A stretch of 60,293 nucleotides of DNA from a virus. A program made the translations under genes and the position numbers. Of the stretch, positions 1 to 60,293 are shown piece by piece. Numbering within the stretch: the first letter of the stretch is position 1; each line of letters opens with the position of its first letter. The notes under the pieces were generated by a model. That model was not told the origin of the DNA and searched no databases. It worked only from the letters and a program-made list of their open reading frames with translations. The stretch covers positions 1 through 60,293 of the IMG/VR virus record IMGVR_UViG_3300044796_000664. The stretch is one strand, 5' to 3'.

Positions 1-582
1 TCAGGTCGCCGGTTTGCCGGGCGCGGCAGGAGGCGAGCCCGGCGTCAGTTTCGCGCGCAGCGCCTGCAGCTGCCCGATGGCGTCATTGATCAGCTGGAGC
101 TGGTCACGGGCCTTGTCCTGCACCCCCGACTGAGTAAGGCAGAGTCCCGCCGTCTGGTTCACCTGCCGCGCTTCCACAGGCAGGATATTGAGGGCTCTCC
201 CAACGGCCCTCGCGGTGTGAGCCGCGGCGATCCCGCGGTCGGTCGGATACTTCATGCGCCGGGCCACGGCAGCGACATCGTCCACGTCCATCAGCTGATC
301 GGTGACCTGATTGGACGCCTCTCGCAGGGTCTCGATGCAGTCGAGCGTTTGCGGATCGCCGGTGGCGTTCAGTTGCGTGACGCCTCCGCCTTCGGAATCC
401 GTCAAGGCCCGGGTGAGGTCGAACGACCGCTTGTGGAGCGCGTCGAGAGCCTTGACGTCGCGCGCCTGGACCGCGGCCGCCGACGCCGCTCCGCAGCCGA
501 GGCCCAGAATCGCGCAGGCGGCGAGCGCGGCGCCCGCCGCATGTCCCGCCGCGCGTTGGCGCTTGCTCGTCCGGTTATCCAC
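1..582 (-). CDS. Secreted protein of unknown function
   Basis: Reading frame of about 193 residues from a GTG at 582, which has a purine-rich stretch (GGGGGCGAAG) just upstream. The frame stays open to an ATG at 651, but the GTG puts a short basic n-region (RTSKRQR) directly before a hydrophobic stretch ending GAASAAA, a good Sec signal peptide with Ala-rich cleavage site. The mature part is helical, contains two widely spaced cysteines and ends in a Pro-rich tail. I do not recognise the family. It lies outside the prophage core, on the host side of attL. The start is uncertain. Confidence 0.55.
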   Translation of the reverse strand: MDNRTSKRQRAAGHAAGAALAACAILGLGCGAASAAAVQARDVKALDALHKRSFDLTRALTDSEGGGVTQLNATGDPQTLDCIETLREASNQVTDQLMDVDDVAAVARRMKYPTDRGIAAAHTARAVGRALNILPVEARQVNQTAGLCLTQSGVQDKARDQLQLINDAIGQLQALRAKLTPGSPPAAPGKPAT

Positions 583-1182
583 CTTCGCCCCCTGCCTTGG
601 CTTTCCCCGAGGAGTTTCCCGAAACATGGCGCAAATACGCAAGGCGTCCAAGTCGATCCGAGGCCTCGAGCTTGAGCCGCCCGAAGAGGGGTGTTGTCAC
701 GCCGATGATGAACACTGCAAGACTTCGGTTCGCTTGTCCCCGTCGAAGGGCCACGGCGTAGACGTGTTGCTTATCTTCCCCTTGGCGCGCCAAGGCCCGC
801 CTGATCTGGGTCAATGCCAGCCGAGTTGGCCAGCGCAATCACAGATCCCGGCGGCTCCGCGCCTTGAGCCGTCGTTGGACTGGAGCGCAAGCGATGAGCC
901 TCCTCGGTTTCGCGACCGACGCCTCGGTCGCGAGGGCGTCCGCGGCGCCTGTCTTGGCGGTCGGCGGCCCGGTGGTCCGCGTGGCGCGGACAGATCCGGT
1001 CGGCGTCACTTCGAGCGGCGCGGCGCGATTCCATGACGCGGACCGCCCGGCGGACCTCCGCCGACGCGCGGGCGCTCGATGCTTTGAAGCACCTTGGCCC
1101 GGGCGAGGGGCGATGGGAGAATGACGATGGGTGAGACACTGTCTCCCGCCGATCCTCAATCCGATGGGGAGGACTCCGCCGC
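583..1182. other. 600-base stretch with no convincing gene
   Basis: Several overlapping frames are open here on both strands, but none has a recognisable product and their amino-acid make-up (Arg/Pro/Ala rich) is that of frames opened by high GC. A short ORF of 21 codons (1121-1186) overlaps the start of the TIR gene by ATGA and could be a coupled leader. The stretch probably also holds the promoter of the TIR gene, but I see no clear -35/-10 pair. Confidence 0.4.
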
Positions 1183-2205
1183 ATGAGCCACGTGCTGGTT
1201 TCCTACAAGCGCGAAGACGAGCAGCGCGTGGCGCTCTTGGTGGAGGCCTTGCGCGCGCACGGGCTGGATGTGTGGTGGGACCAGCGCCTGCCCGGCGGCG
1301 AATCCTGGCGCGAGAACATCTCCTCGGCCCTGGAGGAGGCCGGCTGCGTGGTGGTGGTCTGGACGCGCAATTCGGTCGGTCCCGAGGGCGGCTTCGTACG
1401 CGACGAGGCTAGCCGGGCCAAGGCGCGCGGCGTGCTGGTGCCGATCCGGATGGACGATGTGGCGCCGCCGCTGGGCTTCGGCGAACTGCAGGCTATCGAT
1501 CTGCGCCGCTGGAAGGGCGCGGCCAAGGATCCGTTCCTGCTCGACCTCGTCGCCGCCTGCCACGCCAAGCTGGCCGGTCAGCCCGTTCCCCCGGCCAAGG
1601 GCCCCGCCGCTCGGCTGATCCAGCGCGCGCGCAACGGCTCGATCACCGCGGCGCTGCTGGCGGCCATCTGGAGCATGGTCACCAACTACACTGGCGTTCA
1701 GGACAAGGTCTGCACCATTCCCATGCCCCAGCCGGCCCTGTCGGACACCTGCGGCGCCTTGGGTGTCGGCCATAGGCCCAGCCAGGCCGAGCGGCTCGCC
1801 TGGGCGGCGCGCACGCCCGGCAGCTGCGCCGACCTGCGCGCGCACATCGCCCGGTTCCCGAACGGCGCCTACCGCTCCATGGCCGCCGACCTGCTGGCGG
1901 CGGTGACCACGAACCGCGCCGCGCAATATGCGCCCAGTCCGCGGACCGCGCGGGGATATGTCCGCCAGTCCGAGCACGGCTTCGGCTCGGCCGCCGCCGC
2001 CCAAGCCGACGCGCGCACGCGCGCGCAGGTCGACGCGACCAGCCTCTGCGCGCCCCTCGACGCCAACGAGCGGCTGACAGGTGTGCGGGTCGCGCCCCTC
2101 GCCTTTGACTGCCGGAGCGGCGGCGAAGGCGGACGGATCTGCGCGCTCGATTATTCGGCGACCTGCCTCATCGAGAGCCATCCGCTGGTCGAGCGATGCG
2201 GATGA
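1183..2205 (+). CDS. TIR-domain protein with one membrane segment
   Basis: 340 residues. Residues 1-125 form a TIR domain: the opening HVLVSYKREDE strand-loop, DVWWDQRLPGGESW (BB-loop region), then the helix SSALEEAG, which carries the expected catalytic glutamate, and the VVVVWTRNS strand. Bacterial TIR domains commonly cleave NAD+ or make cyclic ADP-ribose signals in anti-phage defence. A hydrophobic segment lies near residues 152-168 (SITAALLAAIWSMV), followed by a Cys-containing C-terminal half of unknown fold that would lie on the other side of the membrane. An SD-like GGGGAGG precedes the ATG. The RyR-domain gene follows closely on the same strand, so the two probably form one operon. 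Enzymatic activity is inferred, not shown. Confidence 0.75.
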   Translation: MSHVLVSYKREDEQRVALLVEALRAHGLDVWWDQRLPGGESWRENISSALEEAGCVVVVWTRNSVGPEGGFVRDEASRAKARGVLVPIRMDDVAPPLGFGELQAIDLRRWKGAAKDPFLLDLVAACHAKLAGQPVPPAKGPAARLIQRARNGSITAALLAAIWSMVTNYTGVQDKVCTIPMPQPALSDTCGALGVGHRPSQAERLAWAARTPGSCADLRAHIARFPNGAYRSMAADLLAAVTTNRAAQYAPSPRTARGYVRQSEHGFGSAAAAQADARTRAQVDATSLCAPLDANERLTGVRVAPLAFDCRSGGEGGRICALDYSATCLIESHPLVERCG

Positions 2206-2265
2206 CCTTCGCCCGCGGCGTCGCGCCGGCCGACAGCATTGCACGCACCATCCTGCGTTGGCAGG

Positions 2266-4242
2266 GTGTCGGCGCTGAGCGCTAGGGCGGCCTGGGTGAC
2301 GCTGATCCCGCCCGAGATCGCGCACTGGGCCTTGCCGGCCCTGGCCGCTTGGGCGGGGCTCTGGCTCGCCTGGCTGGCGGTCCGCAATCCGCTGCGGTTG
2401 AGGTGGATAGCGCTGAAGGGCGACCATCTGGTGATCGCCGGCGACGAGGGCCTGGCCGCGCGCGTCGCCGCGAGGGCGCGGGCCGCGAGACAAAGGGTGA
2501 TCCTCTGGACATCGAAGGGGGGCGAGCGCTGGGTGCGCCGCGCCGCCAATCGCGGGGCGCCTCATGCGTCGCAGCGGCGGGCGGGCGGCGGGCTTGCGCG
2601 CCTGGGACTGGCGCGGGCGCGCGGTGTGCTCGTCGCCGGCGGCGACGATTCCGAGAACATCCGCCTCGCGCAGGCGGCGGCGGACGAGGCGAACCGGGTC
2701 CGTCCGCCTGGCGATCCGCTCGAGGTGATCGCCCGGGTGGACGACATCGACCTGCAGGCCTCGCTCAGGGCCCGCCTGGCGGCCGAGGCGCGCCATCAGG
2801 GCGCGCGCCTGCGCTTCGCTTCGGTTCCGGATATCACCGCCCGGGCGCTCTTCGTCAGCCAGTCGCTGGACCGGTTCACCCGTGTCGGCCAGGCCGGGCG
2901 CCTGGTGTTCCTGTTGAATTTCTCGCCCGTGCTGGAGCGGCTGGCGCTGCGCATGATCGTCGGCGCGCATTTTCGCGACGGCGTGCGGCCGGCGTTCGTG
3001 GTTCTCGACCCCGCGGCGGGTCGAAAGCGCGAAGTCTTCCTGGCGCGGAATCCGGGTGCCGAGGGCTTGGCGCGGATGGCTTTCGAGGAAGCGCCGGTCG
3101 ACCGGCCCGCCGAGGTCGGGGGCGCCCTCGCCTCGGCGATCGAGCGACATGGCCGGCCGACGCTGATCCTCGTCGATCCCGCCGACGCCGCCCGCGCTCC
3201 GTGGATCGGCGCCGCCGCGACCGCCTATTTTGGCCAGCGCGACGAGCCCTGCCCACCGGTGCATGCGCACATGCCGGGCGAACCGGACGCGAGCCAAGGC
3301 TGCAGCCTGTTCTCGTTCGGCGGCCTCGACCGGCTGGCGACGCCTGAACTTCTGCTGCAGGAGGAGAGCGATCTGTTGGCCCGTTCGGTGCACGAGTTCT
3401 ACCTCGAAGGGCAGCTGGACAAGGGCGACCAGATCGGCGCGCGATCATCGATGTACGAGTGGAGCGATCTGCCGGAGGTGGTGCGTGACGACAATCGCCT
3501 GGTCGCCGACTGCTATACGCTCAAGCTGCGCGACATCGGCGCGCGGCTGGCCGTCGGCGAGGCGGAGAGCCTGACCTTCGAGGGCGACGAACTCGAACAG
3601 CTGGCGCGCGCCGAGCATGAGCGCTGGATGGCCGCCCGGCGGGCGGAGGGCTGGGTCTACGGCCAGACCCGCGACGACGCGGCCAAGCGCCATCCGATGA
3701 TCGTCGCCTATGACGAGCTGACGGAGGAGGCCAAGGCGCTCGACCGCGAGCAGATCCGCATCATGGCGCGGCTGGTCCGCCAGGTCGGCCAGTGCGCGGT
3801 GCGTGATCTGGTGGTCGCCATCGATGTCGCGGGCGGGGATGGAACGGCGCTCGCCGCGGGGATGGGGGCGGCGGTGGCGGAGCTTGAGCGGCGCTATCCG
3901 GATCGCGCCATCGTCCTGCGGGGCTCCTTCGACAGCCCGGCCGCGCGGGCGGCGATGATGGCCGGCGCGAAGGCCGGCGCCTTCGTCCAGCTGACCCTTT
4001 CCAGCAACGCCGACCGTGTCCTCGACGGCCTCGACCGCGCGGCGCGCGCCGAGGCCCGGCAACTCTACCGAGCCTCCGATCGGTGGTTCGCCTTTTCCGG
4101 CGCGGATGGGGCCGAGGCCCGCCGTCGGGATTTCCTTCTGACCCAGGCGGAGGCGCGGATCGCCGCCGCCGACGCTGGTCCCAGCGGGCTGCCGACCATC
4201 ACCCTGGTCGGCCACGCCGCAAAGTTCGTGGGATCATCATGA
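2266..4242 (+). CDS. RyR-domain protein with TrkA-N-like region, partner of TIR protein
   Basis: About 658 residues from the GTG at 2266. A TTG at 2239 and a GTG at 2296 are alternatives. The N-terminus has a hydrophobic segment (WALPALAAWAGLWLAWLAV). Next comes a Rossmann-like TrkA-N region starting at DHLVIAGDEGLAARV with a second nucleotide-fold strand at RGVLVAGGDDSENI. Around residues 445-500 is a clear RyR motif (EHERWMAARRAEGWVYG...DDAAKRHPMIVAYDEL...REQIR). A C-terminal alpha/beta region (VVAIDVAGGDGTALAAGMGAA) is unassigned. RyR domains in bacteria occur in predicted nucleotide-signal conflict systems, so a sensor or effector role with the TIR protein is plausible. It lies upstream of the recombinase remnant and outside the current prophage. 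Confidence 0.7.
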   Translation: MSALSARAAWVTLIPPEIAHWALPALAAWAGLWLAWLAVRNPLRLRWIALKGDHLVIAGDEGLAARVAARARAARQRVILWTSKGGERWVRRAANRGAPHASQRRAGGGLARLGLARARGVLVAGGDDSENIRLAQAAADEANRVRPPGDPLEVIARVDDIDLQASLRARLAAEARHQGARLRFASVPDITARALFVSQSLDRFTRVGQAGRLVFLLNFSPVLERLALRMIVGAHFRDGVRPAFVVLDPAAGRKREVFLARNPGAEGLARMAFEEAPVDRPAEVGGALASAIERHGRPTLILVDPADAARAPWIGAAATAYFGQRDEPCPPVHAHMPGEPDASQGCSLFSFGGLDRLATPELLLQEESDLLARSVHEFYLEGQLDKGDQIGARSSMYEWSDLPEVVRDDNRLVADCYTLKLRDIGARLAVGEAESLTFEGDELEQLARAEHERWMAARRAEGWVYGQTRDDAAKRHPMIVAYDELTEEAKALDREQIRIMARLVRQVGQCAVRDLVVAIDVAGGDGTALAAGMGAAVAELERRYPDRAIVLRGSFDSPAARAAMMAGAKAGAFVQLTLSSNADRVLDGLDRAARAEARQLYRASDRWFAFSGADGAEARRRDFLLTQAEARIAAADAGPSGLPTITLVGHAAKFVGSS

Positions 4243-4314
4243 CGGCGGCCCGCTGGGTCCTGACGGTCGTGATGGAAGTCGGCGCGGCCGTCTTGCCGCT
4301 CGTTCGCGGCGCGC

Positions 4315-4905
4315 GCCGTAAGCCTGGCGTCTTCTCGGGCCTGCTCAAGTGCGGCTGGTGCGGGGCGTCCTACACCGCCTACCAGCGCCAATATCTGATC
4401 CGCGCCGCCTACCGCGAGAAAGGTCCCACCGCGTGCACGAACAGCCGCACCGTTCGCCGGCCGGACGTGGAGGCGCGCGCTGGAGGGCCTGCGCAGCCGC
4501 GTGCTCGCCCCGGGGACGCGGTGGCGGCCTACTTGCGCGCCTATCATGCCGCATGGGCCGAGGAAGACGCGACCGGCGACGCCCTATCGAACGCCGCATC
4601 GCCGAGCTGACCCGCGGCGTTGAGCGCACTGTCGACATGATCCTGGCCGGCGCGCCCGAGCCAGTCACCCTGCACCCGAGGGCGCCAGAGGCCTACAGCG
4701 GCCTGGCGGGGCGCCTGCAGGAGACCCTTGTGGAAGCCTTGTGGAGGACCGCGCCCTGGTCACCAGGATCGCCATCCATCCCAAAGGCGAACGCCGCGAC
4801 CATGGCTTCAACCTGATCGTGCATGGCGATCTCGCCCACTTCATTGAACCTACCCCTGACCCCCGCAAAGTGGGGGGGGGTCAGGTGGTAGCTGGGGGCG
4901 GAATC
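4315..4905 (+). pseudogene. Decayed 3' part of a serine recombinase
   Basis: Fragments in several frames match the C-terminal half of the intact recombinase at 58677-60293. In order they are: RKPGVFSGLLKCGWCGASYT (zinc ribbon, intact copy RRPGVFSGLLKCGVCGGSYT), then DAVAAYLRAYHAA, then PVTLHPRAPEAYSGLAGRLQ in another frame, then GFNLIVHGDLAHF and VVAGGGI in a third. Frameshifts and deletions separate the pieces, and the N-terminal catalytic domain is missing. It ends exactly at the attL core, as the intact recombinase ends at attR. It is most likely the relic of an earlier element that used the same tRNA site. Confidence 0.85.
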
Positions 4906-4906
4906 G
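4884..4906 (+). other. attL core of the prophage
   Basis: The 23 bases GGTGGTAGCTGGGGGCGGAATCG match 22 of 23 bases at 60248-60270. The right copy is the 3' end of a tRNA gene (acceptor stem and start of the T arm, antisense). The match stops after ATCG. Left of it is the recombinase relic and right of it is phage DNA. Confidence 0.85.
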
Positions 4907-5212
4907 TTCGCTGGCAACCCAGCCCTCCGTCAGTCGCCCGCGTGCGGCTCTAGCGGCCGCGGGAATCTAACCCAGCGACATTCAGCTTGGGAAGCGGGAT
5001 GTCTGGCCGAAGGATCAACGGCTTGGCTGTAAACAGGCCGAATCCTGGCCCCAACGAAATCAACAGCTTACGATGGGGATGTAAACGCCTGAGCGGCTCT
5101 AGCTCAAGGCGGCCCCAGTAGAACATGGTGTGAACATTGCCAGCGGATGATTCGCAGTTCATGTCAGTGGGGTCGACGCTCCTGTCGACACAACAGAAGG
5201 GACCCTGGTCCA
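4907..5212. other. Phage left end, no clear gene
   Basis: Starting in the att core, the recombinase reading frame stays open to a TAG at 4951-4953 and would encode about 15 extra residues (starting VRWQPS). In the excised circle this would be the recombinase C-terminus. A minus-strand frame 4950-5213 (87 codons) overlaps it, but I find no family or start support. GC content is lower than in the neighbouring genes. Confidence 0.5.
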
Positions 5213-5341
5213 ATGACTACTGGAAAGAAGCCCGCCTCCGATGCGGGCCGGATCTTGAGCAACCCCCATTCGACGCCCAAGCAGAAAGAGGTTGCCGCCT
5301 CTGATCTGGCTGGGCGCCGCGGGGCCACCAAAAAGAAGTAG
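5213..5341 (+). CDS. Small conserved-type basic protein
   Basis: 42 residues beginning MTTGKKPASDAGRILS and ending GRRGATKKK. The ATG at 5213 is preceded by AGAAGGGACC as ribosome site; the frame is open further upstream without better support. The pattern (short polar protein, SNPHSTPKQKEVAAS core, Lys/Arg-rich tail) resembles small proteins common in proteobacteria whose function is unknown. A terminator follows directly, so it is transcribed as a single gene. It may be a cargo gene at the prophage edge. Confidence 0.6.
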   Translation: MTTGKKPASDAGRILSNPHSTPKQKEVAASDLAGRRGATKKK

Positions 5342-5367
5342 CCGACTAGCTTAGCAGTGCCGACTGG

Positions 5368-5403
5368 CAGCGCCCTGGGGTCAGCCCTCGGGGCGCTGTT
5401 TCG
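5368..5403 (+). terminator. Rho-independent terminator after the 42-residue gene
   Basis: Eight-base stem CAGCGCCC / GGGCGCTG (5368-5375, 5391-5398) with a 15-base loop, followed by a short T-rich run (TTTCG). Confidence 0.7.
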
Positions 5404-5483
5404 TTAGAATCCCATCGCGCCGCCTCGTCAAGTATCCGCTCCAAAGGCGACCGCGGCCTCCTGCCAGCGATCTATCAATGATC

Positions 5484-6014
5484 CTAAGGGTGTCCTGCGA
5501 CAGGCGGAAATGCATCGTCAACAGCGGCGCGGACGGTTTTCGCCAGCGGAGAAGCCAACTGAACCAGGAGGTATCCCAGGACGATCAGCCCCAGTCCCGC
5601 GATCAAGCCGCGCCAGGCTTCTTTGATGATCCACCCGACCGCGCTCAGCACTCGCTCAACCGGCCGGATGGCTCCCGTGAGCGTCTGGACCGCCGCCGCA
5701 AGCGACTGATTGCGCACATAGGTCTTTAGCGCGTCGTGGCTTTCACGTTGTAGGCGGTCCAAGTCCCCCGCCGTGCACTGATCCCAAAGCGCCCATGTCG
5801 CCTGTTCATCCAGGGGTTGGTCCTTTAGTCGGACACGTTCTTCGGCCAACCATCGATCTTCGACGAAGCGGCCGGCCATCACCAACCACTCGGTCCGGTC
5901 CATCTGCTCCGATCTGACCAAGAAACGATCGCGGACTTCCCCGTAGGGCACCGGACGATGGTCCTGCGGCTGCGGCCGAGGATCCTTCTTTGAACGCCTG
6001 GAAGCCCGGCTCAA
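5484..6014 (-). CDS. Membrane-anchored protein of unknown function
   Basis: 176 residues. The basic N-terminus (SRASRRSKKDPRPQPQ) is followed by a long acidic-basic helical region and one strong hydrophobic segment near residues 139-160 (LIAGLGLIVLGYLLVQLA). The ATG at 6014 overlaps the stop of the preceding gene by ATGA, which fixes the start and indicates coupled translation. No family recognised. The pair sits at the prophage edge where lysogenic conversion genes are common. Confidence 0.6.
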   Translation of the reverse strand: MSRASRRSKKDPRPQPQDHRPVPYGEVRDRFLVRSEQMDRTEWLVMAGRFVEDRWLAEERVRLKDQPLDEQATWALWDQCTAGDLDRLQRESHDALKTYVRNQSLAAAVQTLTGAIRPVERVLSAVGWIIKEAWRGLIAGLGLIVLGYLLVQLASPLAKTVRAAVDDAFPPVAGHP

Positions 6015-6292
6015 GCAGCTTTGGCGCGGCGACGAATCTCGCGTTGCGCATCCAGCTCGGCCTGATAGACGCCGGCCTTAATGAGCCGAAGCCGCGCCTG
6101 CTCAGCCGCTTCCCGGAGCCGGGCTCGATCGCTCGCCGACATGGCATAGGTATCGTCCGGCTGCCGCCATACCAACGAGAAGAAGCCATTGATTAGCTTG
6201 GTCATTCCGGTCCCGGTCTTCATCACTGCCCTGGTCATTTGGTCTCGCCAGAGCTGGGTCCACTCAATGCAGCCATGGCGCGAAATTGTCAA
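6011..6292 (-). CDS. Small protein of unknown function
   Basis: 93 residues from the ATG at 6292; a later ATG at 6235 (MTRAVMKTG) is an alternative. It is charged and helical, with an Arg/Ala-rich C-terminal half (SDRARLREAAEQARLRLIKAG). It overlaps the next gene by ATGA. Its promoter should lie in the relatively AT-rich region 6293-6449. Confidence 0.5.
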   Translation of the reverse strand: MTISRHGCIEWTQLWRDQMTRAVMKTGTGMTKLINGFFSLVWRQPDDTYAMSASDRARLREAAEQARLRLIKAGVYQAELDAQREIRRRAKAA

Positions 6293-6449
6293 TCGCTATG
6301 CCAACTCAGTCGTCAATATGGCCCTAACGCCGCCAATTTGCGAGCTTGTCGCATGATGATGTGTCATCCGCTCTCGCGGCGCCTTGTGCAAGATCAAGAG
6401 CGGACAGGCACTGAGGTCGTGTGTCGCGCCTACCATCCTCGCCAAACGC
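6293..6449. promoter_or_regulatory. AT-richer intergenic region, probable leftward promoter
   Basis: This stretch lies upstream of the 6011-6292 gene, has clearly lower GC than its surroundings and contains no gene. I cannot define -35 and -10 boxes with confidence. Confidence 0.35.
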
Positions 6450-6479
6450 AAAAACGGCCCCCGGCGTGAGCCGGAGGCC
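6450..6479 (-). terminator. Terminator of the long leftward late operon
   Basis: Read on the minus strand: stem of ten positions with one mismatch (6456-6465 with 6470-6479), four-base loop, then GTTTTT. It lies 32 bases after the stop of the methyltransferase gene. Confidence 0.8.
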
Positions 6480-6511
6480 AGGATCCGCGCAGAGGGAGTG
6501 GGCGCGGGGTT

Positions 6512-7363
6512 CTACAGCAGCAGGGCCGGCGCGGCGGCCGGCGTCAAGTTCACGCCCTTGCCGATCAGCAGCTCGGGGACGGCCGCGCCGCGTTCGGCGT
6601 CGCCGATGGAATAGCGGGTCTCGACGGGCAGGAGGTCCGCCCAGGCGAACGCGGTTCGCGTCTCGGGCACGTCGTTGATCGACAGCAGGAAGCGACCTTG
6701 CAGGCCCTCGAGGGCCTGGGCCAGGCGCTCGAAGTCGGCGCGGGCGAACAGGCCGGAGCCGTAGTCGCCTTCCGAGCCCCAGTATGGCGGATCGAGATAG
6801 AACAGCGTCCCTGGCCGGTCATAGCGCGGCAGGAAGTCCGCCCAGTCCAGGTGCTCGATGATCACGCCACCCAGCCGCTGATGGATCCGCTCGAGCCTCG
6901 GCTCCAGGCGCGCCAGGTCGAAGGCCATCGGCTGGGTTGGGTCGACGCCGAATGTGCGGCCGGCGACCTTGCCGGCGTAGGCCAGGCGCTGCAGGTAGAG
7001 GAAGCGGGCCGCGCGCTCGATGTCGGTCAAGTCCTGGATCCGCGCGCCCTTCAGCCGGTCGAACTCCACCCGCATGGCCGGCCGCCAGCGCAGCTCGCGC
7101 AGCAGCGCCCGATCATGGCGCTGGAGCACGCGGAACAGGTTCACCACGTCGCCCGAGGCGTCGTTGATCACCTCGACGCGCGGACGCTGGGCGCGGCGCA
7201 GGAACACCCCGCCCATGCCCACGAAGGGCTCGGCATAGGCGTCATGGGCCGTGGCGGCCAGGATGGCGCAGATCCGGCGCGCCAGGTGGCGCTTGCCGCC
7301 GATCCAGGGCGCAGGCGGGTCGGCCGGGGTGACCGGAATCAGGTCGGGGATTGGGCTGTCCAT
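6512..7363 (-). CDS. D12-class DNA adenine methyltransferase
   Basis: 283 residues from the ATG at 7363 (an in-frame upstream ATG at 7384 is less likely). Motifs: PWIGGKRHLARRI near residues 19-31 and AEPFVGMGGVF near 44-54 (SAM binding), and DPPYWG at 191-196 (catalytic DPPY). This is the Dam/D12 layout for N6-adenine methylation. It is the last gene of the late leftward operon and has no adjacent restriction enzyme, so it probably protects phage DNA from host restriction or mimics a host methylation pattern. A palindrome-like site (6645-6659) lies in the gene. Confidence 0.88.
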   Translation of the reverse strand: MDSPIPDLIPVTPADPPAPWIGGKRHLARRICAILAATAHDAYAEPFVGMGGVFLRRAQRPRVEVINDASGDVVNLFRVLQRHDRALLRELRWRPAMRVEFDRLKGARIQDLTDIERAARFLYLQRLAYAGKVAGRTFGVDPTQPMAFDLARLEPRLERIHQRLGGVIIEHLDWADFLPRYDRPGTLFYLDPPYWGSEGDYGSGLFARADFERLAQALEGLQGRFLLSINDVPETRTAFAWADLLPVETRYSIGDAERGAAVPELLIGKGVNLTPAAAPALLL

Positions 7364-7510
7364 TGCGCAGGGTCTCTCTCGCACGATAGGAAACCGCCGC
7401 GCTCGCGAGCGTGGGGCGGCGACCGGGCCGGACGGCCGACGGTCAGTCGTGCGAGGGGGGACCTCGCGGTTCGGCGCGCGCCAACGCGCCGGACCCGCTC
7501 TCGGGCGGGC

Positions 7511-7933
7511 TTAGCCGACGGGATCTGAGGTCCGTCGCGGCCGGCCGGCGTGGGGCGGCGCCGGCGGGTCGAAGCTGCGCTCCTCCATGCGGCGGAGGGA
7601 GTGCTTGATCTCGTCGAGCTGGGTGGTGACCAGGCGGTCCAGGCCCTTGACCTGTTCCGCCAGGATCTGAATCTCGTTGACGGCCGAGGTGACGCGCTTG
7701 ATCTCCTCTTCCTGGGTCTTCAGCTGCCTGGACTGCTCCGCCAACTGGCTGGACAGGGAGCTGACGGTCTCGATCGAGACGTGGGTCTCGCCATGGCGGG
7801 TGAAGGCCTCATCCAGGGCGTCCAGCCGCGCGCTCTCGGCGCCGCGTATCTTCGCTGCGCCCCAAAGCGCCGTCACCCACCCAATGGCCGCCGCCCCAAT
7901 GGCGCCCGCGCTCAACCACCCCTCTGGACTCAT
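7511..7933 (-). CDS. Membrane-anchored coiled-coil protein, possible inner spanin
   Basis: 140 residues. One N-terminal hydrophobic segment (residues 7-26, AGAIGAAAIGWVTALWGAA) is followed by a long heptad-rich helix (residues 38-118, SSLSSQLAEQSRQLKTQEEEIK) and a Pro-rich tail. The N-in anchor with periplasmic coiled coil resembles Rz-type spanins, and the gene lies in the lysis region, but no outer spanin can be matched to it with certainty. The two small lipoproteins at 10.1-11.0 kb are candidates. Function is an inference. Confidence 0.5.
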   Translation of the reverse strand: MSPEGWLSAGAIGAAAIGWVTALWGAAKIRGAESARLDALDEAFTRHGETHVSIETVSSLSSQLAEQSRQLKTQEEEIKRVTSAVNEIQILAEQVKGLDRLVTTQLDEIKHSLRRMEERSFDPPAPPHAGRPRRTSDPVG

Positions 7934-7953
7934 GCGTCAACCCCTCCCCTTGG

Positions 7954-8808
7954 TCAGTAGACAGATCGGACCGCTCTCACCACGGAGGGCGCGCGGGCTG
8001 TGGCGATGCTCTGCAGGCGGCGCCGGTAGTTCCAGATCATGTGGTCATCGACGGCTGTCAGGCGCTTGCGGAACGGCCACGCCAGCAGCGACCAGAGGTC
8101 GACCAGCACGCGCGGGATCAGCTCGCGGTCGCGGCGCAGCGCCTGGATGGGCGCGTCGCCTTTGAGCAGCCGAGGATCTCCGGTGTGGCGGAAGCCGTGC
8201 AGCGCCGGCGGGACGGCCGGCACCAGGTCCCACTGGTCGACCACGCGGTAGTGCGGACACTTCACCAGCTCGTCGAACCTCGCCGTGGCCACGCGCGGGC
8301 TGCCGAAGGTGTAGCAGGCCGCCAGGGTGTCGCGCTCGAACGCCGCGGCGCCGATCTGGGCCAGCGCGCCGCCCAGGGAATGGCCGGTGATGTAGAGGCC
8401 GAGGTCGGCCGGAATCCTGTCCACCAGAGCGCGCGCGGCGGTCTGGGCGGCGCTGAACGCCCGCCAGAAGCCCTCGTGAACCTCGATCCCGAGCGGGCCC
8501 GGCATCTCGATTGGCCGGGCGTCGAGGTCATAGCCCCAGTCGGCCAGGTCGGCGGTCCCGCGCCAGGCCAGCACCGCCAGCTGCCCCGGCGCGACCGCGA
8601 CGAAGCCGGCCACGCTCGCGGCGTTGAACGCCCCCACCAGCTGGAAGCCGCCGGCCTGGAGCAGCGCCGGAAGCTGACCCTGGTCCTGATAGGCCAGCTC
8701 CGCCAGCTCGGCCATCAGCAGCGCCGTGCGGTCCGAATAGGCCGCGCGCCAGGTCGGAGCCAGCCGGGCGTCATCGGGGCCGAGAGGCGCGGGAGCGGGG
8801 TCGGTCAC
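7954..8808 (-). CDS. Class 3 lipase-like alpha/beta hydrolase
   Basis: 284 residues from the GTG at 8808, which overlaps the preceding stop codon (GTGA). The nucleophile elbow GHSLGG places the catalytic serine at residue 144. The expected aspartate is in VVDQWDLVP (residues 189-197) and the histidine in DDHMIWNY (His256), the order of Lipase_3 enzymes. An oxyanion-region motif AWRGTADLADW is at 81-91. There is no signal peptide. Its place in the late operon suggests either lysis of lipid layers, a virion enzyme, or a cargo gene; the sequence does not decide. Confidence 0.8.
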   Translation of the reverse strand: MTDPAPAPLGPDDARLAPTWRAAYSDRTALLMAELAELAYQDQGQLPALLQAGGFQLVGAFNAASVAGFVAVAPGQLAVLAWRGTADLADWGYDLDARPIEMPGPLGIEVHEGFWRAFSAAQTAARALVDRIPADLGLYITGHSLGGALAQIGAAAFERDTLAACYTFGSPRVATARFDELVKCPHYRVVDQWDLVPAVPPALHGFRHTGDPRLLKGDAPIQALRRDRELIPRVLVDLWSLLAWPFRKRLTAVDDHMIWNYRRRLQSIATARAPSVVRAVRSVY

Positions 8809-9143
8809 CGTGTCTCGCTTCCAGGGGCGCCCCGAACGTTCGGGCATGTCGCCCAAGTGAAGTCGCCGCCGCACTCGTTGACGCACTCGATAGCGCCACA
8901 ACCTCGCGCCTCCGTTGGCTCCAGCGGAATGGCCGGAAGACCCTCGAGCATATGCCGCACCATCGCCTCGGCCTGGGCGTAGCTGAGGAGGTTGGTCCCG
9001 ACCGGCTCATAGCGGTGGTTCCTCGGGTTCAGCCGCTTCGCCGCGTCGGCGTCGAACTCAATCCCGCAGTCCGGGCGGAAGTCCTCGGGCAGCCGCCAGC
9101 GGAGGAAGCGTTCGACCATGTGTTTGATCTGCTCGTCGGTCAT
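8805..9143 (-). CDS. Small phage protein of unknown function
   Basis: 112 residues from the ATG at 9143. The first 70 residues (DEQIKHMVERFLRWRLPEDFRPDCGIEFD) resemble a short protein common in phages of this group. Four cysteines occur in the C-terminal part (CGAIECVNECG...CP), possibly a metal site. It overlaps the lipase start by four bases (GTGA) and follows the 9146 gene by two bases. Confidence 0.6.
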   Translation of the reverse strand: MTDEQIKHMVERFLRWRLPEDFRPDCGIEFDADAAKRLNPRNHRYEPVGTNLLSYAQAEAMVRHMLEGLPAIPLEPTEARGCGAIECVNECGGDFTWATCPNVRGAPGSETR

Positions 9144-9145
9144 GA

Positions 9146-9754
9146 TCACCCGGCCTCGCTCAGGACGCCGTTGTGCAGGAAGCCATGCCAGCCGGGGATG
9201 CCGATCGATCCCGCGCCGGCCGCGCAGGTGTGGCCGTTCTTGTCGACGTGGAGCGAGCTGTCCTCTGGGCTGCCGTGGCGGACCCAGCACTTGTGCACGT
9301 TGTCGTCCGGCATCGTGCAATTGCTCGCGCGGCCGTCGATGCACCAGGTATGGCCGCCGGGAAGCTTCACATGCAGCGAGCGACCGTCCGGTCCGCACCA
9401 GGACCGGTCCTCATGCAGCCAATCCGCGTCCCACACCGCCCCGATCGGCGCTTCATCCAGGGTGAACTCCTGGGCGTTGTCGGCGCGGCAGTAGAGATGG
9501 CGGGCGAACAGCTGCCAGGAGTCAGTGTCAACGAACGGCCGCCCGCAACCCTCGCAGGCCTTGGGCCATCGCGGGTCGGCATGGTCCCAGAGATCGCCGG
9601 AGGTTTGAGCTCCGGCGATCACGTCGAGGAAGGCCTGGGCGTTGTGATAGCCGGATGCGCCCGGCATGCCTGGGCATGGACCCGTTGCATGCCGGCGCAG
9701 CCAGCGCTTCGAGCGCCCGGACGGCTCGACGAAGAACACGGGAGCGTGGACCAT
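9146..9754 (-). CDS. Zinc-ribbon-like phage protein
   Basis: 202 residues. A CEGCGRPF pair (residues 68-75) with a later Cys (YCRADN) suggests a metal-bound knuckle. The second half contains two similar stretches (SLHVKLPGGHTWCIDGRASNC and SSLHVDKNGHTCAAGA), which look like an internal duplication around a GHT-W/C motif. I know no function. The gene is tightly packed between two other Cys-rich genes. Confidence 0.6.
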   Translation of the reverse strand: MVHAPVFFVEPSGRSKRWLRRHATGPCPGMPGASGYHNAQAFLDVIAGAQTSGDLWDHADPRWPKACEGCGRPFVDTDSWQLFARHLYCRADNAQEFTLDEAPIGAVWDADWLHEDRSWCGPDGRSLHVKLPGGHTWCIDGRASNCTMPDDNVHKCWVRHGSPEDSSLHVDKNGHTCAAGAGSIGIPGWHGFLHNGVLSEAG

Positions 9755-9764
9755 GGGTCGATCC

Positions 9765-10109
9765 TCAGTCTAGCGGCAGTCGCCGCAGCACTTCCTCGCA
9801 GCGGAACAGGGCCAGGGCGTCAGCATCGTCGGGAAGCCCCTCGCCGAGCCCTCCGGATGGCAGCCGCGCACGAAAGCGAGCCACCAGGGAACTGACGCCC
9901 TCATGGATTTGTCGGACCAACAGCGGGTGCGGCTGGTGACGCTGGCCGAAGTGCGCCTTCACGCACTGGCCGCAGTAGAGCCCCTTGCAGTCCCAGCAGC
10001 GGTAGTCGTCGCCATCGTCGATGGCCTTCTTGCAGCCCGCGCAGGTCGGGGCATCGCGTTCGATCGCGGCCCGAGCCTGCTCAAGGTGGTAGATGGCCCT
10101 GTGAACCAT
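9765..10109 (-). CDS. Small zinc-binding protein
   Basis: 114 residues. Cys and His pairs are arranged as CAGC (22-25), CWDC and CGQC with a following HFGQRHQPH, which resembles a treble-clef or B-box-like zinc finger. The C-terminal half is helical. It is probably part of the same transcript as the neighbouring Cys-rich genes. Function unknown. Confidence 0.55.
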   Translation of the reverse strand: MVHRAIYHLEQARAAIERDAPTCAGCKKAIDDGDDYRCWDCKGLYCGQCVKAHFGQRHQPHPLLVRQIHEGVSSLVARFRARLPSGGLGEGLPDDADALALFRCEEVLRRLPLD

Positions 10110-10146
10110 GGCGACGACTCCCGAGCCGGCGCGGTTAGTGCGCGGC

Positions 10147-10656
10147 CTACTTCGGCGCTACGCCGTCGCGCACGATGTCGGATGCCGAGGCGGCCGGCAG
10201 GGTCGTGTGGTTGAGCGCGGTCGCCACTACGTCGGCGGGATGGGCGGTGGTCGCCGCCGCCGCGATGATGGCCGCGCAGCCGTTGGCCGACACGTCGCCG
10301 GTGGCCAGCGCGACCGAAGGCGCGGAGATCGTCCCGGCCGGCGCGCCAGCCGCGGCGCCCGCGAGGTTGACGGGCGAGGCGGTCGCGGTCGCGGTCGCCT
10401 TGACGTTCAGGTCGGCATAGGTGTCGGGAGAGTCGATCCCGCCGCAGGCCGTCACGGTGTCTTGCGTCTGGTCCTTGGGGATGAACCGGGGCGCCCGATC
10501 GACGGTGATGCTGAACTGGCCGGCGGTCACCCCGGAGTTGGCGTTCAGGTTGAGGGCGACGCCGTTGACCTTCACGGCGTCGTGGCTGGTCAGCGTGCCG
10601 CAGGCGGAAAGGGCGATGGCAAGGGCGATCGCCCCGAGGAAGGGAATGAGTTTCAT
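10147..10656 (-). CDS. Lipoprotein of unknown function
   Basis: 169 residues. The N-terminus MKLIPFLGAIALAIALSAC is a lipoprotein signal with lipobox LSAC, so the mature protein would be acylated at Cys19. The body is Ala/Thr-rich with two further Cys residues that could pair. It overlaps the previous lipoprotein gene by ATGA. It may be an outer-membrane factor made late (lysis or superinfection exclusion). Confidence 0.65.
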   Translation of the reverse strand: MKLIPFLGAIALAIALSACGTLTSHDAVKVNGVALNLNANSGVTAGQFSITVDRAPRFIPKDQTQDTVTACGGIDSPDTYADLNVKATATATASPVNLAGAAAGAPAGTISAPSVALATGDVSANGCAAIIAAAATTAHPADVVATALNHTTLPAASASDIVRDGVAPK

Positions 10657-10967
10657 GGCTGGCTCCTTGGCCGGACGGGTTGGACGGTGAGACTTTCGCG
10701 GTTGATGATCGCGACGTTGCCGTGCGCGGGCAGCACCGCGCAGAACGACCTCTGGGCGCCGACGGTGATCTGGCCGCAGCCGGCGACCAGGCCGAGCGTG
10801 GTCGAGCGGACGCCCGTGGCGTCGGCCTGCTTGTCGATGTGAACGACGCCCACGCCGACGTAGACGTACTGGTGACCGCCGATCGGCACACCGGCGCAGC
10901 CGGAGAGGGCCAGGGCGATCCCCGCCTGCGCGAGGATGACGGCCACGGCCGCCAGACGATGGATCAT
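10653..10967 (-). CDS. Small lipoprotein
   Basis: 104 residues starting at the ATG at 10967 (MIHRLAAVAVI). The lipobox LSGC predicts acylation near residue 24. Two other cysteines (AGCG and FCAV) follow. It overlaps both neighbours by four bases, so start and end are well fixed. A small lipoprotein next to the endolysin cassette is a candidate outer spanin, but it is larger and more structured than typical Rz1 proteins. Confidence 0.6.
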   Translation of the reverse strand: MIHRLAAVAVILAQAGIALALSGCAGVPIGGHQYVYVGVGVVHIDKQADATGVRSTTLGLVAGCGQITVGAQRSFCAVLPAHGNVAIINRESLTVQPVRPRSQP

Positions 10968-11467
10968 TTCGGCAGAGGGCCGACGTAGCGCTGGTAGCCG
11001 ATCAGCCAGTTCGGGCTGAGAGCGGCGCGGGCCTGGTCGAGGGTGAGCGTCCCGGCGCAGACCATGTGGGCGACCTTGGTCTCCAGCACATCCTTGACGC
11101 GGGCGCCGTAGCGGTCGGCGTAGATCATCCACCAGAGGTTCTTGGGGTCCGCCGGCGCGCCGCCGTCCTCGATCGAGATCAGGTGATCCAGCTCGCCATC
11201 GAGCGGCTTGGCGCCCGGCGGGGTGGCGGCGTTGCGCAGCTCATCGGTGTAGCGGGTCGAGGGCCGCACCGTCGCGGTCCAGCCGTGGACGCAGATGGTG
11301 GCCCCGATCGTCGTCGGCGTGACGGCCGGATTGAGCACGCCGGGCGTCCGCGCCGGATCCGGCAGCACATGCGCGGTGATCAGCTGCGCAGCCGTGCGGC
11401 CATCCGGGGCGATGTAGGACGCGGGCGCGGCGGTGGCCAGCGCGGCGGCCAGGAACGGGGCGAGCAT
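10964..11467 (-). CDS. Secreted HNH-like protein
   Basis: 167 residues with an N-terminal hydrophobic signal (FLAAALATAAPAS). The region GELDHLISIEDGG...PKNLWW matches the spacing of an HNH/beta-beta-alpha-metal motif (DH, GG, NLW). A Cys pair (ICVHGW and MVCAG) may form a disulfide. An exported nuclease would act in the periplasm, for example on incoming DNA. A purely structural HNH fold is possible too. Encoded directly before the endolysin in transcription-linked order. Confidence 0.6.
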   Translation of the reverse strand: MLAPFLAAALATAAPASYIAPDGRTAAQLITAHVLPDPARTPGVLNPAVTPTTIGATICVHGWTATVRPSTRYTDELRNAATPPGAKPLDGELDHLISIEDGGAPADPKNLWWMIYADRYGARVKDVLETKVAHMVCAGTLTLDQARAALSPNWLIGYQRYVGPLPK

Positions 11468-11480
11468 GGCTGGGTTCCCT

Positions 11481-12086
11481 CTATGCCGGCCAGATGGCGC
11501 GGGCAGCCTGGAACGCCGCCTGGCGGCCGTCCAGCCCGGTCAGCCCGCCGTTGATCCGGCGGGTGATGGTCTTGATGTCATCGGCGTCCGCCAGTTCGTT
11601 GCAGCCGCGCTCGGCCCAGTATTGCGCGGCCACCAACGCGCCGAGGGCCGGCTGCAGCAGCGCATCGGGACTGCCCTCCAGGTCGACGCCCTGCACCGGC
11701 GACAGAGCCACGTAGCCCGCGCGCCCGGTGATCTGGATCGGCCCGCGCCCGCGGAAGCGCCAGCCGTCGCCGGAGGCCTCGTCGCCGTTGCCCATGCGGC
11801 CCATATAGGCCCGGTTGGCGATCCGCTCCGGCTGGCGGGCGTACTGGGCGTTGAGCGGCGGAGCGAACCGGCCGGGCCATAGCTTGGCCAGCGCCTCGGC
11901 CGAATAGTTCAGGTTCTCCTCGAACACCGTCAGGCCGGCCGATTCCTGCGACACCTGGGCCAGGAAGTGCGTCAGGCGCAGGTCGCTGTCGATCTCGAAC
12001 CGCGCACACGCCGCCTCGAGCGCCGGCGCCCAGACGGCCGCGTCACAGCGCGGGGCGAAGGCGTGCAGCTGGGCGGCGGAGATCAC
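11481..12086 (-). CDS. GH19-family endolysin
   Basis: 201 residues. The chitinase-19-like core contains HFLAQVSQESAGLTVFEENLNYSAEAL (written here in parts: QESAG with Glu48, EENLNYSAE with Glu57 as the likely catalytic acids) and FRGRGPIQITGRAGY near 110-124. GH19 lysozyme-like proteins cut peptidoglycan. There is no signal peptide, so it should depend on the adjacent holin, whose gene precedes it in the operon with an ATGA overlap. Confidence 0.88.
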   Translation of the reverse strand: MISAAQLHAFAPRCDAAVWAPALEAACARFEIDSDLRLTHFLAQVSQESAGLTVFEENLNYSAEALAKLWPGRFAPPLNAQYARQPERIANRAYMGRMGNGDEASGDGWRFRGRGPIQITGRAGYVALSPVQGVDLEGSPDALLQPALGALVAAQYWAERGCNELADADDIKTITRRINGGLTGLDGRQAAFQAARAIWPA

Positions 12087-12385
12087 TGGCCGGCCGGCCC
12101 AGCCGGCGCAGGGACGACTGGCTTGCCCGAGGCGTTCACCAGCGCCACGGGCGCGGCGAGCATGGCGGCGCGCAGTGTCGCCGTGCCTCGCAGGTTCTTG
12201 TAGATCGACCAGCCGATCACGATGACCAGAGCGAGCGCACCAGCGAGCTGCTGGGACTGGTCGGCATTGATCAGGCCGTCCTGGACCAGCACCCCGCCGA
12301 GGGCGGCCAGCAGGGCGCGCACGATGGAAAAGAGATTGAGCGCGCGAGCGGTCGGCGCCGGAACCGTGGGCAGGTTGTCGGTCAT
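12083..12385 (-). CDS. Holin
   Basis: 100 residues from the ATG at 12385 (MTDNLPTV). Two hydrophobic segments (ALLAALGGVLVQDGLI and LAGALALVIVIGWSIY) with a short polar turn between them match the Pam3-gp28-type phage holin layout. The C-terminus is Ala/Pro-rich. It overlaps the endolysin start by ATGA, the usual holin-endolysin coupling. The perfect palindrome at 12410-12424 lies 25 bases before its start. Confidence 0.75.
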   Translation of the reverse strand: MTDNLPTVPAPTARALNLFSIVRALLAALGGVLVQDGLINADQSQQLAGALALVIVIGWSIYKNLRGTATLRAAMLAAPVALVNASGKPVVPAPAGPAGQ

Positions 12386-12409
12386 GGAGATCTCTGAAGG
12401 TGAGAGGAG

Positions 12410-12424
12410 GCGAACGCCGTTCGC
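12410..12424. repeat. Dispersed 15-bp palindrome, copy 1 (intergenic)
   Basis: GCGAACGCCGTTCGC: seven-base arms around one centre base. It lies between the holin start (12385) and the stop of the fibre-like gene (12432). Confidence 0.9.
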
Positions 12425-12431
12425 GAAGGCG

Positions 12432-14108
12432 TCAGTTGGGCACGAGGGCGAGGGAAAAGCCGGTCCCGGTATCCGCCGGGCTGATCGGGGCGGTGGCCTG
12501 GACATTAGCCCCCGAGCTCACCGCATATTTGTCGGCGATCAGGATCTGGGCGGCTGAGCCGTTATAGGGCACGCGAAAGCGCCCGTTGGTCCCGGTCGGT
12601 ACCGTCATGTTCTTGGTGCCAGCGTTCCAGTTGCCGAAAATGCTGACCACGGTCTCGTTGGCCGAGGAGGTGGTCAGGCTGGGGGTCTTGAGCGAGGACT
12701 GCGTGCCGCTGATCGACTGGGCGCACCCCGACTGGCTGGTGGTGTAGGTGTTCAGGCAGCCTGTCGCACCGGTGTCCACCGAGGCGACCGTGGTTCCGTA
12801 GTCAAGGAACACATACTCCAGCGAGCGATAGGTCGAATTGGTCCAGGTGAAGGTGTCGGCGCCCGTCTCGCCCGAGCCGGCGAAGCCATAGCAAAGGACG
12901 ATGCTGTCATCCTCGTAGATGTCGAACGCCGGGCCGACCTGAGTCCAGGTGGTCGCGCCGCCGGTGGGGCATTGGACGTTGTGGTTCACGGTGCCGCTGT
13001 CCACCACCGAGGCGATCAGCACGATGAAGTCGCCCTGCGCGATCGGCATCCCCATCACCGTGGTGGTGAGACTGGTCGAACCGCTGGCCAGGACCCATTG
13101 CGCCTGCGGCAACCATTTGAGCGTCGCCTGGTGCGCGGGCGGCCCCGCCGGCCCGTAGGGCGCGTCATAGACCGCGGCGCCGGTGTAGTAGGCCGTGGTC
13201 GACCAGGCCGTGGTGGCCGATCCGGTGTTGGTCTGCATCCCGGCGGCGCCGCCCACCGCGCAGACTTCGGGCTTGCGGCCGGTAGGCTGCGAGCAGTCCG
13301 AGCCCAGCGCCACCGGCTTGCCGCCGGAGATGAACTTGGCCAGCTTGGAGGGCGGGATGGTGTTGGCGCCGGCGCAGTCGCCAAAGGGCGTTCCCGCGCC
13401 CGTGCAGACGATGCTCTCCTCGGCCATGAACAGGTCCGCCAGCCAGGACCATTTGCCATAGGCGGCCCCGCCAGACGTGTTGCCGAGGGCGAAACCGGAC
13501 GAGTTGTTCAGGTCCGGCGAGGTGTTGGCGAAGTCGGCCATGACGAACGAGCCGTCCGCCTTCCGGTCCACCCCATCGACGTAGATCGCCCAGACCTGGG
13601 CGGCGGCGTCGAAGCTCATCAGGTAATGGTGCCAGCCGCCGGAAGAAAACACGGTGTGACCGGCAACGCCATCGATCTTGATCGCATCGGTGGTGTGATT
13701 GCTGCCGGTCGAATTGTTGAAGTTGAATTGCGCCATCACCCCGCTGCTGTCGAACGACGGGCAGATGCCGGGCGAGGTTCCGGCGATGACTTCGCAATGG
13801 CTGGAAGACGGCCCCGTGCCAGCCCCGGACTGGCCGTTGAGCAGGATGGTGGTATTGCCGCCGGGGTTGGAGCCGCCGTTGTTCGCCCCGGCGATCCAGA
13901 AGCTGTAGGTCAGCGTCTTGGAGTTGGTGACGCCCAGCGCGGTCGTGGTGCCGACCCACACGTCCTGCGGAAACAGCGCCCCGATCGAGGACGAATAGGT
14001 GATGCCAGGCCCAAAGCTGCCCGGCCCGACGCCGAGGGTCAGCATCTGGGCGCTGGCCAGCGCTGGCCACAGCAGCGCGGCCAGCCCGATCAGGAGACGA
14101 CGGATCAT
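12432..14108 (-). CDS. LamG/ConA-like exported or fibre-like protein
   Basis: 558 residues from the ATG at 14108 (ATGA overlap with the preceding gene). A Sec signal peptide opens it (MIRRLLIGLAALLWPALASAQ). Residues around 60-260 look like a concanavalin/LamG beta sandwich (SYSFWIAG, GGWHHYLMSFDAA, VYVDGV-like strand AIYVDGVDRKADG). The second half is Ser/Thr/Gly-rich beta structure. The place behind the central tail genes suggests a receptor-binding or surface adhesin role. A signal peptide is unusual for a virion protein. Confidence 0.65.
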   Translation of the reverse strand: MIRRLLIGLAALLWPALASAQMLTLGVGPGSFGPGITYSSSIGALFPQDVWVGTTTALGVTNSKTLTYSFWIAGANNGGSNPGGNTTILLNGQSGAGTGPSSSHCEVIAGTSPGICPSFDSSGVMAQFNFNNSTGSNHTTDAIKIDGVAGHTVFSSGGWHHYLMSFDAAAQVWAIYVDGVDRKADGSFVMADFANTSPDLNNSSGFALGNTSGGAAYGKWSWLADLFMAEESIVCTGAGTPFGDCAGANTIPPSKLAKFISGGKPVALGSDCSQPTGRKPEVCAVGGAAGMQTNTGSATTAWSTTAYYTGAAVYDAPYGPAGPPAHQATLKWLPQAQWVLASGSTSLTTTVMGMPIAQGDFIVLIASVVDSGTVNHNVQCPTGGATTWTQVGPAFDIYEDDSIVLCYGFAGSGETGADTFTWTNSTYRSLEYVFLDYGTTVASVDTGATGCLNTYTTSQSGCAQSISGTQSSLKTPSLTTSSANETVVSIFGNWNAGTKNMTVPTGTNGRFRVPYNGSAAQILIADKYAVSSGANVQATAPISPADTGTGFSLALVPN

Positions 14109-15232
14109 TTGGTGTACAGGCTCACAACGTAGGCGCTGGCGGCCGGAGCCGTGGTGTCGTTGTCGGCGTAGCCGGTGGTGATGCAGACGCTGAGCGCGGT
14201 CGAATAGGCCGCCCCGACGCTGCCGCCGATCTGGATCAGCGCGCCCGCGCCGGAGGTGCTGGCCGGGATCATGAACTCGTCGATGACGGTTCCAGAGCCG
14301 CAGGTCGTGGATTCCTGGGCGGTGTTGTAGGTCTTGACGTAGGCGATGGTCGCCGAGTTGTTCTGGACATAGCCGCCGTAGAGCGTGCAGGCCGCCGTGC
14401 ACACCGCGATCGAGGTGGTGTTGTTGGCCACCTGGATGCGTTTGGTGTTCGCGCCGCCCGTGGTCGAGGCGTTGGTGGTGACGTTGAGCCCGGTGCCGGC
14501 GGTGTTGTTGTAATCCGGCAAGGTGACGCGCAGATCGCCGTCAGGTTCGCAATCGAGCCCGTTCAACTGGGCGGTCGTGTAGGACGGCAGGGCGGTCAAG
14601 GTCTGGCAGCCGACCCAGACGAAGGTGTTGGAGCCCGTCGCCGTGCCGGGCGCGATCGGCAGGCCGACCACGGCCTTGAAGATGCCGGACAGCCAGCCGA
14701 GGACGCCGGAACCGCCGGTCGGCTGGGTGATGCCCGTGCCCCCCGCGCCCTGCGCAGTCGCGATGGCGGCAAGGCTGCCGCCCGCCGTGTCGGGCAGGTT
14801 GCCGCTGATCCCGAACGCCGTGTTGCCGATCGATCCGCCGGCCTGGAAGGGCGAGCCGAGCGTGCTGTTGATGGTCTTCAGCCGGTCGCCGATGGTGTAG
14901 GCGGTCGGGCTGGCGGTGACCGCGCCCAGCTCGCTCGCCGTGGTCCCGGTGTTGGTGGCGGTGCTGGCCAGGTTGCCGCCGGTCTCCAACGCCAGGCCCG
15001 CCGTCGAGATCGTCGCGCCGACGAGGATCTGGCAATTCGCGTCGGAACCGCCGACCAGGCAGACGTGGCCGTCCCCAGAATCGCGGCCAACCAGGTTCAC
15101 TCCATCGGCCGCCTGCGTGCGGCCGACCTGGTCCTGATATGACGTCGGCTTGTCGGTGGTGGTGGTCTGGGCCGCGGCGCCGAACGCCCAGGCGAGCGCC
15201 AGCGCCGCCAGGATGGGCGGGAAGATTTTCAT
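14105..15232 (-). CDS. Exported Ser/Thr/Gly-rich protein, possibly tail-associated
   Basis: 375 residues starting with a signal peptide (MKIFPPILAALALAWAFGAAA, ATG at 15232). The rest is low-charge, rich in Thr, Ala, Gly and Asn, with several Cys (HVCLVGG, ANCQIL, GCQTL). No catalytic motif is visible. It overlaps the next gene by ATGA. It forms a pair with the 12432-14108 protein, both exported and both downstream of the host-specificity tail protein. Confidence 0.6.
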   Translation of the reverse strand: MKIFPPILAALALAWAFGAAAQTTTTDKPTSYQDQVGRTQAADGVNLVGRDSGDGHVCLVGGSDANCQILVGATISTAGLALETGGNLASTATNTGTTASELGAVTASPTAYTIGDRLKTINSTLGSPFQAGGSIGNTAFGISGNLPDTAGGSLAAIATAQGAGGTGITQPTGGSGVLGWLSGIFKAVVGLPIAPGTATGSNTFVWVGCQTLTALPSYTTAQLNGLDCEPDGDLRVTLPDYNNTAGTGLNVTTNASTTGGANTKRIQVANNTTSIAVCTAACTLYGGYVQNNSATIAYVKTYNTAQESTTCGSGTVIDEFMIPASTSGAGALIQIGGSVGAAYSTALSVCITTGYADNDTTAPAASAYVVSLYTK

Positions 15233-15249
15233 GGGGCGGATTCCTTGTT

Positions 15250-15279
15250 GCGCTATCGCCCTGCGGGCTGCTTGAGCGC
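15250..15279 (-). repeat. REP-like palindrome between late genes
   Basis: About 30 bases, ends GCGCT/AGCGC, inner stem GCCC-tgc-GGGC on the plus strand. It sits in the 64-base gap between two late genes. See the finding on this family. Confidence 0.7.
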
Positions 15280-15296
15280 GTAGCCTTGGGGAGGGT

Positions 15297-15860
15297 TCAG
15301 GCGGGGTCGAAGTCGGGCGCGGCGAAAGCGGCGAGGGCCAGGTCGGCCGGGAACTTGGCGGCCACCTCGGGCTTTTCGAGGAACTTGCGCGGGTTCGGGT
15401 GGCCCTGGTTGAGATAGGCCAGGGCGACATAGGCCGCCGCGGGGCTGGCGAAGCGCATGTCGCGGTGCTTGAGCATCTCGCTGAAAGGCCCGCGCGCCCG
15501 CTCGAACGGGTGATGCTGGATCAGGTTGAGCAGCAAATAGTGCTGCGCCCAGCCGGCGACGAACTCGCCGTGCTCGTGCGTCTGGGCGTTGTTGAACATC
15601 AGGGTCTTGACGATCGACTCGCAAATCGCGGTCGGGCCCCACTCCTCATGGGCGTAGATGTAGGCCTCGACCTCGGTCACATCGTCGTCGAGATGGGCGG
15701 CCAGGTAGTCGCTGACCGGGCAATGGCGGCGACCGATGACGGCGTTGGATTGGCGGTAGTCGTGCAGCAGCTCGGCGACGGTCGTATATTTCAGCCGCAC
15801 GGTCCACGGGTGCGCGCCGCCGTCCATGACGACCTCGGAAGGATGATCGACGCGTCGCAT
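15297..15860 (-). CDS. Phage protein of unknown function in the tail module
   Basis: 187 residues from the ATG at 15860, which shares one base with the preceding stop (TGATG). Soluble and rich in His, Tyr and Trp (DYRQSNAVIGRRHCP, HEEWGP, FERARGPFSEML). No family recognised. It is co-transcribed with the central tail protein and followed by a REP-like palindrome. Confidence 0.55.
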   Translation of the reverse strand: MRRVDHPSEVVMDGGAHPWTVRLKYTTVAELLHDYRQSNAVIGRRHCPVSDYLAAHLDDDVTEVEAYIYAHEEWGPTAICESIVKTLMFNNAQTHEHGEFVAGWAQHYLLLNLIQHHPFERARGPFSEMLKHRDMRFASPAAAYVALAYLNQGHPNPRKFLEKPEVAAKFPADLALAAFAAPDFDPA

Positions 15861-18800
15861 CAGGCCCTCGCGATGATCTGCAGACACGCCCCGGCGCCGG
15901 GCTGGCTGGTGAATGAGCCGCCGGCGCCACCGCCGCCTGGGGACAGGCCGGGCTGGCTGTCGGTCGTCTGATCGACATAGGTCCCGGTGATGTCCGCCGC
16001 GCCGCCGCCATCCCAGGAGTCGACCAGGCCGCCCGCATGACCGGTGTAGGCGTGGGTCGCGCTCGCGCCGGTCGCGGTGGTGATGGTCGCCGACCCGCCT
16101 GGGGTCCCAGGGCCGCCGCTGGGCGCGTTGACCCCGCTGTTGGCGCTGATCGACAGGCCGGTCGCCGTCGCCGTCGCGGCTGAGCCGGTCGACCCCGGCA
16201 GGGTGTAGGTGATGGTCAGGCCAGGGCTGGCCGGGAAGCCCAGCACCACCGCCGCGCCCGCCGCCGAACCGCCATAGTCGGTGTAGGTCCAGCCGTCCTT
16301 CACGTCGCCGGTGACATAGCCCGACCCGGCCCCGCCGATCCCCGTCAAGACGATGTCGACGTGCGTATACGAACCCGCCGGCAGCACGAAGGTCTTGCCC
16401 GATCCGGACACCGAGTCATTGAGCAAGGTCGTCCCGGGACCACTGCCGCCGCTGCCGCCGCTGATGGTCCCCACCGTGATCGCGCTGGCGATGATCTCGC
16501 GGAAGGTGGGGACGCCGTTGACCAGATAGAGCACCGACACGTCGTAGGTCTGGCCGGACTGGACGGAGGTGATCTCCTTGCGGGTCGTGGTCGGGTTGCC
16601 CATTCCGCCGCTGGCCCAGATGCTGGTCCCCGTCACGCGATAGTCGAAGTCGATCGCCGTGGCGCTCGGATTGTCGCTGGCGCCGGTGATGACGATGGCG
16701 GGGATGGACTGGCCGGCGTTGCTCAGCACCGTCCCGACCGCCGTCCAGGCCGCGCTCGAAGGGGCCGCCGAGCCGATCTGGGTGGGGGTGATCGAGTAGA
16801 CCAGGCAGTCCGACAGGTCGACGATGCCCAGGCCCCAGAGATTGAAGCTCTGGAATTTGACGTAGACGACCTGGCCCGCGTTGGTGGCGAAGTAGGGGAA
16901 GTCGAAGATGGCGTCGTCCAACCGCACGAACAGCGCGCCGGCCGAGTGGGCGGCGACGCCGCTGTTGAGATATCCCCGCCGGATGCTGGTCCCCAGGCTA
17001 TAGCGGTTCGGGTTGGTCAGGGTGGCGGCCGTGAAACAGATCAGCTCGTCGTCGATCAGGCACAGTGTCCCGCCCGCGTCGGCGTCCGACGTGGAGCCCG
17101 CCGTCAGCTCGCCGCCAGATGCGCCCAGGTCCACCGCCAGGGTGTTCGTCGTGTCCGGGTCCGCGTGGCTGGCGAAGGAGGCCGTGGCGTAGCCGTAGCG
17201 CGCCGGCGCGTCGATCGTCCCGATCTGCTGATAGTTCGTCCCGTCCGTCGAGACCCAGACGTGAGCGCCGCCCCAGTTGGGGCCGCCCGCCACCGCCGCC
17301 CAGACCTGGCCGCCCGCAGCCAGCACCGATGGCGGGTTGAACAGGTAGGGCCCGGCGATCTCGGCGGCCGTGGCCGCGTGGGGCCGGCCGGGCAGGCCCT
17401 GATAGAGCTGTTGTTGCGAGACGTAGATCGCGTTCGACCCGTCGCCCGTCCAGACAAAATTGCCCGAAGCATCGAGAACGCTGATCGCCACAACCTCCGG
17501 GGCCGCGCTGGGAATGTTGATCGTCAGGCTCAACACCCAGATGCCGGCGACCAGGCTGGCGCTGACGCTCGCGGCAGTGACGGTCGCCGCGCCAATGACG
17601 ATCGGCCCAACGGTGATGATTCCGGCGTTCACATCGGCTTCGAAATAAGCCCCGTTAGCATGGGGGGCATCCATGACGCGAAACTCGACGAGCTTGTGCG
17701 CGCCCTGTTGGACGCAGGCCGTGTAGGTATAGTTGAGACCGGCGAAGGTATTGGTGAAGGTCTGGTAGACGGTGTGTTCGCCATTCACCGCGGTCGGAAC
17801 AATCGTAGCGGCCGTGGTCAATCCGTATTGGTCGGTGTGACTCGCGCCCGTGACGGTGGCATTGACCTTGGCCCATGCCGCGTTGGATGCGTCGCCTGAA
17901 TAGAGCAGCAGGTTCGCTTCCACCCCGCCCGGATCAACGCCCTGGTTGACGGCGTAACCGACGCCGGCCTGCATGGTGTAGAGCGGGGTCGCGGCGATGC
18001 CGATGGGGGCGTCTTCCGCCGTGACCTGAAGGCCGCCGGTCTCGTCCTCGTCGATCTGGATGATCCGCACCGGATAGGCGCTCAGCCCCAGGCCGGCATC
18101 CGTGATCTGCACGATGTCGCCGGGCTCCAGCAGGGCGAACGGCCAGGCCAGGGTGAACTTGTACTGGCCCCGGACGTAGAGCGTCCGCTGCAGGAAGAGC
18201 TGCGCCGAGATCGCCGCGACCGCGGAGGCGCAGATGCAATGCACCGTGTCCGGGTCTTTGCGCCGCATGCCGTACTGAGCGACGTTGGCGGCGTCGGAGG
18301 CCAGGGCGATGGCCATGTTGTACTGGTTGGAGCGGTCCAGATATTCGAGCTGGATCACGTTGTAGGCGTCGGACTGGTCCATGACGTCGACCAGGATCGG
18401 GGGACTGTCCTTCTCCACCACGAAGTGATCGTCCGTGAGCGAATAGACCGGGGTGACGTTGGGCGTGTAGGTCTTGCCGTTCCCCGTCAGGGCGGTGTCG
18501 CCATAGGCGATGAACTTCAGCACCCCTTCTGACCAGACGCAGGTGGAGTTGGTCGCCTTGAGCAGTTCGTTCAGGAAGTCCGAGGCGCTGCGCTGGGAAT
18601 CGATCACCGGCGAGACCAAGAGGCCCGCCGCGAGGCAGTAGTTCTGGTACTGCGTGAGCGAGCCCAGCAGGCCCGTGCCCCACGACGGGACGCCGTAGCG
18701 GGCGTTGGTGAAGAAGTCCGTCACCACCAGCGACGGGTCGGCGTCCGGCGTACCCCCCACCCCGAAACTGGCGGTGCGCACCACCTCGAAGCTGTGGTTT

Positions 18801-19234
18801 GGCGTGCCGGCCCCGGAATCGAGCGGGTAGTTCGAGGCGTAGACGATGGCCAGGCCCGAATAGCCGAGAGCGTGATCGGGATGGCTGCTGGTCAGATAGG
18901 ACCAGACCGACTGCCCCACCGCGCCCGTCGCCAGGGTCAGTCCGGAGCTCGCCAGGCTCTCGGTCTTGCTGTCGACCCAGACCTGCGAGATCGAGTCGAT
19001 CGGCCCCTCGCAGATCGCCAGGACCAGCGTCGCCGAATAGCTGTAGCCGGTGATGGTCGAACCGCCCTTGGCCGCCGCCTTCTGCGCCTTGGAGCCGAAG
19101 TCCAGATAGTCGACCAGGTTGCACTTGCAGCGGAACGTGCCCCAGCCGACCGGGACGTTGACCCCAAGCGAGGACGTCTGGACCTGGATCCCGGCGTAGC
19201 GGGTGATGACGTTCCCGGCCGATCTACCGCCCAT
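15860..19234 (-). CDS. Central tail / host-specificity protein (RcGTA gp15 or J type)
   Basis: 1124 residues. The first 420 residues carry the baseplate-hub features of phage tail protein J/gp15 (GTFRCKCNLVDYLDF, then NVIQLEYLDRSNQYN and ALLEPGDIVQITD). From about residue 430 an inserted carbohydrate-binding-like beta domain begins with LLLYSGDASNAAW, a type often found in tail proteins. The C-terminal 200 residues are very Gly/Ser/Thr-rich (GGSGGSGPG, GGGGAGG), like a fibre tip. Last large gene of the RcGTA-like order. Confidence 0.85.
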   Translation of the reverse strand: MGGRSAGNVITRYAGIQVQTSSLGVNVPVGWGTFRCKCNLVDYLDFGSKAQKAAAKGGSTITGYSYSATLVLAICEGPIDSISQVWVDSKTESLASSGLTLATGAVGQSVWSYLTSSHPDHALGYSGLAIVYASNYPLDSGAGTPNHSFEVVRTASFGVGGTPDADPSLVVTDFFTNARYGVPSWGTGLLGSLTQYQNYCLAAGLLVSPVIDSQRSASDFLNELLKATNSTCVWSEGVLKFIAYGDTALTGNGKTYTPNVTPVYSLTDDHFVVEKDSPPILVDVMDQSDAYNVIQLEYLDRSNQYNMAIALASDAANVAQYGMRRKDPDTVHCICASAVAAISAQLFLQRTLYVRGQYKFTLAWPFALLEPGDIVQITDAGLGLSAYPVRIIQIDEDETGGLQVTAEDAPIGIAATPLYTMQAGVGYAVNQGVDPGGVEANLLLYSGDASNAAWAKVNATVTGASHTDQYGLTTAATIVPTAVNGEHTVYQTFTNTFAGLNYTYTACVQQGAHKLVEFRVMDAPHANGAYFEADVNAGIITVGPIVIGAATVTAASVSASLVAGIWVLSLTINIPSAAPEVVAISVLDASGNFVWTGDGSNAIYVSQQQLYQGLPGRPHAATAAEIAGPYLFNPPSVLAAGGQVWAAVAGGPNWGGAHVWVSTDGTNYQQIGTIDAPARYGYATASFASHADPDTTNTLAVDLGASGGELTAGSTSDADAGGTLCLIDDELICFTAATLTNPNRYSLGTSIRRGYLNSGVAAHSAGALFVRLDDAIFDFPYFATNAGQVVYVKFQSFNLWGLGIVDLSDCLVYSITPTQIGSAAPSSAAWTAVGTVLSNAGQSIPAIVITGASDNPSATAIDFDYRVTGTSIWASGGMGNPTTTRKEITSVQSGQTYDVSVLYLVNGVPTFREIIASAITVGTISGGSGGSGPGTTLLNDSVSGSGKTFVLPAGSYTHVDIVLTGIGGAGSGYVTGDVKDGWTYTDYGGSAAGAAVVLGFPASPGLTITYTLPGSTGSAATATATGLSISANSGVNAPSGGPGTPGGSATITTATGASATHAYTGHAGGLVDSWDGGGAADITGTYVDQTTDSQPGLSPGGGGAGGSFTSQPGAGACLQIIARA

Positions 19235-19676
19235 CGCGCTTCCTCCAGAACGAGAAGAAGCGCCGCGGCCGATCGATCAGCTGGGCGTCACGGTCCAGGT
19301 CGCCGAGGGTCACGCATCCGTCCTGCCGCACCGCATGCACCACCACGCCAGGCTCGACGAGGATGGCGCCGTGAGAGAAGGCCCGGCCGAACTTGAACAG
19401 GATCAGATCGCCTGGCTGGACTTCCTCGGCGGTGATCTCGGCCGCCAGGCGCAGCACGATGCCGGCATAGCGCTCCTCCTCGCGGTGGAGGTGCCAGTCG
19501 GAGGGATAGTCGCCGGTGTCGAACTTCTCAATCAGACCCACCGAAGACCAGACGCCGATCGGCAGCTGCGCGCAGTCGACGCCGACGCCCTTGATGCAGG
19601 CGCGGTGGTGGTAGGGCGTGCCGAGCCAGGCTCGGGCCTCAGCGATCACCAGGGCGCGCTCTTCGGTCTCGCTCAT
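19224..19676 (-). CDS. NlpC/P60 tail peptidase (RcGTA gp14 type)
   Basis: 150 residues from the ATG at 19676 (TGATG junction). The NlpC/P60 core shows GVDCAQL with the catalytic Cys, PGDLILFKFGRAFSHGAIL with the catalytic His, and VVVHAV downstream. Tail-associated members cut peptidoglycan peptides during DNA entry. It overlaps the central tail protein gene by eleven bases and follows the DUF2163 gene, the same order as in gene transfer agents. Confidence 0.88.
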   Translation of the reverse strand: MSETEERALVIAEARAWLGTPYHHRACIKGVGVDCAQLPIGVWSSVGLIEKFDTGDYPSDWHLHREEERYAGIVLRLAAEITAEEVQPGDLILFKFGRAFSHGAILVEPGVVVHAVRQDGCVTLGDLDRDAQLIDRPRRFFSFWRKRDGR

Positions 19677-20563
19677 CAGCCGACAGCCCCCGTGATGGCC
19701 GGCGGCGTGAACGGCTGGCCGCGGAAGTGGATCAGGTTCGATTGCGCCAGGCAGTCGGCCATGGTGAGCAGGCACCCCCGCACGGCGTGGAAGCTGTCGC
19801 CGTTGGCCGGCGCGAAGGGCAGCGGGAAGGCCACGGTGATCGCGCCGGAGGCGTTGAGATAGCTCGCCACCGCCCGGCTGAGACCTGAGTTGTTCCCGGA
19901 GGTGAAGGTGATCGTGCCCTTGTCGAAATAGTGGTCGGCGTTGGTCAGGCTGGTGTGGAAGCCCAGCGTGGTCGCGCCGGCCGAGACCGTGCCCGAGACG
20001 TTGCTGGGCGAGAGGCCGCAGGCGCCGTCATAGTGGCTGTTGAGGCAGCCGGCCTGGAACACGTCCGGCCCCATGTTCACGTTCAGCAGCACCGTCCAGG
20101 CGCTCACGGTCATGGTGAAGCCGGAGCGTGACACGTCCTTGAGCGAGGTCACCCGGCCAGAGAAGGCGATCACCGCCCCGACAATGGTGTAGGGCAGCGC
20201 CCAGCTCGCCAGGAAGGCGCGGTAGAGCTTGACGGTGGCCCCATCGAACCCACGCCCCTGAGCGAACGGGATCAGCGCCGCGCCGTTGATCAGATCGGCG
20301 CTGTTCGCCGCGATGCGGACATCGAGCGTCGCGACTTCGACGCCGAGCTTGGTGCTGATCTTGCCGCGCTCGATGCCGGGCCCGGCCAGATAGGTGTTCC
20401 CGTTGAACGTCAGCGGGGCGCTCATGCCCGCGCCGTGCCAGCGCACCACCGTGCCGCCGTTGAGCGTGATCTCCCACAGATCGGCCATCTGGAAGTCCGC
20501 GCCGCCGTTGAGCAGGGCGAGCGTCGCGCCGGGCGTGCCGTTGTCGATCGGCGTCTTGCTCAT
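19676..20563 (-). CDS. DUF2163-type distal tail protein (RcGTA gp13 type)
   Basis: 295 residues from the ATG at 20563 (ATGA overlap with the preceding gene). Features: ADLWEITLNGG near the start, RVTSLKDVSRSGFTMTV in the middle, a conserved Cys-containing stretch (FQAGCLNSHYDGACGLS) and a second near the end (GCLLTMADC). In RcGTA this protein is part of the baseplate hub below the DUF2460 protein. Confidence 0.85.
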   Translation of the reverse strand: MSKTPIDNGTPGATLALLNGGADFQMADLWEITLNGGTVVRWHGAGMSAPLTFNGNTYLAGPGIERGKISTKLGVEVATLDVRIAANSADLINGAALIPFAQGRGFDGATVKLYRAFLASWALPYTIVGAVIAFSGRVTSLKDVSRSGFTMTVSAWTVLLNVNMGPDVFQAGCLNSHYDGACGLSPSNVSGTVSAGATTLGFHTSLTNADHYFDKGTITFTSGNNSGLSRAVASYLNASGAITVAFPLPFAPANGDSFHAVRGCLLTMADCLAQSNLIHFRGQPFTPPAITGAVG

Positions 20564-21225
20564 GGACGGATGCTCGTGAACTTGAGCGACTTGCCCGACC
20601 ACAACAGCTGCACGATCTGATCGAAGGTCAGGTCGTCCTGCAGGAAGCGGCAGCCGAAGTAGAAATAGCCGTACCAGGTCAGCGCATGGCCGCTGGTGGG
20701 CGCGGTGGTGAAGGTCAGCAGGCCGTTGGGCGCGATGGTGTATGCCCCGGCCGCCCCGCCGTTGTCCCGGATCGTCGGGCTATAGACGTCGTACACCGGC
20801 TCGGAGAAGCTGTTCATCTGGCGAGCAAGCTGGAAGGTCTTGGTCGAGCCGTCGCCGGTTCCAAAGCTGGCCGGCGCCGAGGAGAGCACCTGGCAGTCGG
20901 ATGGATCGACGAACAGGAAGGGCGCGAACTGGCCCTGCAGGACGTTGAAGAACTCCCACATGGTGGCGAGTTCGGCGGTCGTGGGCTGGTGGCGGATCAC
21001 CGCGTACTTGAGCTCGAACTGCCACAGGGGCGACGGCCAATAGGCGGTGCGCCGCTCGCGGCCCGAGGCCATGCGCTTGACCTCCGTCGACCACAGCGGG
21101 GCCTTGCTGACCTCCGGCGTCTGCCCCGGCAGGAAGGGCAACACCGGCAGGCCTTGCGTGCCGCTCCAGATGCCCGAGGGCAGCGACGAGAGGGCCGCAG
21201 GCGGGACGTAGGGGGTGATCGCCAA
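20560..21225 (-). CDS. DUF2460-type distal tail protein (RcGTA gp12 type)
   Basis: 221 residues. Markers: WSTEVKRMASGRERRTAYW, KYAVIRHQPTTAEL, GQFAPFLFVDPSD and a C-terminal FLQDDLTFDQIVQLLWSGKS, typical of this family, which forms the distal tail ring. It starts the block of four tightly coupled tail genes after the tape measure gene, interrupted only by the plus-strand gene at 21291. Confidence 0.87.
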   Translation of the reverse strand: MAITPYVPPAALSSLPSGIWSGTQGLPVLPFLPGQTPEVSKAPLWSTEVKRMASGRERRTAYWPSPLWQFELKYAVIRHQPTTAELATMWEFFNVLQGQFAPFLFVDPSDCQVLSSAPASFGTGDGSTKTFQLARQMNSFSEPVYDVYSPTIRDNGGAAGAYTIAPNGLLTFTTAPTSGHALTWYGYFYFGCRFLQDDLTFDQIVQLLWSGKSLKFTSIRP

Positions 21226-21290
21226 GGCTCGCTCCCTTCACATTGCCGGGCTGTGGGCGCATCTTCCGTTCTCTCAACCGGAGGATAGCG

Positions 21291-21668
21291 ATGCGGGTAC
21301 TGATCGGATGCGTGTTGGCGCTGGCGATGGCGACGGGGGCGATCGCCAAGACCGTGACCGCCGATGATGTCGCTCAGTTCAAGGTTGGCGTCGCCACGCC
21401 GGATGATGTGATCAGCAAACTCGGCAAACCGATGTCGATGACAACGATGTCAAATGGATATGAATCGGTGGCCTATACTTCAATACACGCGAGGCCCAAG
21501 ATGACGAGCTTCATTCCCGTCGTCGGACTGTTCGCCGGCGGCGCCACCGGCGAGACCAGTGTCGTGGTCTTCGTCTTTGGCCCCGATCATCTGCTCATGA
21601 ACGCCACCACCAACAGCACGAACGTCGACTGTTCGACGCATTTCGTCGCGGTCAGCTGCGGTCACTAG
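21291..21668 (+). CDS. Exported SmpA/BamE-like small protein, moron gene
   Basis: 125 residues from the ATG at 21291, preceded by GGAGGATAGCG. A signal peptide (MRVLIGCVLALAMATGAIA) is followed by VTADDVAQFKVGVATPDDVISKLGKP, the helix-turn motif typical of SmpA/OmlA-like folds, and then beta strands. It is the only plus-strand gene within the tail block and is convergent with the tape measure gene, so it must have its own promoter. A lysogen-expressed envelope protein (host protection or fitness) is likely by position. Confidence 0.7.
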   Translation: MRVLIGCVLALAMATGAIAKTVTADDVAQFKVGVATPDDVISKLGKPMSMTTMSNGYESVAYTSIHARPKMTSFIPVVGLFAGGATGETSVVVFVFGPDHLLMNATTNSTNVDCSTHFVAVSCGH

Positions 21669-21694
21669 GCGTTGGCGATCGACAAGGCGGCTTC

Positions 21695-24388
21695 TCAGCC
21701 CGCCCTGAACGGGCTGGCTTCATTCGAGCGCCAGCCGCCCCGCGCCGCCGCATGAACGGCGTTCGCCACATGGGTGGCGTGGTCCTTCAACGCCTTCCTG
21801 AACTCGGCGGGCGACATTCCAGAGGGCCCTCCATGGACGTTGAAGTCGCCGAAGTTGAAGACGTGGCCACCGCCGCCGCCGGAGCCGAAGCCACCTCCCC
21901 GAGCAGCGAGAGCCATCAGATCCCGATTATCGCCGGCGGGGATGACCCGCTCGCCCGCGTGGATCTGGGCGATCATGTCATTGGGGACGTAGTTCGTGCC
22001 GACGTCGAGTGAGGCCAAGGCCCCATAGGCCAGCGCCGCCTCCGACATGGCCGCGCCGAAGGCGGGCGCGCCCAGGTCCAACGGGAAAGGCGCGGCTGCC
22101 ATTGATGCTACCCCTCCAGCGCCGGCAAGCCCCGCCATGGTCGATACCTGGGTGATCGCCAGGGCTTTCTGAGTGGCCGCCGCCGTCGCCGAGGCGGTCG
22201 CGTCGCTCGCCACCTTCTGCGTATTGAACAGCGCATGGATGGAAGCCATCACGGTGTGTTCCATCAGCCATTTCGACACCATCCCCGCGACGGTGTTGAC
22301 GAAGCTGCCGAGCATCTTCTGCCCGATTCCCGCCATGACCTGACCGAAGTTCTTGGCTCCCTCGGCCATCTGAAGCAGTCCCTGGCCGAAGTCCTGCACC
22401 AAGGGCGTGATGGTCTTGTCCCACTGCGCCTTGACCTGCTGAGCGGCCTGCTGTTCGGCGCTGAGGATTTTCTTGTCCGCCGCGGCGTTGGCCGCGACCT
22501 TGGCCGCCTCCATCTGGGCGAAGGCGTCTGTTTCGTCCTTAAGGGCGGCGTTGATTTGGGCGGCCGTGGCCTCTCCGGAACTGATGATCTTTCGATCGGC
22601 CAGGGTCCGGTCGGCATAGATCTGGTCCGCCGCCTCGATGGCGGCCTGGCGCTCCTGTTCGTAGAGCGCCTTCTTCTGGACGAACGCCTGCCGGGCGCTG
22701 ATCACCCCTTCCTTTTCCGCCCGATCGACGGCGGCGACCTGTTCCTCGAGCGAGTCCTGCCTAGCCTTGGCCGCGGTTTCGTCCGCCTTCACCGCGGCAT
22801 CGGACGTGCGCTTGTAGCCGGCAAAGAGGTCGTTGAAGAATGCTTGCGCGGCCCTCCGGCCGTCCGCCAGGAACTTGTCGAAGCCGGCGAGGGCCTTGTC
22901 GCTCCCGCCCAGACTCAGGCCGCCGCCGGCGCCGGAACCAGCGCCTTTCTTGCCCGCATCGGCGCCGGTCGTGCCGGTCCCTTCCTTAGGCAGGGGCGCG
23001 CCCTGAGCTTGGCTCCAGAGCTTCTTTTCCCATGCCAGATAGGCGCTGGCGTCACTGTCGGCCGACAGCCATTCATCCTGGCCCTGCTTCCAGGCCGCCG
23101 CCGCGTCCGCGCCCATCCGCTTGGCGGTGTCCACCACATCGGCCGCGACCCGCTGCGCGCCGGACGTGATGTCGCCCTCGATGGCTCCCCAATTCAGCGT
23201 AAGCGCGTCCCTGGTCACGTCGCCGAAGGTCCTGAAGGCGTCTCCCATCGTCTTGCAGCCGCCGACGACGAGATCGATCAGCGGATCCAGTACGGCATTA
23301 ACCCCCCAGATCGCGCCGTCGATCGTCTTGAACACGAAGTCGACGATCAGCCCGAGGAAGGCGAACAAGTCGGCCAGCGCCTTCACGGCCGTGCCGAGGG
23401 CGTCCATCTGATCCTTGGCCGCGCCGCCCTCCTTGTAGGACTGCACGAAGGCCCCGGTCATGTCGTTGAGGCCAGAGGTGACGTCCTTGAAGGCCGGCGC
23501 CAGGGTGTCCGTCAGGACGTTCCCCAGGCCCATCATGGCGACCTTGTTTTCCTTCTGAGCCTCCGCCAGCGCGATCCCTTTGGACGCGGCCTCCTGGTTG
23601 ACCGCGCCGTACTTTTCGATCTCGTCGTTGGCCTCGGCGATCTGCTCCTTGGTCAGGCCCAGCAGCGGGCCGATTTCCTGGATATTGCGGCCGAACATGG
23701 CCATCGCGGCGGCGATCTTGGCGGGCCCGGCCTCCATGTTCGCCAAGCCCGCAAGGGCCGCACTCAGCAGCTGCGTCTGCGTATAGGCGCCATTGACGTC
23801 GATTCCGGCGGCCTTGAAGGCGTTGGCCGCCTGGGCGCTTCCTTGCTTGGCCGCCGCGAAGCTACGGTCGACCCGCATCATGGCGGTCGATAGCGCATCC
23901 CCAGACACGCCGAACAGGGTGGCCTGGGCGTTCATCTTCTGGACTTCGCCGACGGTCAGCCCGAAGGTCTCGGCGGTCTTGAGCGACTTTTCCGCCGTTT
24001 CGCCCAGTTTGGACGCAAACTCGGCCAGTTCCCTGACCGCGAAGGCCGCGGCAATGGCCTGGCCAAGACCGGCGACGCTCTCGCGCAGGGCGCTGATCTG
24101 CTCGACGTCAGCCTTGAGTCCGGCGAACGGCGAGCTGCCCTTGCTGTCCGCCGCCAGCTTCTTCATCTCGACGTCGAGCGCGGCGATCTGGGCGCGAGCC
24201 TTGACCGTCGCCTCGGCGGCCTTCTGCATTTCCGCGCGCAGTTCGTCGGTCATGCCGCTGGTGCGGGCGGTCTTGGCGAAGCTGTTCAGATCCGCCGTGG
24301 CGGCCTTCAACTCCGACGACAGGACGGCGCGCTTCGACACCAGGTCGGCGACGTCGGCGGTGATGCTGACCGAGATCGAGTTCGCCAT
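21695..24388 (-). CDS. Tail tape measure protein
   Basis: 897 residues. Long Ala/Lys/Glu-rich helical segments at the start (SKRAVLSSELKAATADLNSFAKTA) and near residues 540-660 (coiled coil), a hydrophobic stretch near 345-380 (FLGLIVDFVFKTI), and a Gly-rich end region (GGGFGSGGGGGHVFNFGDF). The size predicts a tail of roughly 130 nm by the usual 0.15 nm per residue rule. AGGAG lies just before the ATG, itself preceded by a strong hairpin and the 5-bp repeat tract. The imperfect palindrome at 21752-21766 lies in its 3' end. Confidence 0.88.
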   Translation of the reverse strand: MANSISVSITADVADLVSKRAVLSSELKAATADLNSFAKTARTSGMTDELRAEMQKAAEATVKARAQIAALDVEMKKLAADSKGSSPFAGLKADVEQISALRESVAGLGQAIAAAFAVRELAEFASKLGETAEKSLKTAETFGLTVGEVQKMNAQATLFGVSGDALSTAMMRVDRSFAAAKQGSAQAANAFKAAGIDVNGAYTQTQLLSAALAGLANMEAGPAKIAAAMAMFGRNIQEIGPLLGLTKEQIAEANDEIEKYGAVNQEAASKGIALAEAQKENKVAMMGLGNVLTDTLAPAFKDVTSGLNDMTGAFVQSYKEGGAAKDQMDALGTAVKALADLFAFLGLIVDFVFKTIDGAIWGVNAVLDPLIDLVVGGCKTMGDAFRTFGDVTRDALTLNWGAIEGDITSGAQRVAADVVDTAKRMGADAAAAWKQGQDEWLSADSDASAYLAWEKKLWSQAQGAPLPKEGTGTTGADAGKKGAGSGAGGGLSLGGSDKALAGFDKFLADGRRAAQAFFNDLFAGYKRTSDAAVKADETAAKARQDSLEEQVAAVDRAEKEGVISARQAFVQKKALYEQERQAAIEAADQIYADRTLADRKIISSGEATAAQINAALKDETDAFAQMEAAKVAANAAADKKILSAEQQAAQQVKAQWDKTITPLVQDFGQGLLQMAEGAKNFGQVMAGIGQKMLGSFVNTVAGMVSKWLMEHTVMASIHALFNTQKVASDATASATAAATQKALAITQVSTMAGLAGAGGVASMAAAPFPLDLGAPAFGAAMSEAALAYGALASLDVGTNYVPNDMIAQIHAGERVIPAGDNRDLMALAARGGGFGSGGGGGHVFNFGDFNVHGGPSGMSPAEFRKALKDHATHVANAVHAAARGGWRSNEASPFRAG

Positions 24389-24406
24389 TCTCGGCTCCTA
24401 AAGTGT

Positions 24407-24432
24407 GAAGGGCGGCCCGAAGACCGCCCTTC
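24407..24432 (-). promoter_or_regulatory. Hairpin just upstream of the tape measure gene
   Basis: Perfect nine-base stem GAAGGGCGG / CCGCCCTTC with an eight-base loop. On the minus strand it is followed by CACACTTT and the AGGAG ribosome site, without a real U-tract. It may attenuate transcription or limit translation, since tape measure protein is needed in few copies. Confidence 0.6.
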
Positions 24433-24446
24433 TTCAGCCTAGCGCT

Positions 24447-24574
24447 GCCGCGCCACGCCTCGCCGCGCCGTGCCATGACGAGCCATGGCCTGCCATGCGT
24501 TGCCTTGCCTGCCGCACCTGGCCTGGCCTCGCGCCGCCGTGCCAAGCCATGCCTTGTCTTGCCTCGCCTGCCAT
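24447..24574. repeat. Degenerate 5-bp tandem repeat tract (GCCNN)
   Basis: About 25 units of the form GCCNN on the plus strand (GCCgc GCCac GCCtc GCCgc), with a few single-base substitutions and occasional 4-base units. Read on the minus strand it is also an open frame from an ATG at 24574 to a TGA at 24434 (46 codons), with no strong ribosome site. It sits between a tail-region gene and the tape measure gene. Confidence 0.8.
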
Positions 24575-24602
24575 GTTTTTCCCGGTTGAGGACGGGAAGA
24601 GC

Positions 24603-25085
24603 CTAGTCGGCGGCCTCAGGAGGGCCTTGGTCGATCATCGAGAAGACGCGACCGAGCTCGACTAGCTCCGCGTGACGTTGCCGCCACGCCTCCAACTCGG
24701 CCCAGGCCCTGGCGATGACCTGGCGCCGAAGTTCAATGCTGCTCATGGCGGTGGCGACCGAGGCGTATCCCCGCTCGCCGCCGCTCTCAACGCTGACATA
24801 GGCCCGGATCGGCTTGGCCGGCTCGACGTTCGAGCGGCTGATGTCGATGGTCAGGCTGCGGACCAGTTCGCGGGCCTGATCCTTGCGGTACTCGCCGGCG
24901 GCGACGGAATCGTCCCATTCGAAGTGACCGTGCAGCGCCGACGCCGCGTTCTTCGCGGACACCACGATCGTCTCGGGCTCCAGCAGCCCGTTGTGCCGCT
25001 TCTCCAGCCGCGCAAGCGCCTCGCCGGCCTTCTGAGCGTCTAGCTCGACCCGCGAGCCGGGACGCCAGCCATATCTCACCGGCAT
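24603..25085 (-). CDS. Conserved phage protein of unknown function
   Basis: 160 residues from the ATG at 25085. It contains HGHFEWDDSVAAGEYRKDQA followed by RELVRSLTIDI, a pattern I know from many siphovirus genomes where the role is not established. It overlaps the preceding gene by ten bases. The C-terminal half is helical and ends acidic. Confidence 0.65.
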   Translation of the reverse strand: MPVRYGWRPGSRVELDAQKAGEALARLEKRHNGLLEPETIVVSAKNAASALHGHFEWDDSVAAGEYRKDQARELVRSLTIDISRSNVEPAKPIRAYVSVESGGERGYASVATAMSSIELRRQVIARAWAELEAWRQRHAELVELGRVFSMIDQGPPEAAD

Positions 25086-25720
25086 GGCATCGCCTCCCCG
25101 GTGCGGGCGACGTGGAAGCGACCGGAGACACCGTCCTTTTCGGGCCTCCATTCGCCGACGCCGACGCCGAAGCCGCCGGCCTCGAACAGGCTCAGCACCT
25201 GCTCGGCGGAAAGGACGTTGGCGTTGAACTGCACCCGGAGGATCGCGCCCCAGGGCTTGAACTCGCCGCGGTGGCGGATGTCCGCCGTCCCCATGCCAAC
25301 GCGAACCATGTCCTCGCGCATCGCCGGCGGCGGACCGAGGATTTCGACCATCTCGTCGGCGATGTGGAAGCACTGGCGCGCCAGGACCTTAGTCAGGCTG
25401 CCGATGGTGGTGACAGCGGTGATTGCCGAAGCCTTGAACGCCACGGCCGGGAAGCCGAAGCGGCCGTTCTCGACGTCGTCCTCCGTCGGCCTGTCGGGCA
25501 GACCGTCGAGCCAGTAGAGGCTTTCGCAGAAGTCCTGCCACGGGTCCTTGGCGGTCTTACCGGCCGTGGCCTTCTTCATCTGTTTGGCTAGCATCTGCTC
25601 GCGCGCCTTGCGGCTCCAGGCGTGAACGATAAGGGGACCATCGCCGATGATCGGAACCTCGACCGTCTGGATATTCAGCGGCGGAAGCTCAATGGATGTG
25701 GTGGCGGATTTCGCGGCCAT
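25076..25720 (-). CDS. Conserved phage protein of unknown function
   Basis: 214 residues from the ATG at 25720, which shares a base with the preceding stop (TGATG); a GTG at 25723 is possible. Markers: VPIIGDGPLIVHAWSRKA, DPWQDFCESLYWLDG, GFPAVAFKASAITA. The pair with the 24603 gene (FEWDD protein) is frequent in phage genomes. No catalytic residues are apparent. Position between chaperone and tape measure suggests DNA- or assembly-related work, but I cannot say which. Confidence 0.65.
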   Translation of the reverse strand: MAAKSATTSIELPPLNIQTVEVPIIGDGPLIVHAWSRKAREQMLAKQMKKATAGKTAKDPWQDFCESLYWLDGLPDRPTEDDVENGRFGFPAVAFKASAITAVTTIGSLTKVLARQCFHIADEMVEILGPPPAMREDMVRVGMGTADIRHRGEFKPWGAILRVQFNANVLSAEQVLSLFEAGGFGVGVGEWRPEKDGVSGRFHVARTGEAMPCR

Positions 25721-26178
25721 CACCCCGTCACTCCGAGCCGGCGGCGCGCCTCAGGCCACTCGTCCGGCATGCGTCGCCAGTCGGCGCCGAGTTCGCTTGC
25801 CGGAACGCCGGTGGACTGCTCGAGCAACTCCAGCATCGCGCTGGTTACCCGCGCATAGCGGCGGCGTTGGCGACCGTATTCGGGCTCGTCGGGCTCGAGC
25901 TGGCACAGGTCGTCGGCGATGCCCGAAAGCACGATCACCCCGACCATGATCCCCACCAGGCTCTTCGGCGTCGAGAATGAAATCGTCTCATCGATGGCGC
26001 GCAGACGGTCAACAATCTCGTTTTCCACCCGACGGAGGCGGAGGTACTCGTTGCTATCCTCTCTGAGCGATCGACGGGCCAATTCGATCTCGTTTTGCGC
26101 GCGGTCGACGGCGGAATACTCATGGCCGGCTTTTTCAAACGGACAGTCGGCGCTAGACTGCGGGGCAGCTTCGGCCAT
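25720..26178 (-). CDS. Helical protein with one hydrophobic segment, unknown function
   Basis: 152 residues from the ATG at 26178 with a strong ribosome site (AAGGAGATCGC). The long charged helix (QNEIELARRSLREDSNEYLRL) is followed by a hydrophobic stretch (SLVGIMVGVIVLSGIA, residues ~73-88) and a second charged helix. The upstream region is shared with the divergent RHH gene. Confidence 0.55.
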   Translation of the reverse strand: MAEAAPQSSADCPFEKAGHEYSAVDRAQNEIELARRSLREDSNEYLRLRRVENEIVDRLRAIDETISFSTPKSLVGIMVGVIVLSGIADDLCQLEPDEPEYGRQRRRYARVTSAMLELLEQSTGVPASELGADWRRMPDEWPEARRRLGVTG

Positions 26179-26271
26179 TGCGATCTCCTTGGGATCGTGG
26201 GTCTGAGTTAGGGGCGGTTGAGCGTTCCAGCGCTCTTCCGCCCTGTTTTGTCGTACACGAATGCGTTGCTG

Positions 26272-26294
26272 CCTGTCAACTCCCGTGTTACAGG
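26272..26294. promoter_or_regulatory. Possible operator in the divergent region
   Basis: Inverted repeat CCTGT(c)AAC ... GTTACAGG with a one-base bulge, ending seven bases before the ATG of the RHH gene. Its position fits autoregulation by that RHH protein. Confidence 0.4.
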
Positions 26295-26300
26295 AAAGTG

Positions 26301-26471
26301 ATGAAACGCCCCAGACCCGTGAAGCTCGCCCAGTTGGTCCAGCTCCGACTGACCGAAGAGATGGCGTCGGCGATTGACGACTGGCGGCGGACGCAAGCCG
26401 ACCTTCCCACGCGCTCAGAGGCGATCCGGCGTCTTTTGGCAGATGCACTTTCGCAGGCGCTTGGCAATTAG
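26301..26471 (+). CDS. Ribbon-helix-helix DNA-binding protein
   Basis: 56 residues from the ATG at 26301 (AGGAAAGTG before it). The N-terminal beta strand LVQLRLTEEMASAIDDW followed by TRSEAIRRLLADAL is the CopG/Arc-type ribbon-helix-helix pattern. It lies on the plus strand inside the leftward tail operon and so is expressed separately, possibly in the lysogen. There is no obvious toxin partner next to it. Confidence 0.75.
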   Translation: MKRPRPVKLAQLVQLRLTEEMASAIDDWRRTQADLPTRSEAIRRLLADALSQALGN

Positions 26472-26513
26472 GCCACCGCCGCCTGGGCGCCATCAACAGG
26501 CGCGCCGGCCTCC

Positions 26514-26785
26514 TCAATCCGTCACGTCGGGCAGCGGGCTTTCCCAGATCCCCTCTTCGGCCCCGGCGGCGCCGCGAACGGCGTTCGCGCTCATGGGCGG
26601 CGACCACCACTCCCGGGCGGCGAAATAGCTCGCCAGGAACCGGTCGGCCGGAGGCTCCTCGATGAGCTGGCGCTCCATTTCCGCGTGGAGCGCCCAGGTG
26701 AGGCTGCTCCACCAGTAATCCCGCGTGTGGCCGAAGTACCGGCAGGCGCGCAGGACAATCCCTTCCCAGTTGGGTTCGGGGCCTA
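26514..26785 (-). CDS. T extension of the tail assembly chaperone (read by -1 frameshift)
   Basis: This frame has no start codon of its own, is open across the end of the G gene, and encodes about 90 residues ending in TGA at 26514-26516: PNWEGIVLRACRYFGHTRDY, then WSSLTWALHAEMERQL and FLASYFAAREWWSPP. It lies -1 relative to the G frame. Two GGGGG runs shortly before the G stop (26803-26807 and 26791-26795) are candidate slip sites. Gene pairs expressed this way (G and G-T) are conserved between the major tail and tape measure genes. Contains palindrome copy 2. Confidence 0.75.
26574..26588. repeat. Dispersed 15-bp palindrome, copy 2
   Basis: GCGAACGGCGTTCGC inside the T extension, encoding Ala-Asn-Ala-Val-Arg on the minus strand. 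Confidence 0.9.
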
Positions 26786-27238
26786 GGCCGCCCCCGCGGC
26801 CTCCCCCGACGGATCGGCCTCGCCGGCGCCGTCGTTGATGAAGACGAACAAACCGGACTGGCGGCGAACCACCAGCCAGGCCGTCTGGCGTTCAGTCTCC
26901 GTCGTGCGCCAGGACTCGAATTCCTCTCGGCTCAGGGACGGATGAGCCGCCGACAGCGCGACGAACAGCACCTCCATCACCAGCCGATCGCAATCCTCGT
27001 TTGACAGGGCGTTGAAGACCTCGGCCATCGCGCCGAGGTGCCGGGTCCAGCGCGCGACGACGTCTTCGCCCTCGACCACGTCCAGGGCGGCGATGGCCGT
27101 GCTGAGGCGGCCGTTCAACTCGATCAACTGACCGCGGCACTTGCGCAGGTCGCGCCAGACCAGCTCCGGAATCGGCCATTCCTTGCCGGCCAGGACGGCG
27201 CGGGGAACTTCCGGATCGAGAGAGGCGGGTTCAGTCAT
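26783..27238 (-). CDS. Tail assembly chaperone, G product
   Basis: 151 residues from the ATG at 27238 (GGGAG ribosome site). Soluble and helical, with KEWPIPELVWRDLRKC near the start and an Ala/Gly-rich acidic end (GAGEADPSGEAAGAA). The short frame ends at TAG 26783, just after two G-runs, and the downstream -1 frame continues. It would help assembly of the major tail protein on the tape measure protein. Confidence 0.75.
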   Translation of the reverse strand: MTEPASLDPEVPRAVLAGKEWPIPELVWRDLRKCRGQLIELNGRLSTAIAALDVVEGEDVVARWTRHLGAMAEVFNALSNEDCDRLVMEVLFVALSAAHPSLSREEFESWRTTETERQTAWLVVRRQSGLFVFINDGAGEADPSGEAAGAA

Positions 27239-27253
27239 TGGATTCTCCCTCTT

Positions 27254-27284
27254 GCGCTACCGGGCTATCGCCCTTGTTCAGCGC
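27254..27284 (-). repeat. REP-like palindrome
   Basis: Ends GCGCT/CAGCGC, inner stem GGGC-tatc-GCCC; fills the 49-base gap between two late genes. Confidence 0.7.
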
Positions 27285-27287
27285 GGG

Positions 27288-27668
27288 TCATCGGTGGGCG
27301 TTCGCCAGGCGGTGGGCGGCCCCTTCGATCATTTCGGGATGGTCTAGGGCCTGGGTGGTGATCTTCAGGATCAGGTCGGTGGACAGGTCCAGATCACCGA
27401 TCCGGCCCAGGACGGCGAGCAGGTCGATTCGGTACAGGCGCATGGTGCGAACATCGTCGCAGGGCACCGGCGGCTGGCGACGCAGCACCAGGTGCTGGGT
27501 GATCTTCTTGGCCACGAAGCGCCGCGCTTGGTCGATCTCCAGCTGCGACAGCTGGAGATCGGCCCCGATCTGCTCGGCGTGCACGCCGTTGGCGAGGTTC
27601 TGGAACACCAGGCGCCGGGTGCGCCCCACGATGCGGCGTTCTTCTTCGGTCATCAGCTGCTCATTCAA
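27288..27668 (-). CDS. Small phage protein with helix-turn-helix-like region
   Basis: 126 residues from the ATG at 27668 (27653 possible). Helical throughout: a segment NGVHAEQIGADLQLSQLEIDQ resembles a helix-turn-helix pair, followed by ARRFVAKKIT. Located between the major tail protein and the chaperone, where genes of unknown role are common. I cannot assign a function. Confidence 0.55.
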   Translation of the reverse strand: MNEQLMTEEERRIVGRTRRLVFQNLANGVHAEQIGADLQLSQLEIDQARRFVAKKITQHLVLRRQPPVPCDDVRTMRLYRIDLLAVLGRIGDLDLSTDLILKITTQALDHPEMIEGAAHRLANAHR

Positions 27669-27732
27669 CGATCAACAGCGCTGGCCCCGGAGAGCCGCCT
27701 GGGCGGCTTCCGGGGCGGCGGCTTGGGCGCGC

Positions 27733-28497
27733 TTACGCGGACTCGGCGAAGCTGGCCACGCCCAGGACGTTGCTGCCGTTGACGCCGGCGGTGTAGTCCA
27801 GCGAGGTCGAACCGAAGGCGCTCTGCTTGGCCGAGAGCGCGGCCGAGGAGGCGATGCAGCTGTACAGCACGATCATGTCCTGCTCGCTCGCCCAGGGGAA
27901 CACATGCACGGCCTGGAAGTTGCCGGTGTTGCCCTGCAGCGCGTTGGTCAGGGAGATGGTCTCGCCCGTGGCCGCCACCGTGTAGGCATAGGAGATGGAG
28001 ACCGAGGCGCCCGAGTCGGAGGCGTTGAAGGTGTAGACGCCGGTCGTGGTGTTGAGCGAGTAGGACTTGCCCGCGACCTCCGAGGCGGCGGCGACGCAGG
28101 TCATGAGCTGGCCGGTCGTGGTGTTCTTCACGCCGAGATCGAACAGGAAGGTGCTGTGATTGGCCACGCTGACGGTGAAGGGGCTGCTGGTGGCGACCGT
28201 GCCGGCCTCGTTGTCCGATTCGGCGTAGGAGCCGGACGCGCTGGTGGCGCCGAACAAGATGTCGGCGAACAGGCGCGCGTTGGACTTGGAATATTCGACC
28301 TTGCCGGTCACCTCCATCGAGCCGGCGGCGACCGCCACGGCCAGCTGGTTCTCGCCAAACAGGCTTTCGACCTTCCGCTTGACGTCGATCGCCTGGCTCT
28401 GTGGCACGATGGCCCGGGCCGGGGTCGGATTGGTGTAGTTGCCGGTCATGAAGACGCGGCCAGCGCCGAAGGTCGGCTTGCCGTTGAGGACGGTCAT
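27733..28497 (-). CDS. Major tail protein
   Basis: 254 residues. Beta-rich, with GAGRVFMTGNYTNPTPA near the start, KVEYSKSNARLFADILFG and a Ser/Thr/Gly-rich body with TGVYTF-type strands, as in tube-forming tail proteins. It precedes the chaperone and tape measure genes in transcription order. GAGGCTCC before the ATG is the likely ribosome site region. Confidence 0.8.
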   Translation of the reverse strand: MTVLNGKPTFGAGRVFMTGNYTNPTPARAIVPQSQAIDVKRKVESLFGENQLAVAVAAGSMEVTGKVEYSKSNARLFADILFGATSASGSYAESDNEAGTVATSSPFTVSVANHSTFLFDLGVKNTTTGQLMTCVAAASEVAGKSYSLNTTTGVYTFNASDSGASVSISYAYTVAATGETISLTNALQGNTGNFQAVHVFPWASEQDMIVLYSCIASSAALSAKQSAFGSTSLDYTAGVNGSNVLGVASFAESA

Positions 28498-28583
28498 GGG
28501 GAGGCTCCTTGTTGCTGGCCGCTAACGCTCCCCCGGCTCGCGCCAAGGTCGCCGCTAGAGCGCGGGCCGGTTTGTGGTGGGGA

Positions 28584-28787
28584 CTAGGCGGGCTGATCGG
28601 GCTCGGGCGCGCCCTTCGCCGGTCTGGCGGAGGGCTGGCGAACGGCGTTCGCGGCGGACGGATCGAGTCGGGCGATCAGCTCGGGCAGGGCCGCGATGAC
28701 CTGGTTGTAGGCCTCGGTGGCGCGCGCCAGCGGGCCGCCGGCCAGCCGCTCGCGATGCCAGGTGTTGACGATGTCGGCGATGGACAT
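28584..28787 (-). CDS. Small late protein of unknown function
   Basis: 67 residues: MSIADIVNTWHRERLAGGPL, an amphipathic helix (AYNQVIAALPELIARL) and a Pro-rich tail. It contains palindrome copy 3. It lies between the tail terminator candidate and the major tail protein. Confidence 0.5.
   Translation of the reverse strand: MSIADIVNTWHRERLAGGPLARATEAYNQVIAALPELIARLDPSAANAVRQPSARPAKGAPEPDQPA
28638..28652. repeat. Dispersed 15-bp palindrome, copy 3
   Basis: GCGAACGGCGTTCGC; encodes Ala-Asn-Ala-Val-Arg in the 28584-28787 gene. Confidence 0.9.
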
Positions 28788-28805
28788 GGTTTGGACTCCT
28801 TCGTT

Positions 28806-28835
28806 GCGCTACCGCGCTTCGCGCTGCTTGAGCGC
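28806..28835 (-). repeat. REP-like palindrome
   Basis: GCGCT...AGCGC ends with inner stem CGCGC-ttc-GCGC; lies in the gap before the 28584 gene, two bases from the neighbouring stop codon. Confidence 0.75.
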
Positions 28836-28837
28836 GC

Positions 28838-29470
28838 TCAGGGCAGCGTGATCCTGACCGGGATGCGGGCCAGGGCCTGGCCGCCCTGGTCGCCCGGCGA
28901 ATAGTCCGAGCGACCCTCTATCCGGCACCAGTAGGCCAGGCCGCCGAGCGTGAAGCGCGGATCTCCGTAGTCGGTGTCGGGCGCGAACGCGCCCCGGACC
29001 ATTTGGTCCAGACAGGCCAGGGCGGTGTCCGGCGTGGCGTTCGGGTCCTTGCCGGCGTTGGCGTAGATCCAGATCTCGCATTCCAGCGTGCTGCGGATGT
29101 AGAGGCCGTCCGCATCGTCCGAGGTGCCGATGTGGCGCAGGAACATGGCCGGCTGGGCCGCGACCTGAGTCCAGTGCTGGACGCGCCGGCCCGTGGTCTG
29201 AAACCCCGTCGAGAAGGCCGCGCCCGTCGCCGAAGCGGAGAGCGGATCGCTCAGGGTCACGGTCCCGGCGACCGGGTCGAGCGAGGCGATGGTCGCGCCG
29301 CGCGGCACGCCAGGACCGAACGTCGGCAAGCCGGCGAACAGGCCGGCGAAGGCGCTGACGCTGGACAGGATCGCCGAGCCAGACGTCTCGTCGGCGGTGA
29401 AGGTGAGGGTGGCCGCGGCCTCCAGGCGGGCAAAGAGGGCCGCCAGGGCCGGTTCGAAGGCGGTGTTCAT
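28838..29470 (-). CDS. Tail terminator or minor tail protein
   Basis: 210 residues. N-terminal helix (FEPALAALFARLEAAATL), then a beta domain with GATIASLDPVAGTVTLSDPL, and a core typical of tail terminator/completion proteins: CEIWIYANAGKD, PDTALACLDQMV, RFTLGGLAYWCRIEG. Position between the HK97-gp10-like neck protein and the major tail protein supports this. Confidence 0.65.
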   Translation of the reverse strand: MNTAFEPALAALFARLEAAATLTFTADETSGSAILSSVSAFAGLFAGLPTFGPGVPRGATIASLDPVAGTVTLSDPLSASATGAAFSTGFQTTGRRVQHWTQVAAQPAMFLRHIGTSDDADGLYIRSTLECEIWIYANAGKDPNATPDTALACLDQMVRGAFAPDTDYGDPRFTLGGLAYWCRIEGRSDYSPGDQGGQALARIPVRITLP

Positions 29471-29482
29471 CGGCTTCCCCGC

Positions 29483-29512
29483 GCGCTACCGCGCTTCGCG
29501 CTGCTTGAGCGC
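29483..29512 (-). repeat. REP-like palindrome
   Basis: Same sequence type as 28806-28835 (inner stem GCGC/GCGC); its end overlaps the stop codon of the 29512-30015 gene by one base. Confidence 0.75.
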
Positions 29513-30015
29513 TAGGCGTTGGCTTCCTTGACGGCCTTGTCGACCACCGCCTTGAGGCGCGAGACGATCTCGGGGGCCATGGCGGCGAGCGGGCCGCGCT
29601 CGAAGGCGTGCTCGGCGATGTCGGGCGTGCGCGAATAGGCGGACACCAGCACGGTCTCGGGCGCGGCCAGGCGTTGCGACCAGACGTGGTCGAGCCGCAT
29701 CGAGTGGGCGCTGACCTTGGTCGGCCGGTGGGCGCCGTACTCCAGGGCGCCGGCCTTGGCGAAGGCGCTCGAGCCCTTGGGGGCGGCGATGTCGACATAG
29801 CCGGTGATCCGGGTCGGATCGGTGAACAGACGCAACCGCTCCTGGCTCCGCAGCCGTCCGGTCTTCACCGGCGTCGCCGCCTCGATCTGGGCGAACAGCT
29901 CGGCCGAGAGCGCATCGACCTCCACGCGGAGTTCCGCATACAGGGCGTCGGGAAATTCCTCGAAGCGCAGCCCGACCTGGCGCGCGCCGGTGACATCGAT
30001 ATGGATCGAATCCAT
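29512..30015 (-). CDS. HK97 gp10-like neck/tail connector
   Basis: 167 residues from the ATG at 30015. Features of the HK97-gp10 family: RFEEFPDALYAELRVEVDAL, TPVKTGRLRSQERLRLF and ALEYGAHRP near the middle. These proteins join the head to the tail. It sits in the expected order after the connector gene. Confidence 0.75.
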   Translation of the reverse strand: MDSIHIDVTGARQVGLRFEEFPDALYAELRVEVDALSAELFAQIEAATPVKTGRLRSQERLRLFTDPTRITGYVDIAAPKGSSAFAKAGALEYGAHRPTKVSAHSMRLDHVWSQRLAAPETVLVSAYSRTPDIAEHAFERGPLAAMAPEIVSRLKAVVDKAVKEANA

Positions 30016-30025
30016 TTTTCTTGCC

Positions 30026-30092
30026 CACCGCGCTCCGCGCTGCTTGAGGGCGCCAGGGCTCAAGCAGCGAGCGCCAGCGCGAGCGATAGCGC
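30026..30092. repeat. Two REP-like palindromes head to head
   Basis: A forward unit (30026-30054, with GCTGCTTGAG) is followed by an inverted unit (30058-30092, with CTCAAGCAGC), giving a larger inverted repeat. The tail of the second unit contains a partly repeated GCGAGCGATAGC. Confidence 0.65.
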
Positions 30093-30123
30093 GAGCGATA
30101 GCCCCAGGAAAACCTGCGCTCGC

Positions 30124-31026
30124 CTAAGCGAGCGTCGGTGTGCGGTAGGCGTCAAGCATGCCCTGGATATCGGGCGGAAACGGCCCCTTCTGGCCAGGGG
30201 CGCCCCCGAACCAGAAGCGCTGCGTGCCGACGCCCGGCGTGTCCTGCTGCACCAGCGCCGGATCCCGGCCCTTGGCCATGTAGCGGGCGGTGATCAGCCG
30301 CAGGCAGGCGTCGACCAGGTCGTCGGGGATATCGACCGAGGCATAGACGAAGGTCAGGATCTGCCCCGCGTCCGCGGCGGCGAACTGGTATTGTCCCACC
30401 GTGGCCGTCAGCGCGTATTGCCCCTGCGTGGGGTTGGCCGCGACCAGGGTCAGTGGCGTTCCGTTGGCGTAGCTCACGCTTTGTGGACAGGAGAAGCTCG
30501 CGGCTCCGGTGACCGTCACCCGGTAGGGCGTGGCGGGCACGGCGTGGCTCTCGGTGACCAGCGCGCCATAGCCGGCGGTGTAGAGCACGGTGACCGGGAT
30601 GGCCTCCCAGGCCGTGCCGACGCCGGTGAACGGGTTGAGCCGCGAGAGCCGGCCGGTAGCCTGGTCGGTGCGGAAGTCGACCCCTTCCACCAGCGTCTGG
30701 GTCGAGCCCACGGCCAGGGTTTGCGTCACGGACACGATGGCCAGCACCGGCCAGCGGCTCAGCTCCAGCTGGGCGAAGCCGCCCGGAGTCTGGTAGGGGA
30801 AGGGGTCCTGCTGGACATCGAAGTCGTCCCGCACGAGTTCCGGCGGAAAGACCCGCTTGGTGTGGTTCGCGATGGCGCTGGAGACCTGGCCGATGGCGCG
30901 GGTGAGCCAGGTGTCGTCGGCGGTCTCCCCGGCGTCGATCGACAGCTCGTCCTTGACGGTCGCCAGGTCGGTCAGGTTGGCGCTGGCGGCGGCCGAGACG
31001 ACCGTGGTGACGACGGCGTAGCCCAT
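30124..31026 (-). CDS. Head-tail connector protein (gp6-like)
   Basis: 300 residues from the ATG at 31026 (GGGAAGAG upstream; a GTG at 31032 is possible). The first part (LATVKDELSIDAGETADD, TRAIGQVSSAIANHTKR) matches the helical phage gp6-like connector family. A beta insertion follows, and the end (PDDLVDACLRLITARYMAKG) returns to the helical core. Confidence 0.75.
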   Translation of the reverse strand: MGYAVVTTVVSAAASANLTDLATVKDELSIDAGETADDTWLTRAIGQVSSAIANHTKRVFPPELVRDDFDVQQDPFPYQTPGGFAQLELSRWPVLAIVSVTQTLAVGSTQTLVEGVDFRTDQATGRLSRLNPFTGVGTAWEAIPVTVLYTAGYGALVTESHAVPATPYRVTVTGAASFSCPQSVSYANGTPLTLVAANPTQGQYALTATVGQYQFAAADAGQILTFVYASVDIPDDLVDACLRLITARYMAKGRDPALVQQDTPGVGTQRFWFGGAPGQKGPFPPDIQGMLDAYRTPTLA

Positions 31027-31041
31027 GAGCACTCTTCCCTT

Positions 31042-31109
31042 GCGCTAACGCTCGCGCGCGCTCGCTGCTTGAGCGCAGTCGCTATCGGGCTGACGCCCGG
31101 CTTGAGCGC
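31042..31109. repeat. Two REP-like palindromes in tandem
   Basis: Units at 31042-31076 (long GC inner stem) and 31078-31109 (inner stem GGGC-tgac-GCCC); both end in CTTGAGCGC. Confidence 0.65.
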
Positions 31110-31115
31110 GGGTCG

Positions 31116-31340
31116 CTAGCGAGCGATGCGCTGATCGAACAGGGCGGCTGAGCCTGGGCGGGCGGGTTTCGGGGTCGGCCGCTTCGGCAGCACAGCGCCG
31201 GGCGCGGAGACGGTCGGCCAGGTCTCGCTGGCGGAGATCGCACCGTCCTTGGAGAGGCGGGCCGCGACGTCGTCGGACACCAGGCGCGTGTCGCCAATGC
31301 CGTGCGGCGCCATCGCGCGGGCGAAGGTGACGAGTCTCAT
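31116..31340 (-). CDS. Small head-module protein of unknown function
   Basis: 74 residues: MRLVTFARAMAPHGIGDTRL, then a Pro-rich basic middle and LFDQRIAR end. It overlaps the preceding gene by ATGA. No family recognised. Confidence 0.5.
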   Translation of the reverse strand: MRLVTFARAMAPHGIGDTRLVSDDVAARLSKDGAISASETWPTVSAPGAVLPKRPTPKPARPGSAALFDQRIAR

Positions 31341-31630
31341 GACTTCCGCGCCCGGGCTTTGGAGGACTTGGCCTTGGCCGGCGCGGCCGTGGCCTCGGCG
31401 GCCGGCGCTTCCGCCGGGGCCGCCGCGCCTTCCGACTGAACCTGGTCCGCAACGGCGGCGGCCGGCGCCGGCGGCGCGTGGATCAGGTGATCGCGCGCGC
31501 TCAGCAGTTCGGCCTGCAGCTGGTTGGCCGCGCCGTGCAGGTGGACGGCGCCGACAGGGACGCCATCCTGCGTCGCCATCGCGCCCGCGCGCTCGAGCAG
31601 CAGTGTCTTGATCGTGGTCATCTCAATCAT
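31337..31630 (-). CDS. Small head-module protein with Ala/Lys tail
   Basis: 97 residues from the ATG at 31630 (31621 possible). The ordered first half (TIKTLLLERAGAMATQDG, HGAANQLQAELLSARDHLI) is followed by a disordered Ala/Pro/Lys-rich tail ending KARARKS. Possibly a minor head or neck protein. ATGA overlap with the 31116 gene. Confidence 0.5.
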   Translation of the reverse strand: MIEMTTIKTLLLERAGAMATQDGVPVGAVHLHGAANQLQAELLSARDHLIHAPPAPAAAVADQVQSEGAAAPAEAPAAEATAAPAKAKSSKARARKS

Positions 31631-31635
31631 CCTCC

Positions 31636-31666
31636 GCGCTCAAGCAGGGCGTCAGCCCGGTAGCGC
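31636..31666 (+). repeat. REP-like palindrome, inverted orientation
   Basis: GCGCTCAAGCAGGGCGTCAG then CCCGGTAGCGC: inner stem GGGC-gtca-GCCC, orientation opposite to most other copies. Confidence 0.75.
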
Positions 31667-31688
31667 ATGCAAAAATGGAAACGAGCCG

Positions 31689-32492
31689 TCAGGCGAGCGT
31701 CGGGATCAGCGTTTCATCGACCGAGCCGGTGTAGTTGAACGCGCCGACATGGCCGAGGCGGATGGTGGGGTCGGCCCAGACGCGCTCGCCGAGCTGCCGC
31801 CAGCGATGGCAGAAGCCATAGTCCTCGCTGAGTTCGCCGAACTCATCGCCCTCGGTCTGGGTGAAGAACTCGAAATAGCCCGCGCGCACCTCGGGCGGCC
31901 AGTCGGCGTTTCCGGCACGCTTCCACTCCGGATGGGCCTCGGCCAGACGCAAGAACACCTGGCGGCTGATCAGCATGAAGGCCGCGCCGAACCCGCGCAC
32001 TTCGACCGCACCCATCTCATCGCGGATCGGGGCGCCGGCAGCGTCGCGCAACGGGCGCCAGCACCACACGGACGGATCGGTGTTCGGCTTCGAATTGCGC
32101 TGGCGGCCGACGCCGCCGATCAGCGGCTTGTCGGAGCCCAGCAGCCGCATGACGGACAACGGGCTGAACTGCATATCGTCGTCGATGAACAGCAGGTCGG
32201 TGAAGCTGGACGCCAGAAAGTGCGCCACCAGCTCGTTGCGGGCCCGGTGCACGATCGCGGAGCCGACCACGAAATGGAAACTCACCCCGATGCCCTGCTC
32301 GTTCAGGAAGAGCAGGGTCGCGGCGAGGCTGGCGGTGTATTCCCATGCCGGATTGCGGGCGATGGGCGTGCAGATCATCACCGAGCGCCGGCGCGCGCGC
32401 GCCAGGCGCTGGTTGACGGCCGGATCGGCGGACGCCTGAATTCTCGACGCGAGTTGGCCCGGACGGCCGCCGCGCCGGTGGCGAGATTTCAT
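31689..32492 (-). CDS. GT-A-fold glycosyltransferase
   Basis: 267 residues. VMICTPIARNPAWEYTASLA near residues 38-57, RARNELVAHFLASSFTDLLF and the metal-binding DDD (LFIDDDMQFS, residues 104-106) are typical of family-2-like transferases using a nucleotide sugar. GFGAAFMLISRQVF and SEDYGFCHRWRQLG follow the usual acceptor-side layout. It sits in the head module between the capsid region and the connectors, where it is not needed for assembly; modifying the virion or the host envelope is plausible. Confidence 0.8.
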   Translation of the reverse strand: MKSRHRRGGRPGQLASRIQASADPAVNQRLARARRRSVMICTPIARNPAWEYTASLAATLLFLNEQGIGVSFHFVVGSAIVHRARNELVAHFLASSFTDLLFIDDDMQFSPLSVMRLLGSDKPLIGGVGRQRNSKPNTDPSVWCWRPLRDAAGAPIRDEMGAVEVRGFGAAFMLISRQVFLRLAEAHPEWKRAGNADWPPEVRAGYFEFFTQTEGDEFGELSEDYGFCHRWRQLGERVWADPTIRLGHVGAFNYTGSVDETLIPTLA

Positions 32493-32500
32493 GGTTCTTC

Positions 32501-33280
32501 CTACAGGGCGGGCAGAACGCCGCCGCGGTTGAAGTGCTCGACGTATTCCAGCATCGCCCGGGCTTCGCCTTCCGCGCCGTCGAGCGTGTTGAGGCGGCCG
32601 ATGGCGGCGTTGAGCTGGTCCTGGGCCTTCCTGCGCTCGGCCGCGTAGTGGGCGAGGCGCTTGCGCAGCACCTCGGGGGTCAGGCCGACGGCGCGCTGCA
32701 GGCCTCCATCGCCGGGCGCCAGGCCATAGACGAAGTTGGCGCGGCAGAGGGTCGACTGCTCGGGGATCTCGACGATGAGGCCCCGGCCGCGGGCGAGCCC
32801 GATCAGGTATTCGCAGGCGGGCCGCTGGTAGGCGTATTCATCCTCCAGCGCCATATCGACGCCGTAGATGGCCACCACGTCACCCGGCTGCAGCTCGACG
32901 ATGGCGAGCGCCAGCATGTAGGCGATCGAGGAGGTCCAGAAGTCCGCCGAACCGCCGCGCGCGAGATCCTCGCGCACCAGATCGGCCGGATAGACGAGCG
33001 CGGTTGGAATGTCGGGGTGAGGCGCCCGCAGATAGACGGAAACGCCGCTGGCCGCGAGGCCGGAATAGTAATCGTCGTCGTGCTGCTGGGCCCAATGCGT
33101 CGCATCGTGGATGTCGAACAGCCGGTCGGCGCGTGGATAGCGCCGCCAGGCCAGGCCCCAGATCTCCCAGGACGGATCATCGAACGGGGCGAGGTCGCGC
33201 GTCGACTCGGCGCTGCCGACCAAAGCAACCCGCCGCTCGCCCTGGGATGCGGCGAGCGGCTTTGCAGCGTCTGACGACAC
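32501..33280 (-). CDS. Conserved phage protein with Rossmann-like fold, linked to the glycosyltransferase
   Basis: 259 residues. RVALVGSAESTRDLAPFDDP, DPSWEIWGLAWRRYPRADRL, FDIHDATHW and VAIYGVDMALEDEYAYQRPA suggest an alpha/beta protein of the kind seen near DUF115/MptE-like or sugar-handling proteins in phages. The C-terminus is a long helical stretch (YAAERRKAQDQLNAAIGRL). It lies 8 bases before the glycosyltransferase gene. Function is inferred only from the pairing. Confidence 0.55.
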   Translation of the reverse strand: MSSDAAKPLAASQGERRVALVGSAESTRDLAPFDDPSWEIWGLAWRRYPRADRLFDIHDATHWAQQHDDDYYSGLAASGVSVYLRAPHPDIPTALVYPADLVREDLARGGSADFWTSSIAYMLALAIVELQPGDVVAIYGVDMALEDEYAYQRPACEYLIGLARGRGLIVEIPEQSTLCRANFVYGLAPGDGGLQRAVGLTPEVLRKRLAHYAAERRKAQDQLNAAIGRLNTLDGAEGEARAMLEYVEHFNRGGVLPAL

Positions 33281-33285
33281 TGGGC

Positions 33286-33756
33286 TTAGCTGTTCCGGTC
33301 GGAGCCGGAGAGCGCGGCCACACCGGCGACGGCCAGGGTGTCGGTCGCGGTGGCCGAGAGGATCGGCTGCAGGTCGAAGCGCACATAGCCTCGCGCGTCG
33401 GCCAGGTCGACGGCGAGCGCCAGAGCGCCGCGCAGGGTCTGGGCGGCGGTGGCGCCGGTCGAGCCGATCACCGTCGAGACCTCAGACGGGCCATAGGCCG
33501 CCCAGCTCGAGCTGTCGGCGCTGTCCTCGACCTTCATCTTGATGGTCGCCTTCTTGTGGGCGGCCAGCGTGGCCTTGTAGGGCACGATGAAGTCGGCCGA
33601 GAGGTAGTTCGCCGGCAGCAAGGACGAGCGGGTGATCGTGTTGCCGGTCTTGTAGGCGTAGTTCGAAGTGGCGCCGGCGGTGACCACGACCGGATCGACC
33701 GCGTCGATCGCCTTGATGTAGCTCGCGGCGTTGTGCTGCAGAACGATGTCAGCCAT
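33286..33756 (-). CDS. Head-module protein, possible decoration or capsid-associated protein
   Basis: 156 residues from the ATG at 33756 (MADIVLQHNAAS). Beta-rich, with TIKMKVEDSADSSSWAAYG in the middle and RGALALAVDLADARGYVRF near the end. It directly follows the capsid gene, the common place for a decoration protein, but I do not recognise a specific family. Confidence 0.6.
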   Translation of the reverse strand: MADIVLQHNAASYIKAIDAVDPVVVTAGATSNYAYKTGNTITRSSLLPANYLSADFIVPYKATLAAHKKATIKMKVEDSADSSSWAAYGPSEVSTVIGSTGATAAQTLRGALALAVDLADARGYVRFDLQPILSATATDTLAVAGVAALSGSDRNS

Positions 33757-33779
33757 CGCTTTTCCTTTCATTTTCGCGT

Positions 33780-33808
33780 GCGCCAACGCCCTAAGGGCTG
33801 CTTGAGCA
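33780..33808 (-). repeat. REP-like palindrome
   Basis: GCGCC...GAGCAC ends, inner stem GCCC-taa-GGGC, between the capsid gene and the next gene. Confidence 0.7.
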
Positions 33809-33875
33809 CAGGCAGAAGAGGGGTGGAAGGCGCGGCGGAGCGCTTGGCCCCGCCGCGTTCAGACGCAGATCCCGG

Positions 33876-35258
33876 TTAGGAGATCGCCGGCGCCCAGCGC
33901 ACGTACTGGATCGCCGCGACGGCCGCATCGTGGCGAAGCTGGTGGTCGTGCTCGGCGATGGCCCGGATGATGGTCTGGTCGTTCTGGAACGCCGAGACCG
34001 TCGCGCCAGTGGAATCGACGTAGCTGCCCTCGCGGGAGACCGCCAGCTCCAGGCTCATGGAGTCGAGGATCATGTCCTCGGACATCTCGACCAGGAACAC
34101 GAACGAGCAGTCCTTGTTCGTGCCGTTGGCGTCATAGTAGTTGGCGCCGATCTGGGTGGTCTTCTTGAAGGGGTAGCCGAGCAGCGTGCCCTTGTTCAGC
34201 TCATCGCGGTAGACGTAGACGCCCAGCGAGTTCTGCACGTTGTAGAGGTAGTTGTAGGAGCGCGGGTGCATGAACCAGCAGCGCTTGATGTCCGGCACGT
34301 TGGCGGTGTCGAGCTTGTTCACCGCGCCGCCCAGTTCGGCCGCAGCCGTCGCCAGAGTGTAACTCTCGGTCGAGGTGATGAAGTTGCCCCCGGAGGCCGC
34401 GGTCGAGTTGGCCCCGGTGTTCCAGATGCCCGCCGTGCCGCCGCCGGAGACGGCGTAGCCGTTGGCGAAGGACAGGAAGCCGCGGGGAGTGTCCTGGGTG
34501 CCGTCGCCGAGGATGAAGGCGAGATCCTCGCGCAGCGCGATCACCTTGACCAGGTCGTCGCGGACGAAGGCGTCCACGGCCGGATCGGCATAGCGCATCA
34601 TGTCGTTGGACACCGGCACCAGGGCGGTCAGCTTCTTGAAGCTGGCGACGATCTGGTTCAGCGTCTGGCCCGTCTGGGTGATGGCCTTGGTCTCGCCGCC
34701 GTAGCTGGCGGTCGCGGCCGAGGCCTGGCCGGGCAGGGTCATGGTGCCGCGCGGCATCGGGATCACCCGGGGACCGGCGCCGCGGACGACGGCCAGCGGG
34801 CGCAACAGTTCGATGATCTCGGCCATGTAGTCGGGCGGCACGATGAAGCCGCCGGCGGCGCCGGTCGAGGTGATCAGGGCGCGGGTGACGGGGTGGTTCT
34901 CGCCGTAGAGCACGGCCGATTCCTCGCGCGCGAGCCGCACGTTGCCGCTGCCTCGGCCGAGCATCTTCATCGCCGCGCCGACCACCAGGCCCTTCTCGTA
35001 GACGGCGCTGGCCCGGTCGTAGGGATCGGACTTCACCGTGGGCTCGACCCGCGGCTCCTGACCGGCGACCGGCTGGGCGGAGGCGGCCGAGAGGGCCCGG
35101 GCTTCGTGCGCGCGGGTGATCTGGCTGTCCAGATCCTCGAGGGCGCGCTTCTGGGCGGCGTAGTCGGTCTGCTCTTCGGGGGTGAGGGTCGGCTTCTCGG
35201 CGAGCGCCTTGAACGTGTCAAAGGCGGCCGCCCGCTTCTTCACCAATTCGGTGATCAT
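33876..35258 (-). CDS. HK97-fold major capsid protein
   Basis: 460 residues from the ATG at 35258 (GGAG six bases upstream; ATG 35270 lacks such a site). Residues 1-110 are the helical delta domain cleaved during maturation (KRALEDLDSQITRAHEARAL). The mature domain shows GGFIVPPDYMAEIIELLRPL, ALVPVSNDMMRYADP and EDLAFILGDGT, ending VRWAPAIS, as in HK97-family capsids. The prohead protease gene lies just before it in the operon. Confidence 0.92.
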   Translation of the reverse strand: MITELVKKRAAAFDTFKALAEKPTLTPEEQTDYAAQKRALEDLDSQITRAHEARALSAASAQPVAGQEPRVEPTVKSDPYDRASAVYEKGLVVGAAMKMLGRGSGNVRLAREESAVLYGENHPVTRALITSTGAAGGFIVPPDYMAEIIELLRPLAVVRGAGPRVIPMPRGTMTLPGQASAATASYGGETKAITQTGQTLNQIVASFKKLTALVPVSNDMMRYADPAVDAFVRDDLVKVIALREDLAFILGDGTQDTPRGFLSFANGYAVSGGGTAGIWNTGANSTAASGGNFITSTESYTLATAAAELGGAVNKLDTANVPDIKRCWFMHPRSYNYLYNVQNSLGVYVYRDELNKGTLLGYPFKKTTQIGANYYDANGTNKDCSFVFLVEMSEDMILDSMSLELAVSREGSYVDSTGATVSAFQNDQTIIRAIAEHDHQLRHDAAVAAIQYVRWAPAIS

Positions 35259-35337
35259 AGTGGGCTCCATCTGAGGGAGGGGCGCGCCTCGCGGCGGGCC
35301 GGCAGCCGTTGCCCAGGCGGCGGTTCGGGCGATTCGC

Positions 35338-35360
35338 CATCCCCGCCTTCGCGGGGACGA
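35338..35360. repeat. Host-type palindromic repeat (CATCCCCGC/GCGGGGAC)
   Basis: CCATCCCCGCCTTCGCGGGG forms a six-base stem with short loop, followed by ACGAG. Similar sequence occurs at 52488-52513. It sits in the 124-base gap between capsid and protease genes. Confidence 0.55.
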
Positions 35361-35393
35361 GCGGATGGGGTGATTAGGTGGACCGCGCGGTCG

Positions 35394-36578
35394 CTAGTTC
35401 AGGCCGGGGCTGGTGAGGGCCAGGGCGTCGATCTGACGCTGACGCCACTCCTGGCTCATGCGGCCATTGGTCGAGCCTGCACTGACATCGGTCCCGTCCG
35501 AGGTCTGGACGGTCTGGTCGGCGGCGTCCTCGGCATCGGCGACGCCGGCGCGGTCCATCAGGTCGGTAACCGCGGCGACGCCCTCGCGGTGCTTGCGCAT
35601 GGCCGAGCGGTACAGGACCAGTGCGTCCTCATGGGCCGTCAGGGCGTCGCGCAGGCAGCGGACGGTCTCGTCCGACAGGGTCTTGCCGGCGCGCAGCTTG
35701 GCGTGCGCCAGGCCGCGGCGGAAGGCGCGGACGCCGTGCGTCGTGGCGGCGCTGATGTGGGCCCGCTCCTCGACCACCAGGATGTCATCGGCCGGATCCT
35801 CGTCCGGCTCCACGTCGCGGCCGGCCAGGGCTTCGGCGATCTCCTCGGCGGTCATGGCCAGCAGGGCGTCGCCGAGATCGGTCAGCGCCGCCGCCAGCAT
35901 GGCCGGGACCGTGCTCGCATCGCCCTCGATGGCGGCTTCCCACTTGGCCATGTCGACGTGGTAGCCGAGCTCCTCGAAGAGATAGCAGAGCTGGGCGACC
36001 TGATAGAGGCCGCGCTGGAAGGTGACCTTGCCGGCGCGAACGGCGTTCGCGACGGGCGCGGACGCCAAGGCGCGGGTTTGCGGGGCCGCAGTCATATCCG
36101 TCATCGCTTCATCTCCATTGGCTCGGGCCGTCACCACGGCGCCGGGATCGGCCGGCACGCTGACGAACGAAAGCTCCAGCAGCTCCCAGCTGCTGATCCG
36201 CTGGCCGCCGCGCGGCTTCTTGGGATCCAGCGGCTCCATCTCGATCGGATCGAAGCCGACCGACACGGCCCGGATCACGCCGGCCTTGGTCAGCCCGCGG
36301 ATCTCGTCGGCCTTGTGCGAGATGCCCGTCGGGGCGAAGCGCACGCGGGCGGTGATCTGATCAGCCGCGACGGACGTGTTCTCGGCGTTGCCGACCGGGT
36401 GATCGGGGTCATGCGACCACAGGACGATCGGGTTGGCGCGATAGTTGTCGAGCCGGCAGCCTTGCGGCAGCAGCACATGGCCGTCGCGCGCCAGGGCGGC
36501 CGTCGACATCACCACCTCGACCTCATCGTCGCCGAGCGCGGTGATCTGGGCGCGGATCAGCTTGCGGAGCATGGTCAT
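35394..36578 (-). CDS. HK97-family prohead protease with long C-terminal extension
   Basis: 394 residues. The protease domain covers about residues 1-155: catalytic His in LWSHDPDHPVG (56/60), and the serine in LELSFVSVPADP (~137-140). The remaining 240 residues are helical and acidic (DVEPDEDPADDILVVEER) and may serve as scaffold, as in phages lacking a separate scaffold gene. Contains palindrome copy 4. Confidence 0.88.
   Translation of the reverse strand: MTMLRKLIRAQITALGDDEVEVVMSTAALARDGHVLLPQGCRLDNYRANPIVLWSHDPDHPVGNAENTSVAADQITARVRFAPTGISHKADEIRGLTKAGVIRAVSVGFDPIEMEPLDPKKPRGGQRISSWELLELSFVSVPADPGAVVTARANGDEAMTDMTAAPQTRALASAPVANAVRAGKVTFQRGLYQVAQLCYLFEELGYHVDMAKWEAAIEGDASTVPAMLAAALTDLGDALLAMTAEEIAEALAGRDVEPDEDPADDILVVEERAHISAATTHGVRAFRRGLAHAKLRAGKTLSDETVRCLRDALTAHEDALVLYRSAMRKHREGVAAVTDLMDRAGVADAEDAADQTVQTSDGTDVSAGSTNGRMSQEWRQRQIDALALTSPGLN
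36036..36050. repeat. Dispersed 15-bp palindrome, copy 4
   Basis: GCGAACGGCGTTCGC; encodes Ala-Asn-Ala-Val-Arg between the protease and C-terminal regions of the 35394-36578 protein. Confidence 0.9.
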
Positions 36579-36588
36579 CGGCGAGGCC

Positions 36589-36825
36589 TCAGGCGTTCAG
36601 CCGGGCCGCGACGATGTCGAGGTCCATCGGCTCGTTGACGATCAGGAAGCGATCACGCACCGCGACCGGCAGGGATGACGCGAGACGATCGCGCAGGCCC
36701 TCGCAGGCCTGCAGACTCCATTCGCCTTGCTTGGGGCGCACGATCAGCACCTCGCCCGGCTTCAGCTCGAGGCGCGTGATCTCGGCGCAGATCGCGGAGG
36801 CTTGGGCGGCGGTCATGGTTGCCAA
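36589..36825 (-). CDS. Small phage protein
   Basis: 78 residues (or 75 from the ATG at 36816). EITRLELKPGEVLIVRPKQG is followed by a helix and a second strand (FLIVNEPMDLDIVAARLNA). Short proteins of this pattern often lie between portal and protease genes in phages; role unknown. Confidence 0.55.
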   Translation of the reverse strand: MATMTAAQASAICAEITRLELKPGEVLIVRPKQGEWSLQACEGLRDRLASSLPVAVRDRFLIVNEPMDLDIVAARLNA

Positions 36826-36829
36826 TCCC

Positions 36830-37093
36830 TCAGCCGCGACGCGCTAAGTTTCGCACCCAATCGGCGTCTGGTTCGAAGGTCATCGTCTGGAAGCGCTGGC
36901 CGGCTCTATTGCTCTGCACCGTGACGACGGCATGAACTTCCACCGGCATGACAGGCACGTCCTGACCACGAATCTCGAACACGATCTCCCGCCGGGCCCA
37001 GTCAGTGCGCGCGCCGACAATGTGAACTGGATTGGGCGCAAACCCGAAGACGAGGTCTTCGACGATCTCTATGGACATGCGGACATCGGCCAT
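36830..37093 (-). CDS. Small beta-rich phage protein
   Basis: 87 residues from the ATG at 37093. It is beta-strand-rich: RMSIEIVEDLVFGFAPNP, EIVFEIRGQDVPVMP, VEVHAVVTVQ. The four-base gap to the next gene and 11-base gap to the portal gene place it in the head operon. No family known to me. Confidence 0.55.
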   Translation of the reverse strand: MADVRMSIEIVEDLVFGFAPNPVHIVGARTDWARREIVFEIRGQDVPVMPVEVHAVVTVQSNRAGQRFQTMTFEPDADWVRNLARRG

Positions 37094-37104
37094 TCTCGGC
37101 TCCC

Positions 37105-38451
37105 TCAGTTCTGCGGCGGCGCGTCGGCTTCGGCGGCGACCTGGTCGGTCCCCTGCGTGCCGCCCGTGCCCGCGCCCCCGCTGCCCACCGTCCCGCCAGC
37201 CGGCCGGCCGGCGCCGTCCGGCGCCTGCCCCGACACATTCGAGCCCTCGGCGGCCATGTTGGTCGGCATCATCAGGCGGTCGCCGCCGGGCAGCGGCGCC
37301 AGGCCATCGGCGCGGCGCTCCTCGTTCTGGGTCGTCTTGCCGGACAGGATGTTGAGCCGCGAGACGTTGGCCCGCGTCATCACGTCGGCGCGCAGCAGCT
37401 GGCTGAGGTCGCGCTTGAGGAAGAGGTCCTCGGCATCGAGGCCGAAGGTCCAGGCGAAGCGCTGCTCGAAGGCGACGGCGCGCTGGGTGATGGCGGAATT
37501 GACGTAATCCTGGTCCTGGGCCGCCAGGTTCTGGGTCGAGCCGCGCGTGTCGGACCCGAGGCCGATCTTGTGCGGCGGCACGCCGAAGAAGCGGCAGACC
37601 TCTTCCGGCTGCATCTTGCGCTGCTCGATGAACTGCAGGTCGACCGAGGTCAGTTGCAGGGCGACGGGCTCGACGCCATCCTCGAGCACCACGGTCTTGC
37701 CGGTGTTCTGATAGCCGGAATGCAGGTCGTCGAACTGGCTCTTCAGCCGCTTGGCGGCGACGTCGGTGAGCTGCTTGGCGGTCTTCAGCCAGGTCGACGG
37801 GCGGGCGCCGTTGGCGATCCACCGCGAGGCCTGCTGGCTCAGCGCCATGTCGAGGCCGATGGTGTCCCGCGCCAGGCCGATGTTGGAGACGCCGACCAGC
37901 GAGTTGAAGGTCAGGTCGCGCAGGTGGAACATATCCTCGGAGGCGATCGCCGTCGGGAAGTCCCGCAGCACGGCGATCTGCCAGAGACCGATCCGGTTGA
38001 CGTTGTAGAAGATCGAGCCGTCCCCGGCCTCGAGCACCATCACGGCGTCGGGATTGATCGGGATCAGCTCGATCGGGTTCCCGCGGTTGTCGCGACGGAT
38101 GGCGGCGTAGGCGTTGCCGCGCAGCAGGTAGCCGATCCACATCTGGCGGTCGAATTCGAACCAGGTCTGCTGGCGGTTCGGCCGCTTGAACAGGTCGTTG
38201 AGCGGATGGTTCCCGTCCCGCTCTTCGCTGCCGTCATCCGCCACGGCGTAAAGGTATGGCGAGCAGCGGGCCAGGTCCGTCGCCAGCCGGTTGACGCAGG
38301 CGTAGACGGCCGCGACCGACATCGCGGTGGCCTGGCTGATCAGCGCGCCGGACGCCGAGGCGATCGAGCCCAGCGGCGGGATCATGCCATAGGAGGGCGC
38401 GCCCGCGCTGGCGCGCTGCGCCGGGGCGGCGATGCGGCTGAGCAGGCCCAT
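37105..38451 (-). CDS. HK97-family portal protein
   Basis: 448 residues. ISQATAMSVAAVYACVNRLA, RQMWIGYLLRGNAYAAIRRD, IELIPINPDAVM and EEVCRFFGVPPHKIGLGSD are hallmark regions of HK97-type portals. The last 60 residues are Gly/Ala-rich and probably disordered. It forms the DNA entry ring at one capsid vertex. Start shared with the preceding stop (TGATG). Confidence 0.92.
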   Translation of the reverse strand: MGLLSRIAAPAQRASAGAPSYGMIPPLGSIASASGALISQATAMSVAAVYACVNRLATDLARCSPYLYAVADDGSEERDGNHPLNDLFKRPNRQQTWFEFDRQMWIGYLLRGNAYAAIRRDNRGNPIELIPINPDAVMVLEAGDGSIFYNVNRIGLWQIAVLRDFPTAIASEDMFHLRDLTFNSLVGVSNIGLARDTIGLDMALSQQASRWIANGARPSTWLKTAKQLTDVAAKRLKSQFDDLHSGYQNTGKTVVLEDGVEPVALQLTSVDLQFIEQRKMQPEEVCRFFGVPPHKIGLGSDTRGSTQNLAAQDQDYVNSAITQRAVAFEQRFAWTFGLDAEDLFLKRDLSQLLRADVMTRANVSRLNILSGKTTQNEERRADGLAPLPGGDRLMMPTNMAAEGSNVSGQAPDGAGRPAGGTVGSGGAGTGGTQGTDQVAAEADAPPQN

Positions 38452-38609
38452 CAGTCGGCCTTCCGCGCGGCCAGCCAGGCGCCGGCAAGCAGGAATCCGC
38501 CGGCGACGATGAAGGCCGCCGGCCGGTTGATCAGCCAGACGCCGTAGGTGATCAGCCCCGCGCCGACGAGCGCCGCGGCGTCAGTGACGAGTTCGCCGAG
38601 CCTTCCCAT
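38451..38609 (-). CDS. Small membrane protein
   Basis: 52 residues from the ATG at 38609 (MGRLGELVTD). Two hydrophobic stretches (AALVGAGLITYGVWLI and AFIVAGGFLLAGAWLA) separated by NRPA suggest a membrane hairpin. It sits between the large terminase and portal genes and is joined to the portal gene by TGATG. Role unknown. Confidence 0.6.
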   Translation of the reverse strand: MGRLGELVTDAAALVGAGLITYGVWLINRPAAFIVAGGFLLAGAWLAARKAD

Positions 38610-38619
38610 GCGGCCTCCG

Positions 38620-40386
38620 TCACAGAACCAGCAGGCCGCGCTCCTCATAAACGGAGCGGCGCGCCTCGGGATTGGTGGCCATCACGGTCACCGCGTTGAG
38701 CAGCGCCATGGCGGGGTCGATCTTGGCGTCGCCGGCGTTCTGCTTGGTCGCGCGGATCGCCGTGGCGGTGGCCTCGATGCGCAGGTTGCCGACGCACCAG
38801 TCCATCATCCCCTGGTCGGCATGATGCAGGGTGCCGTTGGCGAGCTTCCGCTCGGCGGTCTTCAGGGCGTTCATCATCGCGAAGCCCTGGGGCGCGCCGA
38901 TGACGTAGTTGCGGCCGTTTTCGCGGTTGTCCTGCGTGATCCCGACGGCATCCAGCGCGTCGATCAGCTCGCCGAGGCCGGCTGGGTCGACGGCGACGCA
39001 GACGAGCAGGCCGGCGTCGCGGATCTGGACGATGATGTCGACGATCTGGGCGATGTCGGCGGGCCAGCCGCCTTCCATGGCGCCGTCCTCGAGGATGACC
39101 AGGTCGCCGGCGGCCTCGAAGTCCAGCAGCTTGCTCTCGATCGTCTGGCGGCGATCCAGGATGATGCGGTGGCCCCAGGCGCGGCCCCAGGACAGCCAGC
39201 GCTTGATGCGCTTGACGCCGTTGGCCGGCTCCTGGATCTCCTCGGGTGCGGCTTCCGCGGGGACCTCGATCGCCTGCGTTTCGCGCCCCAGGACATTCAT
39301 GCCGTAGAGGTCGTCGAGGCCGCCGCCGTCCAGGCCGACCACGATCGCCTCGCAGCGGGCGATGATGTTGGCGAGGGTGATGCGGCGCTCGGCGCGGGCC
39401 TTCCAGAACTCGGCGCCGGCCCAGCCGTCGGAGCGGGACGCCATGCCGGGCTCGACGTTGAGGTGCTTGGCGAGGAAGGACTGCCGCCCGCCGGGCGAGC
39501 GCAGCGACTTGCTCAGCTCCTCCTTGAGCCACTCGAAGTCGACCGAACGGCCGATGTTGGGGTTGGTGACGTAGAAATATTCCGGCCGCAGGAACTCCTG
39601 GGCCCGGACCATTTCCGGCGGGAACTCATAGATCACCGGCAGGCTGCGCGGGTCGTCGACCTTGCCGTCGCGGACGTCCCGGAAGTATTCCAGCTTGGCC
39701 TTGAACACGCCCGCCGGCGGCTCGTCCGACTGGGTGGTCAGGTAGATGATGAAGCCTTCCGGCCGCGAGACCAGGCCGCCGGTCGCCTCCCGCAGCATCG
39801 AGTCGGCGCCGGCGCGCTTACCGAACATCCACAGCTCGTCGATCAGGACGAAGGCGGCCTTCTTGCCGGCGACCACGTCCGAGTCGGCCGCGACCACCTT
39901 GAGCACCGCGTTGGTGATCCGGTGGGTGATGGTGCGGGTGTGCTCCTGGACGCGGAGAAGGTCGGACAGCTCGGCGTCCTCGGCGACCATGTCCTTGGCC
40001 GGTCCGAACGAATTGTTGGCGACCTCGATGGTGGGCGCGAGGATCAGCAGCTCGGCCGAGTGGCGCCAGTTGCGGATCAGCGCCGTGACCATGATGCCGG
40101 CGGCGATGGTGGACTTGGAGTTCTTCTTGCTGATCAGCAGGAAGAACTCGCGGATCAGGCGCCGGGCGTTCGCGGCGTCATAGGAGCCGAAGATCGCCGC
40201 GACGAACTCGAAGACGAACGGCTCGCAGGCTTCCCCGAAGGTCGGCTTGCCGGGCGCGTCGACGATGCGCAGCGACTTGAAGACGTTGAGCGCCGCCTCG
40301 GCCTCGTCGGCGAAAAGCGGGCTCGGGATCAGCGATCGGCGCTCGACGATCCGCTCGCGCCAGTCGAGGCAGGCGGTCGAGTGCAT
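38620..40386 (-). CDS. terL: Terminase large subunit
   Basis: 588 residues. The ATPase half has LISKKNSKST near 84-93 (Walker A variant, as in the Terminase_1 family), motif LILAPT (C/Q-like) and the Walker B FVLIDELW near 179-186. The nuclease half has VVGLDGGGLDD, VCVAVDPAG and KIDPAMALLNAV with the acidic metal ligands. It packages DNA into the prohead through the portal. Start shares a base with the terminase small subunit stop (TGATG). Confidence 0.93.
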   Translation of the reverse strand: MHSTACLDWRERIVERRSLIPSPLFADEAEAALNVFKSLRIVDAPGKPTFGEACEPFVFEFVAAIFGSYDAANARRLIREFFLLISKKNSKSTIAAGIMVTALIRNWRHSAELLILAPTIEVANNSFGPAKDMVAEDAELSDLLRVQEHTRTITHRITNAVLKVVAADSDVVAGKKAAFVLIDELWMFGKRAGADSMLREATGGLVSRPEGFIIYLTTQSDEPPAGVFKAKLEYFRDVRDGKVDDPRSLPVIYEFPPEMVRAQEFLRPEYFYVTNPNIGRSVDFEWLKEELSKSLRSPGGRQSFLAKHLNVEPGMASRSDGWAGAEFWKARAERRITLANIIARCEAIVVGLDGGGLDDLYGMNVLGRETQAIEVPAEAAPEEIQEPANGVKRIKRWLSWGRAWGHRIILDRRQTIESKLLDFEAAGDLVILEDGAMEGGWPADIAQIVDIIVQIRDAGLLVCVAVDPAGLGELIDALDAVGITQDNRENGRNYVIGAPQGFAMMNALKTAERKLANGTLHHADQGMMDWCVGNLRIEATATAIRATKQNAGDAKIDPAMALLNAVTVMATNPEARRSVYEERGLLVL

Positions 40387-40859
40387 CAGTTGAACAGCTT
40401 AGGCGCCGCCGGCGGGGCGTATTTGCCGCCAGCCGAGGCCACCGAAGCGGCGGCGTCCTGGCGCTCTTCCTTCTTGCCCTTGCGCACGGCGGTCGGACGC
40501 GGAGACGGGCGCTCGCGCTGTTTCAGCGCGTCTGCGGCGCCGTGCTTGTCGATCTCGGCGAGGTAGGCCTTCGCCGCCGAGACGTTGCCCTTCTGCGCCT
40601 GGGTCGCCAGGGCGCCGAGGACCATCGCCCTTTGCCGGGCGGGCCCCTTGCCCAACTCCGGCCGAAAATATTTGCGGAGCGTGGGAGCGCTGATGCCCAC
40701 CGCATCGGCGATGTCGTCCTGATGCATGCCGCCAGCGGCTAGAACCTCAACCTTTTCATAGACTTCAGCATGGAAACGCAGCTTGCGACGCCCCCGCTTG
40801 TCCGGCAACGGCCGCAGCGGCTCCCCCAGCAGGTCAGTCGGCTCAGGATCTTCGGCCAT
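40386..40859 (-). CDS. terS: Terminase small subunit
   Basis: 157 residues from the ATG at 40859. After a basic segment (DKRGRRKLRFHAEVYEKV) comes a helix-turn-helix (GGMHQDDIADAVGISAPTLR) and an Ala/Gln-rich oligomerisation helix (GALATQAQKGNVSAAKAYL). The tail ALKQRERP resembles the peptide encoded by the REP-like repeats. It should bind the packaging site, usually in or near this gene. Confidence 0.82.
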   Translation of the reverse strand: MAEDPEPTDLLGEPLRPLPDKRGRRKLRFHAEVYEKVEVLAAGGMHQDDIADAVGISAPTLRKYFRPELGKGPARQRAMVLGALATQAQKGNVSAAKAYLAEIDKHGAADALKQRERPSPRPTAVRKGKKEERQDAAASVASAGGKYAPPAAPKLFN

Positions 40860-40965
40860 CGAAAAAAACTCTCCGCGTGCGGTCCAACGCGGTTGCTGGT
40901 GCCTGGCGCGGCCCGAGCGAAACCCCCTGGGGGTCCATCGGCCTATGCCATCCGCTGGAGCCGGG

Positions 40966-41301
40966 TCAGGCGGTGCGACGGTCGGCGCGCGCCGCCGCGG
41001 TCTTGGCTGAGTGGTGGGCGCCGCACAGGCATTCGCCGTTGGCGGGATCGAAGAGCGCGCCGCCGTCGCGGATCTCGACCTTGTGGTCGGCGAACATGCG
41101 GTTGCGCGGCTGGGCCTTCCAACAGCGCTTGCCATTGTCCACCGCCTCGCAGCGGCCACCGGCGCGGGCGATCACCGCCTCGCGCCAGATCCGATACTCG
41201 GCGGTCTGGTAGACTGGCAGCACGGTCTTGGGCGGAGCCTTGACCCGGCGCACGTCGAGCATGCCGATCAAAGGCTGAACGATCGCTAGCCTCTGGCCCA
41301 T
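40966..41301 (-). CDS. HNH endonuclease of the packaging module
   Basis: 111 residues from the ATG at 41301 (AGGTGAG upstream). Four Cys positions (GGRCEAV, KRCWK, ECLCGAHH) and the core NRMFADHKVEIRDGG define the HNH beta-beta-alpha metal motif. HNH proteins next to terminase genes assist DNA cutting in many long-tailed phages. It is the first gene of the late leftward operon. Confidence 0.85.
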   Translation of the reverse strand: MGQRLAIVQPLIGMLDVRRVKAPPKTVLPVYQTAEYRIWREAVIARAGGRCEAVDNGKRCWKAQPRNRMFADHKVEIRDGGALFDPANGECLCGAHHSAKTAAARADRRTA

Positions 41302-41323
41302 CGGATACTCACCTAGCGGGCAT

Positions 41324-41354
41324 GAAAAAGCCGCCACGCACGTCCGGGCGGCTT
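41324..41354 (-). terminator. Rho-independent terminator between early and late leftward operons
   Basis: Minus strand: perfect eight-base stem AAGCCGCC / GGCGGCTT (plus positions 41328-41335 and 41347-41354), 11-base loop, followed by a T-run. It lies after the 41407 gene and before the HNH gene. Confidence 0.85.
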
Positions 41355-41406
41355 CAGGCGCTGTTCTAACAGCTTGGCGTTTGATCGGCTGATTTGGGGA
41401 CCGGCG

Positions 41407-42177
41407 TCAAGATACTTTTTTTGGCCGCCTGGGCGGGTTGATCGCGGCGTCCAGCGCGATGATCAGGGCCGCCAGGTCAAGGCGCATCGACTTCCCACCT
41501 CCGCCCAGGGAACTGAGCAACGCCCCCTCGGCCGCGATCGCCCGCAACGCCCGCAGTCCCCTCGCGCCAGCGCCCGGCCTCGCCATCACGGCGTGCTCGA
41601 CGTCATCGCGCCGTTCGGCCGCCTTGATCCTCAGCCCCAGCGCCGCCTCCGCCCCGCCGGAACCGACCCGTTCGCCCAACTGCGAGCGCAGCCCGGCGGA
41701 CAGATATTCGCACATCTCCCGGTAGGCCAACCCAGCATCCAGCCTGGCGCGCGCCGCCGCCCACGCGGCCAGGGTCGCGGTCGGATCGGCCGCGCGTTCG
41801 CTCGCGCTCATGCCGGTCAACCGCCCATCGTCGAACAGCGCCGCCAGACCGTCCCGGCCGTGACAACGCAGGCGTCCATCCAGGCGCTCGACCTTGGACC
41901 CGCGCGCCTGTTCCAGCGCCACGGTCTCCGCGATCGCCGATCCCAGTTCGAGCAGGACTTCGCGGGCGATCTGCTGGGCTCGCGCCTTCTCCCGCTTGGT
42001 CCCCCGTTGCAGCGCATAGGCGTGCCGCAGCTTGCTCAACTGATCGCGGCCCAGCGCCAGCGAGGCGGCGTCCTTCAGCAGCCGACCGACCAGGGTCTCG
42101 CCCGCGCCGACTTCCATCGCCACCGGCCAAGGCCTGGAAGTCGCCACCCTGTTCTTCCTCACCGCTGCGCTCTTCAT
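41407..42177 (-). CDS. Protein of unknown function, last gene of the early leftward operon
   Basis: 256 residues. Basic N-terminus (MKSAAVRKNRVATSR), then several helices (LSKLRHAYALQRGTKREKAR, REVLLELGSAIAETVALEQA) and a Gly/Arg-rich loop before RLDLAALIIALDAAINPPRR. No known motif. The ORF is bounded on the upstream side by the iteron-like region and downstream by a terminator. DNA binding is possible from the basic ends, but this is a guess. Confidence 0.6.
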   Translation of the reverse strand: MKSAAVRKNRVATSRPWPVAMEVGAGETLVGRLLKDAASLALGRDQLSKLRHAYALQRGTKREKARAQQIAREVLLELGSAIAETVALEQARGSKVERLDGRLRCHGRDGLAALFDDGRLTGMSASERAADPTATLAAWAAARARLDAGLAYREMCEYLSAGLRSQLGERVGSGGAEAALGLRIKAAERRDDVEHAVMARPGAGARGLRALRAIAAEGALLSSLGGGGKSMRLDLAALIIALDAAINPPRRPKKVS

Positions 42178-42330
42178 TTTTTAGATCTCCACCCCTGACC
42201 TAGACCTACCCAAACACACCGCACCGACCCGCACTCACCCACCCACAGACACACAGACGGACACACGCCCGTCCGCATGTGAGCCGCGCGCGACGCGCGC
42301 CTGTCAGCACGAACCCGGGAAACTGTCCTG

Positions 42331-42476
42331 ACTGTCTGTAACTGTCTGTTTGCTCATGATTTCAACCGCTTAGAGCACAGACAGTTTTCCGCCGCACAGA
42401 CAGTCAACCGTCTGTGCTTGCGAGCGGCTCTTAGAAAGCCAGCCATCAACTGTCTGTACTGTCTGTAACTGTCTGT
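42331..42476. repeat. Iteron-like ACTGTCTGT cluster, candidate replication origin
   Basis: Five perfect direct copies of ACTGTCTGT (42331, 42341, 42449, 42458, 42468; 9-10 base steps within each group), two inverted copies ACAGACAGT (42377, 42396), plus degenerate copies at 42322 and 42407. The 319-base intergenic region 42178-42496 holds no gene and is lower in GC around the repeats. It lies directly next to the primase-helicase gene. Confidence 0.75.
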
Positions 42477-42496
42477 GGTCTGGGCGCGCCGGGCCA

Positions 42497-44062
42497 TCAC
42501 CAGTGCTCCCGATCCGCGATGTCGGGATCGATCGGCGCCGAAAAGCCGCCGGAGCTCGGAGGCGGATTGAACGGGTCCTCGGCCAGCTCGCGCGCGTCGC
42601 CGCTCGCCCGTAGCCGCCCGCCCTTGCGCATCAGCTTGCCGTGGCTGTTCTTGCCGTCGCGCAGGATCTGCAGGTCGCCCAGCGCCCGGCCGAAGGTGGT
42701 CTGGGTCATCGGCCGCTCATGGCCGTTGTTCTCGCACCAGGTCTTGTAGTCGTCGTACAGCTCGCCCGCCGGCGTGCGCGCCGTCGGATCAATGATCAGC
42801 CGCTCGGCCTGCCACTCGGCGAACGGATTGGCCCCGCGCCGGTAATCCTCGATCGCCTGGGTCACCAGCGCCGGCGTGGTCAACCCATCGCGCATCCAGT
42901 CCAGCACACCGGCCACGATCCAGTTGAGGATGCCGCTGGCCTCGCCGCGCAGCTTTTCGGGCAGATCGAGGTCCATGTTCTCGGGCGCGAGCTGGTGCTC
43001 GAACAGCACAATGCGGATCCGCCGCCAGATGCCGTCGTCGGTGTCGTTGATCACCGGCCGACGATTGCACTCCAGCACCACCTTGCAGATCGGCTGGAAC
43101 TCGAAGATGCCCTGGCGCAGCTCGCGCGCGGCGACATTGCCGCCGCCGGTGAACGACTTGATGGCCGCGCTGGCCAGCTTCGCCCCGCCCGGCGGCTCGG
43201 CGGTGCAGACCATGCGCGTATCGCCGGCCAGGCGCGCGATGTCGGGACTGGCCTCGCCGCTCTTCTTCAGCCCCGTGTCGAGGAAGGTCTCCACCGCCGA
43301 GCTGCAGGCGTAGCTGCCCAGCACGGCGCGGATCGCATTGACGAAGGTGGATTTGCCGTCGCCGCCCTTGCCCTGCAGGATCACGAACAGCTGCTCCTTG
43401 ACCGACCCAGTCGCGGCGTAGCCGAACAGGCCGCGCAGATAGGCGCGCATCTCCTCCCGCGGCTGGCAGAAACTAATCAGCCCATCGAACTGGGGCGCCT
43501 TGGCCGCCGCATCATAGGGCGCGGCGCACATCCGGGTGAGCCGATCAGCCGGGTCATGCGCCTTGGCGAACTTCACCGTGACCTGGCCCTTGGCGTCACG
43601 CCGGAACTTCAGCGTCCCGTTAGCCACGTTCAGCGTCAGCGGCTGCTGGTCGAAGGCGTCGAGCGCCACGGTCAGATAGCTGGCCGCCTGGGCGAGCATG
43701 GCCGCCGACGATCCGCTGGAGCCCGACCGCTGCACGAAGTCCCACCAAGCCTTCGACGAATTGCCGGCCTTGATCGCCTCCGTGGTTTGCCCGATCAGCC
43801 CGCGCGCCACCTTGTGCGCCCAGCGCCTGGCCAGGTCTTCGCCGGCCTCCAGATCCCAGAACCGCCCGTTGAAGGCGATCCAGCCCCGGTTGCGCAGATA
43901 GAGCAGCTGGGCCGATTGGTGATTGACCATGCCCTCGTCGTCGAACATCCCGCCGACCAGCCGGATCAGCCGCATGGCGTTGCCGAGGTCGTTCAGCGGA
44001 AAACCGGCCAGCTCCTCGGGCGAGGGCGCGCCGGAAAAGGCGAAGGAGCCATCGGCGCTCAT
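42497..44062 (-). CDS. D5-like primase-helicase (SF3)
   Basis: 521 residues. GKGGDGKST at 231-239 is the Walker A of SF3 helicases; EPPGGAKLASAAIKSFTGG and VVLECNRRPVINDTDDGIWRR are the following helicase motifs, and the N-terminal part fits the D5_N family. The C-terminal 100 residues resemble the winged-helix tail (TPAGELYDDYKTWCENNGH) of P4/D5 helicases. With the toprim protein next to it (ATGA overlap) it forms the phage replication initiator unit. Confidence 0.9.
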   Translation of the reverse strand: MSADGSFAFSGAPSPEELAGFPLNDLGNAMRLIRLVGGMFDDEGMVNHQSAQLLYLRNRGWIAFNGRFWDLEAGEDLARRWAHKVARGLIGQTTEAIKAGNSSKAWWDFVQRSGSSGSSAAMLAQAASYLTVALDAFDQQPLTLNVANGTLKFRRDAKGQVTVKFAKAHDPADRLTRMCAAPYDAAAKAPQFDGLISFCQPREEMRAYLRGLFGYAATGSVKEQLFVILQGKGGDGKSTFVNAIRAVLGSYACSSAVETFLDTGLKKSGEASPDIARLAGDTRMVCTAEPPGGAKLASAAIKSFTGGGNVAARELRQGIFEFQPICKVVLECNRRPVINDTDDGIWRRIRIVLFEHQLAPENMDLDLPEKLRGEASGILNWIVAGVLDWMRDGLTTPALVTQAIEDYRRGANPFAEWQAERLIIDPTARTPAGELYDDYKTWCENNGHERPMTQTTFGRALGDLQILRDGKNSHGKLMRKGGRLRASGDARELAEDPFNPPPSSGGFSAPIDPDIADREHW

Positions 44063-45219
44063 GCCATCCCCCGCGCCAGCAGCTCGTCGTTGAAGTCACG
44101 CCCCAGTCCCGGCGCGATCGTGCGAACGGCGTTCGCCGGCAGGCCCGGACAGGCGCGGCGCCAGGCCTGCGTCGCCAAGCCGGCGCAGATCCGCGCCCGC
44201 TCCTCCGCGTCGATCTCGCGCTGATAGCTGCCGCCGCTGGCGCGCCGGGCCTTGACCTTGATCGGGCTCATGTCGCGGTCGACGGCGACGATCACCTCGC
44301 CCCAGGGCCACTTCTCATCCGCCGGCCAGGTGAAGACCGGCCGCTCGGGATCCAGCGTGATGCACTCCGGATCGATCCGCCCCCATTGGTCGGGCAGCCA
44401 TACCCCCTGCAATCGGCCCAGCGACAGCGTCGCCACCAGCCGGCAAGGCCAGCCGGTCAGCATCCCCGCTGACAGGGTCGATTCGATGCCCTCGCCGACG
44501 ATCAGCGGCGCGCGCGACCCGCCCGGCCCCGCCAGCCAGGCCGCGCCCGGCGCTCCAGCCAGACTCTGCGGCCCCAGCATCCGCTTGGCCGGCGTGCGCC
44601 CGCTCTTGCGGCCATCGCGGGCCAGATAGGTCAGATGCACCCCGCCGGTCAGCCCGCCGGGCGCGCGCAGCTGGGCGACCATGGCCGGCAGCCAGATTCG
44701 CGTCCCGCCCTCGTCTTCGCCCCAATAGGCGTTCGGATGGAACCGCAGCCGCGTCAGGGCCGCCCTGGCGACCGGGCCGACGATCCCGCGCCCGGCCAGA
44801 TAGGCCTCCGCCAGCGTCCCGCTCGCCGGGACCGCCTCGCGCCAGATGCGCACCGCCGCGTGTGCTGTCGCTCCAGTCGGCGAAATGGCCGCCGGCGCTG
44901 AGCGAACCGGAATCGGCCGCGTGACCCCCGCCGGCGCCGCGCCCACCAGGCGTTCGGCCGCCTCGCGGGGCGTTCCGCCGCGCAGCCGCTGCTCCAGATC
45001 GATCACGTCCCCGCCCAGGCCGCAGGCGAAGCACTTGAACACCCGCGCCTCCGGATCGACCGAGAACGCGCCGTCCGACCGCTTGCCCTTGGACGCCCCG
45101 CACAACGGGCATTCCCCGCGCATCCGCCGCCCGGCGCGGAACAACGTCCCACCGGCGACGGCCTCGATGCTGGCCTCGCGCGCGCGATCGAACAGTTCGG
45201 AAAGGTCGGGAACCGTCAT
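44059..45219 (-). CDS. Zinc-finger toprim DNA primase
   Basis: 386 residues from the ATG at 45219. The zinc ribbon uses Cys37, Cys40, Cys63 and Cys66 (CPLC...CFAC), like CHC2 primases. The toprim domain follows with LIVGEGIESTLSAGMLTG and VIVAVDRDMSP carrying the acidic metal ligands. It overlaps the helicase gene by ATGA. Contains palindrome copy 5 near the end. Confidence 0.88.
   Translation of the reverse strand: MTVPDLSELFDRAREASIEAVAGGTLFRAGRRMRGECPLCGASKGKRSDGAFSVDPEARVFKCFACGLGGDVIDLEQRLRGGTPREAAERLVGAAPAGVTRPIPVRSAPAAISPTGATAHAAVRIWREAVPASGTLAEAYLAGRGIVGPVARAALTRLRFHPNAYWGEDEGGTRIWLPAMVAQLRAPGGLTGGVHLTYLARDGRKSGRTPAKRMLGPQSLAGAPGAAWLAGPGGSRAPLIVGEGIESTLSAGMLTGWPCRLVATLSLGRLQGVWLPDQWGRIDPECITLDPERPVFTWPADEKWPWGEVIVAVDRDMSPIKVKARRASGGSYQREIDAEERARICAGLATQAWRRACPGLPANAVRTIAPGLGRDFNDELLARGMA
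44122..44136. repeat. Dispersed 15-bp palindrome, copy 5
   Basis: GCGAACGGCGTTCGC near the 3' end of the toprim gene; encodes Ala-Asn-Ala-Val-Arg. Confidence 0.9.
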
Positions 45220-45234
45220 CTGGCCCCCATATTT

Positions 45235-45284
45235 TCGGACAAAAACGCCCGATTTATCTTGACCGTCGGACAATTATGCCCGAT
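45235..45284. promoter_or_regulatory. Direct-repeat operator between primase and hicA
   Basis: TCGGACAAAAACGCCCGAT (45235-45253) and TCGGACAATTATGCCCGAT (45266-45284) match at 16 of 19 positions with a 31-base step, three helical turns. The location upstream of hicA fits a HicB-binding operator that may also affect the divergent primase operon. Confidence 0.65.
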
Positions 45285-45293
45285 AGTCTCCTC

Positions 45294-45500
45294 ATGAAAC
45301 GCGAAGCCTTCCTCCGAGCCCTCAAAGCCTACGCCAAGGTGAACGGCCTGGTCTTCGATTGGGACGCCACCCGCGGCAAAGGCGGCCATGGCATCGTTAC
45401 GGTCGGCGAGCATTTCACAACGGTCCCCAGCGGCGAGCTGAAGACCGGCCTCAAGTTCGGCATCCTCAAGCAGCTTCATCTGCCCAGGGATGCGGTCTGA
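45294..45500 (+). CDS. hicA: HicA-like toxin
   Basis: 68 residues from the ATG at 45294, which gives the usual HicA start MKREAFLRAL; an ATG at 45276 would lie inside the operator. The double-stranded-RNA-binding-like fold shows RGKGGHGIVTVG with the functional His at residue 32 (KGGHG in place of the common GSH), and ends ILKQLHLP. HicA toxins cut mRNA. It precedes hicB on the same strand, the usual order. Confidence 0.85.
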   Translation: MKREAFLRALKAYAKVNGLVFDWDATRGKGGHGIVTVGEHFTTVPSGELKTGLKFGILKQLHLPRDAV

Positions 45501-45557
45501 TGGCCCGCCGCGAGACCAGGCCCCAGTCAGGGGGCCAAGCAGAAACGGAGTCCAAGC

Positions 45558-45974
45558 ATGTTTGCCCTGACCTATCCCGTGGAGGTCGAAGAAGCCGGCC
45601 CGGCTGATTTCGTCGCCACCTTCCCCGATGTGCCCGAGGCCATCACCGGCGCGGAAACGCGCGAACAGGCCCTGGTCCTGGCCTCCGAGGCCCTGGCTGT
45701 GGCCATCGAGCACTATCTCGAACTCGGCCGCGCCGTTCCGCCGCCGGCGGAGCGACCCGACCTGCCGCAGGTTCCGCTGGAGCCGGCGATCGCCGCGCGG
45801 CTGCTGCTGATCCAGGCCATGGCGCATCAGGGCCTCAGCAAGGTCGCCTTGGCGGCCCGCATGGGCGTGGACGAGAAGGCCGCGCGCCGCATCGTGGCCG
45901 GCCGCAACGTCACTCTGGACCGCACCCTCGACGCCTTGCGCGCCGTCGGTGTGCATCCCGCCCTGGCGGTCTGA
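45558..45974 (+). CDS. hicB: HicB-like antitoxin
   Basis: 138 residues. The N-terminal HicB domain (FALTYPVEVEEAGPADFVAT, DVPEAITGAETREQALV, ALAVAIEHYLELGRAVP) is a degenerate RNase-H-like fold. A C-terminal helix-turn-helix (HQGLSKVALAARMGVDEKAA) would bind the operator. It neutralises HicA. The gene is convergent with the methyltransferase gene, five bases apart. The pair is expressed from the lysogen and could stabilise the prophage. Confidence 0.87.
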   Translation: MFALTYPVEVEEAGPADFVATFPDVPEAITGAETREQALVLASEALAVAIEHYLELGRAVPPPAERPDLPQVPLEPAIAARLLLIQAMAHQGLSKVALAARMGVDEKAARRIVAGRNVTLDRTLDALRAVGVHPALAV

Positions 45975-45979
45975 GCGGC

Positions 45980-46672
45980 TCATTCGCCGCCCCCGAACAG
46001 CGGCGCATCCTCGCCGCGCGCGAACCGCTGGTCGCTCGGCCGCGTCAGGCGCGCCTTGGCGCCCGGCGCGATGCCCATCAGTTCGGGCGGCATCGACGCC
46101 CGGCCCTTCCTCCAGATGAACCAGGCGTAGGCCGTGGCGCTCGACGCGCTCGGGTCATAGCGGCCCTTGACCATCGGCACCCGCTCGGCGAAGGGCGCGC
46201 AGACCGCCAGGGGCGTGTCGCCATAGAACAACGGCCACCGCCCCCCGCCCTCCAGGAACACCAGCCGCAGCAGCATCGCCACCCCGCGCCGCGCCCTGGG
46301 CAGGGCCGCGCGGACGAAGGCCTCGCCATCGCGGAACGGTGGGTTGGTGACGATCCAGTCCCAGCGACCGCCGGGCAGGTCGCCATTGATCGGCGCGTCG
46401 CCGATGAAGTCGAACACCGCGCCAGCCCCATAGGGGTGGATGTCCGAGCCGGCGACCTGGCCGAAGTAGTCCTTCAGCCCGTGCATCATGTGCCCCTCGC
46501 CGCACGCCGGCTCCCAGCAGGTCCACGGGCCGCCCGGATCGAGCCGGCTGATCAGCTCGCCCCCAGCCCGCGCCGCCCACGGCGGGGTTGGGAAGAAATC
46601 CAGATCCTCCGCCCGCGTCTGCAGGCGCTGGGCCATGACCGAGGTGAAGCCCGCGGGCCGATCGCTGCTCAT
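45980..46672 (-). CDS. DNA adenine methyltransferase-like protein
   Basis: 230 residues. DFFPTPPWAARAGGEL at the start, WEPACGEGHMMHGL near residues 53-66 (SAM-binding motif I) and WIVTNPPFRDGEAF with catalytic NPPF at 110-113. This layout is found in phage N6-adenine methyltransferases without a recognition domain of their own. It overlaps the 46669 gene by ATGA. A counterpart nuclease is absent. Confidence 0.8.
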   Translation of the reverse strand: MSSDRPAGFTSVMAQRLQTRAEDLDFFPTPPWAARAGGELISRLDPGGPWTCWEPACGEGHMMHGLKDYFGQVAGSDIHPYGAGAVFDFIGDAPINGDLPGGRWDWIVTNPPFRDGEAFVRAALPRARRGVAMLLRLVFLEGGGRWPLFYGDTPLAVCAPFAERVPMVKGRYDPSASSATAYAWFIWRKGRASMPPELMGIAPGAKARLTRPSDQRFARGEDAPLFGGGE

Positions 46673-47349
46673 TGGGCGACCTCGCCGGGTTGGCGCAGGG
46701 CGACGGGCGGCCAGGGTAGGCCGTGTTGTTTGGCCAGGGCGGACGCCGGACCATAGGAGGCGAAGTCGCTGGCCCAGCCGAGAAACCGGGAGACCCTCGC
46801 CGGTTTCAGCGACAGGTCGGTCAAGGCCAGATAGGCCAGGATGGCGCGCGCCCGCTTGCGCTCATTGAGCCGCTGCCGCCCGGTGCCAGGGGGAATGACG
46901 ATCTCCGCCGCCGGCATCCCGGTCACCTCGGCCACAGCCGCGCAGAGCCGGTCGAGCGGCGCGGGTGGTTTGGGTTTCCGCTTCCCCCGTCCGTCATCCC
47001 GGCCGGAGCGCAGCGGAGTGCCGGGACCCATTCCGTGGGCTTTCGGCGGGTCGCTCTGCTTGGGCGAGATCTCGGAATGGGCCACCGGGACAAGCCCGGT
47101 GGTGACGGTCGAGGTTTGGCCGGGGATGACGGCCTTGGGCGCCGGCAGCGCCAGCACCCGCGCCGTCCTCGGCCGCTCCATCACCGCCTCCCCGATCATC
47201 GCCGAGGGCGTCGTGCTCCTTGCGAACGGCGGCGGGGCCGCCCTCCGCGCTCGTTCCGGCAAGCTCGCCGAGCGGAAGCCGCCCTGGGCCATGATCGCGG
47301 CGACGTGGCGCGCGTCCTTGGCCGGGTCGATCAGGCCTTCCTCGCTCAT
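46669..47349 (-). CDS. DnaA-C-like DNA-binding protein with inserted repeat peptide
   Basis: 226 residues. The N-terminal 45 residues (DPAKDARHVAAIMAQGGFRS) are shared with the next gene. The middle (VTTGLVPVAHSE...GMGPGTPLRSGRDDG) is the translation of a host-type palindromic repeat. The C-terminal 90 residues (LDRLCAAVAEVTGMPAAEIV, RARAILAYLALTDLSLKP) resemble the DnaA C-terminal DNA-binding domain. A replication or transcription role near the primase genes is likely. Confidence 0.6.
   Translation of the reverse strand: MSEEGLIDPAKDARHVAAIMAQGGFRSASLPERARRAAPPPFARSTTPSAMIGEAVMERPRTARVLALPAPKAVIPGQTSTVTTGLVPVAHSEISPKQSDPPKAHGMGPGTPLRSGRDDGRGKRKPKPPAPLDRLCAAVAEVTGMPAAEIVIPPGTGRQRLNERKRARAILAYLALTDLSLKPARVSRFLGWASDFASYGPASALAKQHGLPWPPVALRQPGEVAQ
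46991..47130. repeat. Host-type palindromic repeat inside a gene
   Basis: Two hairpins: CCCGGC...GCCGGG at 46998-47025, and a CACCGGG/CCCGGTG hairpin at 47083-47101. The whole is read in frame by the 46669-47349 gene. Related CACCACCGGG hairpins occur at 47987-48022 and 54108-54145. Confidence 0.7.
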
Positions 47350-47969
47350 GCCGCCGCCCTTTCGACCAGGCGCCAGGGCAGGCCTTCGCCCGCCCGCGCG
47401 ATCACCCCGGCGCGGCGCAGTTTGGACAGCGGGCCGCTGAGATGGCCGGGTGGCACGCCGACCCGCCGGCCCAACTCACTGGGCGCCAGGCCGTCCGCGC
47501 CGGCGCGGGTCAGCGCCTCCAGCACCTTCGCCTCGAGCCGCACGTAGCCTTCAGCCAGCCGGGCGTTGGTCCCCAGCCGCCCCCAGGCGTTGATCCCGCC
47601 GCGCTCGATATGCTCGATCAGCCCGTCCGCCTTCATGGCCACCAGGATCGGCCCCAGCTCGATCGGCCCCACCCCCAGCGCCTGGGCCAGGGTCAGCGGC
47701 GTGCGCATGTCGGCTTCGAGCAGGCCGAGGATCCGCGCCTCGACCTCCTGGCGGCTGACCGCCCGGCGTTCGGCCGCCGCCGCCCGCGCTGCGTGATGGC
47801 TCGGTCCGGGATCGCCGGCGGCGAAGTTCGCCAGCCGCGTGAACGGCGGGCCGCCCACCCGCTCCGGCCGCGGGGCCAGCCGCGGCGAGCGGAATCCGCC
47901 CAGCGCGCGCACGGCCGCGACATGGCGCGCGTCCTTGTCCGGGCAGATCATCGCCTCGCTCGTCCCCAT
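47346..47969 (-). CDS. Winged-helix protein paired with the DnaA-C-like protein
   Basis: 207 residues from the ATG at 47969 (MGTSEAM). The N-terminal motif CPDKDARHVAAVRALGGFRS matches that of the following gene. Two winged-helix-like segments follow: GLLEADMRTPLTLAQALGVG and VLEALTRAGADGLAPSELGR, each continuing with a recognition-helix-like stretch. It overlaps the next gene by ATGA. Probably a DNA-binding early regulator or replication accessory protein. Confidence 0.6.
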   Translation of the reverse strand: MGTSEAMICPDKDARHVAAVRALGGFRSPRLAPRPERVGGPPFTRLANFAAGDPGPSHHAARAAAAERRAVSRQEVEARILGLLEADMRTPLTLAQALGVGPIELGPILVAMKADGLIEHIERGGINAWGRLGTNARLAEGYVRLEAKVLEALTRAGADGLAPSELGRRVGVPPGHLSGPLSKLRRAGVIARAGEGLPWRLVERAAA

Positions 47970-47986
47970 GTCCCCGCCTCTTTCCC

Positions 47987-48022
47987 CGTCACCACCGGGC
48001 TTGTCCCGGTGGCCCAATCCGA
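47987..48022. repeat. Host-type palindromic repeat, intergenic
   Basis: CGTCACCACCGGGCTTGTCC then CGGTGGCCCAATCCGA: hairpin CCACCGGG/CCCGGTGG. It lies between two early genes. Confidence 0.7.
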
Positions 48023-48026
48023 ATCC

Positions 48027-48377
48027 TCAGTCGTCGATGTCCGCCCGATGCCGCCGCTCCGGCTCGGCCGGCTCGCTGGCGTTGAGCACGCCTTCCGCCC
48101 ATTCGGCCATCCACAGCACCGAAGCGGCCAGCTCGCGCCGCTCCTGCATGGTCGGCTGATGCGCCATGGCGTCGGCCAGCCCGGCGAAGGCGCCGAAGGC
48201 GTAGATCTGCCCCGGCCGATCGGTCGGCGGCAGCCAGGCCGTGCGCACCGCGTCGCGCGCATGCTCCTTCAGCTCGCCAGGCAGTGCATCCGGATCGATC
48301 GCGGCCAGCTTGGCCGCCCGCACCAGCCGCCTCCAGCGGGCGCGGAAGTGATCGCGTTCCCACTGGACGACACTCAT
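48027..48377 (-). CDS. Early protein of unknown function
   Basis: 116 residues. Trp/Arg-rich start (SVVQWERDHFRARWRRLVRA), then helices (ADAMAHQPTMQERRELAAS) and an acidic end. No family recognised. It overlaps the preceding gene by ATGA. Confidence 0.5.
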   Translation of the reverse strand: MSVVQWERDHFRARWRRLVRAAKLAAIDPDALPGELKEHARDAVRTAWLPPTDRPGQIYAFGAFAGLADAMAHQPTMQERRELAASVLWMAEWAEGVLNASEPAEPERRHRADIDD

Positions 48378-48784
48378 GCCGCGTCCTCCGGCCAGCCGCG
48401 GCCATGGGGCACGCCGGCGCGGTCCATCAGCTGGTCCAGCGCCTCGGCCGAGGCCCGCAGCAGCGGCGCGAACATCGCCCGGCGCCCATCGTCGCCGGCC
48501 TCGCAGAACGCCCGCACCGCGCGGATGAAGATCTCGATGGTCAGGCCGGCGCCCAGATCGCCCCGGTCCAGCGGGCAGGGCGGCGCATGCGCCACCTCGC
48601 GCCCGAACTCCATCAGCGCCCAGCGCTCCTGGCCGCCCCGGTCCAACCGGGCGCCATAAGTCTCCCCGCTCGCCCGCCGCGCCTGGTTCAGCGCCGCGCC
48701 CACCAGCCAGCGCCAGATGTCCGACGGGTTGCGCGAGCGGTCCCGCCGCGCCAGCTCGACGGTGAAGGCGCGATGGCGGCTCAC
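48374..48784 (-). CDS. Early protein of unknown function
   Basis: 136 residues from the GTG at 48784, which overlaps the preceding stop (GTGA). Contains IWRWLVGAALNQARRA, ERWALMEFGREVAHAPPCP and LTIEIFIRAVRAFCEAGDD; helical. Unassigned. Confidence 0.5.
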   Translation of the reverse strand: MSRHRAFTVELARRDRSRNPSDIWRWLVGAALNQARRASGETYGARLDRGGQERWALMEFGREVAHAPPCPLDRGDLGAGLTIEIFIRAVRAFCEAGDDGRRAMFAPLLRASAEALDQLMDRAGVPHGRGWPEDAA

Positions 48785-49185
48785 TGACCGGCCTCCGCTA
48801 GAAGAGCGCGCAGCGGCGCGCTCGGCTTCAACCGAACCACCACGCGCGCCAATCCGAATGACGGCGCGACCTCCGCCTCGAACAGGCTCTGGGGAACAGC
48901 GAGCATCGCAGCCAACCGGTAGCCGTGGGCCTCGGATAGTCGGGCCAGGTCGAGGCCATTCAGTTCGTCCAGCAGCGGCCGGGCGTTGAGGCTCAGGTTT
49001 AGCCACCGGGAGACGGCCTCGCCGCCGGAGCGATCACCACCCTCGGTGACCGCCCCGGCGACTCGCTCTCCAATGGCGTCGTCAACGCAACCAGCGGAGA
49101 GATCGGAAATGGGCGAGGGTTTCGAAACCGACGCGACGGGGATTGTCCCTCTTTCCCCCGTCTCCGGTTGGACGGTCGCGGTCAT
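48781..49185 (-). CDS. Early protein of unknown function
   Basis: 134 residues. The second half (SRWLNLSLNARPLLDELNGL, LARVVVRLKPSAPLRALLA) looks coding with high GC in third positions, while the first 50 residues are weaker and overlap the plus-strand ORF at 49109. No alternative start is available. Linked to the next gene by GTGA. Confidence 0.5.
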   Translation of the reverse strand: MTATVQPETGERGTIPVASVSKPSPISDLSAGCVDDAIGERVAGAVTEGGDRSGGEAVSRWLNLSLNARPLLDELNGLDLARLSEAHGYRLAAMLAVPQSLFEAEVAPSFGLARVVVRLKPSAPLRALLAEAGQ

Positions 49186-49369
49186 AGCCGAGACCGCCGT
49201 GGGCTTGAGGATCGAGTTCGTGCGATCGGAGGCCGATCTGGTGGCGGGTCGGAGCGCGGCGGAACAGCTTGTGCTGACGGCGCCTCAGGCATTGGAACTG
49301 GCCGAAGATCTACGCCGAAGGGCAATGATCGCGCTTCAGCCACCGAACGCCGGCACACGAGCGAACTGA
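49109..49369 (+). CDS. Small plus-strand phage-type protein (probable)
   Basis: 86 residues from the ATG at 49109 (GGAGAG upstream). VGLRIEFVRSEADLVAGRSA followed by QLVLTAPQALELAEDLRRRA resembles short proteins common in alphaproteobacterial phages. It runs against the leftward early operon and its 5' end is antisense to the 5' end of the 48781 gene for 77 bases. Codon use favours this frame over the minus-strand frame 49182-49403. Confidence 0.45.
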   Translation: MGEGFETDATGIVPLSPVSGWTVAVIAETAVGLRIEFVRSEADLVAGRSAAEQLVLTAPQALELAEDLRRRAMIALQPPNAGTRAN

Positions 49370-49399
49370 TCTCCGAGAGCCGAACGGTGAAGGGGGCGC

Positions 49400-49675
49400 T
49401 CATGACTGCACCTCGGCGGCCAGTGCGGCCCGTTCATATGGCCCCGGCTCCGCTGGCCGGTCGGCGCGCGGATAGGTCAGCAGCTCGCCGGCGAAATTGT
49501 GCTCCATCAGCCCCTGCTGGTCGGACCACCAGATCACCCACGCCCACTGGCGAGGCGGCGGTGGACAACCCGGCGGCCCATCGGCCGGGGGCCCAAATCC
49601 TTGAACCACCATCTTCGGCGAGCCCGACACCAGCCGCACGACCGATCCGATCGACAGTTCCGCCAGGTCGATCAT
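49400..49675 (-). CDS. DUF2158/YodC-like small protein
   Basis: 91 residues. LSIGSVVRLVSGSPKMVVQG at the start and WVIWWSDQQGLMEHNFAGEL near the middle match the DUF2158 pattern (small beta barrel, length normally 60-90). A Pro-rich insertion separates the halves. ATGA overlap with the Cro-like gene. Confidence 0.7.
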   Translation of the reverse strand: MIDLAELSIGSVVRLVSGSPKMVVQGFGPPADGPPGCPPPPRQWAWVIWWSDQQGLMEHNFAGELLTYPRADRPAEPGPYERAALAAEVQS

Positions 49676-49950
49676 GGATGGGCCTCGGCCGGGGTCTTCT
49701 CGACGCCATTGAGGTGCGGCGGATAGAAGTCCGCCGGCGTGATCTCGCCGCCAGTCCAGGCGACGATGCGGGCCATCAGCTCCGCGCCGGGGACGCGCCG
49801 GCGCGGGTTGTCGAACGGCAGGGTCATCAGGCGGACCTGCTCATGCGAGCAGCCGATCGCCTCAGCGACCGCCTTCAGCTTCATCTGGCGGACCCAGATG
49901 AAGCAGGCCAGCTTGGGCTGGGGCACGGGTTTAGGGGGGCGTTTCGTCAT
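49672..49950 (-). CDS. Cro-like helix-turn-helix regulator
   Basis: 92 residues. The helix-turn-helix is MKLKAVAEAIGCSHEQVRLM, followed by a YdaS-type end (ELMARIVAWTGGEITPADFY). It is the first gene of the leftward early operon and is divergent from the S24 repressor gene, the usual Cro position. It should compete at the operators between the two genes. Confidence 0.75.
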   Translation of the reverse strand: MTKRPPKPVPQPKLACFIWVRQMKLKAVAEAIGCSHEQVRLMTLPFDNPRRRVPGAELMARIVAWTGGEITPADFYPPHLNGVEKTPAEAHP

Positions 49951-49970
49951 TCCAGCGGACCCTGATTCGG

Positions 49971-50006
49971 TTCGCTGTTGATTTCGTGGTTGCTTCGTTG
50001 TTTATG
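49971..50006 (+). promoter_or_regulatory. Immunity region: operator-like repeats and repressor promoter
   Basis: Three direct repeats of TTCGNNGTTG type start at 49971, 49983 and 49994 (12 and 11 base steps; the last ends GTTT). Overlapping them is a candidate rightward promoter, TTGATT (49978-49983), 17 bases, TTTATG (50001-50006). This fits repressor self-control and control of the divergent Cro operon. Confidence 0.5.
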
Positions 50007-50081
50007 TCAACCCGCTGATGGCGGGAAAATTTCGCATTGAACGCTCTTACGATCAACGCGCCCTGGGCGTCTCATCGACCC

Positions 50082-50750
50082 ATGTCGTTGACCGAATCCC
50101 CAGAACGCGCCGAACAGAAGCTGATGGGCTCCGCCCTCCGCAATCTGCGCGAGCGCGCCGGCCTGCGCCAGGCCGACATCGCCGAGGCCCTCAACCTCAC
50201 GACCCAGGCCTGGCAGAAATACGAGGCCGGGGAACGGAAATTCAAGCATGAGAAGCTGGTCCCAATTCTCGCCGCGCTCAAGGCCACAGAGGACGATCTC
50301 AACGCCGAGCGCGCCCGAATCCTCGGGCGCCCTTACCCATCCAGGGTTGACACCAACCACGCCCCCGACCGAGGTTTAGTCTTTGATGTCTATGGCCGCG
50401 CGCGAGCGGGCGCCCAGGGCGTCCAGGTGTACGATGTGGGGGAGCCGGTGCGTACGATCGATTTGAGACAGATTCTGGGGCGGTCGACGGATGCGCTGGA
50501 AGTAGCGGGCGACAGCATGGTGCCCTGGGCCGAACCAGGCGAGATCGTGCTGTTCGACCGCGACCGTTACCCCAAGCGCGGCAGCGGGTGCGTGATCGAG
50601 ACCAAGGCCGGCGAGTACTACGTCAAGATCTACGAGAAGTCCGACGGTTCGACCCTGTTCGCCAAGGAGCTGAACCCGGAAGAGCGCATCGTCGCCTTCC
50701 CGATCAAGGATCTGAAGGGCGTCTACGCCATCCGGCTCCGGGGCGACTAA
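50082..50750 (+). CDS. CI-like repressor with S24 autoprotease domain
   Basis: 222 residues from the ATG at 50082 (a TTG at 50037 extends it). Residues 13-75 are an XRE helix-turn-helix (LRQADIAEALNLTTQAWQKY). The peptidase S24 domain has Ser145 in AGDSMVPWAEPGE and Lys182 in YYVKIYEK; the Ala109-Gly110 bond (GRARAGAQG) is the expected cleavage site. Such repressors hold lysogeny and self-cleave when RecA is activated by DNA damage. Confidence 0.9.
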   Translation: MSLTESPERAEQKLMGSALRNLRERAGLRQADIAEALNLTTQAWQKYEAGERKFKHEKLVPILAALKATEDDLNAERARILGRPYPSRVDTNHAPDRGLVFDVYGRARAGAQGVQVYDVGEPVRTIDLRQILGRSTDALEVAGDSMVPWAEPGEIVLFDRDRYPKRGSGCVIETKAGEYYVKIYEKSDGSTLFAKELNPEERIVAFPIKDLKGVYAIRLRGD

Positions 50751-50776
50751 GGCGCCACTCGCGCACGGCCCGCTGA

Positions 50777-51574
50777 CTACTCGCAACGAGCGACGACGGC
50801 GTTCGCCGGATCCGAGTGATCGATGAGCGTCACCGTCTTGGGCCGCCGATCATATTCGAACTGACCCAGGATAGGCATGCTTCCGGTCCAGATGATCTTG
50901 GTGGGCGTGACTGAGGAAATCGGCCACGACTTGCCGTCTGGCCCATCGGCCGCCGGGGATGACCTTGCGGAGCGACCCCTTACGTCGATCAGATATTCGG
51001 CCGCGATCTCGGTTGTCTTCATGCGGATGACGCAGGTCAGGAACTCCCCACCCGGCGGTGTCGGGCCGTAGCCGGCGAACACGGAGGGCGCGACGGGGTA
51101 GACGCCGATGGTGCTGGTGGCCCGTTGGTCACAGAATTCGCCAACCGATTTGGGGTCCGCGTTCCAGATGTAGTTCGGAGCGTCCGACGAGCCCAACGGG
51201 AAGACAGTGAACCTCCGCCAGCTCGAGCGAGGCGTTCGAACGGCTCCGCAGAGCACTGGGCGTTTGGCGGTGCTCTCGATTTCGATCTTCAGATCGCGGA
51301 AGCGGGCGGTGTGTGCACCGAGCCGATCGGGAGCATTGTCATGGGTCCAGCTCAGGATAGCCCGCGAGCGCCAGCGCTCGGTCTCATCACGACCTGGATA
51401 TTCTGGCCAAAGGACCGCCGGCGCCGCGGCGGCCGGCGCCCCAGAGCCGGCTAATGCGCTGCTCCGGATGGTCTGCCCCGGAGCGCTTCCCGGATCGGGT
51501 GAACAACCGGCCGCGCTTGCGAAGGCAACCGCCAACGCGCCAAGTCGCCATGCAAATGGGTGTTTCATCGTCAT
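50777..51574 (-). CDS. Lipoprotein, candidate lysogenic conversion gene
   Basis: 265 residues. The signal MTMKHPFAWRLGALAVAF ends in a lipobox SAAGC. The mature part has several cysteines (VLCGAV, EFCDQR, LTCVIRM, VARCE) and beta-rich stretches. It is convergent with the repressor gene and transcribed alone, the typical site for genes expressed in lysogens such as superinfection exclusion. An imperfect palindrome copy (50792-50806) lies near its end. Confidence 0.6.
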   Translation of the reverse strand: MTMKHPFAWRLGALAVAFASAAGCSPDPGSAPGQTIRSSALAGSGAPAAAAPAVLWPEYPGRDETERWRSRAILSWTHDNAPDRLGAHTARFRDLKIEIESTAKRPVLCGAVRTPRSSWRRFTVFPLGSSDAPNYIWNADPKSVGEFCDQRATSTIGVYPVAPSVFAGYGPTPPGGEFLTCVIRMKTTEIAAEYLIDVRGRSARSSPAADGPDGKSWPISSVTPTKIIWTGSMPILGQFEYDRRPKTVTLIDHSDPANAVVARCE

Positions 51575-51624
51575 CCCCCAGACCGGGAAAGACTAATCCG
51601 CTCAATCACTTGCCGCAAGCGCGC

Positions 51625-51639
51625 GCGAACGGCGTTCGC
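51625..51639. repeat. Dispersed 15-bp palindrome, copy 6 (intergenic)
   Basis: GCGAACGGCGTTCGC in the 218-base gap between the lipoprotein gene and the rightward operon, close to the presumed promoters of both. Confidence 0.9.
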
Positions 51640-51792
51640 TAAACCGCGCGAAAGTGGTTGAGCGGGGGTTGACCGATTCAACACAACGCGGCGTATTCCA
51701 CCCCAACCCGCGTCGGGATTGGCGACTGACCGCCCCGACCCCCTCCCCTCGAAGGGGCGGTTTCCCGGCGCGGGCGCTCTGGGAGGGGCCAT

Positions 51793-52194
51793 ATGTCATC
51801 GATCCACACATCCACCGCCGACTCACGCCCGCGGGCCGTCTTCGACCCGGATCTCGGCTGTTACCGCATCGGCCATTGGCCACAGCTGGCCCCGGCCATG
51901 GACCCGGTCCAGCAGCTGCGCGCCGCGCTCGAGGCCGAAGGGCTGCCGGCGCCGACGATCTCCGGCGATGCCCCGGTCATGGTCAGCCGCCAGGATGATC
52001 CGGCCGAGCTGGCCGAACTCGACGACCCGCGCATCGGCCTGCCGCGTTCGCACTACCGCCGCACCACGCCGCTTCGCCGGCCTCGGCCGATCCGCACCCC
52101 GCTGACGCCGCGCGGCTGGGCGGCGGCGGTGCTGGCTGGCGTGATCGTCTGGACCATCGCGTCGACCATCGTCATCCACCTCTGGGGCCGCTGA
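51793..52194 (+). CDS. Small protein with C-terminal membrane segment
   Basis: 133 residues; ribosome site GGGAGGGG. Polar N-terminal 100 residues with FDPDLGCYRIGHWPQLAPAM and an Arg-rich stretch, then one hydrophobic segment (WAAAVLAGVIVWTIASTIVI) and a short tail, a tail-anchored layout. First gene of the rightward operon. Function unknown. Confidence 0.6.
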   Translation: MSSIHTSTADSRPRAVFDPDLGCYRIGHWPQLAPAMDPVQQLRAALEAEGLPAPTISGDAPVMVSRQDDPAELAELDDPRIGLPRSHYRRTTPLRRPRPIRTPLTPRGWAAAVLAGVIVWTIASTIVIHLWGR

Positions 52195-52196
52195 CC

Positions 52197-52535
52197 ATGG
52201 GCGAGCACTGGTTCAGCGCCAACCTGACCGAATATGCCCCCGGCTGCGAAGGCCGGCCGACCGACCAGCGCTGGCTGCGCCGCTACGGCCCCGAGGCCTC
52301 GGCCACAGGCTTGGCCGCATTGCTCGAGCGCCTCGGCCGCCGCCAGGGCGAGGTCGACGTCCGCCTGACGGCGATGGGCGATGTCGTCGTCCTCTCCGCC
52401 CGCCAGGGCGAACCCCGCGTCCCCCTGGCCTTCATCGTTGACGGCCACCCGCTGATCGACGGCGCGCAGGGCGACCCCTCATCCGCTCATCCCCGCGCAG
52501 GCGGGGACCCAGGCTTTTTGGAGGCCCACGCATGA
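52197..52535 (+). CDS. Small protein of unknown function
   Basis: 112 residues, starting two bases after the previous stop. EHWFSANLTEYAPGCEGRPT, then GLAALLERLGRRQGEVDVRL; the last part (SSAHPRAGGDPGF) is the translation of a host-type palindromic repeat, so the original protein may have been shorter. Overlaps the next gene by ATGA. Confidence 0.5.
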   Translation: MGEHWFSANLTEYAPGCEGRPTDQRWLRRYGPEASATGLAALLERLGRRQGEVDVRLTAMGDVVVLSARQGEPRVPLAFIVDGHPLIDGAQGDPSSAHPRAGGDPGFLEAHA

Positions 52536-52900
52536 GCGACTTCTACAGCGAGCACGAGCGCCGAGCCGCCAAGACCTATCGATGCGACGAGTGCCGCACC
52601 GAGATCCTGCCGGGGACCCGCTACGTCTCATGGTTCCAGATCTTCGACGGTGACGCCTTCGGCGGCCACCTCTGCACCTTCTGCCGCGACCTCCGGGCGG
52701 AGGCGTGGATCGCCTTCGATTGGTACGGGCCGGAAGAGGCTCCCGACATGGGCGAGCTGCGGAGCTACCTGCGCGACGAGCACGGCGTCACCAACGCCGC
52801 GGCTTGGTACGGCAAGCGCGTGGCCGCCCGCGAAGCCGCCCGCAACGAGAAGTTCCGCGTCGATCGCGCCTTCGCCACCTATCAAGGAGCCGCCGAATGA
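52532..52900 (+). CDS. Zinc-finger protein of unknown function
   Basis: 122 residues. CDECRTEILPGTRYVSW and GGHLCTFCRDLRAEAW give a four-Cys zinc site. DFWYG-like and helical regions (KRVAAREAARNEKFRVDRAF) follow. ATGA overlaps on both sides place it in a coupled operon with the ParB-like gene. Confidence 0.6.
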   Translation: MSDFYSEHERRAAKTYRCDECRTEILPGTRYVSWFQIFDGDAFGGHLCTFCRDLRAEAWIAFDWYGPEEAPDMGELRSYLRDEHGVTNAAAWYGKRVAAREAARNEKFRVDRAFATYQGAAE

Positions 52901-54501
52901 CCGCCGCCATCACCCCCCAGGCCCTGCGCGCCAACGCCGAGCTGCTGCGCTGCCTGAACACCGGCGAGGGCGCCCACACGCTCAAGACCCTGGCCGAGGC
53001 ACTCGGCCGAGACCTGTCCAACCTGCGCAAGACCGTCGCCACGCTGGAAAAGCAAGGCCTGCTCGGCGGGCTCCCCGGCGGCCTGATCATCCTCACCCCG
53101 GCTGGCCGAACGGCGGCGGTCTCGCTGCCCGCTCCCGCGCCCAAAGCGAACGGCGTTCGCGATGAACGCTTCGACGAGCCGATGACCTGGCTGCGCCACG
53201 ACCAGCTCGTCCCCCATCCCAAGAACCCGCGCCGTGAGTTCGATCCGGTCGCGCTCGACGAGCTGCGCCAATCGATCCTGCTGGCCGACGGTCTGCTGCA
53301 GAACCTGGTGGTGACGCCCAAGCCCGACGATCCGGAGCATTTCTGGATCCTTGCCGGCCATCGTCGCTGGCGCGCCATCGGGCAGGCGATCGACGAGGGT
53401 GACTGGCCGCCGCACCGTCCGCTGCCCTGCCAGGTCCGCGCCGACCAGGCCCCGCGCGAGCGGCTATCCCTGGCGCTGATGGAAAACATCCAGCGCACCG
53501 ACCTGACCCCGCTGGAGGAGGCCCAGGCCTATCACACCCTGGCCAGCTCCGGCGCGCGCGGCGAGCCCGGCCTGACCAACGTGGAGATCGCCGACATGGT
53601 GGGCCGCACCCCGCGCCACGTCCAGATGCGCCGCCAGCTGCTCGACCTTCCCGACGAGGCCAAGGCCGACCTCGCCGCCGGCAAACTCAACGTCACCCAG
53701 GCCCGCGCCAAGGTGCAGACGCCGAAGGCGCTTCCGCCCTTGGCGGCCCTGGCTCTCGCGGAACTGGCCGACAAGATCGCCCGCGATCCGGACCCTGACG
53801 GACGCGCCTCGACCCGGGTCAACGCTTTCGAATCGGCCGAAGCGCGCCAGCTCGTGCGCGCCGGCATGTGCGGTTTCTTCGTCTCCGGTACAGGCGCCGA
53901 AATGCGCGACTGCGCCGTTCTGACAAGCTCCGGCCGAGAGTGGGCCGACGCCCAGGTGCGGGCGGCGAAGACGATCGCCCAGCTTATCGGCCGCCTCCGC
54001 GCCGCCGCCGGCAAGCCGGTCAACCTCGCAGAGGGTCAATACAGCACGCCCTGGCTGAACGTCCCACTCGCCGCCGCGCCCGTCATCCCGGCCAAAGCGT
54101 CCCCTTCCGTCACCACCGGGCCTGTCCCGGTGGCCCATGCCGAGAACCCGCTCAGGTCACCGCCGAAGCCCGCCGATCCCTTCATGGACCAGATCCGCGA
54201 AGCCGCCAGGGAGCCCGAGGACGCCGCCGCCTTCGCCGATGACCTCCAGGCCGTCGCCCAGATGACCGACACCGTGCGCGACATCCTCGCCTTCAATCGG
54301 GGCCGCGAGACCGCGGCCTGGGCGCACACGCCTGACAACGCCGCCCTCGCCAGCCTGACGATCACGGCGCTGCGCAAGGGCGACGCCTCTTGGGCCATGG
54401 CCTGCCTGGCCCACCTTCGCCGGCGCGCCGGCGCCATGGGGTACGGTGACGAGATCGCCAAGGCCATGGTCCGCGCCGGCCTGGAGCCGGTCGAGCCATG
54501 A
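52897..54501 (+). CDS. ParB-like DNA-binding protein with N-terminal winged helix
   Basis: 534 residues from the ATG at 52897 (ATGA overlap). Residues 1-80 form a winged helix (LKTLAEALGRDLSNLRKTVA). The ParB/Srx region includes PHPKNPRREFDPVALDELRQ, LAGHRRWRAIGQAI and ENIQRTDLTPLEEAQAY (ParB boxes II/III), then a helix-turn-helix (TNVEIADMVGRTPRHVQMRR). A helical C-terminal half includes a repeat-derived insert (VTTGPVPVAHAEN). No ParA gene is next to it. Contains palindrome copy 7. Possible roles: partition-like, replication or gene control. Confidence 0.8.
   Translation: MTAAITPQALRANAELLRCLNTGEGAHTLKTLAEALGRDLSNLRKTVATLEKQGLLGGLPGGLIILTPAGRTAAVSLPAPAPKANGVRDERFDEPMTWLRHDQLVPHPKNPRREFDPVALDELRQSILLADGLLQNLVVTPKPDDPEHFWILAGHRRWRAIGQAIDEGDWPPHRPLPCQVRADQAPRERLSLALMENIQRTDLTPLEEAQAYHTLASSGARGEPGLTNVEIADMVGRTPRHVQMRRQLLDLPDEAKADLAAGKLNVTQARAKVQTPKALPPLAALALAELADKIARDPDPDGRASTRVNAFESAEARQLVRAGMCGFFVSGTGAEMRDCAVLTSSGREWADAQVRAAKTIAQLIGRLRAAAGKPVNLAEGQYSTPWLNVPLAAAPVIPAKASPSVTTGPVPVAHAENPLRSPPKPADPFMDQIREAAREPEDAAAFADDLQAVAQMTDTVRDILAFNRGRETAAWAHTPDNAALASLTITALRKGDASWAMACLAHLRRRAGAMGYGDEIAKAMVRAGLEPVEP
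53146..53160. repeat. Dispersed 15-bp palindrome, copy 7
   Basis: GCGAACGGCGTTCGC; encodes Ala-Asn-Gly-Val-Arg between the winged helix and the ParB domain. Confidence 0.9.
54108..54145. repeat. Host-type palindromic repeat inside the ParB-like gene
   Basis: Hairpin CCACCGGG / CCCGGTGG within CGTCACCACCGGGCCTGTCC; read in frame as VTTGPVPVAHAE. Confidence 0.7.
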
Positions 54502-56471
54502 CCCCGGACATCATCATCGACCTGTTCGCCGGCGGCGGCGGGACCTCGACCGGGATCGAAGCCGCGACCGGCCGCTCCCCGGACATCGCCGTCAACCACG
54601 ACGCCGAGGCCCTGGCCCTGCATGCGGCCAATCATCCGGACACGCTGCATCTGTGCGACGACATCCGCCAGATCGACGTGGTCGCCTTGCTCAGCCGGCC
54701 GGAATTCCTCGGCCGGCGCGTGGGCCTGTTGTGGGCCTCGCCGGACTGCAAGGATCACTCCAAGGCCAAGGGCGGCGTGCCCAAGGACAAGAACATCCGC
54801 GGCCTGGCCTGGGAGGTGCTGCGCTGGACCGCGGCGATCCGCCGGGCCACCGGCAAGCCGCCCCGGACCATCGCCCTGGAGAACGTCGAGGAGTTCGCCG
54901 ACTGGGGTCCGATCCACCGCTATGGCAAGAACGCCGGCCGGGTGATGAAGCGCCGGCGCAAGGAGACCTTCCGTCTCTGGAAGGCCAACCTGGAGAGCCT
55001 CGGCGGTCGCCTCGAGGAACGCGAACTGGTCGCGGCGAACTACGGCGCGCCGACCACCCGCAAGCGGCTCTATGTGGTCTGCCGGTTCGACGGCGATCCG
55101 ATCGTCTGGCCGGAGCCCACCCATGCGCCGCGCCACGCCAAGGGCCGTCAGGGCGAGCTGTTCGATGCCGGGCAGGGGCTGATACCCTACCGCGCCGCAT
55201 CCGACATCATCGACTGGACGCAGCCGATTCCCTCGATCTTCGGCCGCCGGAAATCCCTGGCGCCCAAGACCGAGCGCCGCATCGCCCGCGGCATCGACCG
55301 GTTCGTGATCCGAGCCCAGCGGCCGTTCATCATCCCGGTGACCCACAGCACCGGCGGCGACCGGGCCTACGACGCCGGCGATCCGCTGCGAACGGCCACC
55401 GCAGCCAAGGGCGGCGACTTCCAGCTGGTCGCGCCCACCTTCCTGCCGGTGACCCACGCCGGCGACGATCGGGCGCACGGTCCGGAGGATCAGCTGCGCA
55501 CGGTGACGGGCGCGCATCGTGGCGAACTGGCGGTCGGCGCCGCCTTTCTCAACCGCACCGACATGCAGAGCGCGGCCGAACGGAACGGCATCCACTCGCC
55601 GGGCGAGCCGCTGCGGACCTTCACCAGTGCGGGCGGTTTCGCAGCGACCACCGCCTACCTTGGCCGCCAGTTCGGCTCGACAGTCAGCGGGCGCGACCTG
55701 ACCGAGCCGCATCCTGCGGTGATGACGGACGGCGCGGGCGGCAAGAGCCAGGTGGTGGCGGCCCACATCGCGCGCCAGTTCGGCGGGTCGGTCGGTTCTG
55801 ACCTCGCCGAGCCGGTCGGGACCGTCATGCCAGGCGGCAGCGGCAAGACCCAGCTCGTCGCCCCGGTGATCGACAAATACTACGCCACCGGCGTCGCCCA
55901 GGAGGCGGCCCGGCCGCTCGATGCGGTGACCGCCAAGGCCCGCTTCGGCCTGACCGGGGCCTTCGTGGAGCAGGCCAACACCGGCGTGATCGGGCATGCG
56001 GCCGACAAGCCAGTGTCGACCATCCTGGCCGCCGGATCGCACCAGCGCCTGGTCGGCGCCGACCTGGAGCCATGGGACGCGGCCCTGGCCGCCATCGGCG
56101 CGCCGCCCGGATCGAAGCGGCGCGAGGTGCTGGCCTTCCTCTGGTCGCATTTCGGCGCGCCCACCGAGGCCGAGTGGGCCGATCCGGCGGCGACGATCCA
56201 GGGGCGGCTGCGGTTCGGCCTGGTGATCCTCGACGGCGCCACTTGGCAGATCGTCGACATCGGCATGCGCATGCTGACCCCGCGCGAGCTCTACAGCGCC
56301 CAGGGATTCCCGCCGGGCTACGTCATCGAACTGACCCTGGCGGACGGCCGCACGCTGACCAAGACCGCACAGACCCGGATGGCCGGGAACTCGGTCTCGC
56401 CACCGGTGGCGGCGGCGATCATCGGGGCCAACTGCGCATGGCTGCGCGAGCAGCGACAGGTGGCCGCATGA
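54498..56471 (+). CDS. C5 cytosine DNA methyltransferase with repeat-rich target region
   Basis: 657 residues. Motif I DLFAGGGGTSTGIEA (8-22), catalytic Cys84 in ASPDCKDHSKAKGG (motif IV as PDC, known in a phage-rich subgroup), ENV at 128-130 (motif VI), and MAGNSVSPPVA near the end (motifs IX/X). Between about 280 and 520 lie seven imperfect repeats of 33-40 residues with a DPLRTATA / EPLRTFTS-type core, in the place of the target recognition domain. ATGA overlap with the ParB-like gene. No restriction enzyme nearby. Confidence 0.9.
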   Translation: MTPDIIIDLFAGGGGTSTGIEAATGRSPDIAVNHDAEALALHAANHPDTLHLCDDIRQIDVVALLSRPEFLGRRVGLLWASPDCKDHSKAKGGVPKDKNIRGLAWEVLRWTAAIRRATGKPPRTIALENVEEFADWGPIHRYGKNAGRVMKRRRKETFRLWKANLESLGGRLEERELVAANYGAPTTRKRLYVVCRFDGDPIVWPEPTHAPRHAKGRQGELFDAGQGLIPYRAASDIIDWTQPIPSIFGRRKSLAPKTERRIARGIDRFVIRAQRPFIIPVTHSTGGDRAYDAGDPLRTATAAKGGDFQLVAPTFLPVTHAGDDRAHGPEDQLRTVTGAHRGELAVGAAFLNRTDMQSAAERNGIHSPGEPLRTFTSAGGFAATTAYLGRQFGSTVSGRDLTEPHPAVMTDGAGGKSQVVAAHIARQFGGSVGSDLAEPVGTVMPGGSGKTQLVAPVIDKYYATGVAQEAARPLDAVTAKARFGLTGAFVEQANTGVIGHAADKPVSTILAAGSHQRLVGADLEPWDAALAAIGAPPGSKRREVLAFLWSHFGAPTEAEWADPAATIQGRLRFGLVILDGATWQIVDIGMRMLTPRELYSAQGFPPGYVIELTLADGRTLTKTAQTRMAGNSVSPPVAAAIIGANCAWLREQRQVAA

Positions 56472-56791
56472 CCCGCTCCCACCTCCTCACCGACGCCGTC
56501 GCCTTCCACCTCGACACCGCTGACGGCCACCTGGCGCGCGCCACCGAATGGCTGGCGGCCTCCGCGAAGGCCACCGATCCCGACTGGCGCGCCTGGACCC
56601 TCGGCCACGCCATCCGCGCCCACGCCGAGGCCGAGCGCCACGCCGAATTCGCTTCCCTGCTGCTGGAGACCTCCGCATGCCCCGACCCCGCTTCCACCTC
56701 GCCCGCGCCGCCGGCGCGCCGGACGAGCGCTTCCGCACCCTTGACCGGCTGGCTGCCCGACTGGCTGAGCTTCGTCAGGATCGCCCGCTGA
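56468..56791 (+). CDS. Small protein of unknown function
   Basis: 107 residues from the ATG at 56468 (ATGA overlap). The first 70 residues look genuine (HLLTDAVAFHLDTADGHLAR, WTLGHAIRAHAEAERHAEFA, helical); the last 35 overlap the next gene in another frame and look random. Confidence 0.5.
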   Translation: MTRSHLLTDAVAFHLDTADGHLARATEWLAASAKATDPDWRAWTLGHAIRAHAEAERHAEFASLLLETSACPDPASTSPAPPARRTSASAPLTGWLPDWLSFVRIAR

Positions 56792-56985
56792 GCCTCGCCG
56801 AGGCCTTCCTGCCCCGAGTCGCAGGGCCCAACGGCCCATGCACGGCGGTCCGCACCGAGGACGGCGACCTCCTCGGCCACGCCTTCGTCCCCCAGGAGCT
56901 GCTGCAGGCCGCCCTGCGCCGCCTCGGCGAACCGCCCAGACCCCGCCAGTGGACCGGCCGGGCGCAGCGGGAGGCGCGGGTCTGA
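56677..56985 (+). CDS. Small protein of unknown function
   Basis: 102 residues from the ATG at 56677 (GGAGAC upstream), overlapping the previous gene by 115 bases. DERFRTLDRLAARLAELRQD and LLGHAFVPQELLQAALRRLG are helical, charged stretches. Unassigned. Confidence 0.5.
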   Translation: MPRPRFHLARAAGAPDERFRTLDRLAARLAELRQDRPLSLAEAFLPRVAGPNGPCTAVRTEDGDLLGHAFVPQELLQAALRRLGEPPRPRQWTGRAQREARV

Positions 56986-57266
56986 TGGACGAGCAACCCC
57001 GGATGCAGCTGCTGCCGCCCGCGGCTCACCTTTGCCAGGAATGCGCCACCGGCCACCTGGCGGCCGAGCCGCACAACGCCCAGAGCCTGTTCTACCAGAT
57101 GCGGTTCAAGATGGAGACTGGCAACGATCCGTCCTGGCTGACCGCCATGGCGCATTGCGCACCGGAGGTTCAGGCCGCCTGGAAAGCGGGCCTGGAGGGC
57201 ATGGGGATCGATGTCGACGCCGGCCAGATCAATCCGCCGGCCCAGCGCAAAAAGGGGCGGTCCTGA
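56985..57266 (+). CDS. Small Cys-containing protein
   Basis: 93 residues; start shares a base with the previous stop (TGATG). HLCQECATGHLAAEPH may be a metal site. Helical remainder ending PAQRKKGRS. Function unknown. Confidence 0.5.
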   Translation: MDEQPRMQLLPPAAHLCQECATGHLAAEPHNAQSLFYQMRFKMETGNDPSWLTAMAHCAPEVQAAWKAGLEGMGIDVDAGQINPPAQRKKGRS

Positions 57267-57484
57267 TGCCCCGCGGATTCCTCTCCGAAGACCACGACGC
57301 GAACGCCGTTCGCCGCTCCGACCTGGTGGACATCGCCGCCGAGGTCCGCGCCGAAACCGCCAAGGCCTGGCTGGTCTTCGACGGCGCCCGCGAGGCCTGG
57401 ATCGCCAAGGCCTGGGCCGAACGCAACCCCGACGGGACCTTCACCATGCCCGGGCACTGGGCCGTTGAGAAGGGCCTGATCTGA
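57266..57484 (+). CDS. Small protein of unknown function
   Basis: 72 residues; TGATG junction with the previous gene. LVDIAAEVRAETAKAWLVFD and REAWIAKAWAERNPDGTFTM read like a compact alpha/beta protein. Contains palindrome copy 8 near its start. Confidence 0.55.
   Translation: MPRGFLSEDHDANAVRRSDLVDIAAEVRAETAKAWLVFDGAREAWIAKAWAERNPDGTFTMPGHWAVEKGLI
57299..57313. repeat. Dispersed 15-bp palindrome, copy 8
   Basis: GCGAACGCCGTTCGC; encodes Ala-Asn-Ala-Val-Arg in the 57266-57484 gene. Confidence 0.9.
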
Positions 57485-57549
57485 CCTCCCAAACCCATCC
57501 TGGCGCATCCCGCGCCCGGTTCCACCGCTCGCAATATGGAGACGAGCCG

Positions 57550-57879
57550 ATGAACACCACAACGACCGCCAAAGCCGCCGACACGGCCGAGGCCAACACC
57601 CCAGCCGGCAAGCCGGTGATCGTGCGGACCTACTCCGCCGGCGCCCACTTCGGCTACCTGGTGCGCCGGGACGGCAAGGAAGTCGAGCTCGAGCGTTCGC
57701 GGCGCTTGTGGCGCTGGTTCGGGGCCTGGACCCTGAGCGAGATCGCCACGGATGGCCTGGACGCCAAGAAGTCTAAGATCGCCGCGCCGGTCAGCATCAC
57801 CCTGACCGAAGCCATCGAGATCATCGACTGCACGCCCGAGGCGGTCGCCAGCATCGAGTCCGCCAAATGGGCAGCCTAA
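57550..57879 (+). CDS. DUF6948-like phage protein
   Basis: 109 residues. VIVRTYSAGAHFGYLVRRDG, RSRRLWRWFGAWTLSEIATD and ITLTEAIEIIDCTPEAVASI follow the pattern of this small family found in phages and plasmids. Function unknown. Confidence 0.65.
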   Translation: MNTTTTAKAADTAEANTPAGKPVIVRTYSAGAHFGYLVRRDGKEVELERSRRLWRWFGAWTLSEIATDGLDAKKSKIAAPVSITLTEAIEIIDCTPEAVASIESAKWAA

Positions 57880-57892
57880 CCGAGAAGCCAGC

Positions 57893-57950
57893 CGGACCCG
57901 GGTCCGGGGACGGGTCCGGGGACGGGTCCGGGTCCGGGGACGGGTCCGGC
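57893..57950. repeat. 12-bp tandem repeat (GGGTCCGGGGAC)
   Basis: The unit GGGTCCGGGGAC is repeated about four times with one 6-base partial unit; the start is itself palindromic (CCGGACCCGGGTCCGG). Confidence 0.8.
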
Positions 57951-57957
57951 TGATCCC

Positions 57958-58010
57958 ATGGGCTGCTCAGCGGACTCGTAGCCTGCGGTCTCGCACGCTG
58001 AGCAGCCCAT
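57958..58010. repeat. Perfect 15-bp inverted repeat with 23-base loop
   Basis: Arms ATGGGCTGCTCAGCG (57958-57972) and CGCTGAGCAGCCCAT (57996-58010). There is no T-run after it. It lies between the DUF6948-like and ASCH genes. Confidence 0.85.
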
Positions 58011-58045
58011 CACACCTTAGCTTCAATCGATCTTCGGAGACGGAC

Positions 58046-58540
58046 GTGAGCGATCTTTTCGGACACCAGACTACCATCAAGGCCCTGTCGCTCTGGCAGC
58101 CATGGGCCTCGCTGATCTCTGCCGGCGTCAAGCGACACGAGACCCGCCACTGGTCGACGACCTATCGCGGACCGATCGCCATCCACGCGTCGAAGACCCT
58201 GGACCTTGCTGGCGCGCCTGAAGAGCTCTGCATCGCCGTCCTCGGCAAATTCTGGTCGACCCGGCTCCCGCTCGGCGCGGTGGTGGCCATCGGCGAGCTG
58301 ACGCGCTGCGCCGACGCCTGCCGCGTCAAGCCCGGCCTGACGGCCGCCGACCTTGAGAGCGGCAATTTCGCCACTGGCCGCTTCGCCTGGGCGATCGACC
58401 GGGTAAGGCCCCTCAAGGAGGCGATCCCCACAGTCGGCCGCCAGGGCCTGTTCAACTGGACGCTTCCCCAGGACCTCGACGAGCGCCTGATGCCCGCGCT
58501 GAACCACGCCGAGGCGGCTCGGATGGTAGGCTGGGCCTGA
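58046..58540 (+). CDS. ASCH-domain protein
   Basis: 164 residues from the GTG at 58046 (GGAGACGGAC upstream). The ASCH core is ALSLWQPWASLISAGVKRHE, TTYRGPIAIHASK and GAVVAIGELTRC. ASCH domains bind RNA or modified nucleosides; the partner here is unknown. It lies shortly before the recombinase gene in the same direction. Confidence 0.8.
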   Translation: MSDLFGHQTTIKALSLWQPWASLISAGVKRHETRHWSTTYRGPIAIHASKTLDLAGAPEELCIAVLGKFWSTRLPLGAVVAIGELTRCADACRVKPGLTAADLESGNFATGRFAWAIDRVRPLKEAIPTVGRQGLFNWTLPQDLDERLMPALNHAEAARMVGWA

Positions 58541-58542
58541 CC

Positions 58543-58677
58543 ATGGCCGCGCCTCGCCCCATCCCTGCCGCGCCCCTACCGCCGGAGATCCTCCGGCTGG
58601 CCGAGGCGCTTGCGCGGGTGGTGGAGGAGGCGCAGTTTCGCCGCGAACCCAGGAAAGCCGCCGCCAAGGAGCGTTGA
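58543..58677 (+). CDS. Very small protein upstream of the recombinase
   Basis: 44 residues (MAAPRPIPAAPLPPEILRLA...KAAAKER), with a Pro-rich start and an amphipathic helix. Start two bases after the ASCH stop; its stop shares a base with the recombinase ATG (TGATG). Candidate accessory factor for recombination only by position. Confidence 0.5.
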   Translation: MAAPRPIPAAPLPPEILRLAEALARVVEEAQFRREPRKAAAKER

Positions 58678-60293
58678 TGCGCGCCGCCCTCTACGCCCGC
58701 TTTTCCTCCGATCGCCAGAACGAGCGCTCCATCGCCGACCAGATCGCGGTGCTAAGCCGGCACGCCGCCGGCCGCGGCTGGACGGTCAGCGCGGTGTTCT
58801 CCGACGCGGCGATCTCCGGCGCGGCCATGGCCAACCGGCCTGGCCTGATCGCAGCGGTCGAAGCCGGAGAGCGCGGCGAGTTCGAGATCCTGCTGTGCGA
58901 GGACGAGGACCGGCTGGCGCGCAACCTGGAGACCACGGCCCACGTCTTCAACCGCCTGCGCCACGCCGGCGTGGCCATCGCCACCCTGTCGAGCGACGCC
59001 ATCGGGGTGATGGAAGTGGGCTTCAAGGGCGTGATGGCCGAGATGTTCCTGGCCAACCTCAGCCAGAAGACCAAGCGCGGCATGCACTCCAACGCCGAGA
59101 AGGGCCTGGCCACCGGCTCGCGCCTGTACGGCTACCGCAGCGAGCCCGGCGGGGCGATGGCCATCGTCGAGGCCGAGGCGGCCGTGATCCGCCGCATCTG
59201 CGCCGACTACGCCGCCGGCGACACCGCCCGCCAGATCGCCGCGGCGCTGAACGTCGAGGGAATCCCCGGACCGCGCGGGGGGCGCTGGAACGCCTCGTCC
59301 ATCAACGGCAGCCGCCAGCGCGCCAACGGCGTGCTGCGCACCGACCTCTATGGTGGGGTGAAGGTGTGGAATCGACTCGAGGTGCGCAAGGATCCGCGCA
59401 CGGGCAAGCGCCGGCCGGTGATCCGCCCCGAGGCAGAGTGGCGCCGCGTCGAGGTCCCGGCCCTGCGCATCGTCGACGAGGCCGTCTGGGCGGCCGTCCA
59501 GGCCCGCCACGCCCGCGAGGCGCACCAGGCGCCGGCGAACCTGCTGCGCCGACCGGGCGTGTTCTCCGGCCTGCTGAAGTGCGGGGTCTGCGGCGGGTCG
59601 TACACGGTCTACACGACCGACAAGCTGATCTGCGCCACCCATCGCGAGCAGGGCGACAGCGCCTGCGCCAACCGCCGCACGCCCAGCCGCTCGGCGATCG
59701 AGACCCGCGCCCTGCAGGCCATCCGCGAGCAGCTGCTGTCACCCGAGGCGGTGGCCGCCTATGTGCGCGCCTTCCATGCGGCCCACCACGCCCGCCAGAA
59801 GGCCCTGGCGTCGCGCCGTCAGCCGCTGGAGCGCCGCCTGGGCGAGATCCACCGCGCGATCGAACGGGTGGTCGACCGCATCTGCGACGGCACGGCGAAC
59901 CAGGCCATGGAGGCCCGGATGATGGCCATGGACGCCGAGCGTCAGGCCATCGAGGCCGAGCTGGCCGAAGCCGACGCCCAGGCCCCGCCCGTCCAGCTGC
60001 ACCCCCAGGCCGGCCGCGAATTCGCCGGTATCGTCGCCGAGCTGCAGACCTGGCTGGCGCAGGCCGCCACCGGCGAGACCCGCGCCCAGCGCGAGCTGAT
60101 GGACGCCGTGCGCGGCCTCATCGAGAAGATCGAGATTATCCCCCTGACCCAGGACCGCGGCGGCCCCATCGACCTGGTCCTGCACGGCCGCCTCGCCGCC
60201 CTGCTCACCGGCGGGGAAGAACAGGCCTGGAACGCTGGGTTGGGAGCGGTGGTAGCTGGGGGCGGGATCGAACCGCCGACCTGTGGGTTATGA
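58677..60293 (+). CDS. Large serine recombinase (integrase)
   Basis: 538 residues from the ATG at 58677 (AAGGAG upstream). Resolvase domain with catalytic Ser10 in LYARFSSDRQ and RLARN downstream; Recombinase domain; zinc ribbon from residue ~300 (LKCGVCGGSYT, CATHREQGDSACANRRT); coiled coil; C-terminal VVAGGGIEPPTCGL. The last 15 codons run through the attR core into the antisense of the tRNA gene, so the C-terminus is encoded by host DNA in the integrated state. It catalyses insertion at and, with a directionality factor, excision from the tRNA gene. Confidence 0.93.
   Translation: MRAALYARFSSDRQNERSIADQIAVLSRHAAGRGWTVSAVFSDAAISGAAMANRPGLIAAVEAGERGEFEILLCEDEDRLARNLETTAHVFNRLRHAGVAIATLSSDAIGVMEVGFKGVMAEMFLANLSQKTKRGMHSNAEKGLATGSRLYGYRSEPGGAMAIVEAEAAVIRRICADYAAGDTARQIAAALNVEGIPGPRGGRWNASSINGSRQRANGVLRTDLYGGVKVWNRLEVRKDPRTGKRRPVIRPEAEWRRVEVPALRIVDEAVWAAVQARHAREAHQAPANLLRRPGVFSGLLKCGVCGGSYTVYTTDKLICATHREQGDSACANRRTPSRSAIETRALQAIREQLLSPEAVAAYVRAFHAAHHARQKALASRRQPLERRLGEIHRAIERVVDRICDGTANQAMEARMMAMDAERQAIEAELAEADAQAPPVQLHPQAGREFAGIVAELQTWLAQAATGETRAQRELMDAVRGLIEKIEIIPLTQDRGGPIDLVLHGRLAALLTGGEEQAWNAGLGAVVAGGGIEPPTCGL
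60248..60270 (+). other. attR core within the tRNA 3' end
   Basis: GGTGGTAGCTGGGGGCGGGATCG, 22 of 23 bases identical to 4884-4906. It covers the CCA end, acceptor 3' strand and part of the T arm of the tRNA gene. Confidence 0.85.
60250..60293 (-). tRNA. 3' half of a tRNA gene with CAT anticodon (tRNA-Met or Ile2), cut by the window edge
   Basis: Reading the minus strand: anticodon CAT (60290-60292), anticodon stem 3' strand CCCAC, variable AGGTC, T arm GGCGG TTCGATC CCGCC (five perfect pairs), acceptor 3' strand CCCAGCT, then ACCA encoded. The 5' half lies outside the window. U at position 72 argues against the initiator type. Confidence 0.85.

Follow-up and report, generated by a model that had tools for sequence, protein, structure and literature searches.

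Dispersed 15-bp palindromes as putative parS-like loading sites for an orphan ParB-type protein of integrating phages

KorB of plasmid RK2 is described as a CTP clamp of the ParB type, loading on its specific operators (OB), sliding and repressing at a distance (PMC11790492). Noc of Bacillus subtilis, a ParB relative without a ParA role, is reported to nucleate at about 70 scattered palindromes and to spread from them (PMC4331003); its site, NBS, is given as a 16-bp even palindrome (PMC7383237). Among phages, N15 carries the ParB protein SopB together with four IR centromere sites (PMC7205306), and in mycobacteriophage L5 a single phage protein binds dispersed sites, the stoperators (PMC5712189). 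Prophage-encoded orphan ParB-like proteins, with a ParB-CTPase fold and no ParA-binding motif, are reported to be widespread (PMC12704722).

Here we describe a 15-bp palindrome, GCGAACGNCGTTCGC, dispersed over a viral record of 60,293 nucleotides (IMG/VR IMGVR_UViG_3300044796_000664; the whole stretch is called the window), and a ParB-like protein as its candidate reader. The core of this protein agrees with KorB in profile and fold. KorB, however, works with KorA, a clamp-locking partner, and its operators precede target promoters on a plasmid, whereas the present sites occur in integrating phages, lie mostly inside genes, are evenly spaced and form another palindrome; the phage protein also has an extra N-terminal HTH and a long C-terminus. 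Scattered palindromes are shared with Noc, but Noc acts on the host chromosome with a membrane helix and division control, and its N-terminus is a membrane-binding amphipathic helix where the window protein has a winged-HTH-like domain. N15 likewise has a phage-borne ParB with several sites, yet its prophage is a linear plasmid with SopA, whereas integrase genes are found here and ParA is nearly always absent. L5 differs in its protein and in its asymmetric, oriented, predominantly intergenic sites (PMC5712189), and binding by a single phage protein is, in our case, predicted. In the available part of the orphan-protein survey (PMC12704722) no DNA sites are named for the ParB-like proteins of prophages, and it is the sites that are new here. 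Six spellings of the motif, searched in open-licence PubMed Central papers, did not turn up as a ParB or phage site. In a paper on E. coli phages the string lies inside a PCR primer, and the other four string matches are, by title, to papers on fungal infection, microRNA arrays, fat tissue and lupus.

Palindrome copies and the ParB-like protein of the window

All eight perfect copies reported by the first-pass annotation are present, and two weaker ones are seen in a mismatch scan. They are listed below without strand; gene calls are those of an approximate GC3-based caller made for this analysis.

12410..12424, perfect copy, in the 5' part of, or just before, the holin gene
26574..26588, perfect copy, in a called gene, phase 0
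28638..28652, perfect copy, in a called gene, phase 0
36036..36050, perfect copy, in the prohead-protease gene (35394-36578)
44122..44136, perfect copy, in a primase-type gene (44059-45273, DUF7146/Zn_ribbon_DnaG)
51625..51639, perfect copy, outside called genes, upstream of the rightward genes leading to parB
53146..53160, perfect copy, inside the parB-like gene
57299..57313, perfect copy, outside called genes
6645..6659, 14/15 copy
21752..21766, 13/15 copy with the core GAACGNCGTTC intact

In a count of all gapped palindromes with arms of 6 and 7, this palindrome ranks first in the window. Far fewer than one perfect copy had been expected by chance, and 100 dinucleotide shuffles of the window produced 0. 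When up to three mismatches are allowed, 24 sites are seen against a shuffle mean of 13.1; a third weaker copy proposed at 50792 (3 mismatches) is thus at noise level, while those at 6645 and 21752 were borne out. Two copies had been called intergenic. The one at 51625 does lie outside genes, as does that at 57299, but the one at 12410 falls inside an ORF (12083-12505), in its 5' part upstream of the holin domain (residues 59-104), and is in phase 0 if the long start is used. The flanking bases were correctly described as unconserved, with at most 0.34 bits per flanking position (weak or no conservation) over 146 pooled sites from 28 records.

The proposed reader is encoded between the last two perfect copies outside called genes:

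52897..54501, + strand, ParB-like protein (longest ORF starts at 52705)

The protein consists of an N-terminal winged-HTH-like domain, a ParB_N CTPase-type domain, an HTH_ParB domain and a long C-terminus. The CTPase-fold domain is matched by Pfam PF02195 at 6.6e-11 and carries the boxes LLQ, GERRxRA and ENxQR...EEA, several residues of which are invariant or near-invariant in alignments of ParB-like proteins; the HTH domain follows directly (PF17762, 5.4e-9). PDB profile matches to Spo0J, ParB, Noc and KorB chains spanning both domains range from 6.5e-42 to 1.1e-17, and both the profile and the fold (Foldseek) of the core agree with structures of ParB, Noc and KorB. In the whole-protein fold model the core is fair and the C-terminus poor, the last ~145 residues being uninformative. 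By its predicted CTPase fold and HTH, the window protein belongs to the ParB/Spo0J CTPase family, and a CTP clamp is predicted. A search of viral contigs for close relatives of the whole protein gave three pattern matches, none confirmed, and all ParB matches in an annotated phage collection fall below 60% identity.

Association of ParB-type genes with the sites

A ParB-like homologue is encoded in 13 of the 14 other motif-rich records, the fourteenth being a 6-kb fragment, whereas every other window gene has homologues in at most 7 of the 14. Among records of at least 20 kb, a ParB-like match at E<1e-30 is present in 14 of the 16 with at least two copies of the palindrome and in 0 of the 8 with a single copy. 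Six shorter records were set aside in this comparison: G002, G004 and G011 (two copies, no match), G015 (two copies, partial match), and G021 and G024 (one copy, no match).

Sampling by ParB gives a corresponding picture. Loci whose ParB has Q at one HTH position carry at least two GAAC-N3-GTTC sites in 12/16 cases, versus 4/84 for other residues, and at a GC content of at least 0.62 the figures are 12/13 versus 1/12; sites were counted in the full record where fetched and otherwise in the locus alone. Three of the 16 Q loci were search seeds, and 9/13 remain without them. The position is taken as 177 in Caulobacter ParB numbering, an assignment that we infer from what PMC7383237 describes. 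The association of Q with sites is confounded by ancestry. A GAAC-type palindrome ranked top in 32 of the 39 records read fully or partly, and in 12 of the 19 among them that were chosen by ParB. These 19 are the nearly complete ones among 25 loci picked, mostly for high scores, from 144 ParB loci, and one list behind the sampling kept the best 80 of 163.

Variant palindromes occur as well. GCGAACCNGGTTCGC is found in G083 and G101, with variant ParBs, and GTGAACG/TGAACG-type sites in G080 and G082, where both helices read V-Y-Q-R and not V-Q-x-R; these two also carry the main motif (2 and 3 copies). V-Y helices have no predictive value, as 4/6 ParB-sampled phages with Y have no site. If ParB reads the sites, the ParBs of G083 and G082 would prefer their own variants (GCGAACCNGGTTCGC and GTGAACGNCGTTCAC, respectively). 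Some records do not fit. In G085 a close ParB carries Q at the position in question, yet there is no GAAC-type site, and G241 and L320 have sites without Q. In G014, G023, G034, G134 and a 20-kb slice of G205, sites were found but no ParB, perhaps owing to partial records. For distant ParBs, nothing convincing emerged as an own palindrome in G090 and G099; G084 and G096 show a large excess of GCTCGAGC.

A site lies inside or within 300 bp of the parB-like gene for 23 of 32 such genes in site-bearing records, where 12.9 are expected (G034, G084, G085, G090, G096 and G099 left out). In several phages the site within parB sits at a homologous place, and those cases are not independent.

The dispersed palindromes are associated with a ParB-type gene, and reading of them by its protein, in the manner of KorB, is predicted from the shared gene, the copy number and, in one clade, the recognition helix. 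These lines agree with the original proposal of a protein-binding site with the ParB-like protein as a candidate reader. We consider it likely that the palindromes act like parS, as sites where the orphan ParB-type protein encoded by the phage itself is loaded.

Spacing, gene neighbourhood and possible uses

Taken over many records, the spacing of sites along the phage genome is more even than expected by chance. In 28 records, the mean coefficient of variation (CV) of spacing is 0.52, versus 0.79 for uniform placement and 0.81 for a k-mer control; 0 of 4000 or 5000 draws were as even as observed, 25/28 records lie below the control median, and the middle value of spacing is 4.7 kb. These are 28 of the 39 records; the rest (G034, G069, G081, G084, G085, G090, G091, G013, G027, G096, G099) had fewer than four GAAC-type sites or none, or were fragments. 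For the window taken by itself, evenness of spacing does not reach significance (P about 0.2), and G006, G050 and G016 show no evenness whatsoever.

The neighbours of parB in the window include:

50037..50750, + strand, S24/HTH repressor, same strand as parB
54498..56471, + strand, C5-cytosine methyltransferase, directly after parB
58674..60293, + strand, serine recombinase (integrase), extending to the record end

In 28/30 records parB lies on the minority strand, opposite most genes, and an integrase stands beside it in all ten records tested (neighbours picked by size near parB). A ParA-type ATPase (PF13614) gave no match above cut-off in 33 of 34 records: 32 had none, G079 had one below cut-off, and G005 had a partial match above it. 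The ParA-binding motif (L/F/I)G(K/R)G(L/F/I) was found in 0 of 176 ParB ORFs scoring >100, in a search of the first 400 residues made with no positive control and with some genes counted in both locus and record. Classical partition, one of the roles first suggested, is unlikely because of the missing ParA, the missing ParA-binding motif and the adjoining integrase.

In the mechanism we propose, ParB dimers would bind the palindrome through the HTH, then close as a CTP clamp and slide into flanking DNA. Loading sites a few kb apart would bring the whole prophage within reach, so that it could be coated. The most likely use, and the weakest step, would be long-range silencing or organisation of the prophage, like that by KorB on RK2; it is suggested by the N-terminal DNA-binding domain and by a parB that adjoins integrase (and, where looked at, repressor) genes. 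Tentatively, and with a little less than even confidence, we extend this to a form of prophage chromatin, in which an orphan ParB CTP clamp encoded beside the integrase would use parS-like sites set ruler-like every 4-5 kb to cover the prophage from end to end but not the DNA beyond it, and would silence or shield the prophage as a single domain, the site letters and the recognition helix co-evolving across many phages.

The coat might instead keep host silencing or defence proteins off the prophage or, like Noc, tether or occlude. VirB, a ParB-related, CTP-dependent anti-silencer (PMC10770331), offers a precedent, and even tiling over many records suits coating, but the gene context suggests a lysogeny module; we regard this reading as unlikely. 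Rather less probable still is that ParB reads the sites for lytic use, guiding how replicating phage DNA is modified, packaged or compacted ('ParB-Tls'). It has been suggested that phage ParB-like proteins direct modification while DNA is packaged (PMC6536676); in the window, parB is followed by a methyltransferase gene, and the sites extend through structural genes such as the prohead protease. Methyltransferase homologues, however, occur in only 3/14 motif-rich records, over 12 kb separate the window parB from the terminase gene, and the strand and integrase neighbourhood of parB given above also speak against it.

The S24 repressor, named at first as another candidate reader, would make the sites operators or stoperators. 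Its gene is nearby in the window, and the L5 repressor is reported to bind about 24 dispersed sites (PMC5712189). Its homologues, though, are found in only 3/14 motif-rich records while the site is identical, and in place of the asymmetric, oriented, mostly intergenic L5 sites there are perfect palindromes, 96/146 of them in called genes. We hold this to be very improbable.

Host genomes and selection on the DNA letters

The palindrome belongs, by its distribution in sequenced genomes, to phages and not to their hosts. Exact copies number 4-13 per phage in otherwise different phages. No copy is found in 118 of 149 Caulobacteraceae genomes; of the 68 copies in the whole set, 34 lie in six single clusters, and in 6 of the 7 genomes with at least three copies all lie within one 18-78 kb stretch. 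The first-pass annotation had named equal density across the host chromosome as the result that would make this a host motif. Neither such density nor dispersal outside prophages was found in the 149 genomes of this one family, and the confinement to single stretches agrees with a phage system. A host motif copied by phages, whether for chromosome organisation, LexA-like or other, was considered after the viral scan: scattered perfect palindromes do look like Noc sites, many genomes hold single copies, and G052 and G060 hold 3 and 5, mostly scattered. The same counts (149 genomes, one family) rule against it and leave it scarcely credible. A host factor as reader is not supported, and altered LexA boxes are set aside in view of the restriction of the sites to phages.

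In related prophages the sites keep their places if the relationship is close: five orthologous sites agree at 15/15 positions in two prophages whose flanking sequences show 72-88% identity (counts that include reciprocal pairs and paralogous alignments). In distant relatives the places are not kept.

The single codon phase first noted applies to the six in-gene perfect copies of the window, all in phase 0, but not beyond it: over 28 records (without G034, G069, G080, G082, G083, G084, G085, G090, G096, G099 and G101, which have no site or variant sites or are fragments) phase 0 accounts for 62/96 in-gene sites, and the other phases for 20 and 14. Codon usage alone predicts 70% phase 0; the phase mostly reflects codon usage and is not a property of the system, and the meaning first attached to it is rejected. 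That the sites themselves are an artefact of a frequent Ala-Asn-Gly-Val-Arg peptide in GC-rich genes, as the shared phase in the window might suggest, is close to inconceivable, since synonymous-codon shuffling with proteins fixed (500 shuffles) yields 0.14 copies in called genes of the window (maximum 2) versus 6 seen, codon usage predicts 0.03 in-gene copies versus 96 found over the 28 records, and one third of sites lie outside called genes. The exact motif encodes 64 of 77 Ala-Asn-[GADV]-Val-Arg peptides, though GTT makes up 9.6% of Val codons. Judged by these letters, the sites are kept at the DNA level. Sites outside called genes number 50/146, against 15% non-coding DNA, an excess with which a promoter-linked role also fits.

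Our analysis supplies a likely target site, with variants, for one clade of prophage orphan ParB-like proteins, and makes binding, sliding distance and the role in lysogeny directly testable. It also raises the possibility that, inside the host chromosome, phages label and coat the DNA that is theirs by a mechanism related to that of centromere proteins.

Distribution among phage and host genomes

The first-pass annotation of the window, an entire viral record 60,293 bases long with a GC of 0.69, reported eight perfect copies of the 15-bp palindrome GCGAACGNCGTTCGC, and each was found where it had been placed. The proposed chance expectation of far fewer than one copy was borne out: shuffled window sequence held none, and synonymous shuffling of codons in called genes left 0.14 copies against six real ones. 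The 15-mer ranks first among the gapped palindromes of the window, at a density of 8 copies per 0.06 Mb. Copies with three mismatches, such as the weakest one listed (50792), are noise. The constant codon phase was not sustained; across 28 records, 62 of 96 in-gene sites lie in phase 0, a share that follows from codon usage (70% expected).

A scan of viral contigs for the 15-mer gave at least 119 stretches, and 10 of 30 records, all picked for holding a copy and the window counted, carry 7-13 exact copies. The motif also led to 49 bacterial genomes, 42 of them with one or two copies. The seven with at least three include G073 and G050, with 4/4 and 5/6 copies inside 33 kb, G034, with 4/6 on a single 6-kb contig, G052 and G060, with copies mostly scattered, and G051. 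The remaining one, MAG STE_202 (G065; locus L186), has 16 genome copies, many on short contigs and some in L186 only 87 bp apart; these look like repeat arrays, a phenomenon distinct from the spaced phage sites.

In a Caulobacteraceae sample of 149 genomes (G073 and G053 included; 68 copies total), 118 lack a copy. Six of the seven genomes with at least three have them clustered in a single stretch (34 copies together); in the seventh, G163, 2/3 lie on one contig.

Caulobacteraceae genomes with copies in a single stretch
G198: 11 copies in 78 kb
G179: 8 copies in 35 kb
G241: 5 copies in 30 kb
G073: 4 copies
G232: 3 copies
G134: 3 copies

A host motif, raised earlier as the reading that equal host density would favor, is largely contradicted by this absence from most of the Caulobacteraceae genomes and single-stretch clustering in others. 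The palindrome belongs to the phage, not the host. All four clustered stretches read (G073, G179, G232, G241) encode a ParB-like protein, and an integrase adjoins parB in those of G179 and G241.

The candidate reader and its recognition helix

Window genes considered here are:
44059-45273, DUF7146/primase
50037-50750 (+), S24 repressor
52897-54501 (+), ParB-like protein (parB)
54498-56471, 657-aa C5-cytosine methyltransferase, its start overlapping the parB end by 4 bases

Window ORFs were compared with those of 14 further records rich in the motif, each with 2-13 exact copies. A homologue of the ParB-like protein occurs in 13, the 14th record being 6 kb long; the next most common gene, DUF7146/primase, reaches 7/14. 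Of the proposed readers, the S24 repressor (just 3/14) is thereby disfavored, and this co-occurrence points to the ParB-like protein as the probable one. Of these 14 records, only G005, G009 and G010 have methyltransferase homologues. A ParB-core profile, built partly from 8 of the 16 multi-copy records (≥20 kb, ≥2 copies), is present in 14 of those 16 and in 0/8 single-copy records ≥20 kb (E<1e-30); weaker matches in 3/8 of the latter fall in smaller frames of 285-394 aa. ParB was not found despite sites in G014, G023, G034, G134 and the G205 slice, all partial or possibly partial. Of 32 parB genes, 23 (12.9 expected) contain a site or have one no more than 300 bp away.

The protein comprises a winged-HTH-like N-terminus, ParB_N and HTH_ParB, and its core matches Spo0J, ParB, Noc and KorB in profile and fold comparison (predicted model: mean pLDDT 65, pTM 0.36, core mostly 70-90).

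PMC7383237 attributes ParB/Noc specificity to residues of the recognition-helix region. Two ParB-alignment scans, motif-independent except for seeds, yielded at least 144 loci; 104 remained after 90% dereplication, with the helix position aligned in 100. Where Q follows V of the recognition helix, 12/16 loci carry at least two GAACNNNGTTC sites, as compared to 4/84 with other residues (12/13 versus 1/12 at GC ≥0.62; 9/13 for Q loci once seeds L283, L284 and L349 are removed). The association falls inside a single clade and is confounded by shared descent, and G085 (L444-L445) is a clear exception, having no GAAC-type palindrome despite a close ParB-like homologue with the same helix glutamine.

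The variant palindrome GCGAACCNGGTTCGC occurs in G083 and G101. G082 and G080, both with V-Y-Q-R helices, carry GTGAACGNCGTTCAC or TGAACG-type palindromes along with some main-type copies; sites are absent from four further Y-type phages. A longer palindrome, TGCGAAC...GTTCGCA, is found in G001, G009 and G073, whose helix region holds an insertion. The octamer palindrome GCTCGAGC occurs 90 times in G084 (L441-L443; 4 expected) and 48 times in G096 (L482-L484; 7 expected), whose ParB relatives have different recognition helices.

Spacing and turnover of sites

Spacing was analyzed in 28 records that each carry four or more sites, some of the records being related (G001/G009, G086/G087). Its coefficient of variation averages 0.52, as compared to 0.79 under uniform placement and 0.81 for count-matched k-mers from the same records. 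No random draw was as even as the real sites, and 25/28 records fall under the control median. Median spacing per record ranges from 2.3 to 9.8 kb (middle value 4.7 kb); for the window alone it is 7.4 kb, with evenness not significant (P about 0.2).

Conservation at the same places in related prophages holds for close pairs and not for distant ones, where the site is mostly lost. Five orthologous sites of the G009 and G179 prophages are unchanged at 15/15 positions between flanks 72-88% identical; G009 and G001 share two unchanged sites and three with one change. Taking all 79 alignments whose flanks are <98% identical, 30 preserve the site in full (8.1 expected). In the comparison of G009 with G232, where flanks are mostly 85-99% identical, the palindromes differ in several outer letters and one site is broken. 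Given these broken, changed and lost sites, sites turn over as phages diverge. The G009 record (L267-L271) spans 95.7 kb and carries two ParB-like genes along with 21 copies of the 13-bp core. It resembles a pair of neighboring prophages, of which one matches the stretch in G232 and the second is related to G001 and G179.

A putative role in lysogeny

Plasmid-type partition is unnecessary for integrase-bearing phages. The ParA-binding motif is absent from all 176 homologous ORFs searched, and 32/34 records have no ParA-type ATPase match; the sole match above cut-off is short and partial (G005 54185-54355, 57/177 positions). The gene examined near parB in each of ten records, picked by size, is an integrase (nine tyrosine, one serine). 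parB lies on the minority strand in 28/30 records, and an S24 repressor lies upstream on the same strand in both records examined, the window and G018.

ParB-family clamps load CTP-dependently at a specific site and then slide, as PMC11790492 and PMC12704722 describe. With loading sites every few kb, ParB-like clamps could reach all parts of the prophage. KorB offers the likeness of a ParB-type protein able to silence at a distance, and Noc that of scattered sites serving one nucleoprotein system (PMC4331003). Roles in packaging, modification or anti-silencing are less probable alternatives. Because of the parB gene neighborhood, we favor, by analogy, a reading in which the ParB-like protein and its putative sites would silence or organize the prophage in lysogeny.

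Follow-up and report, generated by a model that had tools for sequence, protein, structure and literature searches.

Integration of the prophage swaps the C-terminus of its large serine integrase, and comparison of the integrated sequence with the predicted phage circle and with related elements indicates a real exchange in which a conserved C-terminal element is lost. The window (the whole stretch of DNA analysed, 60,293 bases) is one virus record that ends exactly at the recombinase stop codon and carries phage genes for terminase, major head protein, tail and tape-measure proteins, and primase. The recombinase frame opens with an ATG at 58677 and closes with a TGA at 60291-60293; because resolvase, recombinase and zinc-ribbon domains are present in this single chain (Pfam Resolvase, Recombinase and Zn_ribbon_recom with E values of 8.2e-24, 1.3e-18 and 1.9e-6, respectively), it was identified as a large serine integrase. 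A tRNA-Gly(CCC) called by ARAGORN within the phage at 41732-41818, where Rfam gave none at gathering score, may be spurious. The positions that matter for the swap are:

58677-60293, plus strand: large serine integrase gene, prophage form (538 aa, C-terminus VVAGGGIEPPTCGL; Pfam and sequence)
60234-60247, plus strand: P arm of attP, GCTGGGTTGGGAGC, within the integrase frame and in inverted repeat with 4910-4923
60251-60265, plus strand: attR core GGTAGCTGGGGGCGG, with the crossover inferred at GG 60260-60261 from the inverted-repeat centre
60250-60293, minus strand: 3' half of the target tRNA, antisense to the integrase frame (partial match to Rfam RF00005; ARAGORN on relatives)
4311-4896, plus strand: remnant of an older related integrase, C-terminal half, frameshifted (tblastn; three-frame translation)
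4887-4901, plus strand: second core copy at the left end of the element (exact 15-base copy), a tandem junction acting as attL
4897-4953, plus strand: circle tail-coding stretch past the crossover, GGIVRWQPSPPSVARVRL then TAG (sequence)
4910-4923, plus strand: P' arm of attP, GCTGGCAACCCAGC, in inverted repeat with 60234-60247

A first-pass annotation of this DNA had placed the att core within the recombinase frame and read the end of the integrated form as antisense tRNA codons. Both readings were borne out, as the frame runs through attP into a minus-strand match to the tRNA model RF00005 at 60253-60293 (model positions 32-71, E 0.023), where the protein end VVAGGGIEPPTCGL is coded; the score lies below the gathering score because the tRNA is truncated in the window. 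Among relatives in which the tRNA is whole, ARAGORN called a tRNA-Met(CAT) at the stretch coding the integrase end in 10 of 11 loci checked. The TGA stop of the integrase is the antisense of U33 plus the first two anticodon bases. Overall, the window prophage probably belongs to a family of large serine integrases targeting the 3' end of tRNA-Met(CAT).

Since attP sites of serine integrases are pseudo-palindromes, the inferred join of the two element ends could be tested by its inverted repeat. The P and P' arms, which stand at opposite ends of the 55-kb element, form an inverted repeat with 12 matches in 14 positions, a score equalled by 2 of 20,000 random right arms drawn from the window, whereas the arms of attR reached only 4 of 14. 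The centre of the repeat falls between core bases 10 and 11, a position shared with at least 12 of the 18 attPs examined, and the crossover was therefore placed at the central GG. As in other large serine recombinases, the attP is pseudo-palindromic and its crossover falls at a central dinucleotide (12/14, core GG); the repeat shared between the opposite ends confirms the inferred attP. Past the crossover, the frame runs for 10 codons in the prophage (GGIEPPTCGL) and for 18 in the circle; from the left core at 4887 it continues as GIVRWQPSPPSVARVRL to the TAG at 4951-4953, as first annotated, and the earlier estimate of a circle tail about 8 residues longer proved exact. The change is limited to residues past about 527 of 538, and all Pfam domains of the integrase finish by residue 349.

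Single-protein scans returned few matches (close relatives were absent from viral contigs and one distant relative was found in genome contigs), and relatives were therefore collected with the core DNA pattern plus three alignment searches of viral contigs, which gave about 120 distinct ones. A search of 398 genomes from the phylum of the distant relative returned no match at E 1e-100. In all but one or two of about 97 integrated relatives, the integrase frame crosses the crossover; about 85 use the same read-through frame as the window (tails such as VAGGGIEPPTCGL, VAGVGFEPTTFRL and VAEEGFEPPTQGL), about 11 use a second frame (GSGRGT or GSWGRDRTADLWVMNPPL, each followed by a stop) and one, L232, stops at a TAG inside the core, these classes being scripted except for L089, L107, L113, L191, L232 and L233, which were classified by hand. 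In a tree of 125 rows, the frame-1 members were dispersed over several branches.

That the enzyme has two state-dependent C-terminal forms, as had been proposed for the window, is supported there and borne out in relatives, where near-identical integrases were found in both states: L210 carries an attP tail with its own inverted repeat (12/14), and L213, L215, L221 and L224 carry the tRNA tail. The same layout is present in the virion genome of a cultured Rhizobium phage, RR1-A, with the tail VVAGERFEQSPQIILGRFVA. RR1-A is annotated with a tRNA-Met gene of its own (L242:35771-35847), and its integrase has an att layout of the tRNA-Met type; a pattern scan for further copies of its type of tail returned only a contig already known. 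Two further arrangements were observed among the relatives. In L073 and L059 (records G405 and G407), the tRNA 3' half to the right of the integrase loses its tRNA likeness past the anticodon (GGTTATGAAGCC...), a pattern suggestive of a second element inserted at the anticodon loop. In L049 and L097, the integrase C-terminus holds two core-like VAG motifs in frame (VVAGTYSRRYRQ... and MVAGAGFEPATFRL), which may represent a newer core preceded by the fossil of an attP tail.

The tails coded at attP resemble selected coding sequence, with a length that is kept within clades, selection being inferred from their conservation. In 18 attP tails the integrase frame stops 12-21 codons past the crossover (sd 2.4), compared to sd values of about 31 and 34 for the stop distance in the other two frames of the same sites; a geometric null gives about 1e-13 for this range, with the sites treated as independent, the range taken from the same data and 6 of the 18 sites having weak inverted repeats. 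The last nine residues of the tails are hydrophobic, with a mean of +0.99 versus -0.47 out of frame. Ala was the terminal residue in 10 of 18 tails and, in a second set that takes in some tandem junctions, in 9 of 16, versus 15 of 130 background proteins taken from the annotation of two such phages (Fisher 6e-5 and 1e-4, respectively). Between RR1-A and the L163 element, whose tail was read at the L218 junction, SPQIILGRF(V/A)A and the stop are kept, four of the five codon differences are silent, and identity past the stop is 15%. Two tails from another clade (55 and 53 aa) have ELID(V/L)GTWQIAL in common, with changes mostly at third positions and an alignment score of 91 versus -12 +/- 10 for shuffles. 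Members that pass the core in another frame (G412, L186 and L229) end in like tails (PTLAIAC, KVIRFCISRAA and MEFVFRRVA, each before a stop), which is not easily explained by a constraint on att-site DNA. With this conservation at the protein level across divergent phages, the idea that the tail matters to the enzyme gains support. A single universal short tail was rejected, as one clade has tails of 34-56 codons. AlphaFold2 models of the L044 attP form and the window's prophage form (mean pLDDT 83.6 and 80.4, respectively) share one body; the tail was disordered in both models, so that no structural role is visible, and folding of the tail as a strand onto the zinc domain was unsupported (low confidence).

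We propose that the 3' end of the integrase gene serves as the P half of attP and mimics the 3' end of the tRNA, so that the tRNA would be restored on integration, while the integrase frame continues through the P' half. With the crossover at the central GG within the frame, integration exchanges the tail coded by P' and beyond for about 10 antisense-tRNA codons, as the sequences of both states show. What the integration-phase enzyme loses in this way is a conserved C-terminal element, in which a proline-rich stretch precedes a short hydrophobic part that frequently ends in -A or -AA. The circle and prophage enzymes would thereby differ in an element affecting stability or the preference between integration and excision, and integration would remake its own catalyst at the moment of success. 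We lean, on balance, towards the tail swap being a built-in state switch of this kind, through which the enzyme could register whether the phage has integrated or is still free. More tentatively, the widespread tRNA-Met-targeting clade as a whole may possess a selected C-terminal switch, in which the attP tail sets integration behaviour or rapid turnover until it is replaced by the tRNA-coded tail, giving a control beside or instead of the directionality factor. Excision by large serine recombinases requires such a recombination directionality factor. An effect of the tail on direction is plausible, because fusion of the directionality factor is reported to control the direction of a serine integrase (PMC5737554) and the zinc domain is reported to be where the phiC31 factor binds (PMC5814800).

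An alternative explanation is that the swap acts as the removal of a degron, an ssrA-like hydrophobic-Ala-Ala tail coded at attP making the free-phage integrase short-lived and its loss stabilising the prophage enzyme. Ends in -AA, found in 7 of 18 and 5 of 16 tails compared to 5 of 130 background proteins, would suit this explanation, as would the predicted disorder of the tails and the example of phage BPs, whose repressor in its viral form bears an ssrA-like tag at the C-terminus and whose integrase, too, carries a proteolysis signal at that end (PMC4557955). However, such ends are not universal, as the window tail ends in VRL and others in LDF, VLK or RAS, and conservation reaches well upstream of the last residues; we consider a degron swap attractive but rather doubtful.

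The tail could also be a by-product, the integrase gene overlapping attP merely because P mimics the tRNA 3' end and the gene adjoins attP, in which case it would be a flexible leftover whose likeness between phages reflects the P' DNA and which has no functional effect. The proline-rich part of the tail does overlie the P' arm and may be a consequence of P' DNA constraint; in addition, tail sequence and length vary between clades, the prophage tail is whatever the tRNA encodes, and the disorder in both AlphaFold2 models would fit a leftover. Yet the hydrophobic segment, together with the stop, is located past the P' arm and shows conservation at the protein level, a like tail persists in members whose core frame differs, and terminal Ala is enriched in the second set of tails too; we judge a by-product rather unlikely.

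The left junction differs in part from what had been annotated. The left core had been read as attL, and it does have the same core and the same frame; the junction, however, is a tandem one with an older integrase remnant, which was found by tblastn (52% identity over 4311-4559, E 4.5e-22) and which, in three-frame translation, itself enters the core in frame. As this remnant lies left of the core at 4887, the 'attL' of the window is a junction between tandem elements and not virgin host DNA, with the layout older element with integrase remnant, core, present element, core, tRNA. The arrangement indicates that the locus is a tandem accretion site for elements sharing one att system. Left of the remnant, at 1183-4242, stand genes with a TIR domain (1183-2205) and a RyR domain (2239-4242), which the older element may have carried as defence cargo. 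Two comparable arrays were found. In record 2824993554, the P' arm beside L218 agrees at 11 of 14 positions with the P arm of L163, the integrase downstream, versus 6 of 14 for its own, and in record 2850037723 the P' arm beside L236 fits L211 at 12 of 14 versus 6 of 14 for its own; L218 and L236 were accordingly rejected as attP sites, since each is a tandem junction with the P' arm of the next integrase downstream. That the left core and tail of the window derive from host DNA or from the integrase remnant, with the true attP joining elsewhere, is very improbable, for although a remnant integrase does stand before the left core, the P arm of the window integrase and the P' arm at 4910-4923 pair at a level rarely reached by chance (12/14; 2/20,000), P' is that of the downstream element in the two other arrays, and the virion genome of RR1-A has the same layout.

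How serine integrases avoid reversal or waste is central to understanding lysogeny and to applying these enzymes as genome tools. In a family whose integration rewrites the C-terminus of its own integrase, two short constructs would suffice to test for a state-dependent switch. An integrase gene cloned from such a prophage carries the tRNA-coded tail and not the tail of the integrating enzyme.

We know of no C-terminal swap for large serine integrases with solved structures. Those of SPbeta (YokA), A118, phiC31 and TP901-1 have the same layout of catalytic, recombinase and zinc-ribbon/coiled-coil parts as the window enzyme; YokA aligns to profile positions 46-490, and among the matches listed none extends into the tail (past 490 of 524). 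We found no description of such a swap for large serine integrases in the open literature searched, of which coverage was partial; an integration-altered C-terminus is known in principle for tyrosine integrases (Mx8 and SSV) and for the BPs repressor. The Mx8 integrase is a tyrosine (lambda-family) integrase that loses 112 C-terminal residues. In Mx8 (and Mx9), attP lies within the integrase gene, which gains a new 3' end on integration, with activity, according to a review, modified and not abolished (PMC6070905). The window resembles Mx8 in that attP falls within the integrase frame and integration gives the protein a new C-terminus, and differs in that the enzyme of its family is a serine integrase and that 8 to about 45 residues are lost. 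In BPs, integration through an attP within a gene likewise removes a C-terminal tail, the ssrA-like degron of the repressor (PMC4557955); there the repressor is cut, whereas in the window family it is the integrase, for which a degron is only a candidate. The suicidal integrases of the SSV type, exclusively archaeal according to a review (PMC8371274), also have the attachment site in the integrase gene, but there a tyrosine integrase is split and inactivated, whereas the window enzyme changes at its extreme C-terminus only and keeps its catalytic domains whole.
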